Positions 1-64,000 of a DNA stretch of 64,000 nt are shown piece by piece. The position numbers and the translations under genes were made by a program. The DNA lies in contig OY725490.1 of assembly GCA_963281255.1 (NCBI GenBank), forward strand, positions 930,001-994,000, written 5' to 3'. Numbering within the stretch: position 1 is the stretch's first letter; the number at the start of each line of letters is the position of its first letter. Source of the DNA: Aphrocallistes beatrix. Taxonomy: Eukaryota > Porifera > Hexactinellida > Sceptrulophora > Aphrocallistidae. Below the pieces are notes generated by a model. That model made no database searches and had not been told where the DNA came from. It worked only from the letters and a program-made list of their open reading frames with translations.

Positions 1-1630
1 AATGTGGTTGATTTTAAAACAATACAAATAAGTAGTATGTTTATGTACAAAAGTAATGTGGTTGGTTTAAATTAAATTCTCTACAGGGTTATCCTCAAAC
101 CATTTCGAAGTAAATCGATGTAGAATTCATGAAAACGATCAGTATGCAATGTCCGAAGCTATATACCAGCATAATCGAACCATTTTTAGGAAATCAAATT
201 TGACTGATCTAACCAATCCCTAGTCCAAGTCCACTGATCAGCACCATTGCCTTAGTGTATAGAATGCTATGGCTTAATTTAACTTTAAATTCGAATTCTC
301 CATATTCGAATTACTCACTTTTTAATCTTTCAACTTGTTTACACTCTCACAAAGAAATATTTTCAAACTGTGCCACCTCATACCACCAGTGCCATCATAT
401 ACAATGGTGATCACTTGCGACATGTGGCATAGGAAAACAAATGCTGAAAATACTTAATCTAGTAATTAAGTTGAAAACTTATAAAGTGGGTAATTTGAAT
501 GTGGAGAATTCGAATTTGATTAAGGTATCTCTTACCAATTAAATACCTTGACTCGTTAAATAAATCAGTATTATAACTATTTGTATGGGGAATTATGGAG
601 TGTACGAATACTTTTGTCCAGGCAGTGTATTTTAAATTCGTTTATTGTATTCGTTAGAGGATTATCTTTCTACTGGCAATTTGATTTGCTGTGATAATAT
701 AATTATTGTGGTTAGCAAACACTATTTATACACCCGATTTACGGTCCTTGTATTTATGGGGAGTTTTAGCTTAATATTTGATTTATTTCAGTTCTGAGCA
801 AACTTAGATCAAAACTAATCTCTCCATTGAATTCTGCAAATCAAATAACATAGAGATTGACTTCTTTGAACTCTTCTAATTTTAAGCTGGGGGAATATTG
901 TGTTTTCTTTGCAATTCACTGTCCCAAAAAATTGGGAAAAATCCACCATAATTAGTATAACATCTTTTTATCACAAAACATTCAACTGAACACCTCACGT
1001 TTGCATCTTCTCCATGCCTTCTTGATTATTTCACATTTCAACGATATTATTCAACAATTTTGAGGAATTTTATCCATACAAATTGTTCACCAGTCTTTTT
1101 CAATGGCAAAATTAAAATCTTTTACAAGAATCGTAAACCGGGTCTATAATCGTGTGCGCTAACCACAGTAATTATATTAATAACACAGCAACCAACATAC
1201 CAGTCGAAGCATAATCCTGCAACGAATTCATTAAACGAATTGAAAATACTTTGTCTTTGTTACCTTTTAACGTATAAAGTTGGGCCTAGAAAATATTGAA
1301 CGTCCTAAGTATTCCAGTGCATCAACATACTCTCCTCATCTTTCAACAAACTTAATGGATCTCATCATGGCTCTATCGATCAACATTTTTGTATTTAGTC
1401 AGTTTAAATGATTTCCAAATCAAAACAAACATTTGATATCATTCAGCAGCAAAAAGCAATATTTATATGTGATACCAATATTCACTGGTTTAAATAGAAA
1501 ATCATAACTAAGAGCAAAACAGAATAAACTAACAGAACAAAGAAGTAACTGAAGAAATTGTAGTACATTCTATGGACACAGAGACTCATCTCACTTTTAA
1601 TTCACTCTCCCTTTCAGATAATAACAATCT
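1..1630. other. Intergenic stretch with two inverted-repeat structures
   Basis: I see no gene here. Two structures stand out. A small foldback lies at about 288-521, where TTCGAATTCTCC near 288 is matched in inverse by GGAGAATTCGAA near 500-514, with further pairing inward (ACTCACTTT against AAAGTGGGT). A second inverted pair links about 620-770 with about 1120-1255; both arms share the stretch around AATTATTGTGGTTAGC and the stretch around ATTCGTTTA. Both look like terminal-inverted-repeat transposon remnants. The rest is AT-rich sequence without recognisable features. Confidence 0.5.
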
Positions 1631-1636
1631 TATATA

Positions 1637-2775
1637 TTATAATCCCTGCCTCTTAAACTTTTGGTTATTGATCAGGCGCACTCTGAGTGAAGGATTAAGT
1701 CTGAACCGCACACATAACTTCCTTCGGAGATACGTTACAAGGTACATCAAGCTAATTAGGAGGAACTGGGAGCACACGATCAACAGAGCAAGGGTTTCAA
1801 AAGAGAAAGCAATATACACATAGATCTTGTGGAAAATTAACATCGTATCTAGCTGTCTGTCCGATACGAGGAGAGGTTGATAGTATGGAGTACCATAGAG
1901 ATAGTTAAAGAGACATGGACCATAGTGTAGCACCACTAAGGAGAGAGTACTATAGCTAGCGAGAATCTTGACAAAAATAAACATCAAATTTCCCAGACCC
2001 AAAGAGAACATTACCACTGCAAATTTGATGCGATTTTCTATTGAAGCTTTGACCAATTTAGGTCTTCGAATTCTGAACTCGTTAGTGCGCCATTTCAGTG
2101 TCTGATAGAACTTGCGAGTGTATTTACACCATATAAGGAAGTAGACCAACTCAATCAAAGGATCTACAAACGTCTCAAATAGAATGAGTTGAGGAACTGT
2201 CCCAGCTATGACAGATGGCAGAGACAATAGCGATGTAAATAAGAGGAAACGACGAATGAAGCGAAAAGGATTCAATGAAATAGAATGGAATTCAATGTGC
2301 AAGTAATGCATGAGACAGATGAGAAGTCCCAAGTTAAAAATTAATCCAACATGCATCAATGCGGATAAAGAGGCTTTATTGGACTGTTAATTATGAGGTC
2401 AAGATCGTAGATGCCAGAAGATATCAACTCTTTTGAACAGTTGAGTAGCATAGGTCTGTTCAATATGTCAGTGTACTTGTGCTCTGACGGTATCCAGGAA
2501 GCCACTGTATATAACTGTATGTCGATACACTCATTGATGGTGATTAGGAGTAGAAACACGAATTTCACCACATTACTCTTAGAAACACTAGCGTTTCTGG
2601 AATCTCCTTCACGTAGACATGTCCTGTACATCTTGAAATCAATCAGAATCCTGTTGACTAAAAACCATGTCCAGAAAAAAGTCAGCAGTATGAACACAAT
2701 GTCCATTGGAATAATAAGTGAGTGTTGAACCAAAATGACAGGTAACATGTTAAGATTTATGTTTGAATTGTCCAC
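1637..2775 (-). pseudogene. Seven-pass membrane protein, left tandem copy, frameshifted
   Basis: Two overlapping frames together encode a relative of the intact protein at 4852-5970. The N-terminal 139 codons (2356-2775) hold the first two membrane segments. The C-terminal part (1637-2359) holds the rest, ending like the neighbour (NPSLR, then a basic tail). The frames diverge near 2370-2385, just after the shared NSPIK/DSPFK motif, and alignment with the neighbour fits loss of a single base. Shared landmarks include LMHxLHI, NPFRFIRRFLL, YGPCLxNYLYG and PYYQP. I do not recognise the family; it may be a sponge-specific 7TM receptor or transporter. The frameshift could be real decay or an assembly error, since the flanking frames are well conserved. 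Confidence 0.7.
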
Positions 2776-3465
2776 ATTCTTCTTTATATATACTATCTGT
2801 TATATTGCTCCAGATTTGGCACAAATTTTGCAAGTTGTTGTGGGATGCTTGCTAAGATTTTATGTAAATCTGAAGCTATCAACTACAAACGCAATATTAC
2901 ATAATACTTGGGCCAAGTCTTATCTGACTTGATTGTGATCATACTCTACTTAAAACTGCTTAGTCATATTGTATATTTATGGACTACTCCACTAAACAAT
3001 ATATTCACAAATCATTGGCACATCACCAATTGGAAGTCAGCATGTTAACAGAAATGAAGTCAATTCAATGCAGAATAAATTAAAGTCGTAATGTTCGAAA
3101 GTATTATAGATTAAGAAAGAACCTACTGATGTTGGAAGTTCGAACACTAGATTTTGCACACTCACGCTCCTAGGAATTTGCCTATAGGTATAAACTTGCA
3201 CAAAGTTTTTTCGTTCAGTGCAGGTTTTGTCATTTTCATACCTTCTCACACATACCAGGGTATTGAGTTTTATTGATCAATCATATTTTAATTAGTTATT
3301 ACTACAACCAAGTTTGAATAAGTTGAATATTAAAACGATAGAATTTCATTTCATTGCGATTATCTCAATTGATTAATAAATGCGTGGTAAAAGAATTTGG
3401 TATGTGGGCATTAGAAGTTGGATTTGACAAACAAGTTTAAGTATCTAATAGAAACTTTCACATCT

Positions 3466-3614
3466 GGGCATGCTTAATTTCCGGGACGGGACGAGTCAAG
3501 ATGCCTAATCTCCGGGACGGGACAGAAAAGGTACCTAATTTCCGGAACGGAACGGGTTAAGATACCTAATTTCCGGGATGGGATGCCGTCCCGTCCCGGA
3601 AATTATGCATGCCC
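3466..3614. repeat. GGGCATGC foldback transposon (MITE), copy 1
   Basis: Begins GGGCATGC and ends GCATGCCC, with internal repeats of (C)CTAATTTCCGGGACGGGAC in both orientations. It belongs to the same family as elements at 49114, 50004 and 57347. Unlike those three, I see no matching 8-bp target duplication around this copy, so it may be older or rearranged. Confidence 0.7.
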
Positions 3615-4106
3615 TAATTATCCGAATGTTGCTTGGTAGTGATACGAAATGACAATTGATTGTGCAGGGGTTAGTATAATTGAGGTTTCCTGATCAAACT
3701 ATCATAGGCATGGAGTAAAGAACTATCAGCTCTAGAGATATTGACATCATCACATCGCAAGCTTTATTTTAATATAGAACCGTAGAATGCCCAGCGGGGC
3801 TACAGTGTCGACCGATATCGCGGATGTCTCCCAGTCACTTTCTATGGCACTGAAGCCATATAAATGCCACATATTACTCCCTAACATCAATACGTGGTAA
3901 AAGAATTCGGTATGTGGGTATTAAAAGTTGGATTTGGCAAACAAGTTTAAGTATTCAGTAGAAACTTTTACATCTCTGAAAACGATAATTTCAAATGCAA
4001 CCTCTAGTATGAGAGATGGTTTATGTCAGGATTGGTTTGTATCTCCCGTACATACGTAGGTCTGCTCTTTCCTTAAAATTTATTTAGATCTAATTGCACC
4101 AATCAA

Positions 4107-4272
4107 GGGATTATCTAAGAGCGCGAGATACTCCTTTAGGCATATGATTTTAAGCGGGAGGCGTTTAGGAGCGTCAATATTTAGAATTACTCAATTTCCC
4201 TTATATTATAAAGTTATTTATCGATTTAGGCGTATGAAAATGTATGGGTTTGAGACTAGGAGCATATATCTG
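4107..4272. repeat. Dispersed repeat, inverted relative at 34404-34563
   Basis: Shares, in opposite orientation, the modules GAGCGCGAGA, CCTTTAGGC, ATCGATTTAGGCG and GGTTTGAGA with 34404-34563. The order of modules is the same along about 160 bp, so this is a dispersed element and not coincidence. No coding potential is apparent, and the superfamily is unknown. Confidence 0.5.
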
Positions 4273-4851
4273 GACTGCTGTTTAATACCTGATTTTGCCC
4301 ATATATTCCTTAGATGGTGGAGATTTAGAAATAAATTAATCAATATCTCAATGATTACTATATCGTATTTAAATATGTTGATTTCAAATTTCTCATCTGG
4401 AAAGGTCTAAAATAGAGATTTCCAGATATACTTGTATTAAGATATTCACATTTCGTGTCCTACGAGTTATTTAATGAAGTTGCACTATCAGTCTTCACCA
4501 GCATTTTTTAAAATTTTCTGAACCTTCTTTTTAGCCAAATAATTACAGGAACAATTTATTAGGGTCTAGCAAGTAGCTAAGATATTCATTATTAGATGTG
4601 CAATCATGTAATCATTGGTCCAGTTAATTTAAATAAGGTTTTTAACAATAGACATTCTGAAATAACAACTAAATAAATGAAAAATTCACAGGATTAGAGT
4701 ATAATTACTGCAACAAACAAGTATCTAAATTACTAAGTAAGCAAACAAACAAATAGAACCAACAAATCTAACAAAAAAGCTAATACACATTTAAAAGTCA
4801 GATAATATCAGTTTCAGGAACTGATGGTACTCACTCTTATTCCCAGAATAA

Positions 4852-5970
4852 TTATAATAACAAACTACGTTGGTTTTTTAGCAAACGCTCCCTGAGTGAT
4901 GGATTAAGCTCAAAGCGTATGTACAGCTTCGATCTGAGATAATTTATGTAGCACATTACACTAGCAGTGAGGAACTGAGCTGACAGGATAACCCAGGCAG
5001 TAACTAAGAGAACAGTGACAACGTAGAACTTAATCCTGTATGCTGAAAATAGTTCTTCCCGCCTACTTTCAGGCATGAAGGGAGGTTGATAGTAGGGAAC
5101 TCCGTAGAGGTAGTTCAAGAGACAGGGACCATAGAACAGTGCCACTGAGACAATAAAGTAGTAGTTGATTACAAAATCTGCACAAATGAACAAGGAAGTC
5201 ACTAGTCCCATAGAGCACATCACCACTGCAAACTTGATCCGGCTTTGCACTGCGCTTTTGAATAATTTAGGATTTCGCACTCTGAACTCTCCAGTGCGCC
5301 ATTTCAGGGTCCGATAGAATGTAATAGTGTACCAACACCATATAAGGAAGTAGGTCAAGTCTATCAGAGGTTCTACGAGCTTGGTGAATAGCATGAGTTG
5401 AGGAACTGAGTCTGTAATGATGAATAGAATAGACAAGACCGATGTAAGTAAGAGGAAACGACGAATAAATCGGAAAGGATTCAATGGAATGGAATGGAAT
5501 GTGATGTGCAGGAAATGCATGAGAGAAGTTATGAATGCTAGAGAGAACAGCAGACTAGCCTGTGCTAATGCAACCAATACAGCTTTGAATGGACTGTCGA
5601 TAATGAGGTCAAAATCGAAGATACGTGAGTGTATTAGCCAATCGGAACAGTTTGATACCATTGGTCTGTTAGGTAGGTCCAAGTTCTGGGATGGTAATGC
5701 AGACCCCATTGCATATAATTGTATGTAAAGGCATTCACTGATGTCTATGAGCAGCAAGAACACGAATTTCACCACATCACACTTGTACATCTTAGCTAAC
5801 TCTAATTTTCCTTCGCTAGCATACATCCTATACTGTTTGACAGAAATTATTATTTTTTTAACAAAATAGATTGCCCAGATAACAGACAATATTACAAATA
5901 CGATGTCCAATGGGATAGCAAAGGCTCTTTGAATCTTAATGAACATATACACTGTGTCGAAATACCCCAT
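4852..5970 (-). CDS. Seven-pass membrane protein, intact copy (372 aa)
   Basis: Uninterrupted 372-codon frame without visible introns. Hydrophobic segments lie at about residues 16-38, 66-89, 128-156, 171-194, 197-218, 243-288 (long, perhaps two) and 312-340, giving about seven or eight membrane passes. Short basic loops separate them, and the C-tail is charged (NPSLRERLLKNQR). Distinctive motifs are LMHFLHITFHS, NPFRFIRRFLL, FYRTLKWRTGEFRVRNPKL and YGPCLLNYLYGVPYYQP. A tandem paralogue lies 2 kb away on the same strand with a frameshift. No DRY or NPxxY motif of class A GPCRs is evident, so I do not assign a receptor class. It is likely a plasma-membrane protein; ligand and function are unknown. 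The ATG at 5970 precedes the first hydrophobic segment closely. Confidence 0.75.
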   Translation of the reverse strand: MGYFDTVYMFIKIQRAFAIPLDIVFVILSVIWAIYFVKKIIISVKQYRMYASEGKLELAKMYKCDVVKFVFLLLIDISECLYIQLYAMGSALPSQNLDLPNRPMVSNCSDWLIHSRIFDFDLIIDSPFKAVLVALAQASLLFSLAFITSLMHFLHITFHSIPLNPFRFIRRFLLLTSVLSILFIITDSVPQLMLFTKLVEPLIDLTYFLIWCWYTITFYRTLKWRTGEFRVRNPKLFKSAVQSRIKFAVVMCSMGLVTSLFICADFVINYYFIVSVALFYGPCLLNYLYGVPYYQPPFMPESRREELFSAYRIKFYVVTVLLVTAWVILSAQFLTASVMCYINYLRSKLYIRFELNPSLRERLLKNQRSLLL

Positions 5971-7258
5971 GTTGGTTTGTTATTGATATTAACCATCCTC
6001 ATTCCTTTTATACAAATCTATGTTAGCACATTTCAATGTTATAACTGCAAGATCAGGAATATTCCTATTAGGCACAAGGTTATCAAGAGTAAAGGGTTGG
6101 AAAATTATAACAAACTTTCATTTATTAGAATCATAATAATTCTGCTGAGAATGCTTGCGAAGATTTGAGGTAAATGAAAGTAATTACAAATGTAATACAA
6201 TCTAATACTGGACAACACAACTCTATCTCGTACAAGCTTGTAACTGCTGAATCATCTGATATAACAATGGAATAGTCCACAAGCAAGGAAATATGCATAT
6301 CTGCATCATAAGAAAGTCAGCAAGTTAACAGTCTGAGGTCAATCCAATTCAGAATAAATGCATTATGTAGGGAAACAATTAACTTGTGTAGGATGTTAAC
6401 ATTTATTGTACAAATCACAAAATATTATTACGTACTTTCAATATTTCTTCAATCTGATTGTGGTTTGTATCTCTATTAGTGGAAGCACTTAATTGCATAA
6501 CCATTATATGTATTATTTATGTATTACTGCATTATAATGCAACGGTAGAGAGTAAGTACTAGCTTGTTCTTCTTTCTATCAAACTACTGCAGTAGAGAAT
6601 ATTCAGGAATATTATCAAGCAGAGAATAGCTATTCTAAGAGAGCTTATAAAAGCAATTCCAATGAATGCTACAAAGAATGCAATGATAAGAAAAATGAAA
6701 CAATGTCACTCCTCTTAGCAAAAAAAGTTTGCGTAAAAATTATTTGAAATCGATTTATCGACTCTCCACTTCCAATCTTCGTTTCAATGCTGTGTTTTTA
6801 TCAAAATAAAATCGGATTTAAAAAATTGTAGTAGACATAGGTCACCAATGAACCACTAAATATTCTAAATTAATGAACACTTTCAAAAGTTCACGAAAAA
6901 GATTAGAGATTCTCAGAGTATAGTCAATATTGCTAAGATTGAATCGAAGGTTTAAATTTGATGATTTTTCGAGTGGTATCGATTTTAGCAGTAAGTCAGA
7001 CATATTTAGAGATGTTATCTCCCTCATAATTAACCAATGTGACTCCAAGCGACCGATGGGAGCCTCCGGTGGACACAAAGTGTCCGTCAGCCGCGCAGCG
7101 CAAGCAAGTGAAGCGCGCTTGTAGTCAATATTGCTAGATCGAATCGAAAGTTTATACTTAAAATGACAACATATATATATTAAGTTAAAAACAATGAATT
7201 TGAAATAATTCCATACAACAACACATCAGTTAATATTGTCACTGAACAAGCAAACTCA
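5971..7258. other. Spacer with one GC-rich dispersed repeat
   Basis: No gene is visible. About 6930-7125 is a partial copy of the dispersed repeat whose GC-rich end reads CAGCGCAAGCAAGTGAAGCG (see 33881-34371 for a full copy). The remainder is AT-rich. Confidence 0.5.
6930..7125 (+). repeat. Dispersed repeat, GC-rich 3' part
   Basis: Shares GATTTTTCG, TATCGATT, GAGATGTTATCTCCCT, TTAACCAATG and GTGTCCGxCAGCCGCG with 34200-34371 and, inverted, with 29371-29560. It lacks the first about 300 bp of the full-length copies, which is typical of end-anchored truncation. Confidence 0.65.
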
Positions 7259-10200
7259 TCACTTTGGCTTTGGACCTGATTTGGATTGGTTTACGAGTTG
7301 ATTCCTAGAAAGAGAATTCATCGGGGTGTAGTACGGGTATGTCTCTTCTCTTGTGCTAGGAGCTGGATCAGCTGATTCATTCCCAGATTGCAGTTTCATT
7401 TTAGTGTAATAAGGATCTTCTTGGCTTAAAGATGACTCAGCTACTCTATCTGATCGGTTTGTCACTTGGGTGTAATATGGATCTTCCTGTGTCGTGGTGA
7501 GAGAAGATTTTGCGAGTTGATTGGCTGGCTGGGCTGCCATGTGAGTGTAGTATGGATCTTGCGACGTTTGAGTGGTAGTCTTGCTCGATACAGAATTGAC
7601 AAATACATAGTCATACTTCTGTTCTGACCTAATTTAAATTGAGTTATTATCTACCCTCGCTGAGAAACGAAAGTCTATCCTGGCCTGCAGTACATACTTC
7701 CTCAATGAGGGCTAGTACCCCTTTAAAAATTATACTTTCTTAGTCTCCTCTGAGATTTAAGTCTGGATCCAAACCTGCTTAGCCTCGAATAATCGCCAAC
7801 CCCAAAGGGTGTAAGGATTTTCTGCTACCCTTTGAGAAAAGTTTTGCTGTAAATTCTTCCCTCCTACCATTTATCGTTCATCGTTTGATTATATTTATTG
7901 AAAAGTCTCTTATAACTGAAAAAGATTAATTTTTCATCTAGGCTAAAAAATTGATAGTCGCCCCGACTACATTCGCGGATAGAAGATCTATCAAGTTTAT
8001 GCGCTGATAGAAACCTTTATATATCTGAAAGATAAAGTTCATATATTTTCAAAAAGTTTTTAACGGTAATATATACTAGGATTAATTCATTAGAATCTAG
8101 GAAGTAACTTTATTTAATCCACCACCAAAATAATAAATAATAATACTTACATTTCAATATTATCCCTATCTGGTAGTTTCTGGTCCTTTGTGTGAGTTTC
8201 TAAATCCATAATAATATAAACATAAATATCGCCAGAATACTATCATTCCCATTATGGTACAAACCTGTTCTCTTTCTCTTCAAAATGCAGCAACAGAGAA
8301 TAATCAAAACAGTTATGATGGAAAGTATAACTAATAAGACAATTGCGCCTCCAATAGCTCCTCCAATGATAGCTACAGAGAAAACAAAGCTGATCAATCC
8401 AATATGAAGTCTCCCAATCATCTAGTGTATGGATACAGTTCCAAGTAATTCTTGTCTCCCAAACCTATGGAAGGGGCTTGCAACAGATGGGCCCCCTCTC
8501 ATACATGCCAACCGTTCCGTTTTTGGCGGGACGTCCCGATTAATAGTACTTTTCTATTGTGTTCCGTTAAGTCCCGTTACGCAAAATACAATGCCGCGTC
8601 CAGCTTTTATCGTGGCTCAAGTTGACATGTATGCCCTCTTTTGGGGCTAGTGAATCATTTGATATCACCAGGCAACGCAAGGTGACTCTACGGACACAAA
8701 GTGTTCGCAAATCTGTGGCAGGGGCGTCGGAAGCAAATTTAAAGTGGGGGGCCGATTCCTAAATTCAAACAAGTTTTAATAAATAATGTTATGATCTTAG
8801 GAAAATAAATAATTGAATAAATCGTTAAATTAAGATCATTCATTACAAATTTTCCAAATATGGATTGACGATGATCTGAGCCTCCAACAAATTCATTCGC
8901 CACTTCAATCAAGCTCAGTTCTATCTTTTAAACTAACGAATTGGGAAGTTATATGAGGATTGAAATTACAAATATATGGATTCTGAATCCTCAGTTGAAT
9001 GTGATGAGTCCAGTAAATTATACAGAAAAGTGTGAATCTAAACACACTGTTCAAAACAAATTGGAAACTAATTAATTGAACGCAGAGTGGTTCTACAACA
9101 GTTTCAGTATGAAAATGTTTTCGACATAGTTGTAATTTATTACACTATTTTGATAGTCCCAAAATAAATGAACAAATAAAAACCAAAAAAAGTGGTGGGG
9201 CCAGAGCCCCTCAAAACCCCCCTGATCTGTGGTACGTTACTCTAGAAGTGTGCTTGTATAAATATAGAACATACCTATAGGTAGTCCTACAGGTGTAGAC
9301 TCTGATATAGCAGTTGTAGTAGCAGTTGTTGTAGCATTTGTACCTGATGAGGTAAATTTCAAATATTTTAAAATCTGATAAATATATTAGAGTGCTTGGT
9401 ATCATACTTCGGAAAAATGGACATTCCATTGCTGCTCCACTGAAAGGTTGGCCACACTGTTGTACTATCATCAAGTTAGCTGTAATGTTAGTCTCTACTC
9501 CATCTAGCTGAGTGAAGTTGTGAGCAGTAATATTTGTTTTGTAACTGAGTTGAGAAGATGGTAGAGTGAATGTAACATTTTCTCTACTTTCAGAGTAGCG
9601 GAGTTGGAGATAATACATAATGTCTAATCCTGATACTCCTGATGGCTGTGTGAGAGTGGTTAATCTCTATAGGAAATATTGCTATATACTCAAAATAGTC
9701 GGTTTATTATAAATGTGGAAGTACCAATTAACTAACTAAACTGAAATCATTTGAAGAATGCCGACAATTTTAAAGGAATATTTTTAAAATTTATGGTGCA
9801 AATCAAGCAATTCTTTCAGAATTGTGCAATAAATTCGCATAAAAAGTATTCAATGGTGATTTGTAAATATCGTCGCACTTCCGCAGTGTTAATATACGAG
9901 TACATACAATAATAATACATGTACGTATATTGCGTATTAATATATATTGTTTAGTATTAAATTCATAAGATCAAACTAACCCAATGAACTGTCAGTTCGC
10001 CATTGATATGGTCAAACACCCAACAAGAACTCATCGTTAGCATGTAGCCTAGACAATTCTAACTGTGATATCAGGAATGTCAGTAGAAAGTCACTAGCAC
10101 AACTGCTATAGAACATAACATGAATTATAGGCGCCAAGTGTGGATACCTGGGGGGCGCCCCTCCCAGGTTTGGAGCCTGTGGGGGGCCGTGGTGCTGGGC

Positions 10201-12192
10201 AATGGAACAGTGGAGGAAGCTGTGGTATGGAAGGACTCCACACAAACTTATAGGTTACAACTAAACCCCAAAATTATGTTAATTGAGTCTAAATAGACAT
10301 CCCAATTACATTTTTCTTCCACTATAGTCTGAGATTTTCTTTTCCTTAGGTAACAACAATAGCTGTATATCGATATTTGAGCATCTAAGATCTAAAAGAT
10401 TATCTGGGGATAAAGCCCCACAGACCCCCCTTACCGTCGCTCACTTCGCTCGCTCTTGGCCCCCCCAGGTTTTATTCTATTTTCCAAAATTTGGCGCCTA
10501 TGATATGCATGAAGCGTCATTTCCATGCATGCCAACTTGAGTCATGATAAAGCGGGACGCAGTGTTGAAATTTGGCGGATCATGGTGGGACGCAATAGAA
10601 AAGTATTTTACATAGAATCCCAAAAGTCGGGACATAATGGGAACATTTCAGATAAAAACGGGACAAAATTAGCACAATCCTTAAATTACCTGGGGTTATT
10701 TCTATTTATAGCAAAGACCCCACACTTCTAAGGTTTCCTCCCCAAATGATTCAATCGGAAATGCGTTAGCAAAATCTAGCGCCATTTTTAATAGAAAAGT
10801 GTAAAAAATCTACTTTCAGCCAAAAACAGGACGGTTGGCAAGCATGCATTTTATGTCCTCTCACAGTCATCCCACATCGAAGAATAAATGTGGTTGGCAT
10901 TGCCTTCATTGCCGTCACAGTTCCTACTCCAGTATATACAGCACACTACAGCAGATCTTAGACTCACCGACCGCAATACTATGAGAAGTTGTAGTAGAGT
11001 TGCCAGCACAACTCATTGCTCGTATTGTGTAGGTAGCGGGGGTGTTGATATTGAAAACAGTAGAGTGAGTGTAATTTGTAGAAGTTAGACTAGCTAACAA
11101 GGATCCATTGAAATACAGAAAATACCTATCTACAGTTCTGTTGCTAGGAGGAGTATTCCATGATAGAGATGTGTTAGCTGAGCAAGTAGCTGTGTTGAAG
11201 TTAGATACAGAGGTTTGTAGACTGGGAGCAGAAGGAGGAGCTAATGATACAACATATTATACATGTTTTCTCCTTCAATTGAATGATATGTTGAATTTAA
11301 GAGCTCATAATATTATGACATAGATGTGTAATTTATTTTTGATTAATGAAAATTGTTATTTCAACGAATTATTTGTTTACATATAAACATAATTATATTG
11401 AATACTAGTTCCTATCTACTGAAGTTTCAAGCGTGAAAATAAAATAGTGGAAAAACCAGGGGTAATGAAAATGGTATAGTGGGATAAGCCTACTGGAAAT
11501 TCTCTAATAGCAAATCTACCTATCACAAGTGAACATAGGACAGTATAGGATATATACAATGCGCCAAGAGACAATAAAGTATCACCACAGTAGAACCTCC
11601 ATACTCCCACATTCATTTACTTTCCCAACAGGTGTTGAATTATCCAGGTTCCACTGTCTGACTAATTCGATATAATGAAATGCTATCAACCTACCTGCCT
11701 GTCGTATTCTTAGAGTTTCATTCAACATCATCAAATTAGACAAACTCCCATTCACAGCATAAAGAACTGTGCACCCCAGACGAAGATTATTATCGGAGAT
11801 GTTGAATGGAACGAGAAAGAGAGATCCTGATATAAAGGTGGCATTCCCAATCGGTGCAAGAGCTCTCAATCGAGATAAGTCCACTCCATTAACTATACTA
11901 TTACTGTTAACTGTTGCTAGGGAAATGGGATTGTCTGATTCTCCGACTGTGAAATTTATAGTTGATCCTGTAAACACATCTCCTGGATTTGGTGGAGTTA
12001 GAGCACAGTTAACACGTGCATCTTCTCCCACACATGCAAATGCTGGGATCTGTACCACTGTACCTAGAAGACGGAAGATATCAATAACTCATTCAGAGAT
12101 ATGGCATGATATCTCTTACCTTGTATATGATTGATCTGATTGGTTAGAATCAGTAGAGAGAGAATAGATAAATGAAAGGACTGTAGAATCAT
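7259..12192 (-). CDS. IgFN-A: Ig/FN3 receptor with four YYTx(M/V) tail motifs
   Basis: Nine exons read by eye: 12120-12192, 11695-12063, 10968-11240, 9981-10048, 9408-9666, 9275-9343, 8265-8372, 8151-8199 and 7259-7628. All use GT/AG sites and phases agree, giving 545 residues. Order: signal peptide (MILQSFHLSILSLLI); Ig-like domain with cysteines in FACVGED, VNC and RLGC; FN3 (WNTPPSNRTVDRY); a short exon ending LTVHW; FN3-like domain; Thr-rich stalk; one membrane segment rich in Ile and Gly, followed by CCCILKRKR; and a cytosolic tail. The tail repeats DPYYTHM, DPYYTQV, DPYYTKM and YPYYTPM. Three of these fit YxxM, the known docking motif for PI3-kinase p85 SH2 domains. It is a single-pass type I surface receptor, last gene in a tandem cluster; ligand unknown. 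The exon model is solid in phase but untested by transcripts. Confidence 0.82.
8501..8637. repeat. CATxCxTGCCAAC inverted-repeat element (MITE)
   Basis: Starts CATACATGCCAACCG and ends in the inverse (GTTGACATGTATG), with GGGACGTCCCG internally. Related copies lie at 10519-10848 and 35026-35606. It sits in the intron just upstream of the IgFN-A transmembrane exon. Confidence 0.55.
8719..9224. mobile_element. Non-autonomous hAT-like element with 8-bp target duplication
   Basis: The element starts CAGGGGCGTCGG and ends CCCCCCTG. It is flanked by a perfect direct repeat ATCTGTGG at 8711-8718 and 9225-9232. Eight-base duplications and CAGGGG/CCCCTG-type ends are typical of the hAT superfamily. 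At 506 bp with no reading frame it must have been mobilised in trans. It lies in the IgFN-A intron between the stalk and transmembrane exons. Confidence 0.8.
10126..10506. repeat. Foldback element with TAGGCGCCAA ends
   Basis: Ends match in inverse: TATAGGCGCCAA at about 10126 and TTGGCGCCTAT at about 10491-10502. The interior is unusually GC-rich for this window (GGGGGGCGCCCC, later CCCCCCTTACCGTCGC). No coding frame was found, and no clear target duplication could be identified. It lies in the intron between the FN3 exon and the short linker exon of IgFN-A. Confidence 0.6.
10519..10848. repeat. CATxCxTGCCAAC inverted-repeat element, second copy
   Basis: Starts near CATGCATGCCAACTT and ends GGACGGTTGGCAAGCATGCA, the inverse of the start. 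Internal GCGGGACGCAG and GTCGGGACATAATGGGA resemble the copy at 35026-35606. It has no coding capacity and is intronic in IgFN-A. Confidence 0.6.
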
Positions 12193-13635
12193 ATGTGCTA
12201 AGAATGTATATACGTATTATTAATTATGATAAAGGTGCTGGATTTTAGTAGATATAAATAAGCAGATTGTTGAGAGAGAGAAACAAACCATTATCAATAA
12301 TTCCACTATTGAATATAATGATAAAGTGCATCTAGTTACTATAGTAATATAAGAACCCAATTCGAATGCATAAATACAATCTCAGGGTAGCATATACGTC
12401 CTAATTCACTTGAGTAGGCTCCAAACTGTATTCTGACCAATAGTATGTAGTATTAGTTACATTCAGTATGTCCTGTGCAATCAAGAGTTGATGAAGCAGT
12501 TCTCTCATCATTTTCATTATTTCAATAAGCATTCAAACTGATTGCAGCAAATTAAATTTATAATTTATGTAAAAGACCGATTAGACCATATAGTTCTCAG
12601 TAAACTCAATGTTTGTTTTGTCTATTTTAGCTCTATCCTGTAGTACATTAGTACCTGATTGTAAGAGAGTTGCAGAAGATGTGATGTTATTACTGAATAA
12701 ATAATAGATAGGAGTCTGATCGGTTTCATCTCATCTATACTGAGATACATAACCAACTGTATTAGATCTAAAATCATTACACAATCTTCATCAATTTTAA
12801 AAGTGAAGATTCATATTAGCTTCTTGTGTGTAGAATTTGTGGACAATTCCACATGCAATTCCATTGGTTGATGTATCCAGAAAACTGTTAATTAAGTAGA
12901 TTTTGAGTAACGCTTTTAAATAATGCATACCACTGGTCAAACAACAAAATTAATCAATTTTGTTGCTAAAAAAATTATAATCACCAACCCTATACTAAGA
13001 GTAAGTACTATGCTTTGCAATCTTCAAACAAAAACCTACCGCATGCAATGATACTTTGAATCACTCCTCGATTGTAGAAGATGGGGTTATTTGATTGAAA
13101 TACCATGCTAAGATGCAACCATTGGAAAGAGAGCACTGAACTGAAATAAAATAATTTTTTCTCACTTTTTAAACTAATCATGATTTCTATCAATATTGAA
13201 ACTTAATTATTTATATCACATTTTTGCTGTCTTACACTCAATAAAAAAGAAAACATAATAAATTAAATTGTCGAGGGAAAATCAGCAGTGCATGTCCAGG
13301 AAATTGACTGTGATAATTTGGTTTAGTATGGAGTAGTAATAAGAATACTACATACTTTCTAACGCAAATAACTATCGTTAATCAGTTATGTTTACCCCGT
13401 TTCCACTACAAAACTTACTGAACTAAAAAATCGATGTATCACTGAAATTGATTATAAATACACTGATAATTTTGAATGAATATAATACTAACAACAAATT
13501 CAAAGAAATTAAGTGAAAGATAATATCTCGTTAGCAAGTGAGTATGATACTATAAATATACATATATATATTCAACCTAAGAATATAGAACACAAAATAT
13601 AAGTGGAGAATTCTCCCAAACAGTTTTGAATAATA
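12193..13635. other. Spacer between IgFN-A and IgFN-B
   Basis: No exon of the receptor family could be found on the minus strand, in particular no transmembrane or tail exon that could serve IgFN-B. About 13320-13680 is similar to about 19700-20060 and, in its right half, about 27050-27310, so it is the shared 3' flank of the B, C and E loci. The rest is AT-rich and unassigned. Confidence 0.5.
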
Positions 13636-13641
13636 TTTATT
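13636..13641 (-). promoter_or_regulatory. Candidate polyadenylation signal of IgFN-B
   Basis: AATAAA on the minus strand, about 40 bases after the proposed terminal acceptor. The corresponding place in IgFN-E also has AATAAA (27271-27276); in IgFN-C the site is changed to AATCAA-like sequence. Confidence 0.4.
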
Positions 13642-13679
13642 TATCTGTATGCTTTAATCGGTGAATATCACATCAGTAT

Positions 13680-15933
13680 TCCTGTTGAAATAGAAGATAA
13701 TTATATATTAGTATACTTGTTCTCAGTAAATAGTTGTACTATACACGTAATTATATCAGGATCCAATTATAGTAGTAGTATTATCATATTCATATTTCTA
13801 ACATGGTTAACTGTATCCTTTGTTGGTCCGCTTTTTTCCCGCGACCTAAGAGTAAGAAATCCCAAGCGGACCCCTTAGTATACCTGGCATATATTGAAAC
13901 AAAACTTAAGAATTTATTATCAGTATTCCATGCAAAATTTGCAAATATTAGTAAATAATTATTGGTGTGTAATTACTAATTTGCGACGCAATAAGTTATA
14001 ATACTCCTAATTGGCTTGTAATAGCAGTATCAGTGGATTTGTTTTACAGAGAATTATTAATAATATACAGGAAATAAGAAATAAAAATTTATGTCAACAG
14101 AGTCAGTCAAGAAATCCTATTTTACAAGCGCATTTAAAGATAATTTTTAAAAACATTAATTTAGAACCATTAATTTTATTTGTAGAAAATGACAAGTAGA
14201 AACATTAATTTTATACATAGAAAATCAGAAATATTAATTTTATACAAATTAATAATAAATGTGTTTGTTATGTGATAGAACACAAGTGCTCTTCGGAATT
14301 CGGCGGAAATGGAGCATACATTTGCTGTGCATCAAAGCAAGCAAAACTTGTGAAGGAACATATATCATGATGTGTGACTTTTATGAAGTAATAATACAAT
14401 TAATAGCAACATACAATATCCGATGAAACATTGAATTCCTGTTCCACTGAATGGCTGTCCACACTTTTGTATTATTGTCAGGTTAGCTGCGATTTTAGTC
14501 ACTGATCCTGGCCGAGCAGTTAGATCTGTACTGTAACTGTAACTGTAACTGTATCTGTAACTGGAACTGGAACTGTATCTGGAACTGTATCTGGAACTGG
14601 AACTGGAACTGTATCGAGAAGATGGTAGAGTGAAGTTAATACTGTCAGTGTATGTGTATGTTACATATTGTCTATTGTGAGAGTAGAGGAGTTGGAGAGA
14701 ATAGGTAATGTATAATCCATTTACTGATGGGTGTTTGAGTGAGTGCAATTCCTAAGTGTAAAGTTTTAAGAACAATATTTTATATAGAACTTTCTCGCCT
14801 AAAATATACTATACCACCGTGCTACGCTTGCTTGCGTAGTATACTGCATACAAAATCGTTCTACGCGTCCCTGGGGATATTAAAAAAAACGGTTCATTGC
14901 TTTCTAATTCTCTAAATGCCATTTATCTACGGTTAATCATAAATTCAGAACTGAGAAAGAAAATTATATGAATTTGGTTTGTTTTCCATTTTTTGCAGAG
15001 GTGTGAAAAATTTTACTCAACATTTGTTTGCGTCCATTTTAGTGTTAATTAATTAATAATATATATATATATATTATTAATAATTATTAATAATATTGTG
15101 TAGCGTTTATTTATTCCGATTTATAGTAATCAATTAACTAATTAATTCAATCATTAATGCATCATAATGACGTTTCCATATAATCAAAGTAAAATAAGAA
15201 GGATCGAAACGATTAGTCAATATCCTGTGGAATGACCTATTGATAAACATACAACATGAATAGATATAAATCCAGTTTTAACAGTGCAGATTCTTACAAA
15301 GAAGAACTCACCCAATAAACTGTAAGTCTCCCATTTCTATAATCATACTCAAGACAACGATAATTGTTCCACAGTGTTAAGCCTAAATAAATGCATATGA
15401 TATAAATATGAAGAAACTTAAATGAGATCCGATCTTGACTCACTTTCAGCAATATTAACAATAACATTGCTAGAGCTGGTAGTAGAGTTACCAGCACAAC
15501 TCATAGCTGTTACAGAGTACTGATAGTCAGTGTTGATATTCAGAATAGTGGAGTGGTTGTAACTGTTAGAATTAGTAGTAGCTAGTGGAGATCCATCAAG
15601 ATACAGGAAATATCTATCTACAGTTCTGTTGCTAGGAGGAGTATTCCATGAAAGAGATATGTCAGCTGAGCAAGTAGATCCGTTTAGGTTATATACAGAG
15701 ATCTGTAGACTGGGAGCGGAAGGAACTAAGGGATGCAAAACAACCAATAACCAACACTCAGCAGTTTTAAATACTCATTGAATATTCTTATAGTAACAAT
15801 TAACTACGTATGTCCTTGCATCTACGGAGTACCTAGTTATTTAGTAGCAAATACTACAACATTAATACCCATCGAATACATTTGTTAAAATATCCTTACT
15901 ACAAAAACTCGATGAATGTATAAATAAATATTT

Positions 15934-15970
<37 letters not shown>

Positions 15971-18294
15971 ACAGGGTATCTGTAAAATCAGGGTAATTGT
16001 AATTACCCTGATTTTTTTAGGGTAATTGTAATTACCCTGGTTCAATCAGGGTAATTGTAATTACCCTGACTTTTTCAGGGTAATTGTAATTACCCTGACT
16101 TTTTTCAGGGTAATTGTAATTACCCTGACTTTTTTCAGGGTAATTGTAATTACTTTGTTTTTTTAGGTTAATTATAGTGACCACTCATTGTATAGTGGAT
16201 CATTTGTATAGGCGCTACTTGGGCCATTTTCACATGTCCATCCAGATTTGCTCAGCCTGTAATACACAAGTACGGGAAACACAATTTAGCTCACCTAAGA
16301 GCAATTGTCCAATTAATAGGATTCCTCAATTGACAGTTGCATTGTAACAGGTAACATTGCCCACCCTGAATTTNNNNNNNNNNNNNNNNNNNNNNNNNNN
16401 NNNNNNNNNNNNNNNNNNNNNNNNNNNNNNNNNNNNNNNNNNNNNNNNNNNNNNNNNNNNNNNNNNNNNNNNNNNNNNNNNNNNNNNNNNNNNNNNNNNN
16501 NNNNNNNNNNNNNNNNNNNNNNNNNNNNNNNNNNNNNNNNNNNNNNNNNNNNNNNNNNNNNNNNNNNNNNNNNATATATATATATAGTTGATCATTAAAA
16601 AGAAGAGATCACGACCCCAGTAATTACTAAAATAATCTACGATCCAATTCCAATCCATTCACAGATCTTTATTCGATATGTAGCAATATAAATAAATGAG
16701 TTCCTTGTTCCAAAAGAAGAAAATTTATGGGAATACAAACCCTAAGATAATTAATTCTATAGGGCTTTTTTTCAACGAATTTGAATTGAAGACAAAATGC
16801 ACTTTAAATAATAAAGAGTTTTTCTATAGATATAGGAATTAGACTGATAAAATGAACATGCACGTAGAGTAATTCACCAGCTACTTTTTCATTCAACCGT
16901 CCGGATGCAAGAGCTGAGGTCAAGGAATAGTTAGAAAACTCTCCATGACATCCAAATAGAGTTTCAGAGTCAGAAAACTGATAACTCTTTATGATGAGTC
17001 TAATCCCTGGTCTGCTCATGCTGATACCCAGTCCATCTACATTAGCACTGTAACGAGATAAGTCGATGCCATTCACTACTGCTTTTGAGTTAAGAGCACT
17101 GATCGTAAAAGGAAATGAAGAGTTAAAAGAAACTAGTGTCTCAGGTACCCTATACTGTACAGAAGTATCCAGATAGCATTCCATCTCAACTTGATCTCCA
17201 ATGCAGAGCGGTGCATCATTATGAGAGAATGTGATAGTACCTAGAGAAACAATGCTTTTTAATAATAATAGAATGGATAAAACAATAAATTAAGAAAAAC
17301 TATCGGTCAAAATACCGATAGTGCAGTCCTAGTAAGTGTGTTGAGGATTGGAGAGGTATGTTAATACATTAATAAATACTGCCTTCCCCACCTATAATGA
17401 CTTTACAGAAATAACTTGAATATATACAGGGTGATCCATTAAGTTCTGCAGCAAATTTTGCTGAAGTATTATACTTACACAAGTAGATCTAACATCCGAC
17501 ATTTTGTTTTACTTGAAAATTCTAAGGATTATTTGAAATATTTTGCAATCCAATTGCCTGTATTTCTGAATATAGTAGCTAAAGTGGATCATAAATGTTT
17601 GTGTGTTTAGAAAAAAGAGAAAAATCAAAAGAAAAAATCTCGAATGCTATATACATTCTATGATCATACTTTAAAATTGTTGTTCTTATTGGTGATTTCC
17701 CGTCTATAAACTAAAAGAAATAATCCTATTTTAGTATTTTGAATTAATAACTGACTGTAGGAACATATAAATATATTTAATCAGGAGAAAAAAATTTTTC
17801 GAACTTGACATTTTTGAGATCAGATTATTGGAGTCCCGGGTATATAATATCTCAAAAATTTGTTTTTAAAATATTTAGCGCAATAAATAGTGTTCATTTT
17901 TAAACTAGAAAGGTGGTAGATTCCATAGATGAAATTTGCAAACCGATTAAACTAAATTATCTTAGTCCAATCAATGAAGCAAAATTTATTGTTGCAGAAC
18001 TTATGGATCACCCTATATGGTAAACCTATGGTAGAATAACCGCAAGGTAATTATGTATAGATAATCCAAGGGATAGGTGCAAATCTCCCCATAGTTATAC
18101 ACAGTTATACACAAAAATCATCTCTTAAACTTGCTAAGAGAAGAATTACGGACAGGCGGATAATAATAAAACTGTAAATATAAATTTAATAGTTGAAATG
18201 AGTTTCGTCACTTACCTGCATGCGAGAGATTAACAAATTGTGTGAAGATAAGTATCACATAGAACAAACATCGGAAAAGTGATTCTAGCATCAT
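13680..18294 (-). CDS. IgFN-B: Ig/FN3 protein without visible membrane exon
   Basis: Exons: 18216-18294 (signal peptide, LFRCLFYVILIFTQFV), 16878-17240 (Ig-like, subtype with CIGDQVEMEC), 15444-15725 (FN3, NTPPSNRTVDRYFLYLDG), 15312-15382 (short exon ending LTVYW) and 14415-14751 (FN3-like). Phases agree throughout. The last donor (GTATGTTGC) leaves one T; joining to an acceptor at 13681 gives T+GA, an immediate stop, with an AATAAA at 13636-13641. That would make a secreted protein of about 377 residues. Alternatively the intron is retained and a short hydrophobic tail (MLLLIVLLL) follows. The FN3-like exon contains an in-frame Ser/Tyr microsatellite. A 200-N gap lies in the intron between Ig and FN3, so a missing exon there cannot be excluded. 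Confidence 0.65.
14530..14615. repeat. Coding hexanucleotide microsatellite in IgFN-B
   Basis: On the plus strand, repeated AACTGT/AACTGG units encode on the minus strand a Ser/Tyr/Arg run (SSSSSRYSSRYS, then YSYSYSYS). The array is in frame and sits where paralogues have a short loop (PSSQLSYNT). Copy number would change the extracellular loop length without shifting frame. Confidence 0.8.
15988..16168. repeat. Palindromic minisatellite, about six 28-30 bp units
   Basis: Each unit contains CAGGGTAATTGTAATTACCC, with 10-base arms CAGGGTAATT and AATTACCCTG separated by GT, then a T-rich spacer (ACTTTTTT). About six copies start near 15989, 16019, 16047, 16077, 16107 and 16137; the last is degraded. 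It lies in the IgFN-B intron, next to a TA-dinucleotide run at about 15937-15966 and 200 bases from the assembly gap. Confidence 0.85.
16374..16573. other. Assembly gap (200 N)
   Basis: Exactly 200 unresolved bases, so probably a default gap size and not a measured one. It is bounded on the right by a TA run. It falls in the intron between the Ig and FN3 exons of IgFN-B. Confidence 0.95.
17427..18014. mobile_element. Mariner-like MITE, about 590 bp
   Basis: Left end CAGGGTGATCCATTAAGTTC and right end the inverse (GAACTTATGGATCACCCTA), with further pairing inward (GCAAATTTTGCT against AGCAAAATTTATTG). Flanks are TA-rich (TATA before, TATA after), consistent with a TA target site. No transposase frame. 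It is inserted in the first intron of IgFN-B. Confidence 0.75.
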
Positions 18295-18979
18295 ACTATA
18301 CTTGAATAAGTTAAAGCTGATAGATATATGTTATATACTTGTGTCACACTCTTTGAGGAGAATGTACGTATGTACGTAGTATGTATGTATTTATTATGTA
18401 TTTGTACACGAATTCTATCATCAATTTGAGTAGAGTCCTGTTACGTTTTCTGAGTGCTATCATGGCTGTTTACGAAATTCATACAAACATATAATTTGAA
18501 TAGAAATTCGAAGGATAATTTAGAGTTAATTTAAATAATTTCTTAGAAGTTTTCGGTCAATTCAGAGTTGGAATCGAGTTTGGATTTTGGTTGGGTTTGA
18601 GTCGGCTCGAGTTTTTTAAAAGTGCACCTAATTATAATTCTGACTCAAATTATCACAAAGTTTGAGAAAATTGCTTAGTTTACACACTAAATCTTCACAA
18701 CATTCGTTTTAAATGCTGGGAATTTTTGTTAATATATACTTCTTTGAGAACGAATCCATGAAAAAAGAAGCCTAATTATAGCAATGATGAGATACTTTTC
18801 TAATTAGGTTGATGATAACTCTTCAGTTTAAGAAGCTATACACAAATACAAAATATTATACATGGATACCATTAGTACTGAATTATTACTATGCATAGAA
18901 ATAAAACAAATTTTTATTAGTAAATTACTAATGGAACTCTGTTACAAATAAGTCGGAGAATTAGTCAGTTAAAGAAGTT
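18295..18979. other. Upstream region of IgFN-B
   Basis: Contains the presumed promoter of IgFN-B. I see no recognisable exon. The phrase GAACGAATCCATGAAAAAA and surrounding sequence (about 18720-18790) recurs at about 24000-24060, upstream of IgFN-C, so this flank is part of an old segmental duplication. Confidence 0.4.
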
Positions 18980-19016
18980 ACACAAGAGCTCTGTAACCTG
19001 GGAAGAGAAGAAGGAG
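18980..19016 (-). pseudogene. FN3 exon remnant
   Basis: Only the first dozen codons of an FN3 exon remain (CTCCTTCTTCTCTTCCCAGG, then CTCTTGTG), including the acceptor. Flanking sequence matches that at 24745 and 40168, where longer remnants survive. It is non-functional. Confidence 0.5.
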
Positions 19017-19333
19017 CTAAGGAGAGTTAAATATAAACTGTCAATTTATAAAATTTGATTTAGAGTAATAAAAGGTCAAAAATACATCTACATAGGAAAG
19101 CTTCAAGCTGATTAAATACATAAAAAATTTCTTTTTAAAACACTTTACTATATAATGACCTATATGATGCTAAACTAAGATATTACAGTAAGAAATATAT
19201 TCAATTTTAATTTTGAAAAAATAAAACTCTCGACACGAATATTACTACAATGATGGAAAGATAAAGAAACCTATATATACACTAAAATAGCTTCATCAAT
19301 AACTAGAATATAACTCTGTTCTCATCCATCATA

Positions 19334-19622
19334 TCACTTCAAGTTAGCATAGAAAGTAGGAGGTTGAGTGCTATCTTGTTTGTGCACAGAACTCATAGGA
19401 ACATAATCCTGAGGAGATTGTTGTTGAGTCTAGGAGAGCTGATGTTACCACTCAGCTTATCTAGATCTATGTACTCGTAAGGATGAGATGGAGCTGGTTT
19501 AACAGTTAATGCTGAGTTCAAATGTTCTATCCTCCTTGCCATGTATATAATGACAATTATTAATATTATAATGATAACAATTACGATAAGTAGTGGTGAT
19601 GGGCATACCATTGTAGGTATAG
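19334..19622 (-). pseudogene. Orphan transmembrane/tail exon with 2-bp insertion
   Basis: Homologous to the final exons of IgFN-F and IgFN-G: an Ile/Val-rich membrane segment, then basic residues, then HPYEYIDLDKLSGNISSP. After SSP a 2-bp insertion (GA in CCTAGACTCAAC, where G has CCTACTCAAC) shifts the frame, and translation ends at 19393. The lost downstream frame still spells FYANLK before a stop at 19334, so the insertion is probably recent. No stalk exon of this type was found upstream; the nearest gene, IgFN-C, seems to end at about 20051. It could be an alternative 3' exon of IgFN-C or a relic. Confidence 0.6.
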
Positions 19623-20050
19623 CTAAAGTGATAAATTTTGAAAGAAATGTAATTGGGCTCAAGTTGGTATGTATGCATGCTCATAGTTATACTGAGACAA
19701 GATAATGAAGTGGACAATGAGAATAATTATCGTTAATCAGCTATGTATACTCCGTTTTTCAACTATCAGAAAACCTTTAGGTGGTAAATACTGAACTAAA
19801 AATCGATGAATCACTCAATTTAATAATAGATACACTGACAATATTGAATAACGATATTCTAACAACAAATTTAAATATATTAAGTGAAAGATAATGTCTT
19901 GTTAACAAGTATGATACTATAAATATACTACGTACATATATATATATCCAACCTAAGAAAATAGAAGAAAATTAAGTAGAAATTTTCCCGATAAAGTTTT
20001 GAATAATATTTGATTATCTGTATGCTTTAATGGGTGAGTGACACCAGTAT

Positions 20051-23000
20051 TCCTGTTGAGGTTCTTCACGGGGCGCTAGGGGGTCGGTGAAGGAAACTAA
20101 GAGCCTGAAAAAAAAAGAAATTTTAGGGAATATTTGCACTTCCAAATGACATATTGGTCGAATTGTGTTAGAAAAGTATAGCATAATCACTTGCAGATGT
20201 GGTTGCAAGTTATATTAATTGAAATACAACTAAGAATTGAACAATTGTCAAAACACACTTGTTTAGATTAAAATAATGCCTTTCTCAAAAAATAAAACTT
20301 TACGTAATACAGTCAATTAGTAACCAAATACATGGGAACTTTTCTCGAATCGTCTGTATTCCATTCATCAATAGTATAAAATGAAATAAAATTCGTAATA
20401 TTACTATAACGTTCAGAAATATCTTAGACGAAATGACGACTACAATTAAGAGGATTTTAGACTCAATCAAGTAGATATATTAAACTATAATTTGCAAAAG
20501 ACTACATATGCAATACTAATACATGTTAGAAGCTGTGAGATACATTTCTGGTTTAAGTAGAAACAGACAGACGATGAAATTACTGAAGTATAAAAGTTCT
20601 GTGAACCTCATCTTACGGTACAATTATATTATGACGAGATAAGGAACAATGAAATATCTCTGGAAGTGTAGCCAATGCAGGGCCAGCGGAACTGGTCCGA
20701 CTGGTCCGGCTTTGGCCGGACCAATTTTATGCCATTATGGATTATTTTCATATGCAAATTTGCTTTTGGCCGGACCAACTTCCGCTTTGGCCGGACCAAT
20801 AAAAAGTTGCTTCCGCCGGGCCTGCAATGGGTTTGTTGCATACAATCTCCCACTCGGGTCCCTACCTTGGGGTAATAACGTTGAAATAATATTCATAATT
20901 ACAAAGTAGGAATTATTAACTAGAAATTTATCTAGGCTTGACTAGATAAAAGTATCTGGGTTGTATTCTCAGATTACCCAACTGTATTTGATTAACCGCA
21001 GAATTCTTCATACAAATACTGCTAAAATTAGAATATTTTTATTTGATTTACAATCAAAGCGTTGATATTCTTAATATCTGATATCAAATTTGATAGTAAT
21101 GCATTGAAATTTCTGTTTAATCTCCCAACTGAATTATGATTGGTAGATATTCCCTTTATCAACTCGTGTTATTAAACACCATCATATATCCTATTATTAA
21201 CACTCAATGGACATTTTTTGTAATTAAAATTTGTGAATGAACATATGTGGTGATGTGCGATCTTTAACGAGTGAAGTTATAGTATAATTAATGGTAACAT
21301 ACATAAGGAGAAGAAACATTCCATTGCTATTCCACTGAATGACTGTCCACACTGCTGTACTATCATCAAGTTAGCTGTAATGTTAGTTACTACTCCATCT
21401 AGCTGAGTGAAGTTGTGAGCAGTTAGAACTGTATTGTAACTGAGTTGAGAAGATGGTAGAGTGAAGTTAGTACTGTCAGTGTATGTGTATGTTACATCTT
21501 GTCTACTGTGAGAGTAGAGGAGTTGGAGAGAATATGTAATGTCTAATCCTGATACTCCTGATGGCTGTGTAGGAGTACTTAATCCCTAAGTGTAGAAGAT
21601 GTAATAGATACAAGCACGCTTTGCTTGCAGACGTTTCGTGTCTGCAGAGTCCCCCTGCGGGAGTCAGGGGATATCAAAGAAACAGTTGATTGCTTTTCTA
21701 TATAAGAATTACTGAAATGTCATTCATTACTAGGTTATACTCATGAAGTTTACTCGTGAATTCAGAACTGGAGAATAAAAATTAAGCCCGTGATATAAAG
21801 TAAAGATCAAATTTGAATGCTTAGTTAATGCATTTTTCAAGATATAACCTAAACTGAACAAACTGTGTGCATAGCAACGCTGTAGTGTACAACATTCCAT
21901 AATAAAATTAGGAATTTCTGAAATATTTGACATGAACTATTAGTCGATATCTTAGAGAATGACCCATAGATACACATAACACGTACATGAATGCACGAAT
22001 ACGTCGTAGATATAAATCAATTTTTAATAAAATAGATTTTTGCTAAGGAATACTCACCCAATTAACTGTAAGTGTTCTTGTAAAATTATAATTGAGACAC
22101 ACATACTGAGAACTCATCAGTGAATAACCTAAATTATTTCGGATATTTAAAATGTGAGAAAACTAAAATGGAAATGGTCTTCTTATGACTCACTTGCAAC
22201 GGAGGTAACATTGCTAGAGCTGTTAGTAGAGTTACCAGCACAGCTCATAGCTGTTACAGAGTACTGATAGTCAGTGTTGATATTCAGAATAGTGGAGTGA
22301 ATGTAAATGTTATAATTAGTAGCAGCTAGTGGAGATCCATCAAGATACAGGAAATACCTATCTACAGTTCTGTTGCTAGGAGGAGTATTCCATGATAGAG
22401 ATATGTCAGCTGAGCTAGTAGATGTGTTGCAGTTAGATACAGAGCTCTGTAGACTGGTTGGAGGAGAAGGAGGAGCTAGAGTACACAATACAAGTTAGTA
22501 TTTGTATCAACACTCAGCAGGTTTCATAGTGTTCATGGAATAGTTCTGATACATAGAAGATAATACCAAATTTCATTAGTTAGTAGATAACAAACCTGCT
22601 GATATTAACAGAATTGTTTCTTTAGTAGTATTAGTAGTATCAGAACTCCCGCTAAGATAGTAGATAGCAGCACATCCAAGACGTATACCAGCATCAGAAG
22701 CTGTGTAAGATAAGAGAGTTATGTTTCCAAGTATGAATTTATCATTACTGAAACTGTTATAAGCAAAAGCAGTCAGTCTAGTGAGATCTACTCCTCCATA
22801 TTCTATTGTAAGAGTATTGACAGAATGATCTGAAATGGCAGCATCACTACTCCCGACAATAAACTCAATGACATTATCTCGGAAATTGTTGTTTGAATCA
22901 GGAACAGTGAGGCTGCACTCTACAGTGATGTCTTCTCCCACACAGGCATGAGATGGAATCTGAGTCACTGTACCTGTGAAGTGAGCATATTTAATGATAA

Positions 23001-23171
23001 TCTAGGAATCTCCAGCTTCAAGACTATCAAATTAGTCATTATTTTGTGTTCTTATGTTTGAAAATGAATACACTATAAGCGTTTTAATGCATAAATTTGA
23101 ATATCTAGATACTTACAGTTAATATTTTGTATCACAATTATCCACAACATGAAGAGGTTCCATAGAATCAT
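20051..23171 (-). CDS. IgFN-C: Ig/FN3 protein without visible membrane exon
   Basis: Exons: 23117-23171 (signal peptide, MILWNLFMLWIIVIQNIN), 22596-22973 (Ig-like, HACVGEDITVEC and IRLGC), 22194-22475 (FN3), 22058-22128 (short exon ending LTVNW or similar) and 21303-21585 (FN3-like, LTAHNFTQLDG, CGQSFSG). All phases agree. The final phase-1 T joined to the acceptor at 20052 gives TGA, as in B and E, predicting a secreted protein of about 356 residues. Without that splice the frame runs into MLPLIIL and stops. The signal exon, first intron and upstream about 600 bases are very similar to IgFN-G (42900-43680), although the two genes differ in FN3 subtype. An orphan membrane exon lies 0.4 kb downstream. 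Confidence 0.68.
20678..20824. repeat. Foldback element with GGCCGGACCAA modules
   Basis: Starts CAGGGCCAGCGGAA and ends TTCCGCCGGGCCTG, an imperfect inverse. It is flanked by CAATG on both sides (20673-20677 and 20825-20829). Internal TTGGCCGGACCAA occurs three times. Small GC-rich non-autonomous element in the last intron of IgFN-C. Confidence 0.65.
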
Positions 23172-24589
23172 CTCAAAGCTAACAAATTCAGATTAACTTG
23201 TTCTGTATAGTGCTACAATATCTCTACAAAATATTTTAATATTTTTTCTCATTTTTTTAATCTCCGTATTCTTAAGTTATAAGTGAATGCGATACATATT
23301 TATAAACGTTGGCATTCTGAGATATTCAGTATTACATTTTCAAGTGAGTGCGACATCAATACAAAGTGCTAGAAACCTAAACCAACTGTAATAATTGAAA
23401 TCATACCTTGTTTAATACTCAGAATTGAGAAATAATGAACAAGAATTTGACACGTTTAATAAAAGCACTGTTCTGAACTGCTTTTCGCTAAAAAGAAAGA
23501 ATTGATGCACTAAAAGAAGAACACAAAGTAAAAACATTATAAATGCATTTTATTCTAGATCAAATTATTTATAGTTAATTCTGTTATTATTATCCTAAAT
23601 AGTCCTGTCCAGCTATCTTTGAACGTAACTCTAGAGTCCAGATAGAAGTAGGAATATGTTTAGTGGCTACTTCCATTACTGTATCTGATATATCATTGCT
23701 TAAGTGCGTCCTCCATTACGTGCAACTACAAATACTGTTTGGTGGATAATTAGATTTAATAATGAAGGATTATCATATTTCTATCGCCTACGTTTGCTGG
23801 ATTAATGGGAATATAATTCGATTGAGAGAGCTAGAGATATTTAGAGTTACATTTAAAGTGACTCTTTACGACTCTTCTCAGAGTAGGAATCGAGTTTGGA
23901 TCTTTGGTTGGATTTTGATTCTAACTGTGAGTGAAATTATTGCAAGTAGAGAAAATTGCTTAATTTAAAATGATAATTTTCATAAAATTTGCTTTAAATG
24001 CTGGGAATTTATGTAAATATATATTTAATTGAGAACGAATCCATGAAAAAATAAGCCTAAATTATAACAATGATGAGTTTAAATGTTTCTTTTCTGAAAA
24101 GGTGATAACTAGTCAGTAATGAAGCTATACCGGAAGATTAAATACGTACAAACTATAGATACCATTAATATACTGAATCATTTCTATGTGCACGGAGATA
24201 AATCAGCATTTAATTTAATTAATAGGATCTTAAATTATTTAGATTAAAAGGATCTGAGTAAATAATGAATGTATCTCTGCTGCAAAGAATGCTGTAAAGA
24301 TACTACAGTTTGCCTCCTCCTTTATCAAACAGTCGCCACCCAGAGAACCCACACAAGCACCGGATACCACGTGAGTACAATCTAGAACAGTGGAACTGAT
24401 ATGAGCAATAACTGAGCTAGATTATACTCACTTTGTATTGCGGTGCATTTGTGGGATCTCTGACTGCCTATTGCTTGATAAAGGTGGAGGTAAACTGGGG
24501 TATCTTAAAGATAGATTTTATATATGATGCAATCATTGAAAGTCAATACTAAGTAATGTAATTTCTAATTTAGCTAATATCTAGAGAAT
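23172..24589. other. Upstream region of IgFN-C
   Basis: About 23172-23700 is similar to 43277-43680 upstream of IgFN-G, including ATTCAGATTAACTTG, AAACCTAAACCA and TACTTCCATTACTGTATC, so the two genes share an ancestral promoter region. About 24000-24060 matches 18720-18790. No exon was recognised. Confidence 0.5.
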
Positions 24590-24745
24590 TAGTTGTAGCT
24601 AGTGGAGATCCATCAATATACAGGAAATGCCTATCTACAGTTCTGTTGCTAGGAGGAATATTCCATGATAGAGATATGTCAGCTGAGCAAGTAGCTGTGT
24701 TGATATTAGATACGGAGCTCTGTAGACTGGGAGCAGAAGGAGGAG
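24590..24745 (-). pseudogene. Truncated FN3 exon
   Basis: Encodes the first half of an FN3 domain (through NRTVDRHFLYIDGSPLATTN) with its acceptor at 24745, then loses homology. The same remnant in longer or shorter form lies below the membrane exons at 19.0 and 40.1 kb, so it was carried in the duplicated unit. Confidence 0.65.
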
Positions 24746-25106
24746 CTAAGGAGAATAGGATACGAACTGTCAGTTTGTAAAATTTGATTTAGAGTAATAA
24801 GATGTCAAAAATACATTTACTTAAGAAAACTTCAAGCTGATTAGCTACACAAATAATATTTATTTTATAAACCAATGTATAGTATATGGTGATCTTTATA
24901 ATGCTAAACTAATATAAGACACTAAGAAAAATATTCAATTTTCATTTGAAAATAATAAAACCCTCGATGCGAATATTACTACAATGATGGAAATATAAAG
25001 AAACCTATATATACACTAAATAGATCATTAAAATCAATTACTAGAATATCAAAAGAAATGGAAAAAGGTAGATCTGAAAACAAATAATATTGAGTTCATA
25101 ACTTAC

Positions 25107-26018
25107 CTGATATCGTTACATTCTCACTAGCAGTCGTGAATGTTAGAACTGAAGTAGGACGTAGGGTAGTAGATAAGGTATTAGAAACAGTAGAAAATAT
25201 TGTAGGAGGGAGAATGGAAGGAACTGAAGGTGTAGTTCCTAGAGATATTATTTCATATTTGATTTAATTAGAAGAGTAAATAATATACAAAAATCTTACT
25301 TGAATTAATGGAGCAACATATTTCTTCAGTGGATGGCTGTCCACACTGTTCATTGATCCTCAAACAAGCTACTACGCTAGTCTCCACATCTGCTGCACAT
25401 GTGAAGCTATGAGGAGCTATTGACTGAGTGTAAGTTTGTGCATTCGAAGAGAGGAGAGATAAATTTGCAATATTATCAATAGTATTGATGCGAATATTTC
25501 CTTGAGAATGTGAGTAGTTATAGCAGAGAGAATACTGAATGAGAAGAGGAGTGGACTCAGTGGATAAACCCTGAATGAATTGTACAAATAATTAGTTCAA
25601 ATCGGAGTGCAACCGTAGTTTACAATAACCGAGATATTTAAATTAATATTTAGTTCTCAATAGAATGCAGTTTTCTTGTTAACAATGCATTAATCAAACT
25701 TTTATCTACTACTGCGTTTAAGTTCAGAGCATCAATCGAAAAAGATAGAGAAATGTTGATTGAAACTATTGCCTCATCTGACCTGAACTGTTCAGAAGAT
25801 TCCACGTAGCATACCATCTCAACTCTCTCTCCAATGCAGAGTGTTGAGTCAGGAGAGAATGAAATGCTGCTACCTATAGAAATAAATGATAAGAAATTAC
25901 ATTAAAATGGACAAAAATCCTAAATTTGTATTATTTTAAGTCAAATTACCTTGTGAATGTATTTGTTCTATGATGAATAGTAAATTATACAGAAAATGAA
26001 TTGGATAGGTAGAACCAT
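25107..26018 (-). pseudogene. IgFN-D: deleted receptor pseudogene
   Basis: Retains a signal exon (25950-26018), a truncated Ig exon (about 25700-25873), an FN3-like exon (25300-25570) and a stalk exon (25107-25238). The signal exon has lost one base relative to E and F and runs into TAG. The Ig exon keeps CIGERVEMVC but breaks after about 50 codons and joins intron-like sequence matching 41730-41800 of IgFN-G, so FN3 and linker exons were lost in one deletion. Downstream, the membrane/tail exon is also gone: flanks matching 40790 and 41165 of IgFN-G are directly joined near 25055. Three independent lesions make function unlikely. Confidence 0.8.
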
Positions 26019-27270
26019 TTTGAAAAATATCAAGCCAGTATAAGAGGTTCAAAATAGGACGCTAGTACTTTCAAATACAGGTTTATCAAGCCAATAACAT
26101 AAATAAAGTAAGAAAGCTTAAATATAGCAAATATGAATTCGATGATGATTCTTCCTCAAACAGAACTCCATCCATGGTCTAAAATATTTAATCTGTTCCC
26201 AGTCCTTATCATAGTAGTTCATGATCAAAGCAATTTCCTTGAATATGCGACAAATTCAATACAATATATGTCAGATATAAGAACATTCTACTAGAAAATG
26301 GTTGACATGTGTCATGTATCTCATATAATTTATGCCGGTTATACAAGTAAGAACATTATATGCAGTTCCTAACGGTGTTGTTATAACCAGCATCCAATGT
26401 ATATAGCATTGAAAAAGGTGAGCAACAGAGAATGGTTGCACAGAATATATATATATACAAGCACGCATCGCTTGCTTGCGCTGCGCGGCATGCGGTCACT
26501 GTGTGTCCGCAGAGTCGCCCTGCGGGCGCCTGAAATTACTCAATCTAACATATTTTGGAACTTTTTTCCTTTATATAAATATTGTAAACAAGGGTCGACG
26601 AAAGATTTATCATATGGATCCGAAAATATGATATTTACAGTACTAAAAACCCCATGTCAACCGTTTAATGCAAGTTTCTAGCATATTTTGGAGATTTGTT
26701 TACTTTATGAATCTATTGTAAACAAGAGTAAACAAAAGATTTATCAAATCGATCTGAAAATATGATAATCGAATTCTATACCCCAAAAAAAACCCATGTC
26801 AACCGTTTGAAGCAAGTTTCTAGCCTATTTTTAAGATTTTTTTGCTTTATGTATCTTAAGTAAACAAAAGTAAACAAATAATTTATCATATAGATCTGAA
26901 AATATGATATTCGAAATCTACACCCCTAAAAACCCCATGTCACCAGTTGGAAGGTAGTCTCTAGCATTATTTTCAAAATTCATCAAATGGTGTGAAAATA
27001 TTTATATAAAGGTGTGAAAATATGCACATCATCCTTTTTATTGGCATACATTACTGAAAAAAAATTGATGAACCACAAAGTTGATTAGATAGGTACACTG
27101 ATACAATTGAATAAATATAATACTAACAACAAATTTCTAAGAAATAAGCAAAATATAATGTCTTGACTTTTACTATAAATTTACAAGCTATACCATACAT
27201 ATATATTAAGCTTAAGGAAATATAACACAGTGCAAATGGAATAAGTTTTCCGAAACAGTTTTGAATAATG
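26019..27270. other. Spacer between IgFN-E and IgFN-D, repeat-rich
   Basis: No gene seen. It contains a GC-rich dispersed repeat fragment at about 26456-26535 and a tandem array at about 26540-26960. About 27050-27310 is the 3' flank shared with IgFN-B and IgFN-C. Confidence 0.5.
26540..26960. repeat. Tandem repeat, about three units of roughly 125 bp
   Basis: Repeated order of modules: AGCATATTTT or similar, GTAAACAAxAGTAAACAAA, ATTTATCATAT, GATCTGAAAATATGATA, CCCATGTCAACCGTTT. Related dispersed copies occur at about 28900-29110 and, inverted, 31965-32255, usually ending near GTGTGAAAATATGCACAT. Confidence 0.65.
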
Positions 27271-27307
27271 TTTATTTATGTATTAATCCAGTGAATCACA
27301 TCAGTAT

Positions 27308-30300
27308 TCCTGTTGAAATACAAGATAATTATACAAGTATTACATGTAGTATATCTATCCTGAGTAAGTAGTTAATATTTAGGCAGGGGCACAAAAAGTG
27401 ATCCGTAGGACATTTGCATAATATACAACCTTAATTGAGTGAAACAATTTTTTTCATTTCAACTAATCAAATTTTTAAAAAAGTTTAGAGGATGATTCAA
27501 ACTTGTTTATGTGCATTGAATAAAGTGTAATCCCTTTGGTCAATAAAATCAAAGCCAATTGTAGTATTAAAACACGAGTTATGTTTTGTAAAATTATCTT
27601 CACTCAGCCAATCAAATTTCTCATCTCCTATACTAGAAAGTGCACTAAAAATTCGAGCAGAACACACCAAGTATATCTGGAATATATATTGTAACAAAAC
27701 GTTAAAAAGTTATCATCCGTACTCCATGCAAAGCAGAAATATTCCTACTCGGCGCACAAAGTCTCTGTTTTGGGAACCGTTGCACATAAAATGAATGTCT
27801 AATTCCTAATTTGCGCGTTGCTAAGTAGGAATATTCCTACTTGACGTGTAACAGCAGCATTAGTGGATATAAAAAATATTATAAATTTGAATTTGCGACA
27901 GCAGAGTCAGTTGAATATTTCAAAAGTGTATTTAAAGATAATCTGAATTTTAATTCGCAATGATTGTGTTTATTATGTGATAGAACATATATACTCTTCA
28001 TCATCTATTTATACTCTTCGGCGGATATAGAGCATGCATTTGTTGTGCATCAAAGCAAGCAAAACTTGCGAATAAGTACATGTAATGATGTGACTTTTAT
28101 GTGACTTTTATGTAGCAGTACAATTAATGGCAACATACACGAGCCGAAGAAACACTGCATTGCTGTTCCACTAAATGATTGTCCACACTGTTGTACTATC
28201 ATCAAGTTAGCCTCAATATTAGTCTCTACTCCATCTAGCTGAGTGAAGTTGTGAGCAGTTAGAACTGTATTGTAACTGAGTTGAGAAGATGGTAGAGTGA
28301 AGCTAGTGCTGTCAGTGTATGTGTATGTTACATCTTGTCTACTGTGAGAGTAGAGGAGTTGGAGAGAATACGAAATGTCTAATCCTGATACTCCTGGTGG
28401 TTGTGTAGGAGTACTCAATCCCTAAGTGTGTAATATTTAAGAAAATTTTCATATAAAATGTTTTAATCCATAATAAATACAAGCTCGATTCACATGCTTG
28501 CGCTGCTCAGCTTGTAGACATTGCTTACATAGTCACATTGTGGAGGCCTGGATATATCAAAGAAACAGTTGATTGCATTATAATCCTCTACTAGCATTGC
28601 GAAAATGTCATTTATCAACAATTACAGTCATTAATTTAAAATCGGATAGGAAAAATTCGGTTCATGATTAAAGAAATATACTTAATACTAAGCAAACTAA
28701 TATTGAAAGCAGTGCCAGTTTGAAACTACAAAAAGAAGAACTTCAATCACAAATAGTTCTCTAAATGCTGTGCAATGTATATGTATATAGCACTTCTGTG
28801 CTTAGATTATAATCAATCTGTATAACAAATCTGTAATCTGTATTACAAAAAGATCATTAGTCAGCAAATTTTGATTCCTATCTCGTCGAGGTGTGAAAAT
28901 TTCGCTTACATCTTTGAATTTGTTTACTTTATACATAAAATACAACAAAAGTAAAGAAATAATTTATAACATTGATCTGAAAACGTAATATTCGAAATCT
29001 ACACCTCTGAAAATCTCATTTCAACCGTTGAAAGCATGTTTCTAGCATATTTTCCAAAATTCATCAAATGGTGTGAACATATGTATATAAAGGTGTGAAA
29101 ATATGCACATAATCTAGCTATACACGATAATACATTTAAGATATCAAACATAATTTGTGGTTTTATTGTATTAATAACAATGACGATCTATTGTAGTGTC
29201 GTACTTGTACAATGATTTCTATTGTGATAGTGTAGTCATTTATTTTGTATAGAAAAGGTGTGAAAAATTGTTTTCGATTTTTTGTAGAGGTTATGAAAAT
29301 TTTGCTCAGAATTTAATGGTAGTAATATCATGTAATATCTACATACCAATTATCGGTTTAAATATCTAAGATACAAGCGCGTTTCGCTTGCTTGCGCGGC
29401 GCGGCTGGCGGACAGTTTATATCCACGGGAGGCGCCCTGCGGGCGCCTGGGATCACATTGATTAATTGTAAGGGAGATAACATCTCGAAACATGTCTGTC
29501 CTACTGTTACAATCGATATCGCACGAAAAATCACCAAATTAGTCATTTTTAAAAATTTTGATGCGTAATGATTCATCATTTTTTGATAAAATTTTTATCA
29601 TATTTGGAATATATTAATATACAGATTCTATTAAATTTTCAGCCTTCTATGACCAAATAAAATGGATGAGTTATGGTCGAAAAACTGGAATTTCGAAATC
29701 TAAAACAGGTGACAGTGACATTATAATTCCATGATGGTCGATATTTTCGTCTGAACTCAGAGCTTATTGGAGGCATAACCAAAAGACTCTCGCATGCCAA
29801 AAATCAGCTTTCTGCACCTTGCAGTTTCTTCAATCAATTCGTTACAGATAGTATATATATATATACATTAATCGAGTTTAGTAGTAAGGATTATGTTGGG
29901 AAACTCACCCAATTAACTGTAAGTAATCCTCCATAATTATAATCAAGGCACGCATACTGAGAGCTCATCAGTGAATAACCTGAATTAATTCATAGATTAT
30001 CAATATTGCTAGTAGAAACTAAAATAGAATGGTGATCTTATGACTCACTTGCAACAGAGTTAACATTAGTAGAGCTTATAGTAGAACTACCAGCACAGCT
30101 CATAGCTGTTACAGAGTACTGATAGTCAGTGTTGATATTCAGAAAAGTGGAGTAAATGTAACTGTTAGAATTAGTAGTAGCTAGTGGATATCCATCAAGA
30201 TACAGGAAATACCTATTAACAGGTATGTTGCTAGGAGGAGTATTCCATGATAGAAATAAGTCAGCTGAACAAGTAGCTGTGTTGAAGTTAGACACAGAGC

Positions 30301-33300
30301 TCTGTAAATTGTTAGGAGGAGAAGGAGGAGCTAAGGAATAATATTCAATTATAAATCTACACTAAAATTAACCATGAAAAGTACAACTATTACGAGAATT
30401 ATGACATACTTGAGACATAATTAACAGTACTGTAGCTGTTAGTAGAGTTACCAGCACAGCTCATAGCTGTTACAGAGTACTGATAGTCAGTGTTGATATT
30501 CAGAAAAGTGGAGTGAATGTAACCGTTAGAATTAGTAGTAGCTAGTGGAGATCCATCAAGATACAGGAAATATCTATCTACAGTTCTGTCGCTAGGAGGA
30601 GTATTCCATGATAGAGATATGTCAGCTGAGCAAGTAGCTGTGTTGAAGTTAGATACAGAGCTCTGTAGACTGGGAGCAGAAGGAGGAGCTAGGAAATAAT
30701 ATTCAATTATAAATCTACACTAAAATGGTTGTATTAACATTTGTTTACTTAAATGAAGTCTAGCACCCTTCTAGCAAAGAAATAAACTTTCATCACGCAA
30801 GAGACATTTAGTGTAAAATTTACATAATTAGATAACAATGACTCCAAAATTTGGATTTCAAAAGTGCCAAGTTTCAAGATTACTATTTATCCTAATTGAA
30901 CATTATTTATCACTTCCATATTCTGATATTGGTTCATAATACTAAAATCGTATTGTTACTTTTTCGATTTATCTAGCGGTAATCTTTGATAAGAACAATT
31001 ATTTTTAAAACACAATTATACGAGTATAACCAACATAGTAAATAAATTGAGAAACATAATCGGAATACAAAAATTATAGTCTACTCCGCTTATTGAGACT
31101 ATCAGTTAATAAGTGTGAAATCAAAAGGTACGTAGACTCATAGCCTACTATATATAGGGCCTCACAGCAACTTACGGATTTGGGACTAGAGATGCCGTAG
31201 AGGGTGATTGAACTAATACATGGGCTGCCTAAAATCATTAACAAAGCACAATAGAGCTTAGGAATGTATTATCAGCATATATAAATATGGTGTCAAAGTA
31301 CCTATATCCGTTGTTAAAATTTAGTCACTTATGGTTGCGCAATATGTTATTTTGCGACAAATTTAGTTTTCAGAGGTTTAAGCTTCTAAGTTTTATTTTA
31401 ATTTTTTTCGAACAGCACTAAGATGTGAATGGGTTGATACGATAAATTTGGGATTTTTCATGGAATGTTGCTAAATTCCAGTATTGATATGGAAACGTGT
31501 TTTGGTCAATTGGGGCCATATCTTGAAAGCCGCAAGAGCCAGACATTCAAATGTAAGTCCATTTGATAGCGGATAGACGACTTCATATTAAGCGATAATA
31601 TAATTTCGAAGTCTAAATTCAATGGTTTACGAGATATTCGACAAATCACCAAATGTGACTAATACGATAAATTAACTCTTGAACCATTGAATTTGGACAA
31701 ATAAATATACTATCACTTAATTAATAGGGAATAGTATATTCGCTATCAGATAGACTTATATTTGAATGTAGAAAAATTCCGAATTTTTCGTATTAGCCCA
31801 TTCACTTATCAGTTCTATTCGAAAAAATCTTGTATATAAAATGCTACTAGAATTTTTGTTTGCTTATCCGAATTGATTGAAGAATTGGCAAATCATAGAG
31901 ATACGAAAATTGGCAGTTAGGTGTCAAATGATAAATCTACGATTAAGTTCGAAAATCTAAGTGAAATTTTCACACCTCTGCAATTAAAATGGAATTTTCA
32001 CACATTTATATACATATTTTTACAAGATTTGACGAATTTTAAAAATTGTGCTAGAGACTAGCTTTCAACGGTTGAAATTGGGTTTTTAGGGGTGTAGATT
32101 TCGAATATCATATTTTCAGATCGATGTGATAAATTATATGTTTACTTTTGTTCACAATGGATACATAAAGTAAACAAGTAACAAAAATAGGTTAGAGACT
32201 AGCTTCCAAAGTTTGACATGGGGTTTTAGGGATGTAGAATTCGAATATTACTTACTTTCTGCTTGAATGGTGCAGTGGTTAGGGCGTTTGAATACCAAGA
32301 CTTAGGTCGCGGGTTCTAACCTCGCTCTAGTCATTTGCATTTTACTCTCAATTACATTGCTTCAGTAATGTAATCTGAGCCTACACTCTTGCAGAACCTT
32401 AGTGAGCTGAAAGCACTAAGGTACACATTCAGCAAACACACTCAGCAACTATCAGTAGGTTTAGCACCTCACCTAGATTGTAAACCCCCTGAGAACATAT
32501 GGATTCGGGGGGTATATAAATCTATAAACTTTAACTTTATAAAGGAAAAAATTCCCAAAATAGTTTGGATTGAGTAACTCCGGGCGCCCGCAGTGTCCGC
32601 AAGCCTCGCAGTGCAAGCAAGTGATGCGCGCTTGTTATAATAAAAACACTTAGAAGTGCCCTTAAACAACCTCATTAAATCACTAAATTTGTCACAAATA
32701 TAACCTATTGCGCAACCACATGGTGACTAATCTAAATATTAACAACGGATATGGGTACTGTGACACCATATTTATATATGCTGATAATACATTTCTAAGC
32801 TCAATTGTGCTTTATTAATGATTTAAGGCAGCTCATGTATTATTTAAACCATATAGAACCCCATATGGACCTTAATAAATGAAAATATGATTGATCCATG
32901 TTCCATATGGGGTTCTAACACAGTAAATTATGTCGCGTGCCACTAAATTCTGTCGCGTGCCACAATTTAGTGCTATGATGAAACCGATTGAACCACAAGG
33001 CCATTTGAGTAAACCAAACAAAATCTAAGAATACTACGATATCTCAAAATATTACGATCTCAAGATATCACAGTACTAAATCATCCATGGCTACTTAATG
33101 CTAGAATCTCAAGATATTACGCAACAGGCCTTATTTACAGTAGGCTTTGTTATAATATAATTACCAGCTACTCCATTTAACCGTCCGGATACAAGAGCTA
33201 TACTCAAAGTAAGATTAGTAAAATCTCCATGACATCCAAATATAGTTTCAGAGTCAGAAGGCTGATAACTCTTTATGATGAGTCTAATTCCTGGTCTGCT

Positions 33301-33676
33301 CGTGCTGATACTCAGTCCATCAAGATTAGCACTGTAACGAGACAAGTCTATACCATTTTTTACTAGATTTTGACCAATCAGAAGTTGACCAATCGAAAAA
33401 GAAAATGTATTGTTGAATGAAACTAGAGCCTCAGCCTTCCTGAACTGTATAGAAGATTCCACATAGCATACCATCTCAACTCTCTCTCCAATGCAGAGTG
33501 GTGAGTTAGGAGAGAATGAGATGCTGCTACCTATAGGAAGAAGTAGTGGGAAATTACAATAAATGTACAAAAAGTCTACAATGTGTATTATTTTGAGTCT
33601 AATTACCTTGTGAGTGTATTTGTTTTGTGATGAATAGTAAGATTATAGAAAAAGTAAATTGGATAGCTAGTACCAT
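27308..33676 (-). CDS. IgFN-E: Ig plus two FN3 exons, apparently secreted
   Basis: Exons: 33607-33676 (signal peptide, MVLAIQFTFSIILLFITKQI), 33165-33530 (Ig-like, CIGERVEMVC and IFGCHGDF), 30410-30688 (FN3), 30049-30330 (second FN3, same subtype), 29909-29979 (short exon ending LTVNW) and 28139-28421 (FN3-like). All phases agree without any break. As in B and C, the final phase-1 T plus GA at 27308-27309 creates TGA, and AATAAA follows at 27271-27276; predicted length is about 450 residues. The two FN3 exons are nearly identical in their C-terminal halves (NINTDYQYSVTAMSCAG), so the exon duplicated recently. Large introns hold several repeats. Confidence 0.7.
29371..29864 (-). repeat. Full-length dispersed element, about 490 bp, inverted copy
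   Basis: Reverse-oriented relative of 33881-34371. Shared from CGAAxTGATTGAAGAAACTG at one end, through AAAATCAGCTTTCTGC (complement) and the AGATAACATCTC module, to the GC-rich end ACAAGCGCGTTTCGCTTGCT. It lies in an IgFN-E intron. Confidence 0.65.
31215..32855. mobile_element. Element with about 150-bp terminal inverted repeats
   Basis: The left arm (about 31222-31375) and right arm (about 32697-32850) are inverse copies. Shared modules in order are CATGGGCTGCC, TCATTAACAAAGCACAAT, GAATGTATTATCAGCATATA, CCATATTTATA (complement), TATCCGTTGTTAA and GGTTGCGCAATA. About 1.3 kb separates the arms, including another fold (31420-31815) and a tRNA-like SINE. No transposase frame was seen. It lies within the large intron of IgFN-E between Ig and FN3. 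Confidence 0.65.
32262..32530 (+). mobile_element. tRNA-derived SINE
   Basis: Head resembles a tRNA gene: an A-box-like TGGTGCAGTGGTTAGG and a B-box-like GGTCGCGGGTTCTAACC about 35 bases apart, the right spacing for an internal RNA polymerase III promoter. The acceptor ends do not pair, and a long unrelated body follows, so it is a SINE and not a tRNA gene. It is nested inside the inverted-repeat element 31215-32855. Confidence 0.65.
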
Positions 33677-33880
33677 TCTGAAAGAACAACATTAAGTTAG
33701 CATTTAGTCGTAATAGAATAAATAAATAAAAGATCAAGAGCAAAATGTGTGAATGATGGAATGAGGATGAAAAGAGGAAATAGGTATTGAGATTTATTTC
33801 TAGCATAAAATAAAAATTAGTGCGAAAGATCTGAAAATATCCTCACTATTAAACTCGATTAATGTATATATATATATATG

Positions 33881-34371
33881 TAACGAACTGATTGAAGAAA
33901 CTGCCGGGCGCAGAAAGCTGATTTTTGGCATGTGGGAGTCTTTTGGCTATGGCTCCAGTAAGTTCTGAGCTCAGACGAAAATGTCGACTCATCATAGAAT
34001 TATGACGTCAATGTCACATTTTTAAAAGTTAAGCAATACAGTTATTGGAGCATAACTCAGCCATTATAGGAGATAGCAGGCTGAAATTTTAATAAATTAT
34101 GTATACTAACATACCTCACATATGATGCAACTATCACCAAAAAATGATGACTCATCACTTTGTTATCACGTCATCATTACTCATCAAAATTTTAAAAATT
34201 GACAAATTAGGTGATTTTTCGTGCGATATCGATTATAACAGTAGGAGACGTATTTAGAGATGTTATCTCCCTTAAAATTAACCAATGTTCCCCCAGGCGA
34301 CCGAAGGGAGCCTCCGGCGGACATAAAGTGTCCGCCAGCCGCAGCGCAAGCAAGCGAAGCGCGCTTGTAGA
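33881..34371 (+). repeat. Full-length dispersed element, about 490 bp
   Basis: Starts near GTAACGAACTGATTGAAGAA and ends CAAGCGAAGCGCGCTTGTA. It is matched in inverse by 29371-29864. Shorter copies elsewhere (6930, 26456, 34740, 32580, 35910, 21614) keep only the GC-rich end. One-sided truncation fits retroposition, with the GC-rich part as the 3' end; a Helitron-like element is an alternative. Confidence 0.65.
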
Positions 34372-34403
34372 TATATATATATATCAGGACATTATACAGC
34401 CTT

Positions 34404-34563
34404 CGAGAGATATGCTCCTAATCTCAAACCCCTAAATTTTCATACGCCTAAATCGATAAATTTCATTTAAAATATAGGGAAAATTGGGGAATATTCTAAA
34501 TTTTTACGCTCCTAAACAATTTCGGGCTTAAAATCATACGCCTAAAGGAGCGTCTCGCGCTCC
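34404..34563. repeat. Dispersed repeat, inverse of 4107-4272
   Basis: Contains ATGCTCCTAATCTCAAACCC, CGCCTAAATCGATAAAT, ACGCTCCTAAAC and CGCCTAAAGGAGCGTCTCGC, each the inverse of a module at 4107-4272. Confidence 0.5.
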
Positions 34564-34575
34564 TAGAAAATGCCT

Positions 34576-34606
<31 letters not shown>

Positions 34607-34739
34607 CGTATATATATGATATTTGGGGGTGGTTTTATATAAACTATTTTGCATTTTAATAACCTAAAATCTACTGGTTCCGAGATTTTGGTGAAAACAG
34701 TTGGGACCGGCCTTCATAGTTGAAATTATTAAAGGTACC

Positions 34740-34917
34740 AACTGGTTTCAAAATTGCTGATTTTTCGTGCGATATCGATTATGACAGTTGGACAGACGTA
34801 TTTGAGATGTTATTTCCGTTATAATTAATCAATTTGACCCCAGGCGCACAAAGGGCGTCTCCGGCGGACACAAAGTGTCCGCCAGCCGCGCAGCGCAATC
34901 AAGCGAAGTGTGCTTGT
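34740..34917 (+). repeat. Dispersed element, 5'-truncated copy
   Basis: Shares GATTTTTCGTGCGATATCGA, GAGATGTTAT, ATTAATCAAT and the GC-rich end (GTGTCCGCCAGCCGCGCAGC) with 34200-34371. About 180 bp of the full element remain. Confidence 0.65.
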
Positions 34918-35025
34918 ATCATATAATAGTGTATGAAAATAAATTGTTATCTAAATAATTGTGAGTAAATTACTAATGACTGTCTGTTACAAAAAGTATA
35001 AATATTATACAGTCATACTTGCCAA

Positions 35026-35606
35026 CCTATAGCAAGTCTTTAGCGGTACGGACAAAACACATCAGTACATAAATTCAATGTTATATGTTGAGATTACAAT
35101 ATATCAAAGCTGAAAATGTTACCTACGTAAGTATTTTATAAAATATAAGTGGAGAAATAACTAGGAAATAATAATAATTAAACTAGCTGGATAATTCGAA
35201 TTCATATAGAATTAATGATCAGCGATTGGCGGCTCAGAAATATCTAGACTTTTCTTCGTAGCAGCCAAAAGTAATACGTAAGTAGTATAGTAATGAAAAT
35301 GTACGTATACTACATATACTGATGCCCTAATGTAATAATTGGATTATTCCATGGATCGGGAAGGAACTTTGATCGAAATGCATGCAACGGAACGTCCCGT
35401 CAAAAGAACGGGACGTCAAGCTATAAAAACGGGACTCTAGTCAATTCCACAAATTTATTACCTAATTGGAAGAAGCAATGCTTAGATCATTATAATAGAT
35501 TGTTATTATCACAAAAGCGAGATGCAAGCTTCAAAAATCGGGACGCGGGACAATCCACAAAATTAGTGCCAAAAAGCGGGACGGTTGGCATTTGGCAAGT
35601 ATGTAT
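35026..35606. repeat. CATACTTGCCAAC inverted-repeat element, about 580 bp
   Basis: Starts CATACTTGCCAACCTA and ends GGTTGGCATTTGGCAAGTAT. Internal AACGGGACGTCAAG and ATCGGGACGCGGGACAAT resemble copies at 8501 and 10519. A short frame inside (35500-35688) has no recognisable product. Confidence 0.6.
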
Positions 35607-36101
35607 AGTTAAAGATATAAGAAAATTGCATAATATGAAGAATAAGTACTGTATGAACAGCTGCATGTCATTTGTAAACCTGGTGTAATCTGCTGTGAAA
35701 AATGATTGGAAAGTTTACTAAATAATCACCTGCCTTTTTTGTCATTTGTGTATACTTAATATTATGCATACGATCAAATTGAACTTAAGTGTAGTAAATA
35801 CATGGTAGAGTGATAATAACTATTGGCTGAAAAGTGATACGGGTTGCCCATCATAACATATCATTTTGTTTGCACAAGTATCTGAGATAGGTTAGCATTA
35901 TTAAAGCACCCAGAAGGCGACTCTTGCAGACAAAGTATTCAACTGCCGCGCAGCAAAACCAAGCGAAGCGCGATTATATAAATCACTCATTCATAAAAAG
36001 AAACCATATTCACAATTTTAAAAGGTACATCCTACACTTATTTATTTGTAATGGTATGTATAAATTACAATAGTAGCAATAATATACATCGTCACCCGTA
36101 T

Positions 36102-39100
36102 TCACTTCAAGTTGGCATACTGAGTAGGAGTTTGAGTGTTATCTTGTTCTAGTACAGAACTCATATGATCATGATCCTGAGGAGATTGTTGTTGAGTAGG
36201 AGAGCTGATGTTACCACTCATCTCATCTATCTCTATGTACTCGTAAGGATGAGATGGAGCTGGTTTAGATGGAGTGTTTGATTGTTCTACCTTTCTTGCC
36301 AAATATATAATGACAACTAATGATATTAGAATGATAATAACTGCAATAAACAGGAGAAGTCCAATGATAATAATTGCAATAAGTAGTGATGATGAGGCTA
36401 TCATTGTACTTGTATGTATAGCTAAAAGTGAGAAAATTTTAAGGAAATTGAAAAAGATTTATCCAAAACTGAATAAATTGAGTATATAATAATACCTGAA
36501 ATTGTTGCATTCTCACTAGTAGTGGCGAATGTTAGAACTGAAGTAGGACGTAGGGTAGTAGATGGGTATTTCGAATCAGGAGACGAAGATATAGTGGGAA
36601 GGAGAGTGATAGGAACTGCAGGTATTGCTAGAGGCATTATATTATACATAATTTTAGATAAAATAATCATCTAATATATACTAAGAGCATGGTCAGTAGA
36701 AATTTGAATCAGATACAGTCGACTCCGCTTAATAGGGTCACATCGGTCAGGGCATATTTTGACCCAATTAAGCGGAGAACCCTATTAACCGAAAATATTT
36801 TTGTATTAGCTTCTATGTATGAGAGCTATTCCGGTCCTGTCAAAAGTGACCCGATTAAGCGGCTGACCCGATTAAACAGTGACCCTATTAAGCGGAGTCG
36901 AATGTATCTTGATTTCAGATGTAGCAGTTAAAATTATATGTTATTGTCCATCCTGCTATCCTTTACCATGTGCGGTGCCCCTCCATAAAGAAATCAATGC
37001 TACAATCAGGTGTCAGTTACGATTTTGTAGTTTTGAGTAGAAATATTTAAAAGAACAAAAATTATTCCAAGTTTGCCATAGCAAGTTGGAATTTTATGGA
37101 ATAGGAATGTTTCTTCGCAAATTAGGGATTCTTACATGCCACAACAATGTTGTTCTTGAGATATTTCTAATATATTGAGTTTAGTAAATAATTTCTTCAT
37201 CATGAATTTGTGAGATCTCGCTCTTAGCCCCCTTTCCCTGAAAGAATTCCTGGCACCGCCATCTTCTTTAATACACCAGTTTTATTGCATCAAATCAAAA
37301 TCACAGCTTACTTGAACTAACGGAGCAACATATTTCTTCATTGGATAGCTGTCCACACTGTTCATTTATCCTCAAACAAGCTACTATGCTAGTCTCCACA
37401 TCTATACTACGTGTAAAGCTATGAGGAACTATAGATTGAGTGTAAGTATGTGCATTCGAAGAGAGGCGAGAGAAATTTGCAACATTATTAATAGTGGTGG
37501 TGATGGTATTTCCTTGAGAATGTGAGTAGTTATAGCGAAGAGAATACTGGATGAGAAGTGAAGTTGACTCAGTAGATAGACCCTAAATGAATTGTACATA
37601 ATTAAAGAGTTCAAATCGAAGTCTATACCATAATAGGGGCTACAAATAGATTCATCTTTGCAATAATAATAGTAATTGTTATGTAATCGTTAGTTAAAGG
37701 AATGTATAAAGTAGCAATGTCGTTAACAATATATTAATATTATGAGCTTTGCCCAACTCACCCAATTAAGCGTAAACATATTAGCTACATTGTTGAAATT
37801 GAGACATTGTAAATTTGGAAATGTATCAACTAAAGCATAACCTAAAGAAAACATAGAAACTTCATAAAAACAATGATTTCAATTTAGGATACTGTCGTAT
37901 CAAGCAAAGCTAGGAAATAATTTGAACTGACTCACTCCTAGGGTTGAGATAGGAAGTAGCTGCAGTCGAGTTCCCAGCACAGCTGCTAGCATGGACAGAG
38001 TATGCATAGACTGTATCGAGGAGTAGATCAGTGTTGTGAGAGTATGAGTTAGCAGGTGCTGATATGCTCTCTAATGCTGTTCCGTTCTGTAGAGACAAGT
38101 AATAGAGAGCTACAGTTCTGTCTGTAGGAGAGGGAGGAATCCAGTTCAGTGAGACTGTAGCAGAGCAAGTGCTAGGATCTATGTTGGAGCTGATAGACAG
38201 CACAGATGGTGCAGGAGGAGGAGCTAAAAAAATAAAACATTTTCAAACCATTATAGAAATGGAATGACACTTACTGATTTAGATACAGTGGAACCTGTAT
38301 AAAACGGCCACTCAAAGAACAGGACAAAATTGGCCATTATACACATATTCAGGTTCAATATTATGGAATTTCGAACGGGACTGTTTATTGGTGACCGCTA
38401 TAGACAGGTGAACGTTATATATAGTAGCCGTTATAGCAGGTTCGACTGTATTTATAATAGCACAGGGTCGTAGCGACTCGTCCGGTTTTACCTAACCACT
38501 ATTGACCAATTTAGTATCAAAAAATTACACTATGCGGTCGGATTAGTCCCAATCGGACAACTTCTTTTGACCAAATTCCCCAACCGGACCACTTCAAACC
38601 TGGTGCCTACGGCCTTGTAGGAGCGACACTCAAAATTACCAGCTTGACTATTCGGATATCCGAAAACAAGAGAAGAACTCAGACTAAAGTTAAGAAATTC
38701 TCCATGGCATCCAAATATAGTTGCAGAGTCAGAAGGCTGATAACTATGGATAATGAGTCTGATTCCTGGTCTGTTCGTGCTAACAGTCAATCCATCAAGG
38801 TTAGCACTGTAACGAGATAAATCTATATCACCCAGTACTGTATTCGCGTTAAGCTGACTAATACCAAAAGGAAATGAACTGTTGAATTTAACTTGAGCAT
38901 CAGTTGACCTGAACTGTACAGAAGATTCTACAAAACATACCATCTCAACTTCCTCTCCAATGCAGAGTGGAGAGTTAGGAGAGAATGAGATGCTACTACC
39001 TAGAGAAATAATAAGGAATTACATCAAAATATGCAAAAACTAAAATGTTTATTATTTAATTACCTTGTGAATGTATTTGTTTTGTGATAAACAGCAAAAC

Positions 39101-39133
39101 TATAGATAAAATGAATTGGATAGCTAGAACCAT
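36102..39133 (-). CDS. IgFN-F: Ig/FN3 receptor with YANLK tail
   Basis: Exons: 39064-39133 (signal peptide, MVLAIQFILSIVLLFITKQI), 38640-38999 (Ig-like, CIGEEVEMVC, IFGCHGEF), 37936-38223 (FN3 of the STDRTV/PTDRTV subtype, YYLSLQNGTALES), 37762-37841 (short exon), 37312-37582 (FN3-like, SLRYNYSHSQGN), 36496-36627 (Ser/Thr stalk) and 36102-36421 (membrane segment plus tail). Phases agree and give 506 residues with no break. The tail has HPYEYIEIDEMSGNISSP, Gln/Ser-rich sequence and a terminal TQYANLK. The last motif fits TxYxxL and also YxN, known docking forms for SHP-type and Grb2-type SH2 domains respectively; partner identity is inference. Type I single-pass surface protein. Confidence 0.8.
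36716..36904. repeat. Pogo-like MITE (CAGTCGACTCCGCTTAA)
   Basis: Starts CAGTCGACTCCGCTTAATAG and ends with the inverse (CTATTAAGCGGAGTCGAATG), flanked by TA at 36714-36715 and 36905-36906. Related copies: 43018, 49638 and 56848. It lies in the IgFN-F intron between stalk and FN3-like exons. Confidence 0.75.
38286..38450. repeat. Pogo-like MITE, second family
   Basis: CAGTGGAACCTGTATAAAAC at one end and ATAGCAGGTTCGACTG at the other, TA on both sides. The interior resembles the CAGT-ended non-autonomous elements at 36716 and 46884 in layout but not in sequence. It lies in the intron upstream of the IgFN-F FN3 exon. Confidence 0.55.
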
Positions 39134-40048
39134 TCTGGAGAATATCAAACCAACATTGAAGTTGAAAATAGGATGCCAGCACTTTTAAATACAAGCTAAG
39201 TTTATCAAGAATATAATATATAATTATTCTTTAAATGGCGCTAGACTTTTGCTAACTCATTTCCGGTTAAGCATCCCACCTACAGTTCAGATTTAGCCCC
39301 ATGCGACTTATTTATGTTCCCAACTGTTAAAGAAAAGCTCCGTGAGATAAAGTTTGATAGTCCGGACGACTGGCAATTGAAGAAGCCCTTACACCATACC
39401 ATGGCATAACTCTTTCGATAGTTGGTTTTATCGTATTAATCTTATGGATAATATTTTGAAAAGCAATGAAAATTTGAATTAGGTGTGTGTAATAGTTTTT
39501 CGTACGACAAAACTTTTGGACTGACCCTCGGACCCTTGTAAAAATCGGAATTTATAGAATTTCGTGAAAATATTGACAGAGCACATCAGCACATATATGA
39601 ATACATATTACATACATACGTCGTCCTTACAATATACGCATTTTCACATATGAACTACAATTGGAACTCAAACTTAGCTTAACTATATACAGTACAAGTA
39701 TTATATTGGACTAATCGCTGTAATCGATACACATCGATCATATATCACCAAGGGAACAAATTAAGAGGAACATTTTATTCAAAGTATTTTGATTAATTAA
39801 CATGTGATAACTACTGAAATTGATACAGAGTATACTGCTAGGAAGATAAAGCACATGATATTCATAAACGGAGAAATTCATGCATTTGGATGAAATAGAA
39901 GAATAAAAATGGTATCATATCGGTAGTACAGCTCCAAAAAAAATAACAATATTGCCAAAAGCAGAAAACATAGTGTTATTTATATAATATATTGATATTA
40001 TGCCATTACTACACATACATAACACAGTTTCTTGAGTTAATTTGAGGA
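39134..40048. other. Spacer upstream of IgFN-F
   Basis: Promoter region of IgFN-F followed by a mariner transposase remnant (39258-39420). No other gene recognised. Confidence 0.45.
39258..39420 (+). pseudogene. Mariner transposase fragment
   Basis: One frame reads HPTYSSDLAPCDLFMFP, followed by a KEKLR motif. This matches the well-known mariner transposase C-terminal signature HPPYSPDLAPxDxxLF, which includes the third catalytic acidic residue. Upstream catalytic parts are absent and the frame soon breaks. The downstream TTTTGGACTGACCCTCG resembles the end of mariner elements. Confidence 0.75.
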
Positions 40049-40168
40049 GATACCTATTAATAGGGATGTTGCTAGGAGGAGTATTCCATGATAGAGATAT
40101 GTCAGCTGAGCAAGTAGTTGTGTTGAAGTTACATACAGAGCTCTGTAGACTGGGAGCAGAAAGAGGAG
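40049..40168 (-). pseudogene. Truncated FN3 exon below IgFN-G
   Basis: First about 40 codons of an FN3 domain (CSADISLSWNTPPSNIPINR) with acceptor at 40168. Flanking sequence matches 24745-24800 and 19016-19080. It has no link to a downstream exon and appears to be non-functional. Confidence 0.65.
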
Positions 40169-40829
40169 CTAGGGAATATAGGATGCGAACTGTCAGTTTA
40201 TAAAATTTGATTTATAGTAATAAAATGTCAAAATACATTAACTCATAGCCTACAATATAGACAGCTATGCAACCCACCGAATACAAGGCCAAAATAGAAG
40301 ACCAGTTTTAACACAGTCAAAATTTAATTAAACTGAGAAATCAAAAGCCGCATACGATAGACCTTTGAAATGTATTATTACCATATACAAATATTATATC
40401 AGAGGATCCAATTCAGGTGTCAAAAATTCGATTTGTCATCATGTTATTGCGTAGGCTCTTTTTAGAGCGGAAAATGCTATTGTTCTACCTCATTTAAAAC
40501 ATCGCTATCTGCATTTTTAACGCTTGATTTTTTTATAGAACAACAATCGAAAGTCCTTAATCCAAAAAATTTTGAAAATGTTCAAAAAATTCAAGCTGAT
40601 TTGCTACATAGATAATATACATTTTATTAAACCAATGAATTAGATGATGATCTTTATAATGCTGAACTAAGATAATACACTAAGAAAAATATTCAATTTT
40701 AATTTGAAAATAATACAATCCTCGACGTGAATATTACTACAATGATGGAAAGATATAGAAACCTAAACATACACTAAAATAGCTTATTAAAATCAATTAA
40801 TATATATGTTCTATATCAGTCATATACCA

Positions 40830-43276
40830 TCACTTCAAGTTAGCATAGAAAGCAGTAGGTTTAGTGCTATCTTGCTTTTGCACAGAACTCATAGGAACAT
40901 AATCCTGAGGAGATTGTTGTTGAGTAGGAGTGCTGATGTTACCACCAATCTTATCTAGATCTATGTACTCGTAAGGATGAGATGGAGCTGGTTTAACAGT
41001 TAATGCTGAGTTCAAATGTTCTACCTTTCTTGTCAAATATATAATGACAACTAACAATATTACAATGATAATAACTGCAATAAACAAGAGAAGTCCAATT
41101 ATAACAATTGCGATAAGTAGTGGTGATGAGGAGATCATTGTAGGTATAGCTAAAAGTGAGAAGAAATGTAAAAAGGTTGACCTGAAACAAATAATATTGA
41201 GTTTATAACTTACCTGATATCGCTACATTCCCAGTGGTGGTAAATGTTATAACTGAAGTAGGACGTAGGGTAGTAGATGAAGAATTCGAAACAGTAGAAA
41301 ATATTGTAGGAGGGAGAACGGTAGGAACTGGAGGTGTAGTTACTAGAGGCATTGTATCATATAAGATTTAATTAAAAGAGTAAATAATATACAAAAACCT
41401 CACTTGAACTAACGGAGCAGCATATTTCTGTATTGGATGGTTGTCCACACTGTTCATTGATCCTCAAACAAGCTACTATGCTAGTCTCCACATCTGCTGC
41501 ACATATGAAGCTATGAGGAGCTATAGACTGAGTGTAAGTTTGTGCATTCGAAGAGAGGAGAGAGAAATTTGCAATATTATTAATAGTATTGATGCGAATA
41601 TTTCCTTGAGAATGTGAGTAGTTATAGCGGAGAGAATACTGGATGAGAAGTGGAGTGGATTCAGCGGATAAACCCTGAATGAATTGTAGATTAATTAAGG
41701 AGTTCCAATCGAAGTGCACCCATAGTTTAAAATAATTAAGAATTTCAGATCAATACATAAGTCTCAATATAATGCAGTTATCTTGTTACCAATACATTAA
41801 TGCAGCCCCGAACCCTGTGGACCGCCTGATGTCTTCCGTGGACCACTAAGGGGTCCAGAGAGCTTACGTTGGGAACCACTGCATTAAAGCTTTGAGCTTT
41901 TTGCATAACTCACCCAATTTAGTGTAAACATGTCAGTGACATTATTGAGGCCGAGACAGGCTGAATTTGGGGATGTATCAACGAGAGAATAACCTAAAAA
42001 AGGGTTTTTTAAATCAATAATATATGAATTTATCTATAATTTGAACTGACTCACTCCTAGGGTTGAGATAGGAAGTGGTTGCAGTAGAGTTTCCAGCACA
42101 GCTGCTAGCATGGACAGAGTATGCATAGACTGTACCGAGGAGTAGATCAGTGTTGTGAGAGTATGAGTTAGCAGGTGCTGATATGCTCTCTAGTGCTGTT
42201 CCGTTCTGTAGAGACAAGTAATAGAGATCTACAGTTCTGTCTGTGGAAGAGGGAGGAATCCAGTTCAGTGAGACTGTAGCAGAGCAAGTGCTAGGATCTA
42301 TGTTGGATGAGATGGACAGCATAGATGGTGGAGAAGGAGGAGCTGTGGAAATAAAGCATTTTAAACTTTTTAGAAAGGGAGTGTCATTCAATGACCTAGA
42401 CATTTTTAAAATGCATTATTCAAAATCAAACCATCTCTTTGACACTCAAGATTAAGTTTTACATTTGGTCTCACTGATGAAAATGTGTTATAAGGTATTT
42501 ATATACTACACATTAATAGCACTAGTAAATAACAACAAACCTGCTGATACTAATAGAGTTGTTTCTCTAGTAATATCAGTAGGATCAGTATTACCGCTAA
42601 GATAGTAAATAGCAGCACACCCAAGACGTATACCAGCATCAGAAGCTGTGTAAGAAGAGAGAGTTATGCTTCCATGTATGACCTTATCATTACTGAAACT
42701 GTTATTAGCAAAAGCAGTCAGTCTAGTCAGATCCACACCTCCATATTCTTGTGTAAGAGTATTGACAGAAGAATCTGAAATGGAAAGATCAGAACTGCCG
42801 ACTATAAATCTAATGAAATTAGTTCGGAAATTGTTGTTTGGATCTGGAACAGAGAGGCTGCACTCTACAGTGATCTGCTCTCCTACACAGGCGTGAGATG
42901 GAATCTGAGTCACTGTACCTGTGAAGTGAGCATATTTAATGATAATCTAGGAATCTCCAGCTTCAAGACTATCAAATTAGTCATTAGAATGTGTTCTTAT
43001 GTTTCAAAATGAATAGCTACAGGTGACTCCGCTTAATCGGGACACTTTGGTCCAGATTAACCGATGAAATTTAGTATTATCTTCTATGTATCGGAAGAAC
43101 CATTTCATTCCTGGAGACTTGTCCCAATTAAGCGGTTGTCCCAATTAACCGGTGTCCTTCTTAGGCGCAGTTGACTGTATAAGTTTTTTAAATGCTTAAA
43201 TTTGAATATCTAGATACTTACAGTTAATATTTTCTATTAGAATTATCCAAAACATGAAGAGGCTCCATAGAATCAT
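40830..43276 (-). CDS. IgFN-G: Ig/FN3 receptor with YANLK tail
   Basis: Exons: 43222-43276 (signal peptide, MILWSLFMFWIILIENIN), 42541-42918 (Ig-like, HACVGEQITVEC, IRLGC), 42055-42342 (FN3, SSTDRTVDLYYLSLQNG), 41914-41993 (short exon), 41404-41674 (FN3-like), 41214-41342 (Ser/Thr stalk) and 40830-41149 (membrane segment plus tail). Phases agree; 506 residues, no break. The tail contains HPYEYIDLDKIGGNISTP and ends FYANLK. The back half is close to IgFN-F, but the Ig and signal exons are of the IgFN-C type, so the gene is a mosaic of two lineages. A pogo-like MITE sits in the first intron where IgFN-C has an empty site. Confidence 0.82.
41803..41881. repeat. Small hAT-like MITE
   Basis: Ends CAGCCCCGAACC and GTTGGGAACCACTG, the latter the familiar CAGTGGTTCCCAAC hAT end in inverse. 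Flanked by CATTAATG (41795-41802) and CATTAAAG (41882-41889), an 8-bp duplication with one mismatch. Intronic in IgFN-G. Confidence 0.7.
43018..43178. repeat. Pogo-like MITE with an empty-site counterpart
   Basis: CAGGTGACTCCGCTTAATCG at one end and GCGCAGTTGACTG at the other, TA at both borders. In IgFN-C the same intron position (about 23060-23080) lacks it, while flanks match on both sides. The insertion therefore post-dates the C/G duplication of this segment. Confidence 0.75.
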
Positions 43277-43869
43277 CTCAAGGCTAACAGAATCAGATTA
43301 ACTTGCTTTGTATAGTAATACAATATCTCTACCAAAACTTTACTATTTTAGTCTCAATTTTAATCTCAGTATTTTTATGCCATGAGTGTGTGTATAATAC
43401 TAATCTAATAATAATCTGAGATATTCAGTATCACATTTTCAAGTGAGTGCCACACCAACACAAAGTGCTAGAAACCTAAACCAGCTGTAATAATCGAAAT
43501 CACTCTGACTTTCAGAATCGAGAAAAAATGAACAAGAATTTAACACGTTTAAGTTGTAACAGCTCTGTTCTGAATTTCACTAAAACTATCATTGAACGTA
43601 ACCCTAGAGTATAGATTGGAGTATGGATATGTTTAGTGCCTACTTCCATTACTGTATCAGATAACTTAGGTATATATTTCACTACGTGCAACTATACAAT
43701 TATGCCATATTTGGGATTTTGATCATCTGCTTGATGGATTATTTCCTACAAGAGCTAACCATATGTAATATTAGACGATAAAGAGATTGTTGGTAGAAAC
43801 TAGACTCATTAAATATGTTTTATATATGGCTGAATGAGGGGATATATTATAGACTAAATAATAAGCATT
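43277..43869. other. Upstream region of IgFN-G
   Basis: About 400 bases are similar to 23172-23700 upstream of IgFN-C, so the putative promoter was duplicated with the gene. No exon recognised. Confidence 0.45.
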
Positions 43870-45105
43870 TTTGGATAACCTATTTCAATTCCCTCCTCAA
43901 GGGGGTGCTCTGTGGCATTATGAGGAGAATGGGCATTTTGGTTAACCTTTTTCATTTCCACCTTCCCAAGGGGGTGCCCTGTGGCATTATGAGGAGAATG
44001 GGCATTTTGGATAACATTTTTCAATTCCCCCCACACCAAGGGGGTGCTCTGTGGCATTATGAGGAGAATGGGCATTTTGGTTAACCTTTTTCATTTCCAC
44101 CTTCCCAAGGGGGTGCCCTGTGGCATTATGAGGAGAATGGGCATTTTGGTTAACCTTTTTCATTTCCACCTTCCCAAGGGGGTGCCCTGTGGCATTATGA
44201 GGAGAATTGTCATTTTGGTTAACCTTTTTCATTTCCCCCCACACCAAGGGGGTGCTCTGTGGCATTATGAGGAGAATGGGCATTTTGGTTAACCTTTTTC
44301 AATTCCACCCTCCCAAGGGGAGTGCTCTGTGGCATTATGAGGAGAATGGGCATTTTGGATAGCCGTTTTCATTTCCCCCCACACCAAGGGGGTGCTCTGT
44401 GGCATTATGTGGAGAATGGGCATTTTGGTTAACCTTTTTCAATTCCACCCTCCCAAGGGGGGTGCTCTGTGGCATTATGTGGAGAATGGGCATTTGGATA
44501 GCCGTTTTCATATCCCCCCACATCAAGGGGGTGCTTTGTGGCATTATGTGGAGAATGGGCATTTTGGATAGCTTTTTTCAATTCCCCCCACACCAAGGGG
44601 GTGCTCTGTGGCATTATGAGGAGAATGGGCATTTTGGTTAACCTTTTTCAATTCCACCTTCCCAAGGGGGTGCTTTGTGGCATTATGTGGACAATGGGCA
44701 TTTTGGATAGCCGTTTTCATTTCCCCCCACACCATGCATGTGCTCTGTGGCATTATGAGGAGAACGGGCATTTTGGTTAACCTTTTTCAATTCCACCCCC
44801 TCCAAGGCGGTGCTTTGTGGCATTATGTGGAGAATGGGAATTTTTGATTGCCGTTTTCATTTCCCCCCACACCAAGGGGTTTCTATGTGGCATTATGAGG
44901 AGAATGGGCATTTTAGTTTACTTTTTCAATTTCCCCCACCAAGGGGTGCACTCCTTGGCATAATGAAGACAATTGGGTTTTTGTATAACCTTTTACAATT
45001 CCCCCCACACCAAAGTTGCGCTCTGTGGCATTATGACGAGAATGGGCATTTTGGATACCCTTTTTCAATTCCCCCCACATCAAGGGAGTGCTCTGTGACA
45101 TTATT
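43870..45105. repeat. 69-70 bp minisatellite, about 17 copies
   Basis: Consensus modules: AAGGGGGTGCTCTGTGGCAT, TATGAGGAGAATGGGCATTT, TGGTTAACCTTTTTCA, TTCCCCCCACACC. The GGCATT landmark recurs at 43914, 43983, 44053, 44122, 44191, 44261, 44331, 44401 and 44471, then onward. Divergence rises at the right end. The 69-bp period leaves frames open on both strands, which explains several spurious frames here. It lies between IgFN-G and IgFN-H. Confidence 0.9.
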
Positions 45106-45404
45106 CTGGAAACTATTATCGACGGCTATTACTCTGTATAATTACGTGTGGTGCTCACCTTTTAGCTTCCCCTTTTATCTTTGTTAATCCTTGTTTCTCA
45201 TTGTCTCTAGTCTCAGTGATGTATATCTGTTCTGTTTTTTTTAATTCTCTGAATTCATTTGTCACGCTTTTTAATGCTTGTCACTTATTGTTGCGGCATT
45301 ATTAATTTTGACTCTATCGCTTGTTGTGTCACATTTTATTGAGATTTGTTCCCACGCTCCTTTGTTATCCAGTCTATTTGTTTCTTTGGAACGCTGAAAA
45401 TTTG

Positions 45405-45755
45405 TTGATTTGTTTGGGATTCGAACCCGCGTCACTTTGCTATCGACTCAGTGCGGTAATCACTCGGCCATGAAGTCCCACGTCTTTAAAATGTTCTAAA
45501 ATTATATTTATGTTTGTTACTATGGAACACTGAAAAATTGTTGACTAGCTTGGGATTCGAACCTGCGTCACTTTGTTATCAACTCAGTGCGCTAACCACT
45601 CGGCCATGAAGTCCCACGTCTTTAAAATGTTCTAAAGTTATATTTATGTTTGTTACTATGGAATACTGAAAAAATTGTTGACTAGCTTGGGATTCGAACC
45701 TGCGTCACTTTGATATAGACTCAGTGCGCTAACCACTCGGCCACGAAGTCCCACG
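45405..45755 (-). repeat. Three tandem tRNA-like units, about 135 bp period
   Basis: On the minus strand each unit reads TGGGACTTC, ATGGCCGAGTG(A/G)TTA, then GTTCGAATCCCAA, with A-box-like and B-box-like sequence in tRNA order. Copies lie at about 45415-45483, 45550-45617 and 45685-45752. The anticodon arm is poor and the 3' acceptor does not pair with the 5' end, so these look like tRNA-derived (SINE) heads and not functional tRNA genes. Confidence 0.65.
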
Positions 45756-46543
45756 TCTTTAGAATGTTTAAAAATTATATTTATGTTTGTATTTTCAATT
45801 CTTCGATATTTGTGTCAAATTTGTTTGTGATATATGTATTTGTATATGATGTGAAATTTTTTAATATGATCTAAAGTGTGTTAATTTCTCTTTCTACTTC
45901 AAGGTATGTTTTGTTTCACTTTTACCACAGTTTGAGTTTCCTATTATTCTCTTCTGTAAACGCATTATTTACTGTCCAATTCCAAAAATTACTCCGTACA
46001 ATAATTTTAGCGAATCAGGCTCGTAAGATCTTTAGGAGGCACAGGTATGTGATCACACAGTTACAATAGTACAAGGAACTTATAATTAGCTTCCAAATAA
46101 TTTCAATAATTGTGCGTATGTGAATTCCACAATTATTTTAGGGACTACTCATTCTAGTTTATAAGAGTAACTTCCAAAGAGAATGCCAGCAGGTAGAGTA
46201 TAACTAAAACAGAACACTGATTACACACGACTACTGCACTATATAAATCCCGGCAATGACCTGTGGTCCATTCTATTTATAGTATGGATCCCGACTAATC
46301 TCTGCAATCAATACACATTGATCATATACTTGTATAATCAATGAACAAACTACGAGAAACTTTGTATTCAAAACATTTTAATGAAATAACTAAGAGTACA
46401 GAAATACGTAGATACAGAGTATCATGTGTTGAGTGTAGATATATTCATTAATATAAATTCATAAAATAAGTAATTGTTATTGATATTATATATTGATATT
46501 ATTAAGCTATTACTAAACATAATTTACTTTTCCGAGTAAAATT
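45756..46543. other. Spacer downstream of IgFN-H
   Basis: No recognised gene or repeat beyond AT-rich sequence. CGACTAATCTCTGCAATC at about 46290 resembles about 39715 (ACTAATCGCTGTAATCG) with the following ACACATTGATCATATA, so this flank is shared with the region between IgFN-F and IgFN-G. Confidence 0.4.
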
Positions 46544-48780
46544 TCACTTCAAGTTAGCATACTCAGGTTGGGGGCTAGCTTGTCTGTGTTCAGGACTCGT
46601 AGAAACATAATCCCGAGGAGGTTGTGGTTGAATAGGAGAGCTGATGCTGCCACTCAGTGTATCTAGATCTATGCACTCGTATTGAGATTGTGAGGGTTTA
46701 GATAGAGTTTTTGATTGTTTCTTCCGTTTTATTAAGAAAATAATAACTGCTACTAGTACAGCAATCACAATCAAAGCGATCAAGAAGAGAAGACCGAATA
46801 ACACAGAAGTAATAATGCCTTGTGAGGATGTACCTATTAATAATATGCGAGTAGAACTCAGAAATTTGAATAAACAAAGTACAGTCAGGGTTGCTTATTA
46901 TGAACACCTTGGGGACCAAAAAGTATGTTCATAATAGAGAGACTTCATATTAAGCGAACTCGACCTAATACAAATCCTATGGAACCTGTTGAATTGGGAC
47001 CACCAGAGAGTTAGTTCATAATAAACGAATGTTCATAATAAGCAAACCTGGCTGTATACATAATGTGCAGCCCTTTCAATAGAGGATAAATGGCTCATAG
47101 ATGTATGTAATTCACTCACTAGTAGTTCTATTGGTTGAGGTAGTTGTAGTATTGGGAAATGTTGTTGTATTGGTTGTGGTATTAATAGTGTGACTAGGTG
47201 AAGTAGTAGGTGGGATTAGAACTAAAAATATTCATCTACTAAAACCTTGAATAATATACAATATTACTTGATGAGTCCATAACATACTTGAAGTATAGGG
47301 ACGGCATATCTCAGTAGTACTGGAGTAAGGCTGTCCACACTGGTGAGTTATCTTCAAACAAGCTGTTATGTTAGTGTAAATGCTATCAGTTGTAGAGAAG
47401 TTATGAGGAGTAATGGACTGAGTGTAGCTTGTTATAAAGGAGAGTAGAGTGAAAGTAGAAAGTTGTCTGAAAGAAATGGAACTATCTCCCTGAGTATAAA
47501 CTATGTCTAGCCTCATTGAGTACTGTAAGAGGAGTCTGTAAGGCAGTGCATTCAAATTCTGCAACAGTAAAGATGGAGATTATAAAGGATGAATGAGAAT
47601 CATTAAAGATGCTCTGAGAACAAACTAACCCAATGCATCGTGATTAAACTAACTCCATTGTGTCTGAGAGAAGATAATGAAATAGGTACTGAGAGTATAT
47701 AACCTAAAAGACCATTATTCAAAGTCTAAGTTATCTAACATAAATAGAGAATATAAACAAATCACACATACCTGGATAGCGCATCACCAAACTAGATCTA
47801 TTAGAGTTCCCAGCACAGCTGCTAGCAGAGATAGAGTAAGTATAGATTCTGCCGAGGAGTAGATCAGTGTTGTGAGAGTATGAGTTAGCAGGTGCTGATA
47901 TGCTCACTGGTACTGTTCCGTTCTGTAGAGACAAGTAATAGAGATCTACAGTTCTGTCTGTGGAAGAGGGAGGAATCCAGTTCAGTGAGACTGTAGCAGA
48001 GCAAGTGCTAGGATCTATGTTGGATGATGAGATAGACAGCATAGATGGTGCAGAAGGAGGAGCTGTAGAAATGAAAAAGGAGCTGTGGAGATGATAAAAT
48101 GCATTCAACTATCTCTTAGATTCAAGATCAAGTTATAGACTTAGACTCACTAATGAAAATGGGTCAAAAGTTAGTATTAATACACAACACATTAATTGTA
48201 ATATGAATAGAAATAACAAACCTGCTGATATTAATAGAGTTGTTTGTCTAATAATACCAGGAATACCAGAATTACCGCTAAGATAGTAAACACTAGAACA
48301 CCCAAGACGTATACCAGCATCAGAAGCTGTGTAAGAAGAGAGAGTTATGCTTCCAAGTATGATCTTATCATCACTGAAACTGTCATCAGCAAAAGCAGTC
48401 AGTCTAGTCAGATCTACTCCTCCATGGAAACCTGTACCAATGTTAACTTGAGCATCTGAAAGGGGAACAATGCTACTCCCGACAATGAAATCAATGAGAT
48501 TAGTTCGGAAATTGTTATTGCTTGGATCTGGAACAGACAATTCACACTCAACAGTAATGTCTTCTCCTACACAGGCGTATGACGGAAACTGAGTCACCGT
48601 ACCTATAAACATATTTCACGATAATCTAGATATAAATAGCTTCAAGATTATCAAATTAGTCATTAAATTGTGCTCTGTAAAAGTTATTTTTCAATTGCAT
48701 ACATTTGAAATCTAGATTCTTACCGTTAATATTTTGTATCAGAAATATCCACAATATGAAGAGATTGCATAAAATCTCAT
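46544..48780 (-). CDS. IgFN-H: Ig/FN3 receptor with YANLK tail, signal exon broken
   Basis: Exons: 48724-48780 (signal), 48222-48602 (Ig-like, YACVGEDITVEC, IRLGC), 47772-48062 (FN3), 47630-47703 (short exon), 47288-47558 (FN3-like), 47120-47221 (Thr-rich stalk with several NxT sites) and 46544-46833 (membrane segment, KRKKQSK, tail). From the Ig exon on, phases agree and no stop occurs. The tail has YECIDLDTLSGSISSP and ends PEYANLK. The signal exon has two extra bases relative to IgFN-G, so its ATG runs into TGA, while the frame that fits the splice (LFILWIFLIQNIN) lacks an ATG. Either the gene is newly inactivated, another first exon is used, or this is a sequence error. Confidence 0.68.
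46884..47056. repeat. Pogo-like MITE, third family
   Basis: CAGTCAGGGTTGCTTATTAT at one end and AATAAGCAAACCTGGCTGTA at the other, with GTTCATAATA modules in both orientations. TA borders. It lies in the IgFN-H intron between stalk and membrane exons. Confidence 0.65.
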
Positions 48781-49113
48781 CACAAGGCTAACAGAATCAG
48801 ATTAAGTAACATCCATAATATCCTAAATGAAAGTTTTTCTTCATTTTTTAGTAAAGGGACAAATAAAGGTAACCACGGTCAAAAAATTTAAATGTATTTA
48901 TATGCTGAGCCTATCTCTGAATTAGGAAAACGATAACTTCGTTGCTGACTATTATGGTTAGGCTAAAATAAGTGTGAATTTGACGATAGATATACTATAA
49001 ATAATTGCACCAGCTGATCAAAATATTTTGCAATTTAAAGCATTAATGTTGAGGAAAATATTCGCGAAGGGTAAAACTAGATCTAAAAAAATGTCGGTTG
49101 ACGGACCGATAGT

Positions 49114-49246
49114 GGGCATACCTAATTTACTGGATGGGACGGGACCATCCCGGAAAATCTAGGCACCTAATTTACGGGACGGGACGATTTAAGATGCCTA
49201 ATTTACGGGATAGGATGCCGTCCCGTCCCGTAAATTAGGCATGCCC
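49114..49246. mobile_element. GGGCATGCC foldback with 8-bp target duplication
   Basis: Starts GGGCATACCTAATTTACTGG and ends TAAATTAGGCATGCCC. CCGATAGT flanks it at 49106-49113 and 49247-49254, a perfect 8-bp duplication. Internal (C)CTAATTTACGGGACGGGAC modules are inverted. Non-autonomous, 133 bp. Confidence 0.85.
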
Positions 49247-49317
49247 CCGATAGTACAGTTACATTAAGTGACTAGTAGAGGACAAGAAATTCGACGTTCT
49301 AATCGAAAAATTTTCAA

Positions 49318-49430
49318 ATGAATGACTGTCCACACTGTTGCACTATCGTCAAGTTAGCTGTAATGTTAGTTTCTACTCCATCTAGCTGAGTGAAGTTGTG
49401 AGCATTAAAACTGTATTGTAACACTATATA
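49318..49430 (-). pseudogene. FN3-like exon fragment
   Basis: Encodes the equivalent of AHNFTQLDGVETNITANLT and VQQCGQSF of the A/B/C/E-type FN3-like exon, without either splice site. A broken relic of a further receptor copy. Confidence 0.65.
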
Positions 49431-50003
49431 ATTGAAAACTGTATAATTGAGTTGAGAAGGCTAGAGAAGAAGATTGAACAGGTAGCTACAAGTATACTTA
49501 TTGTTATTAATTCATAGTGAAAGAATCACCAGAACGTTATACCAGAATCTAATTGATCCTATATACAAGTAGAAACTAGAAAATGCAAGTTCATATTCAT
49601 GATCTTGGTCAAGGTGTGCTGTATTTATTTATATATAGTCGACTCCTTAATCGGGAGATACCAATTGACCAATGAAATTTAATATGTATGTATGGTCACT
49701 AAACTGTCCATGGAGATTTGTCCCAATAATAAGGAATCAACCTATATGCAGTATTGCCTTGATAATATCCATAGCTTATGATCAGTCACTACAATAAAAA
49801 GATATTAACCATTCTAATATAATATTTCAACATTTATTCTCTCTTCTAGTTTCAGATTACAGAGAATGTGTATTCTAATCCAGAACATTCAGGTGGCAAC
49901 GCAGAATTAGCTTAGTTATTTCATATATTAATATGAACTTTTACTTTTCTGTTCCAAGGTTTTACCCTAATTTATTTGTTGTTATTTTGATTTATGAATT
50001 AAT

Positions 50004-50106
50004 CGGGCATACCTAATTTACGGGACGGGGCGGCATCCCGTCCCGTAAATTAGGTACCTAGATTTTCCGGGATGGTCCCGTCCCGTCTCGTAAATTAGGT
50101 ATGCCC
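50004..50106. mobile_element. GGGCATACC foldback with 8-bp target duplication
   Basis: 103 bp between perfect GAATTAAT repeats at 49996-50003 and 50107-50114. The ends are inverse (GGGCATACCTAATTTACGGG against AAATTAGGTATGCCC). Same family as 3466, 49114 and 57347. Confidence 0.85.
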
Positions 50107-50850
50107 GAATTAATCACTCAAATGTATCAGTTAATCGGTGCAAAGAAATCAACCAATCATAGCTCCAAAATTCTAATAATGGTGCATTCCTTACTACTAC
50201 ACTCATACGTATATCAAATTGATAATATACAATCAACTCTTGAGTGCATACACTAGGGAAGTGCTTTAAGTTAATATTATTAACATAAGTACGAGTATAA
50301 TATCCATGACTGCATATGAACACTCGTAAGAAGTTTTCATTTCACAAAGATATTACATTTCTGTGAATATATACATTCAGTGTTTGCAGTTATTCAAAAC
50401 AAATGATAATAGTATGAGAGCATACCATGTTTTGAAGTACATTTAATAAATGTGTATAAATCAAATTTTAATTGTATAGGTTTGGAAACCTAGTAAAAAG
50501 TAATAATATTGAAATAATAACACTAATATTCTCCGTATATTTAATCACTATCAATAATCAAAGGGGCTCTTTCGATCACTGGTACATAACTGTTCGGAAA
50601 AGTGAGGATGAACTCTACTATAATATCATGTCTACATAATTAGACTTCCAGTTAGCATCAAATCATCTAGCTAGATTACAAGATAGTGTAATTTAATGCG
50701 TCAAGAAAGTAGACATACAGTAAACCAATAATATTACCATTATGCATACTAAAATCCTAGCTATATATTATTAGAGGGCAAACTTTCTAGCATTTTAGAG
50801 CAAATAGCTTTGCTTGCCTTCTATTTAGTTTTTAAGATTCATCCTCAAAT

Positions 50851-51738
50851 ATGGCAACTCGATTTCCAGAATCATCTAAACTTATACATTCCACAGAATC
50901 AGAAATGAAACACTTTTATGATCACGTGATGATTCAAGAAGGGAACAATATTCAAAAACACTTCTCATCTCCTAGAGGAGTAGCTATCGACACTAACACT
51001 AATTGTATATATGTCGTAGAAAATTCACGCCGTTTGGCTTTCTCCAGGTGTGTCTTTACATGCGTGTCAATCTACTCAGGGGATGGAGAATTTTTGGAAA
51101 CGTTCTCATTGAAGCAACACATGTGGGCTACATGGGGTATAGCTATCCACGATGATAACCTCTATCTTACGGACAATCTGAAGCACTCCGTGTTCCATTT
51201 CAAGATAGCTCCAGGTTTCAAACTTGTTGGAAAGGTGGGAAGTTTAGGGGTTTGTGTTGGATGTTTCAGCTCACCAAAACAATTAACAGTTTCAACCAAC
51301 GGAAATCTCTTCGTGGCTGATTGCACTAACAATCGTGTTGTTGTCCTGGATAGCAACTTACAATACCAACAATGTATCAAACACTCTTCCATGAAACGAC
51401 CTCGTGACTTAAAACTGATTTCTGATGAAGTGTATGTCCTCTGTTCTAGGTCTCGCGTCCTCGTTTTCTCTCACGTAGGAGAAATACTGCGCACCATATG
51501 CTTAAGTTTTCAGATGAATGATCCTCTGTTCTTTTGCATAGATGGTGACAACAATATAATCACAACTAATGATAGAGATGTAAGGATATTTTCAAATAAA
51601 GGCGAATTTCTTGACACACTATGGGAAATATCGGTTAGAGGCGTGCTAGAGTCTCCTAAAGGAATTTCCCCTGATAAAAATGGGAAATTAATTGTTGTAA
51701 TGGGTGTTTCGAAAATTATGATACATATATTTTCTTAA
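50851..51738 (+). CDS. Intronless NHL-repeat beta-propeller protein (295 aa)
   Basis: A single 295-codon frame with about six NHL-type blades: FSSPRGVAIDTNTNCIYVVE (about residue 37), WGIAIHDDNLYLTDN (about 93), FSSPKQLTVSTNGNLFVADC (about 133, the clearest blade), RPRDLKLISDEVYVLC (about 177), FCIDGDNNIITTNDRDVRIF (about 222) and LESPKGISPDKNGKLIVV (about 263). NHL propellers usually bind protein or RNA and often form the C-terminus of TRIM-type ubiquitin ligases. Here no RING, B-box or coiled coil is visible upstream, so it is a stand-alone propeller or a retrocopy of one. Lack of a signal peptide suggests an intracellular location. Intronlessness beside multi-exon neighbours fits retroposition, but no poly(A) tract is evident. 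Confidence 0.78.
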   Translation: MATRFPESSKLIHSTESEMKHFYDHVMIQEGNNIQKHFSSPRGVAIDTNTNCIYVVENSRRLAFSRCVFTCVSIYSGDGEFLETFSLKQHMWATWGIAIHDDNLYLTDNLKHSVFHFKIAPGFKLVGKVGSLGVCVGCFSSPKQLTVSTNGNLFVADCTNNRVVVLDSNLQYQQCIKHSSMKRPRDLKLISDEVYVLCSRSRVLVFSHVGEILRTICLSFQMNDPLFFCIDGDNNIITTNDRDVRIFSNKGEFLDTLWEISVRGVLESPKGISPDKNGKLIVVMGVSKIMIHIFS

Positions 51739-51928
51739 TTTAGACAATATTACTGCCACTATCTATTCTATAAAGCACTTTTTAATTCCTATTTTGTCAA
51801 TAATTAACTGAAAATATTTATAATATTTTTATTTATCTGCGGTTAATTATGAATTCAGAACTGGAAAAGAAATTAATTTCATGATTAATGGAATTTGCTA
51901 AGGTGGGCATTTTTTAATATTATTAATT

Positions 51929-52120
51929 GTATAACAATAGCAAATCGAACTGCTAATTAATATCCAAAGAACACCAAATCAAACACAGTAATGAATACTT
52001 AATAAAGTACTGCCTATAAACCGCCAAAGAATTTCAATTAGCTATTAAACAAACCTCTTTGGTTTGTTAACAATTTACTTCGTAATTAGGATCTATTACG
52101 GACTACAGTTAACTATACTA
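51929..52120 (-). repeat. 3' LTR
   Basis: Starts GTATAACAATAGCAAATCG and ends TTAACTATACTA on the plus strand. Nearly identical to 55975-56165. On the minus strand this is the downstream LTR, as the polypurine tract adjoins its inner edge. Confidence 0.88.
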
Positions 52121-52122
52121 TA

Positions 52123-52132
52123 TTCCTTCCCC
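52123..52132 (-). other. Polypurine tract
   Basis: GGGGAAGGAA on the minus strand, directly inside the 3' LTR; the usual plus-strand primer of reverse transcription. Confidence 0.75.
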
Positions 52133-52156
52133 GTTAGGAAGATAAACCTTGCGGCC

Positions 52157-53200
52157 TTATAATTGGTAATCCTCAAGGTACCTTGGCAAACGCCTTTGGC
52201 GTTGAGGTCTTTCATAAGCCTTATCTAATTTTTCATAAGGGCTGTTGTTTACATCCATAGAACTTGCTTTCTTCGGGGTTGAGCTTGAGAACATAAGGCT
52301 CTGGTCATGATCTGGGAGTTGCAAATCAGTGTAAAAATTTCTGCCCTGATCTGAATGTAGAAATTCAGGAATGCCAAGTCTTGAAATAATATCAACCAAT
52401 ATTTCAGTAATTGTCTCTGCCCTTTGATCTGGCATCGGATAACATTCAAGCCACTTTGTAAATGAATCTTCAACCACCAAAATATACCGATTTCCCTTTA
52501 AACTCATAGGAATTTCAAGGACGTCTACTTGTAGTAATTGCAGTGGTCTGCCGATAGGTGTATTTACTAAAGGAGCTTTGACTGGAAGAGGGAGTTTCGC
52601 TTTTTGGCAAGTTTCACATGACGTCACATAGTCATTAACATCCGATCCTATACCAACCCAAAAATAACGTGATTTTAAACGAGTGAGGGTACGCTCAATT
52701 CCCTGATGGCCAGCATCATCGTGTGCTTGCAATAGAAATTCTTGTTTCATACTATCAGGGGAAACGATGACGCTCTGAAGATTTGAGAATGGCTCAATCT
52801 TATAATTACGAACAATAACCCCATTCACTAACTGCAACTGTGATTGTATCTGTTTATACCGCTTCAGTAATGGTTGGTTCCACTCGAAACTAGTAAAACG
52901 CATGGAAGGTGAGATCATCTCCAGTTCATAACAAACTTTGCCTAGCACGTGATCATTGAGCTGTTCGCGTCTAATCGTTTCCATTGTAGGTAACTGTATT
53001 AGTTCCGTTAAAGCACATTGTCCATTATACTGAGACTTTCGTTCACTTTCTATTTCAATACTCGTAGTAGACGGTGAGCAGCGAGATAGTGCGTCAGCAT
53101 TATCATTTTCTACTCCTTGTCGATACTTGATTAAGAAATCATACTCTTGTAACATAACAGCCCAGCGCCACAGTCTTCCTACATACTTCTGTTTGGCGAG
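52157..53200 (-). pseudogene. Retroelement pol: RNase H end and truncated integrase
   Basis: Continues in the same frame as the RT frame beyond the TAG at 53201. It first has the RNase H/chromodomain-type linker (NADALSRCS), then the integrase zinc module (HDDAGH and CETC), then the core with two aspartates (LLQVDVLE, LHSDQG). After HSDQGRNF homology stops and an unrelated-looking basic C-terminus follows (RPQRQRRLPRYLEDYQL). The third catalytic residue (Glu) and the rest of the core are missing, consistent with an internal frame-preserving deletion. It cannot encode a working integrase. Confidence 0.8.
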
Positions 53201-54679
53201 CTATTCTAGAGGCTTGTGGTCTGTGAGTACTTCAAATGGGCGTCCTAATAGGTAATGCCTGAAACGTTTCACTGATTCTACCACTGCTAAACACTCTAGT
53301 TCAACAGTGCTATAGTTTTTCTCAGCTTTTCTCAATCCTCTAATGTAATAAGCTACCACTCTTCCTTCTTGTTCCAAAACCGTGCCTAATCCAGTCCCAC
53401 TAGCATCCGTACATAATATAAACTTTTTGGAGAAATCGGGACAAACTAATACGAGGTGCGATGCTAACAATTCTTTTAATCTGTTAAACGCTATATCAGC
53501 TTTTTCTGTCCATTCGAACACAACATCTTTAGCCAACATCGAATTCAATGGTTCGGTTATTGAAGCACATTTGTCAATGTATCTCCGGTAATAGTTCACC
53601 AATCCCAGGAATCGCCTTAATTCCTTCTGACTTTTGGGTGGTACCCAATTGACAATTGATTCCACTTTCGAAGGTTCTGGTGACATGCCCATAGAAGAAA
53701 AAGTATGATCTAAATATGTAACAGATGGTTTTCCAATTTCACACTTCTTGCCGCGCAAGGTTAAATTACTTTTACGGAGCCGTAAGAACACATCCCTTAG
53801 TGCCGTCCTATGCGATTCTATATCCGGTGAAAAAAACAGGATATCATCAATGAAATTATCTTTACAATTTCCGAGTCCTTTCAAGATCTGATCCATGACT
53901 CTTTGAAAAAAACTTGGTCCACTGGTGAGTCCAAACGGAAGCACGTTAAATTCGTAAAGCCCCATTCCGGGCCCTGGGAAAAATTCAGTTTTCTCCTTAT
54001 CCGATTCCAGGATGGGTATTTGCCAATAGCCTGAATTTAGATCTAGCTTTGAAAAGAAATTCATCCCACTTAGCTTATCTTGAACCTGATCCGGGAGGGG
54101 TAGTGGATATGCATCTTTTTGAGTAATTTTGTTCAAATTCCTGTAGTCAATACAAAATCGAATAGTACCATCTTTCTTTTTAACCATAACAGGAGGAGCC
54201 ATCCACGGACTATTTGATACCCTAATAACATCTTTTCTTAGAATCTCCTCAATCTGAGAATTGAGTTCCTGTTGGAAGGATTGGGGTACCATTCTAGGTG
54301 GTAATTTTACAGGGTTTGCATTACCAGTTCGTATAGAAAAAGGATCGACATTTGCTACCCCGGGAACAGACGAGAAAAGATCTTGAAATTCCTCGATAAT
54401 ATCCGAAAATCCTAGAGCTGTAGCTGGATACTCAATAGTTGGTAAAGTATTATAATTTGGAACAGCTCCTAGACATTCCCATTCTCCATCTTCAAATTCA
54501 TCCACTGACTTCACTGCTGCATATACTTCAGGGTAATTTTGTGCGTGAATTGGACACGAATGATTCCTGAATTCATGATTCTCTTGAAAATCGAAAGAAT
54601 TTATTGAACCTAAGCTAGGACCCATTACAACTCTTCTCGCGAAGTCAAGATTAATTCGATGACTCACCAGAAAATCCAC
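53201..54679 (-). pseudogene. Retroelement pol: reverse transcriptase and RNase H
   Basis: 492 codons. RT motifs in order: SPWMAPPVMVKKKDGTIRFC, IDYRNLN, KLDLNSGYWQI, FGLTSGPSFFQ, and FIDDILFF at the active site (F in place of the common Y of YxDD). RNase H begins at LCTDASGTGLG and includes VELECLAV. The frame ends at a TAG (53201-53203) inside RNase H just after LTDHKPLE, while the same frame continues open downstream, so it is a nonsense change and not a natural end. Confidence 0.85.
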
Positions 54680-55131
54680 TCTCCTAATATGCAGTCTGTA
54701 ATGAGAGAAGAGACGATCGTAAACTTTTGATTTGCTGGAAATGTTCCCATCGTGATTTCTAATTCAACTTCACCCAAAGACTGCATCCTATTTCCTGAGG
54801 CTGTTAACAATAGCTGCTCTGCAGGTGTGGGCCTGGTATCTTTTACTCTTCTAAATATGTCAACCGATATTAAACTGACAGAAGAACCACTATCCAGCAT
54901 AACTTTGCACTCGATATCTTCGATTTTCGCTAGAACGTATAAGGGTTGAGCTGGTTTGCACAGCGCAACGAATGGTTTATTCATAATTGTACTGTTGTAA
55001 AAGTTTGAGTGAGCCATGTTTACAACCTCTGGGACCTTGTCTCGGCTCTTCCAACAGGTCCCCGGGAGTTTAAAGCATGTCCAATTGGTGGTTCTTGACA
55101 ATACTTCATTACGTGTCCTAATTGATCGCAA
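54664..55131 (-). pseudogene. Retroelement aspartic protease region
   Basis: Contains the protease active-site motif VMLDSGSSVSLIS (D-S/T-G), followed by LLTASG and DCILG. The frame differs from the downstream RT frame. At the junction (near 54670) a doubled GA seems to have shifted it, ending at EWIFW. Gag-to-protease is also in another frame, which may be natural frameshifting or damage. Confidence 0.75.
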
Positions 55132-55736
55132 TTATAACAACGAAGCTGTTTTCTAACAGTACGACTAGAAGAGGGGCAGGCTTGGGCATAATGACCTCTT
55201 CCTCCACAAGCAAAGCATCTCAATTCTCTTGGCTTCCTGCCTTCTGAAAAGATCCGACCACCTCTTTGTATCCCTCTCTGTATTGTGCATGCATAATCAC
55301 TTCTATCAGTATTAGTTAATGTCATTTTCTCTGTAATAGCCTTGACCGCTGCGTCTATCGCTTCTTGAGAGAATCCTTTCTCGCACTTGATTTTCTCTTC
55401 TTCCTGTTTAGACTCTTTCCCAATGCTCACGGCAGCTACACCATCTAAATCTTGATTAGAATTCTCGCTGTGCATGCGTATGACCACTTGAGCTCTTTTC
55501 AAAGCATCTTCTGTAGTCTTAACATCTGGGGACACGCGAATATTTTCATAAACATACCTAGGAAGGCCTCGAATATATTGTTCAAACAGGAGTTGTTCCC
55601 TTGCACCTTCAAACATTTCTGGAAAAGCTTTCTGTAGCAAACGCTTAAGCTCATAAAGATATTTCTGAGGCGTTTCATCTGGGTGCATTGTGCGTTGGTG
55701 GAACTCACTTAATCTAATCCTCTGGTTTAAACGCAT
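55020..55736 (-). pseudogene. Retroelement gag, C-terminal part with two zinc knuckles
   Basis: Capsid-like helical sequence (MHPDETPQKYLYELKRLLQK), then two CCHC knuckles of the form Cx2Cx4Hx4C: CFACGGRGHYAQAC and CYNCDQLGHVMKYC. This is the nucleocapsid region that packages element RNA. The N-terminal part lies in another frame (55714-55962). Confidence 0.8.
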
Positions 55737-55962
55737 CTCTTAACTTCGTCTTAACTGTATCGTATACTTTTCTATCATCAGGGTGAAGAGACTTGTATAC
55801 ATCCAATGACTCACCCTTAAGGCATGTTGCTATCATTAGGGCTTTCTTCTCATCTGGCCATTCGTTGGCTAACGAGCATATCTCGAAATGATCAATGAAA
55901 TCATCAATATCGCCACTCTCAAATTTGTCAATCTGCACATAATTAGCCATCTCGACAACCAC
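55714..55962 (-). pseudogene. Retroelement gag, N-terminal part
   Basis: 82 codons from an ATG 13 bases inside the primer site, beginning MVVEMANYVQIDKF, with a helix-rich capsid start (DDFIDHFEICSLANEW). It ends shortly after DAF, where the next frame takes over at about 55726. A one-base change would explain it. Unless programmed frameshifting occurs there, full gag is not made. Confidence 0.7.
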
Positions 55963-55963
55963 T

Positions 55964-55974
55964 CTCTGCTACCA
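55964..55974 (-). other. Primer binding site, initiator tRNA-Met type
   Basis: TGGTAGCAGAG on the minus strand directly follows the 5' LTR. It is the complement of the 3' end of animal initiator tRNA-Met (CTCTGCTACCA), 11 of 11 bases. Confidence 0.8.
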
Positions 55975-56165
55975 GTATAACAATAGCAAATCGAACTGCT
56001 AATTAATATCCAAAGAACACCAAATCAAACACAGTAATGAATACTTAATAAAGTACTGCCTATAAACCGCCAGAGAATTTCAATTAGCTATTAACAAACC
56101 TCTTTGGTTTGTTAACAATTTACTTCGTAATTAGGATCTATTACGGACTACAGTTAACTATACTA
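55975..56165 (-). repeat. 5' LTR
   Basis: Partner of 51929-52120, with one substitution and one single-base indel between them. Promoter and polyadenylation signals of the element should lie here; none was confirmed by eye. Confidence 0.88.
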
Positions 56166-56847
56166 TAATTGTATTAACATAAATGAATCAATAACATTTT
56201 CAATCGCAATGAAAATCTATATTTGTGTAAAAAGAATTCACATGACAACTATTGTGAGTTGTTTTAACGGATATATTTATACTTTTGTGATTAGGATACT
56301 ATGAAATCAGTATTTTATGAAGTAATAGCAGGTAAAGTATGCTTTTAGTTCAGACATTTTGACGTGCACCATTCGTGCTCTTCAAATATTTACGAGCGAT
56401 AAATTTCGATCTCATTTCAAGACAGACCTGAATGGAGTTACAAACTTGGATAAAAATAGATTTATAAGTGATCAATTTGAATAAGCCGTATCTCATGAAT
56501 ATAAATGAACGTATATTATTTTTAACTAACAGTATAGACCACAGTTTATGAACTCAAGATCAAGTGACTAAATATATGTATATGCATAACAGATTCAGCA
56601 ATACTAAATACTTCTGATAAGAGTCAGAAGATTCATTCCACTTTCGCTGAATTTATACTTTTATAGGATTTACTGTCACATCAGGTAACCAATGGTAGGT
56701 AGTACAGTACAACTTTTATCTGAAGTTAAGAATAATAACTCCAATGCTCCGCAAATTGAGTGTTGGTTCTCGGTTGTTCGATTTTTTTGCTTCATGCAAT
56801 TTAGATAATCTCAGTTCTACAGTACTGCCCAAATTTTATATATATAT

Positions 56848-57031
56848 AGTCACTCTGCTTAATAGGGCCACATCGGTCATAGGACATTTACCCCGATTAA
56901 GCGGAGGACCCTATTAACCGAAAATATTTTGTATTAGCTTCTATGTGTGAGAGCTATTCCGGTCCGCCAAAAGTGGCCCGATTAAGCGGCTGACCCGATT
57001 AAACAGTAGCCCTATTAAGCGGAGTCGACTG
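56848..57031. repeat. Pogo-like MITE
   Basis: GTCACTCTGCTTAATAGGGC at one end and GCCCTATTAAGCGGAGTCGA at the other, inserted in a TA run. Closely related to 36716-36904: the interiors share GTATTAGCTTCTATG and GAGAGCTATTCCGGTCC. Confidence 0.75.
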
Positions 57032-57077
<46 letters not shown>

Positions 57078-57097
57078 CCCCGAGGGGAGCTCTGAAT

Positions 57098-57245
57098 CAG
57101 GCACGTAGTAGCTATGGGGGGCGAGGGGGAGGGGTGATTGCCGCTCCCCAAAATCGTTCTCGCCCCACATGAAAAAATTGGGAAGCGTTCGTGATAATTG
57201 ATTGACGCTGCTTTGCCCCTGAATTTACTCTAGCTACGTGCCTGC
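57098..57245. repeat. Small hAT-like foldback element
   Basis: Starts CAGGCACGTAGTAGCTATGG and ends TAGCTACGTGCCTG. The interior has a run of G (GGGGGGCGAGGGGGAGGGG) matched by CCCC later. No clear target duplication. Confidence 0.6.
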
Positions 57246-57289
57246 TCGGGACTGCGAAAATCTTTCCCTCCATTCCACAGTTATATGAT

Positions 57290-57740
57290 TTTGTGCCGTA
57301 ATAACTACTTGTAGAAAACTATTCAACTTAGAAACTCAATATTTATGGGCATGCCTAATTCACGGGACAGGACGGCATCCCATCCCGTAAATTAGGCACT
57401 TTTCTGTCCCGTCCCGTAAATTAGGCATCTTAACTCGTTCTATCCCGTAAATTAGGCATGCCTATATTTATATCAAGGTAGACTTATTCATGATTAAAAT
57501 TTTTATCGCGTCATCAGAATATCTTTCAAATAAGAAGTCATTGAAGTAGACATGTGATTGTGTAAGAGCCTACAGACGGGATGGGATGTGATAAAGTGCT
57601 CGAAAATTGGGTAATGGCTATCTTAACCACCATTTTCTAATACGCTACTAGACAGATAGATCTGTACTTCATAAATTTTGCTGACTTAGCCTTATCATTT
57701 ACCATCTTTCTGAGATCGGGTTGCCAACCCTTCCGGAATC
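57290..57740. repeat. Direct duplication, left copy (interrupted)
   Basis: Matches 58062-58410: GTAATAACTACTTGTA, AACTCAATATTTAT, AAATAAGAAGTCATTGAAGT, ACATGTGATTGTGTAAGAG and TGTACTTCATAAA in the same order. The left copy is split by the GGGCATGCC element at 57347; the right copy is uninterrupted at that point. Confidence 0.75.
57347..57463. mobile_element. GGGCATGCC foldback with target duplication and empty site
   Basis: 117 bp between perfect ATATTTAT repeats (57339-57346 and 57464-57471). The duplicated sequence at about 58100-58115 shows the pre-insertion site with a single ATATTTAT. This proves a clean insertion with an 8-bp duplication. Confidence 0.88.
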
Positions 57741-58061
57741 AATCTCCCGGAAATCAGTAAATCAATCCTTGGGAGATTTATTCTTAACAATTGTGTAGGA
57801 TGTTTGGCACTTAAAGCAAATTACGACCGTTGTATAGATGGACTATAAGCTTACCTAATTTGTTCATTTCTCAAATATGTAGCAGTAACGAATTATCCCC
57901 CCTCCCCTTCGAAATCCAGAATACAAGAGTCGAGTTGGCTTCGTACCATCCCGCATGTGATGCGCTTTTACAAAATCAAAATTGGGTTGTGGTTAATAAC
58001 CACTATTTTACTTTATCTGATGGTCAATAGCATCATGACAATATCCATGATGGTCAATATT

Positions 58062-58410
58062 TTTTTTGCCGTAATAACTACTTGTATTCAACCTAGCAAC
58101 TCAATATTTATGTCAAAGGTAGACCTATTCAAATTTAAATTTTTTATCATCAAAATATCTTTCAAATAAGAAGTCATTGAAGTAGACATGTGATTGTGTA
58201 AGAGTCCACAGACGGGATGAGATGTGCCACAGTACTCGACTAAATCAAAATTGAGTGGTGGCTAATAACCACCAAATTCTAATACACTATACAGATAGAC
58301 CTGTACTTCATAAAGTTTGGTGGCATAGTTTGCACTACGCTCATGAATTTGGTGGCATAGTTAATCACCAGATTTGTCGAGCACTGGTGCCGCCGTCTTT
58401 CTGAGATGAT
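58062..58410. repeat. Direct duplication, right copy (uninterrupted)
   Basis: Partner of 57290-57740, ending about 150 bases before the ATG of the VLIG-type gene. It contains the intact ATATTTATGTCAAAGGTAGA that is split by a transposon in the left copy. Confidence 0.7.
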
Positions 58411-58554
58411 GCACATGGAATACATCTCAAGAAGTTGGAATCATACCATCCCCCAAGTGATAGGCTTTTTGGAAATAGATTTTAGACTAGTCTTTAACAT
58501 GTCAATATTCAGATCATTAGTCCCAATATTATAGGCTGGAAAACATCCTATCAG

Positions 58555-58983
58555 ATGGCTCGCAGGCTATTGTGCTTCATGCCTAGATTACGGTCTAGAA
58601 GAACGCCTCGTCATTCAACAGTATCAGATACAACATATGTTGAGAAAGAAGAATCAGATACATATGTTGAGAAAGAAGAATATTTTGAGAAAGAAGAATT
58701 AACAGATATACTTTCCCGTTTGGATCTGACTGAAACAAGTGTGAATTTCGTAATGGAACAAGGAGAAGAATTTCTAGATTATCCAGATGAATTGGCAGAA
58801 AGATTGTCAGTAGATGTCAGCATTGCTATAAAGGCTTTAGATGAATTAATGGCATTTAAGATCAGCCAAATTTCAAAAGAAGAGATTGAGAAATTTGAAT
58901 TGTTACTAAAACAAAATCCACAGAAAAATCTAAAGCAGATAGCCTTATCGCATGGAATTAACAAAGATGTTGTCTCAGCCTAA
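58555..58983 (+). CDS. VLIG/GVIN-type GTPase gene, N-terminal segment up to in-frame TAA
   Basis: 142 codons from ATG 58555 to TAA 58981-58983. Basic N-terminus, then an acidic micro-repeat (YVEKEES, YVEKEEY, FEKEEL), then helix-turn-helix-like units such as LTDILSRLDLTETSVNFVME and DELAERLSVDVSIAIKALDE. The third unit (LKQIALSHGINKDVVSA) is cut in the middle by the TAA. The same frame then continues open for over 1,600 codons and resumes the repeat pattern. So this is one gene with a nonsense change, a readthrough codon or a base error, not a separate small protein. Confidence 0.65.
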   Translation: MARRLLCFMPRLRSRRTPRHSTVSDTTYVEKEESDTYVEKEEYFEKEELTDILSRLDLTETSVNFVMEQGEEFLDYPDELAERLSVDVSIAIKALDELMAFKISQISKEEIEKFELLLKQNPQKNLKQIALSHGINKDVVSA

Positions 58984-61900
58984 TTGGCGCATTCAGAAAC
59001 AATTCCATTAACTGAACCCGAAAAAGTATCTATAAAAAAGCATTTAGACGCTGGTTCTCCAGTAAGAAAAATTGAAGATGATTTGAAAATATCTCAAAAG
59101 AAGATCAATGGATTTGTTGAAAATAAATTAATTTTATTCGATAGAAAAGAAGGAGAAGCGGTTTTAGAGATCATTAGTAAACACATTGGGGAGGATTCTA
59201 TTGTTAAACTGAGAGAAATGATTGCGAAAAAAGACTTAGATCTTCAAGAACAGTTTTGTTTTAAACTCCGTGAAAAGAATGAAGGTGAGTATGTAGCTGT
59301 TAGAGATTACTTCATGAAATTTGAAGAATCACAAAACTTCTTCAAAATCGACAAGACACTAAGCATTGAAGTCAAGAGATGTATCAGAGCAAGCAGTCTT
59401 GACAATATAGAAGAACTCAGCGTAAAACTAAATTTAATGAAGATAGTGATCAGAGAATATCTCTTACAGTACTCCTCAGACGAACAGCTTATGCTTGATT
59501 GTGCACAGGACCAATTCATACGAATTCAAGATTTCAAGGCAAAATTCTTAACAGACATGCAGGTATCACATACTACATACAGAATGATCATTTCAGATTC
59601 CTCTGAAACCTTAATACGGAATGCAAAGAATTTGGATGGCTCACCAAATAAGATATTTGGTGAACTTTTGCCTCTGACATTTTATTATCTGAAGTGCAGT
59701 TTGCCGTTAGAAGAAATCACACGGATACTCTCTAAGGTGACTAAGATATCTCTGACTACACTGGACTTATTCCACTTTATCTTTCAAATTTCAGATCCCA
59801 TAGTTAGAGGTCTCTGTATAGAACACTATTCATTCAGTAATCCAGTTCCATTCTACTATCCAATACTCAGTCCCTATCCTATAGAACGAACATCTTGCCG
59901 ATTCGAAATCTGTAAAGAACTCTGGTACTCTCTTCAGGAGTTCAGTGGTTTAGTTTCATTTGGGTTAGGATGGGCTTCTTGGAATCCGATTGGAAAATCC
60001 TATCTATTGGATTTGATGTTTGAAACCGATTTTGTTAAGGGAAGTCCTCAGAACAGTCCATTCCATTTAGGTTCCATCGATATTCAGATGACAAAAAATC
60101 ACTTCGGGCAAAGAGTTAATGGTGAATTAACTCAATGGACATATATAGATTGTCACAGCTCAGATATTGATGTCATTGCAGAAATTTGTCGAAACTTAGA
60201 TATAACATTAGTTCATGTCAGCTATTCTGACTACAGAGAGAACTATCCTCGCTTGGTTGAAAACCTAACTGAAATCACAGTTAACGTTAAGCAAGTCTAT
60301 GTATTGGTTCGAGATTATACAGGAAATGATGTGATTACAGAACAAGTTACATTAGATAGTAATATTACTACCTTCATTTTCATTCCTAATCTAATCAACC
60401 GGGATGAAATACTGTTTGTAGATGTGAGAGGCATCGGATATGAGATATTACATTCGAAAGATATCAGCTCGAGTTTAGTTGGAAGCAAGTTCCTCGAAAA
60501 CATGATCACTCAATTTGGTTGCTGGGATAATATGCGAGTTGAAAAAGAATTGATTGAAAGTGTAATGAGTAATCTCCACATCCAAGATACAAGTAAAGTG
60601 GATTTCTCATCCTTAAGTTACTATCCACATTTTGTTCAATATATGCGTTGCTATTATGAGGCTTCTAGCCAAACAGACCAAAAGACTATCGATGAGTTGA
60701 ACGAAAGGCGTAAGTTTCTTGCTGATCACCTCGAAAATGCTGAAATGAGTGCTATCGCATGGAATTTCAATGAAATCTTAGCTCAGGAAAATTCAACTCT
60801 CATTTTGTGGAAATTATTACAAGAACTTAGCATATTGTCCAAACAGTTAATTGCTGGAAGTGATGAAACACCTTTCACTTTAGAACTTCTCTGGAGAGAA
60901 GCATTGCTTTCAAATAAATACAATGTCATCCTTGATGAAGGGAAACCAGTGAGTCAATATTTCGAAACTTTTTCATCTAATTTTAGTAACCACGTGGAGA
61001 GAGGAGAACCATTCGAGTTGATTGATGGAGATAATCTCAGATTCTTCAACCAAGATATTAACATTCTCTTGTCCAAATTCTATGAAAAACAATTCTGCCA
61101 AAATACCCAAATAACAAATAAGCAACGACCACCAATAGTGGTGAGCATATTCGGACCTCAGAGTTCTGGGAAGTCTACGCTACTGAACTACTGTTTCGGT
61201 TGTAAGTTCTTGACTAGTGCTGGCAGGTGCACCAAAGGAATCTATGCATCTCTTTCGAAGCTCAGTCGACCAATCAACGATTCTGATCATTTCCTCATTC
61301 TCGATACAGAAGGACTGGATGCAATTGAAAGAGGAAAAACTCTTCAAGATACTTCTTGCATTCACTTTGATAGAACAATGGTGCTGTTCTGTTTAGCGGT
61401 GTCACAGGTAGTTATTATTAATGTGAAAGGGGATATCGGAGAAGAAATGCGGAATCTTTTACAGATATGTGCTTACTCCCTCAACAAATTGAAAGTGAGC
61501 AAGGTAGCAGCTCCCAAGATATTCTTCGTTCTCAATCAACAAGCAGATCCAGATCCAGCCAAGCACTTAAGTTCGATCAATACTCTTTTGGAGAAACTGA
61601 ATAAAGAGTCCCATTTGATGGAAACAGAAGGGTTGAAAATATCAGATTTAATTCAAGTATCAAAGAGAAATCTGTTTGTTCTCCAGTCTGCATTTAACTC
61701 ACAGTCTCTGAATGCTAACATGACTAAAGTATTTGATTCAGTTTTATGCAAGTTATCTCCAACAGTTAGTTTCGCAGATAAATGTGCTGAATTGCGTATG
61801 TCCATCATTTATCAACTGGAAGAAGATATGAGTAATAACGAAACACCATTCAACACAATGGGCGAATGGTTGGAAATGTCAGGCGTTATTTGGGACACTA

Positions 61901-64000
61901 TTGTCAAATACCAAGACATAGTAAAGTACAGAAATGTAGAAGAACTAGAATCTAGCAACAAACTAAGGAAGATAGTGAGCGGCTTAATGGAAAGCAAAAT
62001 TTATTTCAACAGAGACAAATACAGAGAAATTACCGAAAAATTGATCCATGCAATTAAAGATATTACTAAGTGGAAATCTCCAAAAGTGATTCTAGAAAAT
62101 GTAAAGGAAGAGTTGGACGATAAATTCGGAGAACATCAGGAAGAAACTCTCAAAGATTTCGCAGAACAATGGCAAACTGATCCTTTACTCAAGAAAATGG
62201 GTTACATGTGCGATGAAGCCAAATCTAACTTGAGAAGACTTATCTACATAGAGAAAAAGACTTATGAGGATAAACTCAAATTCGAAATCAAAGCTAAACT
62301 GAAAGAGATAAAACTAACAGAGAAAATGAAAAATTTTCAAGAAGCTATTGAGAAGAATGCTGATAGATATCTGGAGTTAAGAATTGAGGAACAAAAGAAA
62401 GAATTTGAATTAATCTGGCTCAGTTGCTTCAGTAATGATAGCAAGGAGGAAGAAGAAATTGATATTGATGAAATATTTGATGACTTGTACTCTGTATTCA
62501 GGATGGAATCAAAAACGATGGAGAACAAATCTACAATTTACACTTTATTTCGCGATTTCACATTTGAAATGGATACTATAATAAAAATACTTGAAAAAAC
62601 GATACTTTCGAGGTTTTGCGATGAAAGTGATAAATTCGCAGGAACTGATAAGTTCATATATCCTTGGAGAGAGAATAAAGTCCCCCTAAAGGATATGACG
62701 CCATATATAGGGAAATTAAAATGTGAATATTTATCTAAAGAGTCATTGTACGTGAGAGTTCAGAAGAGGAGATCTAATCTAGAATTTCGAAAATATATCC
62801 CACAAGACTGCCATCCATTGATCAGATATTGTTCTGGTTATTTCAACCATCCTGATATCATCTGGAATCCAGTGAAGAGAGACCAAATACTGCTGCTAGC
62901 TTCCAATCTCAAAGATCCAACTGATCCCAAGAGAAGCACATGGAAAAAACTCATTCGTGACATTTCTAAACGTGTACAAGAATTTACTAGAAGCGATCAG
63001 ACTATTTCTCACTCAACCGTGAAGGAGATCGTAGACTTTTTGTCCCGAATCTGCAAACTTGTGAATTATGAGATTAATTTCATCGAAGCGAAATTGACGA
63101 ATACAGCTGAGAGGATGATATCAACACTTGCGTTCGCTTTTGCATTCAAATCAGTTCTCAATTCCAAATTTGAACAACAAAGAGAGAACAAATCAAATGA
63201 AAACAAAAGAAAAGAGAAAGATTTAGTGTATTTCTTGCAAAAAGTAAAGAATCGAAAATCAGCCAGAGGAGGCTGGGAACGCAAAGAGATGAGGGAAGGT
63301 GACTTGACAATGGCAAACAAATTCGCTGTAGATTTTCTAGCAGCAGTTTGGAGAGGAGTCAACACTGCATGCGAACGGAACATTTACGAAGAATATTTCG
63401 AAAAAGAAGCAGACACATTTTCACATAAAAATATTTTGCTCCTAGCAAATGAAAGAGTTACAAAAGAAATTCAAACAAACTTCATAACAACAGAAAAGGA
63501 ACCATCGTCAGGACTCAATACTATTCTTCAAATCATTGCTCAAAAACTGCCATTTCCAGTAATAAGTCCAAATATATTCCACAAAGATCGTCCTGATCCT
63601 AACCAATCGATTAATGAAGAAAATTTTGTTGTTCAGTTCATATGCAATCGAACTCAAACTCTGAAAGATATTTTCCAGGAAGAATGGAGAAAACTTTCAA
63701 TGGAACTTTATCGCAAAGTTGTTGGAGATATGAATAAACAATTTATGAAACAAATAACAAAATTGAAAAGTATCTTAGAAAAATTATTAGAAGTGCTTGA
63801 AGAGGTGTGTAAAGAAAAGGATCGACTACTCGAAGTTGGGACAGATTCTGATAGCAACTTTGAAGTAGCTGAAGCAGCAACAGAAGAATCTGCATGTGAA
63901 CCAGATCCTAAGACAAGAGAAGCACCGTTCAAGGCAATGGTACTATTTCTAGAAAAGTACCTCAACCCCAAAGTGAGTCCAGAAGAATTCAACCAATTCT
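58984..64000 (+). CDS. Very large interferon-inducible GTPase-like protein (VLIG/GVIN type), partial
   Basis: Open in one frame from the TAA at 58981 to the window edge (over 1,670 codons) with no intron seen. After further HTH-like repeats comes a poorly conserved region, then the GTPase: P-loop GPQSSGKST at about 61156, switch region after it, DTEGLD at about 61303, and candidate NQQADPD for the G4 motif near 61537. A long helical, charged C-terminal region follows (KTYEDKLKFEIKAKLKEIKL). The GPQSSGKSTLLN plus DTEGLD combination marks the VLIG/GVIN and GBP-related dynamin superfamily. In vertebrates these are interferon-induced large GTPases with suspected roles in defence. Intronless giant frames are known for vertebrate GVIN genes. 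If the TAA is real, the first downstream ATG is at 59218. The C-terminus lies beyond the window. Confidence 0.82.
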   Translation, partial: MAHSETIPLTEPEKVSIKKHLDAGSPVRKIEDDLKISQKKINGFVENKLILFDRKEGEAVLEIISKHIGEDSIVKLREMIAKKDLDLQEQFCFKLREKNEGEYVAVRDYFMKFEESQNFFKIDKTLSIEVKRCIRASSLDNIEELSVKLNLMKIVIREYLLQYSSDEQLMLDCAQDQFIRIQDFKAKFLTDMQVSHTTYRMIISDSSETLIRNAKNLDGSPNKIFGELLPLTFYYLKCSLPLEEITRILSKVTKISLTTLDLFHFIFQISDPIVRGLCIEHYSFSNPVPFYYPILSPYPIERTSCRFEICKELWYSLQEFSGLVSFGLGWASWNPIGKSYLLDLMFETDFVKGSPQNSPFHLGSIDIQMTKNHFGQRVNGELTQWTYIDCHSSDIDVIAEICRNLDITLVHVSYSDYRENYPRLVENLTEITVNVKQVYVLVRDYTGNDVITEQVTLDSNITTFIFIPNLINRDEILFVDVRGIGYEILHSKDISSSLVGSKFLENMITQFGCWDNMRVEKELIESVMSNLHIQDTSKVDFSSLSYYPHFVQYMRCYYEASSQTDQKTIDELNERRKFLADHLENAEMSAIAWNFNEILAQENSTLILWKLLQELSILSKQLIAGSDETPFTLELLWREALLSNKYNVILDEGKPVSQYFETFSSNFSNHVERGEPFELIDGDNLRFFNQDINILLSKFYEKQFCQNTQITNKQRPPIVVSIFGPQSSGKSTLLNYCFGCKFLTSAGRCTKGIYASLSKLSRPINDSDHFLILDTEGLDAIERGKTLQDTSCIHFDRTMVLFCLAVSQVVIINVKGDIGEEMRNLLQICAYSLNKLKVSKVAAPKIFFVLNQQADPDPAKHLSSINTLLEKLNKESHLMETEGLKISDLIQVSKRNLFVLQSAFNSQSLNANMTKVFDSVLCKLSPTVSFADKCAELRMSIIYQLEEDMSNNETPFNTMGEWLEMSGVIWDTIVKYQDIVKYRNVEELESSNKLRKIVSGLMESKIYFNRDKYREITEKLIHAIKDITKWKSPKVILENVKEELDDKFGEHQEETLKDFAEQWQTDPLLKKMGYMCDEAKSNLRRLIYIEKKTYEDKLKFEIKAKLKEIKLTEKMKNFQEAIEKNADRYLELRIEEQKKEFELIWLSCFSNDSKEEEEIDIDEIFDDLYSVFRMESKTMENKSTIYTLFRDFTFEMDTIIKILEKTILSRFCDESDKFAGTDKFIYPWRENKVPLKDMTPYIGKLKCEYLSKESLYVRVQKRRSNLEFRKYIPQDCHPLIRYCSGYFNHPDIIWNPVKRDQILLLASNLKDPTDPKRSTWKKLIRDISKRVQEFTRSDQTISHSTVKEIVDFLSRICKLVNYEINFIEAKLTNTAERMISTLAFAFAFKSVLNSKFEQQRENKSNENKRKEKDLVYFLQKVKNRKSARGGWERKEMREGDLTMANKFAVDFLAAVWRGVNTACERNIYEEYFEKEADTFSHKNILLLANERVTKEIQTNFITTEKEPSSGLNTILQIIAQKLPFPVISPNIFHKDRPDPNQSINEENFVVQFICNRTQTLKDIFQEEWRKLSMELYRKVVGDMNKQFMKQITKLKSILEKLLEVLEEVCKEKDRLLEVGTDSDSNFEVAEAATEESACEPDPKTREAPFKAMVLFLEKYLNPKVSPEEFNQF

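Follow-up and report, generated by a model that had tools for sequence, protein, structure and literature searches.

Divergent Ig-like heads on near-identical stems: a 1.1-Mb cluster of probable recognition-receptor genes in the glass sponge Aphrocallistes beatrix

The window, that is, the whole 64,000-nucleotide stretch of A. beatrix DNA analysed here, contains eight related loci (A to H), all on the minus strand and together spanning 7259-48787, from A at 48.8 kb to H at 7.26 kb. The loci share a signal exon, an Ig-like exon, an FN3 exon (FN3a), a short linker exon and an exon for a second FN3-like domain (FN3b). These exon classes are BLASTP clusters within the window at E<=1e-6, well beyond chance, and their GT-AG sites and intron phases are conserved between copies. 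Spliced models stay open in seven of the eight loci and encode 356-522 aa; one of the seven is locus A (452 aa), which is without an in-frame start ATG. A membrane segment followed by tyrosine motifs closes loci A, B, C and H. In D, F and G the reading frame is predicted to terminate at a stop codon that arises where they splice to a common downstream exon, and E is a pseudogene. The original prediction of at least eight related loci in one orientation, with this exon set and this four-three-one division of endings, is borne out by the exon clusters, the matching splice sites and phases and the seven open models. Chance open reading frames are ruled out by the open spliced models, by dN/dS below 1 and by homologues in Oopsacas minuta. 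A tRNA scan of the sequence, with the bacterial code, found none. The features are as follows.

49317..49460, minus strand: FN3b remnant upstream of A, with one internal stop in the genome search
46544..48787, minus strand: locus A; signal-like exon 48724-48775, Ig type 1 48222-48602, FN3a 47772-48062, linker 47630-47703, FN3b 47288-47558, membrane-and-tail exon 46544-46833 with YECIDLD, YVST and a YANLK end
40830..43276, minus strand: locus B, complete 463-aa model; signal peptide 43222-43276, Ig type 1 42541-42918, FN3a 42055-42342, linker 41914-41993, FN3b 41404-41674, membrane-and-tail exon 40830-41149 with YEYIDLD, YVPM and a YANLK end
39918..40211, minus strand: FN3a remnant between B and C
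36102..39133, minus strand: locus C, complete 462-aa model; signal peptide 39064-39133, Ig type 2 38640-38999, FN3a 37936-38223, linker 37762-37841, FN3b 37312-37582, membrane-and-tail exon 36102-36421 with YEYIEID and a YANLK end, the YxxM tyrosine being absent
27264..33676, minus strand: locus D, 450-aa model, predicted secreted; signal peptide 33607-33676, Ig type 2 33165-33530, two FN3a exons 30410-30688 and 30049-30330, linker 29909-29979, FN3b 28139-28421, stop exon from 27309 downwards (the splice creates the TGA)
24573..26018, minus strand: locus E, pseudogene; signal exon with a frameshift, Ig type 2 25653-25901 and FN3a 24573-24788 both truncated and the latter out of order, FN3b of B/C type 25271-25591
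20002..23171, minus strand: locus F, 356-aa model, predicted secreted; signal peptide 23117-23171, B-like Ig type 1 22596-22973, D-like FN3a 22194-22475, linker 22058-22128, D-like FN3b 21303-21585, stop exon from 20052 down
19334..19622, minus strand: degraded B-like membrane-and-tail exon 3' of F, carrying a 2-bp insertion that its paralogues lack and a shortened membrane segment
18974..19087, minus strand: FN3a remnant between F and G
13629..18291, minus strand: locus G, 376-aa model, predicted secreted; signal peptide 18216-18291, Ig type 2 16878-17240, FN3a 15444-15725, linker 15312-15382, FN3b 14415-14751, containing a 24-bp repeat array, and a stop exon from 13681 down
7259..12192, minus strand: locus H, complete 522-aa model; signal peptide 12120-12192, Ig type 1 11695-12063, FN3a 10968-11240, linker 9981-10048, FN3b 9408-9666, membrane segment 8265-8372, mini exon 8151-8199, tail 7259-7628 with YYTHM, YYTQV, YYTKM and YYTPM

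The signal exons of B and F carry the ATG that A lacks at this position. Locus F is a mosaic, with a B-like Ig exon above a D-like stem, and the degraded tail exon that follows it loses its frame ahead of the YVPM and YANLK motifs. Secretion of the D, F and G products is predicted from the stop made at the splice junction. A missed membrane exon in D and G is rejected in part, as genome searches with B-type and H-type tails matched neither locus. Separately, a hydropathy scan noted short hydrophobic frames, for instance 3' of G (12940-13023, and 12223-12381 at 2.54) and 3' of D (27088-27180 at 2.13), which, splice phases apart, are unlike the known membrane-and-tail exons.

A close examination of the domains gave a mixed outcome for the HMM check proposed with the original prediction: the FN3a label stood, whereas the Ig and FN3b labels stayed under threshold. 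Three cysteines and an SD pair are invariant in all 26 aligned Ig exons. In Pfam, Ig_2 matched only two of the 26 (best E=0.21, below threshold), and the best weak matches were not to Ig families at all. Against PDB profiles the best match was the Ig protein JAML, again sub-threshold (E=0.015), and 50 of the 53 matches at E<=10 were Ig proteins by name, in a database rich in antibodies. The head domain is thus called Ig-like on sub-threshold matches. For FN3a, the Oopsacas homologues match Pfam fn3 at 45.3 and 52.6 bits (cut-off 25), and two window exons fall just under the cut-off at 23.8 and 22 bits. Two FN3b exons had no Pfam match, and the domain spliced from linker and FN3b matched nothing significantly in PDB. 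The linker exon encodes the beginning of this second FN3-like domain, because the same stretch runs unbroken across the splice position in both Oopsacas proteins.

These two predicted proteins of O. minuta (Hexactinellida) are the only relatives found, at limited search sensitivity, and they accord with the earlier suggestion of a sponge-like animal. Both P0001 (annotated 'Chitin binding protein') and P0002 (LOD99_12534) have the Ig-FN3(n)-FN3b order of the window loci, but place three and four FN3 copies ahead of FN3b, where the window has one or two. P0001 continues into a membrane segment and a tail that carries YQYIDMD and YTPM and ends in YGNLK, the same three motifs as in B-type tails, and this stretch aligns at 39% to the tail of locus B with all three motifs included; its model also has ~110 extra residues ahead of the signal-like stretch. 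P0002 has no tail and stops after a hydrophobic C-terminal stretch. A search for further homologues with stem plus tail returned P0001 alone.

The eight loci of the window make up only a small fraction of a ~1.1-Mb cluster, which comprises about ninety related receptor-gene sites, broken ones included. This count is derived from exon sites, with one gene outside the window read end to end. The contig carrying it (C3) makes up 7.0 of the 100.5 Mb of the assembly and holds 89 Ig-exon sites, 88 of them inside 1.12 Mb. Eight of the 89 fall in the window and 81 outside, so that the cluster exceeds the extent first proposed. Genome searches placed on C3 76 of 88 Ig type 1 matches, 16 of 18 Ig type 2 matches, all 76 FN3b matches, 28 of 31 B-type-tail matches and all six H-type-tail matches. 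Only three of the 88 Ig type 1 matches contain stops.

Heads and stems of the same genes have diverged to very different degrees. Across 13 genes (Ig and FN3b of one gene paired by order and strand) the median pairwise identity is 29% for the Ig exon, lowered by the mix of ten Ig1-like and three Ig2 heads and with Ig exons clipped at the locus end (1031, 1230, 1251) retained, and 92% for FN3b, biased upward since the copies compared are the top matches of a D-type query. Median dS is 2.02 for Ig and 0.09 for FN3b, and FN3b is the lower in 77 of 78 pairs; the Ig exons are saturated at synonymous sites and the stems near-identical. FN3a found a match in 17 of 20 loci, 13 of them long enough for comparison, and 1.5 kb was viewed 3' of each of 20 FN3b exons. 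The contrast in dS rules out a simple recent whole-gene duplication, and with an FN3b dN/dS of 0.35 and mean dS of 0.10 (20 loci), strong constraint on the protein cannot by itself account for the likeness of the FN3b copies. We infer conversion as the cause of stem homogeneity. The same figures bear on whether alternative haplotypes or collapsed copies have inflated the cluster. C3 and C4 do share, at 99.989% identity, a stretch of 8954 bases that includes three Ig exons, but Ig exons with so low a median identity differ far beyond alleles, the introns flanking FN3b have no common 12-mer in 169 of 190 pairs, and the eight loci in the window differ from one another, so that an assembly artefact appears highly improbable.

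The exons are under purifying selection. Median pairwise dN/dS is 0.63 for Ig1, 0.36 for Ig2, 0.35 for FN3b and 0.42 for the tail, based on 14 of 20 Ig1, 12 of 18 Ig2, 20 of 20 FN3b and 10 of 10 tail loci (drawn from 88, 18, 76 and 31 matches) with one Ig1 pair omitted for want of a usable dS. Pairs with dN above dS number 2 of 90, 0 of 66, 7 of 190 and 1 of 45, respectively. For 12 of the 14 Ig1 exons, the maximum-likelihood omega is 0.63 and is below 1 in each region, the highest value (0.86) being that of the last 24 codons. In the same 12 exons pairwise pN/pS, from pairs that are not independent, exceeds 1 in four of 23 short windows (1.03 at codons 81-95; 1.26-1.80 in three windows within 101-125). 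Between paralogues, then, dN/dS does not as a whole rise above 1, and pairwise and likelihood estimates rule out positive selection as a global claim.

Such values would also suit ordinary cell-adhesion or morphogenesis proteins that were tandemly amplified and whose diversity drifts under relaxed constraint. FN3-rich stretches are common in the genome (C1, C4, C6, C8, C12, C19); none of the best 150 of 773 fn3 candidates lies on C3. An unrelated FN3 family on C6 shows exon-bounded likeness too. Exon-bounded similarity is therefore neither unique to the receptor cluster nor a signature of recognition. Adhesion is nevertheless somewhat unlikely, given three tyrosine motifs conserved between Oopsacas and the window loci, three neighbouring predicted soluble variants, and Ig exons saturated at synonymous sites above near-identical stems.

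The tails themselves fit PI3K/Grb2 docking of the YxxM/YxN type and not canonical ITAM/ITIM signalling, as far as motif patterns can tell. All ten B-type tails (B and C included) carry the C-terminal YANLK, nine YEYI(D/E)xD and nine YxxM, and all six H-type tails (H included) carry YxxM. No canonical ITIM, ITAM, hemITAM or ITSM pattern occurs in the ten B-type or six H-type tails, a scan that rules out canonical ITIM/ITAM signalling for these 16; single ITIM-pattern stretches are SQYECI in locus A and IMYRKI at the membrane edge of P0001. The genome also has p85-like SH2-iSH2-SH2 arrangements at C12:2710325-2711449 and C2:796661-799625, their iSH2 matches being under the Pfam cut-off. YxxM-type tails beside p85-like genes, together with the large number of divergent heads that sit on conserved stems and tails and with predicted soluble forms, would suit innate immune receptors of the opsonin or phagocytic type that sense pathogens or symbionts and drive uptake through PI3K. 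Homogenised stems are also compatible with adhesion proteins, and we regard this version as tenable though short of probable.

Our preferred reading is the broader one, to which we give a probability of roughly 0.6: the cluster would be a fast-evolving germ-line set of recognition receptors with divergent Ig-like heads on homogenised stems. A divergent outer domain, near-identical stems and signalling tails together suggest recognition, whether immune or of self and non-self. An intact gene would encode a signal peptide, a single divergent Ig-like head, an FN3 stem of one or two domains and then the second FN3-like domain. Its product would finish in a membrane segment carrying a tyrosine tail or, in D, F and G, at a stop that gives a soluble form. 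The head may bind a surface ligand, microbial or self/non-self, whereupon an intracellular kinase would phosphorylate the tail; YxxM could recruit p85-type PI3K and YxN adaptors of the Grb2 type, a further SH2 protein could be drawn to the conserved YxYIDxD, and PI3K-driven cytoskeletal, uptake or contact responses would be the likely output. Soluble forms may serve as decoys or opsonins. Stem exons would be homogenised exon by exon between genes while Ig heads diverge, and new head-tail combinations would therefore arise. The cluster is in any case a clear example of near-identical stem exons beneath diverging heads in the same genes, and it offers a defined 1.1-Mb interval for graft and infection work.

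Much of what had been proposed from the window holds at this larger scale: a multigene Ig/FN3 type I receptor family with signalling, predicted secreted and dead members; fast turnover, seen in mosaic locus F and the divergent Ig exons; and a family of which no description was found in the PubMed Central texts available. The comparison with paired receptors holds for the mix of signalling, predicted soluble and dead copies but not for the YxxM/YxN tails, and is thus an analogy only. In the vertebrate leukocyte receptor complex (KIR, LILR) signalling Ig receptors lie next to soluble ones, and inhibitory members carry the canonical ITIM, which is absent here from the 16 B- and H-type tails, with one ITIM-pattern stretch in locus A; the membrane segment of locus B also lacks a charged residue, and the stems here are FN3. 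LILRA3 is described as a soluble member of that complex.

Tails of the CD28/ICOS/DAP10 type use YxxM to dock the p85 SH2 domain. Only YxxM is common to these and to the tails here, which additionally have the C-terminal YxNLK and YxYIDxD, and docking to the p85-like products is a prediction. Aggregation factors contain Calx-beta domains, and no match to Calx-beta was found in ten window exons or in the two Oopsacas homologues. Those factors, known from demosponges, are named as a candidate sponge self/non-self system, and according to a review the proteins put forward for allorecognition in sponges, in cnidarians and in ascidians are not conserved with one another.

The Hydractinia allorecognition complex (Alr1/Alr2 and Alr-like genes) is described as clustered single-pass Ig-superfamily genes with probable pseudogenes. 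The present cluster resembles that description in clustering and membrane segment, its Ig label being sub-threshold, whereas the ITAM/ITIM-type motifs of the cnidarian candidates are missing from the 16 B- and H-type tails. The Botryllus fuhc locus (fuhc-sec/fuhc-tm, the fester family and co-receptors), described as ~800 kb long, likewise combines soluble and membrane Ig proteins with tyrosine-motif receptors. Its fester co-receptors are described as V-Ig, sushi, two C2-Ig and ITIM or hemITAM, in contrast to Ig plus FN3 stems with YxxM/YxN tails here; no sushi match was found in ten window exons. A glass-sponge histocompatibility complex gating tissue fusion, its heads binding themselves or each other across the contact, would explain the large single-interval array with signalling and dead members, the soluble and membrane mix and the divergence of heads but not stems. 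Paralogue dN/dS not above 1, tails unlike ITAM/ITIM and a search of PubMed Central texts, as far as these were available, that found no glass-sponge allorecognition gene make allorecognition specifically unlikely. A long shot beyond it is a histocompatibility complex working as a combinatorial archive, in which exon-confined conversion (possibly via cDNA) would keep stems near-identical, germ-line or even somatic swapping would place heads on three-tyrosine tails, multi-YxxM tails or soluble stops, and PI3K rather than ITAM/ITIM would decide whether syncytia join. Should the preferred reading of a recognition-receptor cluster be right, a sponge would join the cnidarian and tunicate cases of large Ig receptor complexes, with a PI3K/adaptor-type output in place of ITAM/ITIM.

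The window spans C3:930001-994000 of a source genome comprising 100.5 Mb in 28 contigs, and its exon classes were found by an all-versus-all comparison of stop-to-stop open frames 25 aa or longer. Recurring on the minus strand are two Ig-like classes (Ig1 and Ig2), an FN3 class (FN3a), a second FN3-like class (FN3b, its first part carried by a linker exon) and a transmembrane (TM)/tail class. Acceptors and donors are kept with identical phases in DNA alignments of the copies, among those listed, and in further reads; the linker-FN3b splice is phase 0, directly after a conserved Trp, and the other four junctions (signal-Ig, Ig-FN3a, FN3a-linker, FN3b-TM) are phase 1. Seven of the eight neighbouring receptor-like loci yield open spliced proteins.

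Spliced models of the eight receptor-like loci
Locus A, minus strand: 452 aa; expected start position without an in-frame ATG
Locus B, minus strand: 463 aa
Locus C, minus strand: 462 aa
Locus D, minus strand: 450 aa
Locus E, minus strand: broken and rearranged
Locus F, minus strand: 356 aa
Locus G, minus strand: 376 aa
Locus H, minus strand: 522 aa

The original prediction of four loci with a membrane segment and tyrosine tail, three without a membrane segment and one pseudogene (E) agrees with these models. A, B and C terminate in a single TM+tail exon, and the ending of H is spread over three exons, one for the TM, one of 49 nt and one for the tail. A downstream acceptor, CAACAG|GAATACTG, is common to D, F and G, and because the last FN3b base is T, splicing to it is predicted to create a TGA directly at the junction. 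This stop element looks local, since within 1.5 kb past the exon it is present only at D and F among 20 FN3b loci. Locus F is a mosaic, with Ig 88.7% B-like, FN3a and FN3b each 91% D-like and a TM exon 80% B-like; this TM exon is retained farther downstream, its reading frame lost. The FN3b exon of G holds a 24-bp tandem repeat (14526-14613), an in-frame, Ser/Tyr/Arg-rich addition, and inverted elements 80% alike lie in the linker-FN3b intron of D (29372-29891) and just upstream of D (33839-34369).

Elsewhere in the window, a 70-bp tandem repeat of ~18 copies (43869-45104) lies between A and B, adjoined by a 136-bp x3 array (45377-45790). NHL repeats occur in an open frame at 50839-51735 (plus strand). 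A Gypsy-like LTR retrotransposon at 51929-56167 (minus strand; CCHC, protease, RT, RNase H and integrase ORFs) is bounded by 194-bp terminal repeats which, being 99% alike, indicate a recent insertion. Two related long ORF blocks (1640-2799 and 4855-5979, minus strand; DNA 71% alike over 713 bases), for which Pfam gave no match, form another tandem pair of genes next to the receptor cluster.

The receptor-family cluster itself is real. Own-genome matches fall on the window's contig (C3, OY725490.1) for 76 of 88 Ig1, 16 of 18 Ig2 and all 76 FN3b exons, as well as 28 of 31 B-type and 6 of 6 H-type tails. After merging of near matches, C3 carries 89 Ig sites (47 minus, 42 plus), 88 of them within 0.71-1.83 Mb and one at 0.52 Mb, with 8 inside the window; these numbers are exon counts, not gene models. 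Ig, FN3b and tail matches often follow in that order along one strand, and a distant copy at C3 1040.1-1042.6 kb, when read through, ran from Ig through FN3a, linker and FN3b to TM-tail. An 8954-base stretch with three Ig exons (L084, C3:1686501-1695454) recurs inverted and 99.989% identical on another contig (L085, C4:2024301-2033254), either a copy of very recent origin or an effect of assembly or haplotype.

The striking feature of the family is the contrast between head (Ig) and stem (FN3a/FN3b) within the same genes. In 13 genes (ten Ig1-like, three Ig2), whose Ig and FN3b exons were assigned to each other by order and strand, the median Ig pair has an identity of 29% and a dS of 2.02 (saturated pairs counted high), whereas FN3b pairs reach 92% and 0.09, the FN3b copies being best matches of a D-type query and so subject to selection bias. 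FN3b dS lies below that of Ig in 77 of 78 pairs, and FN3a is likewise similar among genes (13 genes, median dS 0.13).

Conservation bounded by the exon is not in itself the distinguishing feature. FN3b exon DNA is 96% identical (median, 25 sampled pairs), identity drops within ~15-20 nt of the exon ends, and the 200-nt flanks have a median at the shuffled baseline, with individual pairs reaching 96%. No 12-mers are common to the 235 nt of either flank in 169 of 190 pairs; in one pair half a megabase apart (L052/L055), 92% of exon 12-mers and no flank 12-mers are common. In a control, five FN3 exons of an unrelated family on contig C6 are equally exon-bounded (7 of 10 pairs without common 12-mers in either flank), as are TM-tail exons in 31 of 45 pairs and, partly, Ig1 exons (34 of 66), so the pattern is at least partly a genome habit. 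The C6 region (~0.78-1.47 Mb) is a large FN3 exon array with no evident tie to the receptor family; of five exons read, four match the fifth at 79-88% protein identity, and their flanking introns are mostly unrelated.

Internal stops are rare (3 of 88 Ig1 and 3 of 76 FN3b matches). Median pairwise dN/dS is 0.63 for Ig1 (90 usable of 91 pairs; dN > dS in 2), 0.36 for Ig2 (66 pairs; 0), 0.35 for FN3b (190 pairs; 7) and 0.42 for the tail (45 pairs; 1). In 12 Ig1 exons, windowed pN/pS has its maximum of 1.80 at alignment codons 106-120, past the last conserved Cys, with 1.03 at codons 81-95 and 0.92 at 36-50, and exceeds 1 in 4 of 23 windows, the pairs not being independent. A maximum-likelihood codon model gave an overall Ig1 omega of 0.63 (last 24 codons 0.86, middle block 0.80, elsewhere 0.45), above 1 in no block. 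Amino-acid variation is thus concentrated in two blocks; these would be loops if the head fold is Ig.

By sequence comparison FN3a is an FN3 domain, its Oopsacas minuta homologues scoring above the Pfam cut-off, and zero fn3 matches on C3 appear among the genome's best 150. The Ig label passed no threshold and is supported by an invariant Cys pattern and weak PDB profile matches (JAML first, E = 0.015; 50 of 53 matches are Ig proteins). Neither Pfam nor PDB profile searches supported FN3b as FN3.

Queried with the spliced B model, the protein search gave a single hit from 8000 candidates scored, P0001 of the hexactinellid O. minuta, annotated 'Chitin binding protein'; the Ig-part search (499 candidates) added P0002 from the same species, and the stem-and-tail search (1226 candidates) found nothing beyond P0001. 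Reading of P0001 gives the order Ig, three FN3, FN3b, TM and tail, and its TM-tail is 39% identical to that of B, with three tyrosine motifs common to both. Linker and FN3b are uninterrupted in both homologues, and the Trp at the splice point is invariant in 8 of 8 sequences. Judged by these relatives, the host is probably a hexactinellid.

B-type tails (B and C included) carry YxYI(D/E)xD in 9 of 10, YxxM in 9 of 10 and C-terminal YANLK in 10 of 10, the YxxM tyrosine missing in C; each of the 6 H-type tails (H included) has two or three YxxM. ITIM, ITAM, hemITAM and ITSM patterns occur in none of these 16 tails, and one ITIM-pattern stretch each is found in locus A and P0001. Motif names and presumed SH2 partners follow general usage. 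SH2 was matched 62 times in the genome, and two SH2-iSH2-SH2 arrangements resemble p85, their iSH2 matches lying under the Pfam cut-off. Recognition with PI3K/adaptor signalling is our best functional reading of the cluster, at a probability of roughly 0.6.

The family had not been recognised as a described one, and we likewise found it neither named nor described in the titles and abstract openings searched, subscription literature lying mostly outside that search. The words immunoglobulin and fibronectin are absent from the main text of the Aphrocallistes genome paper (PMC10282587), which does describe genes clustered in tandem, including a cluster with AIG1 domains. Other literature consulted comprised the Oopsacas genome paper (PMC10280926), a Botryllus review (PMC12065747), the Hydractinia genome paper (PMC11067881) and an allorecognition perspective (PMC12018476).
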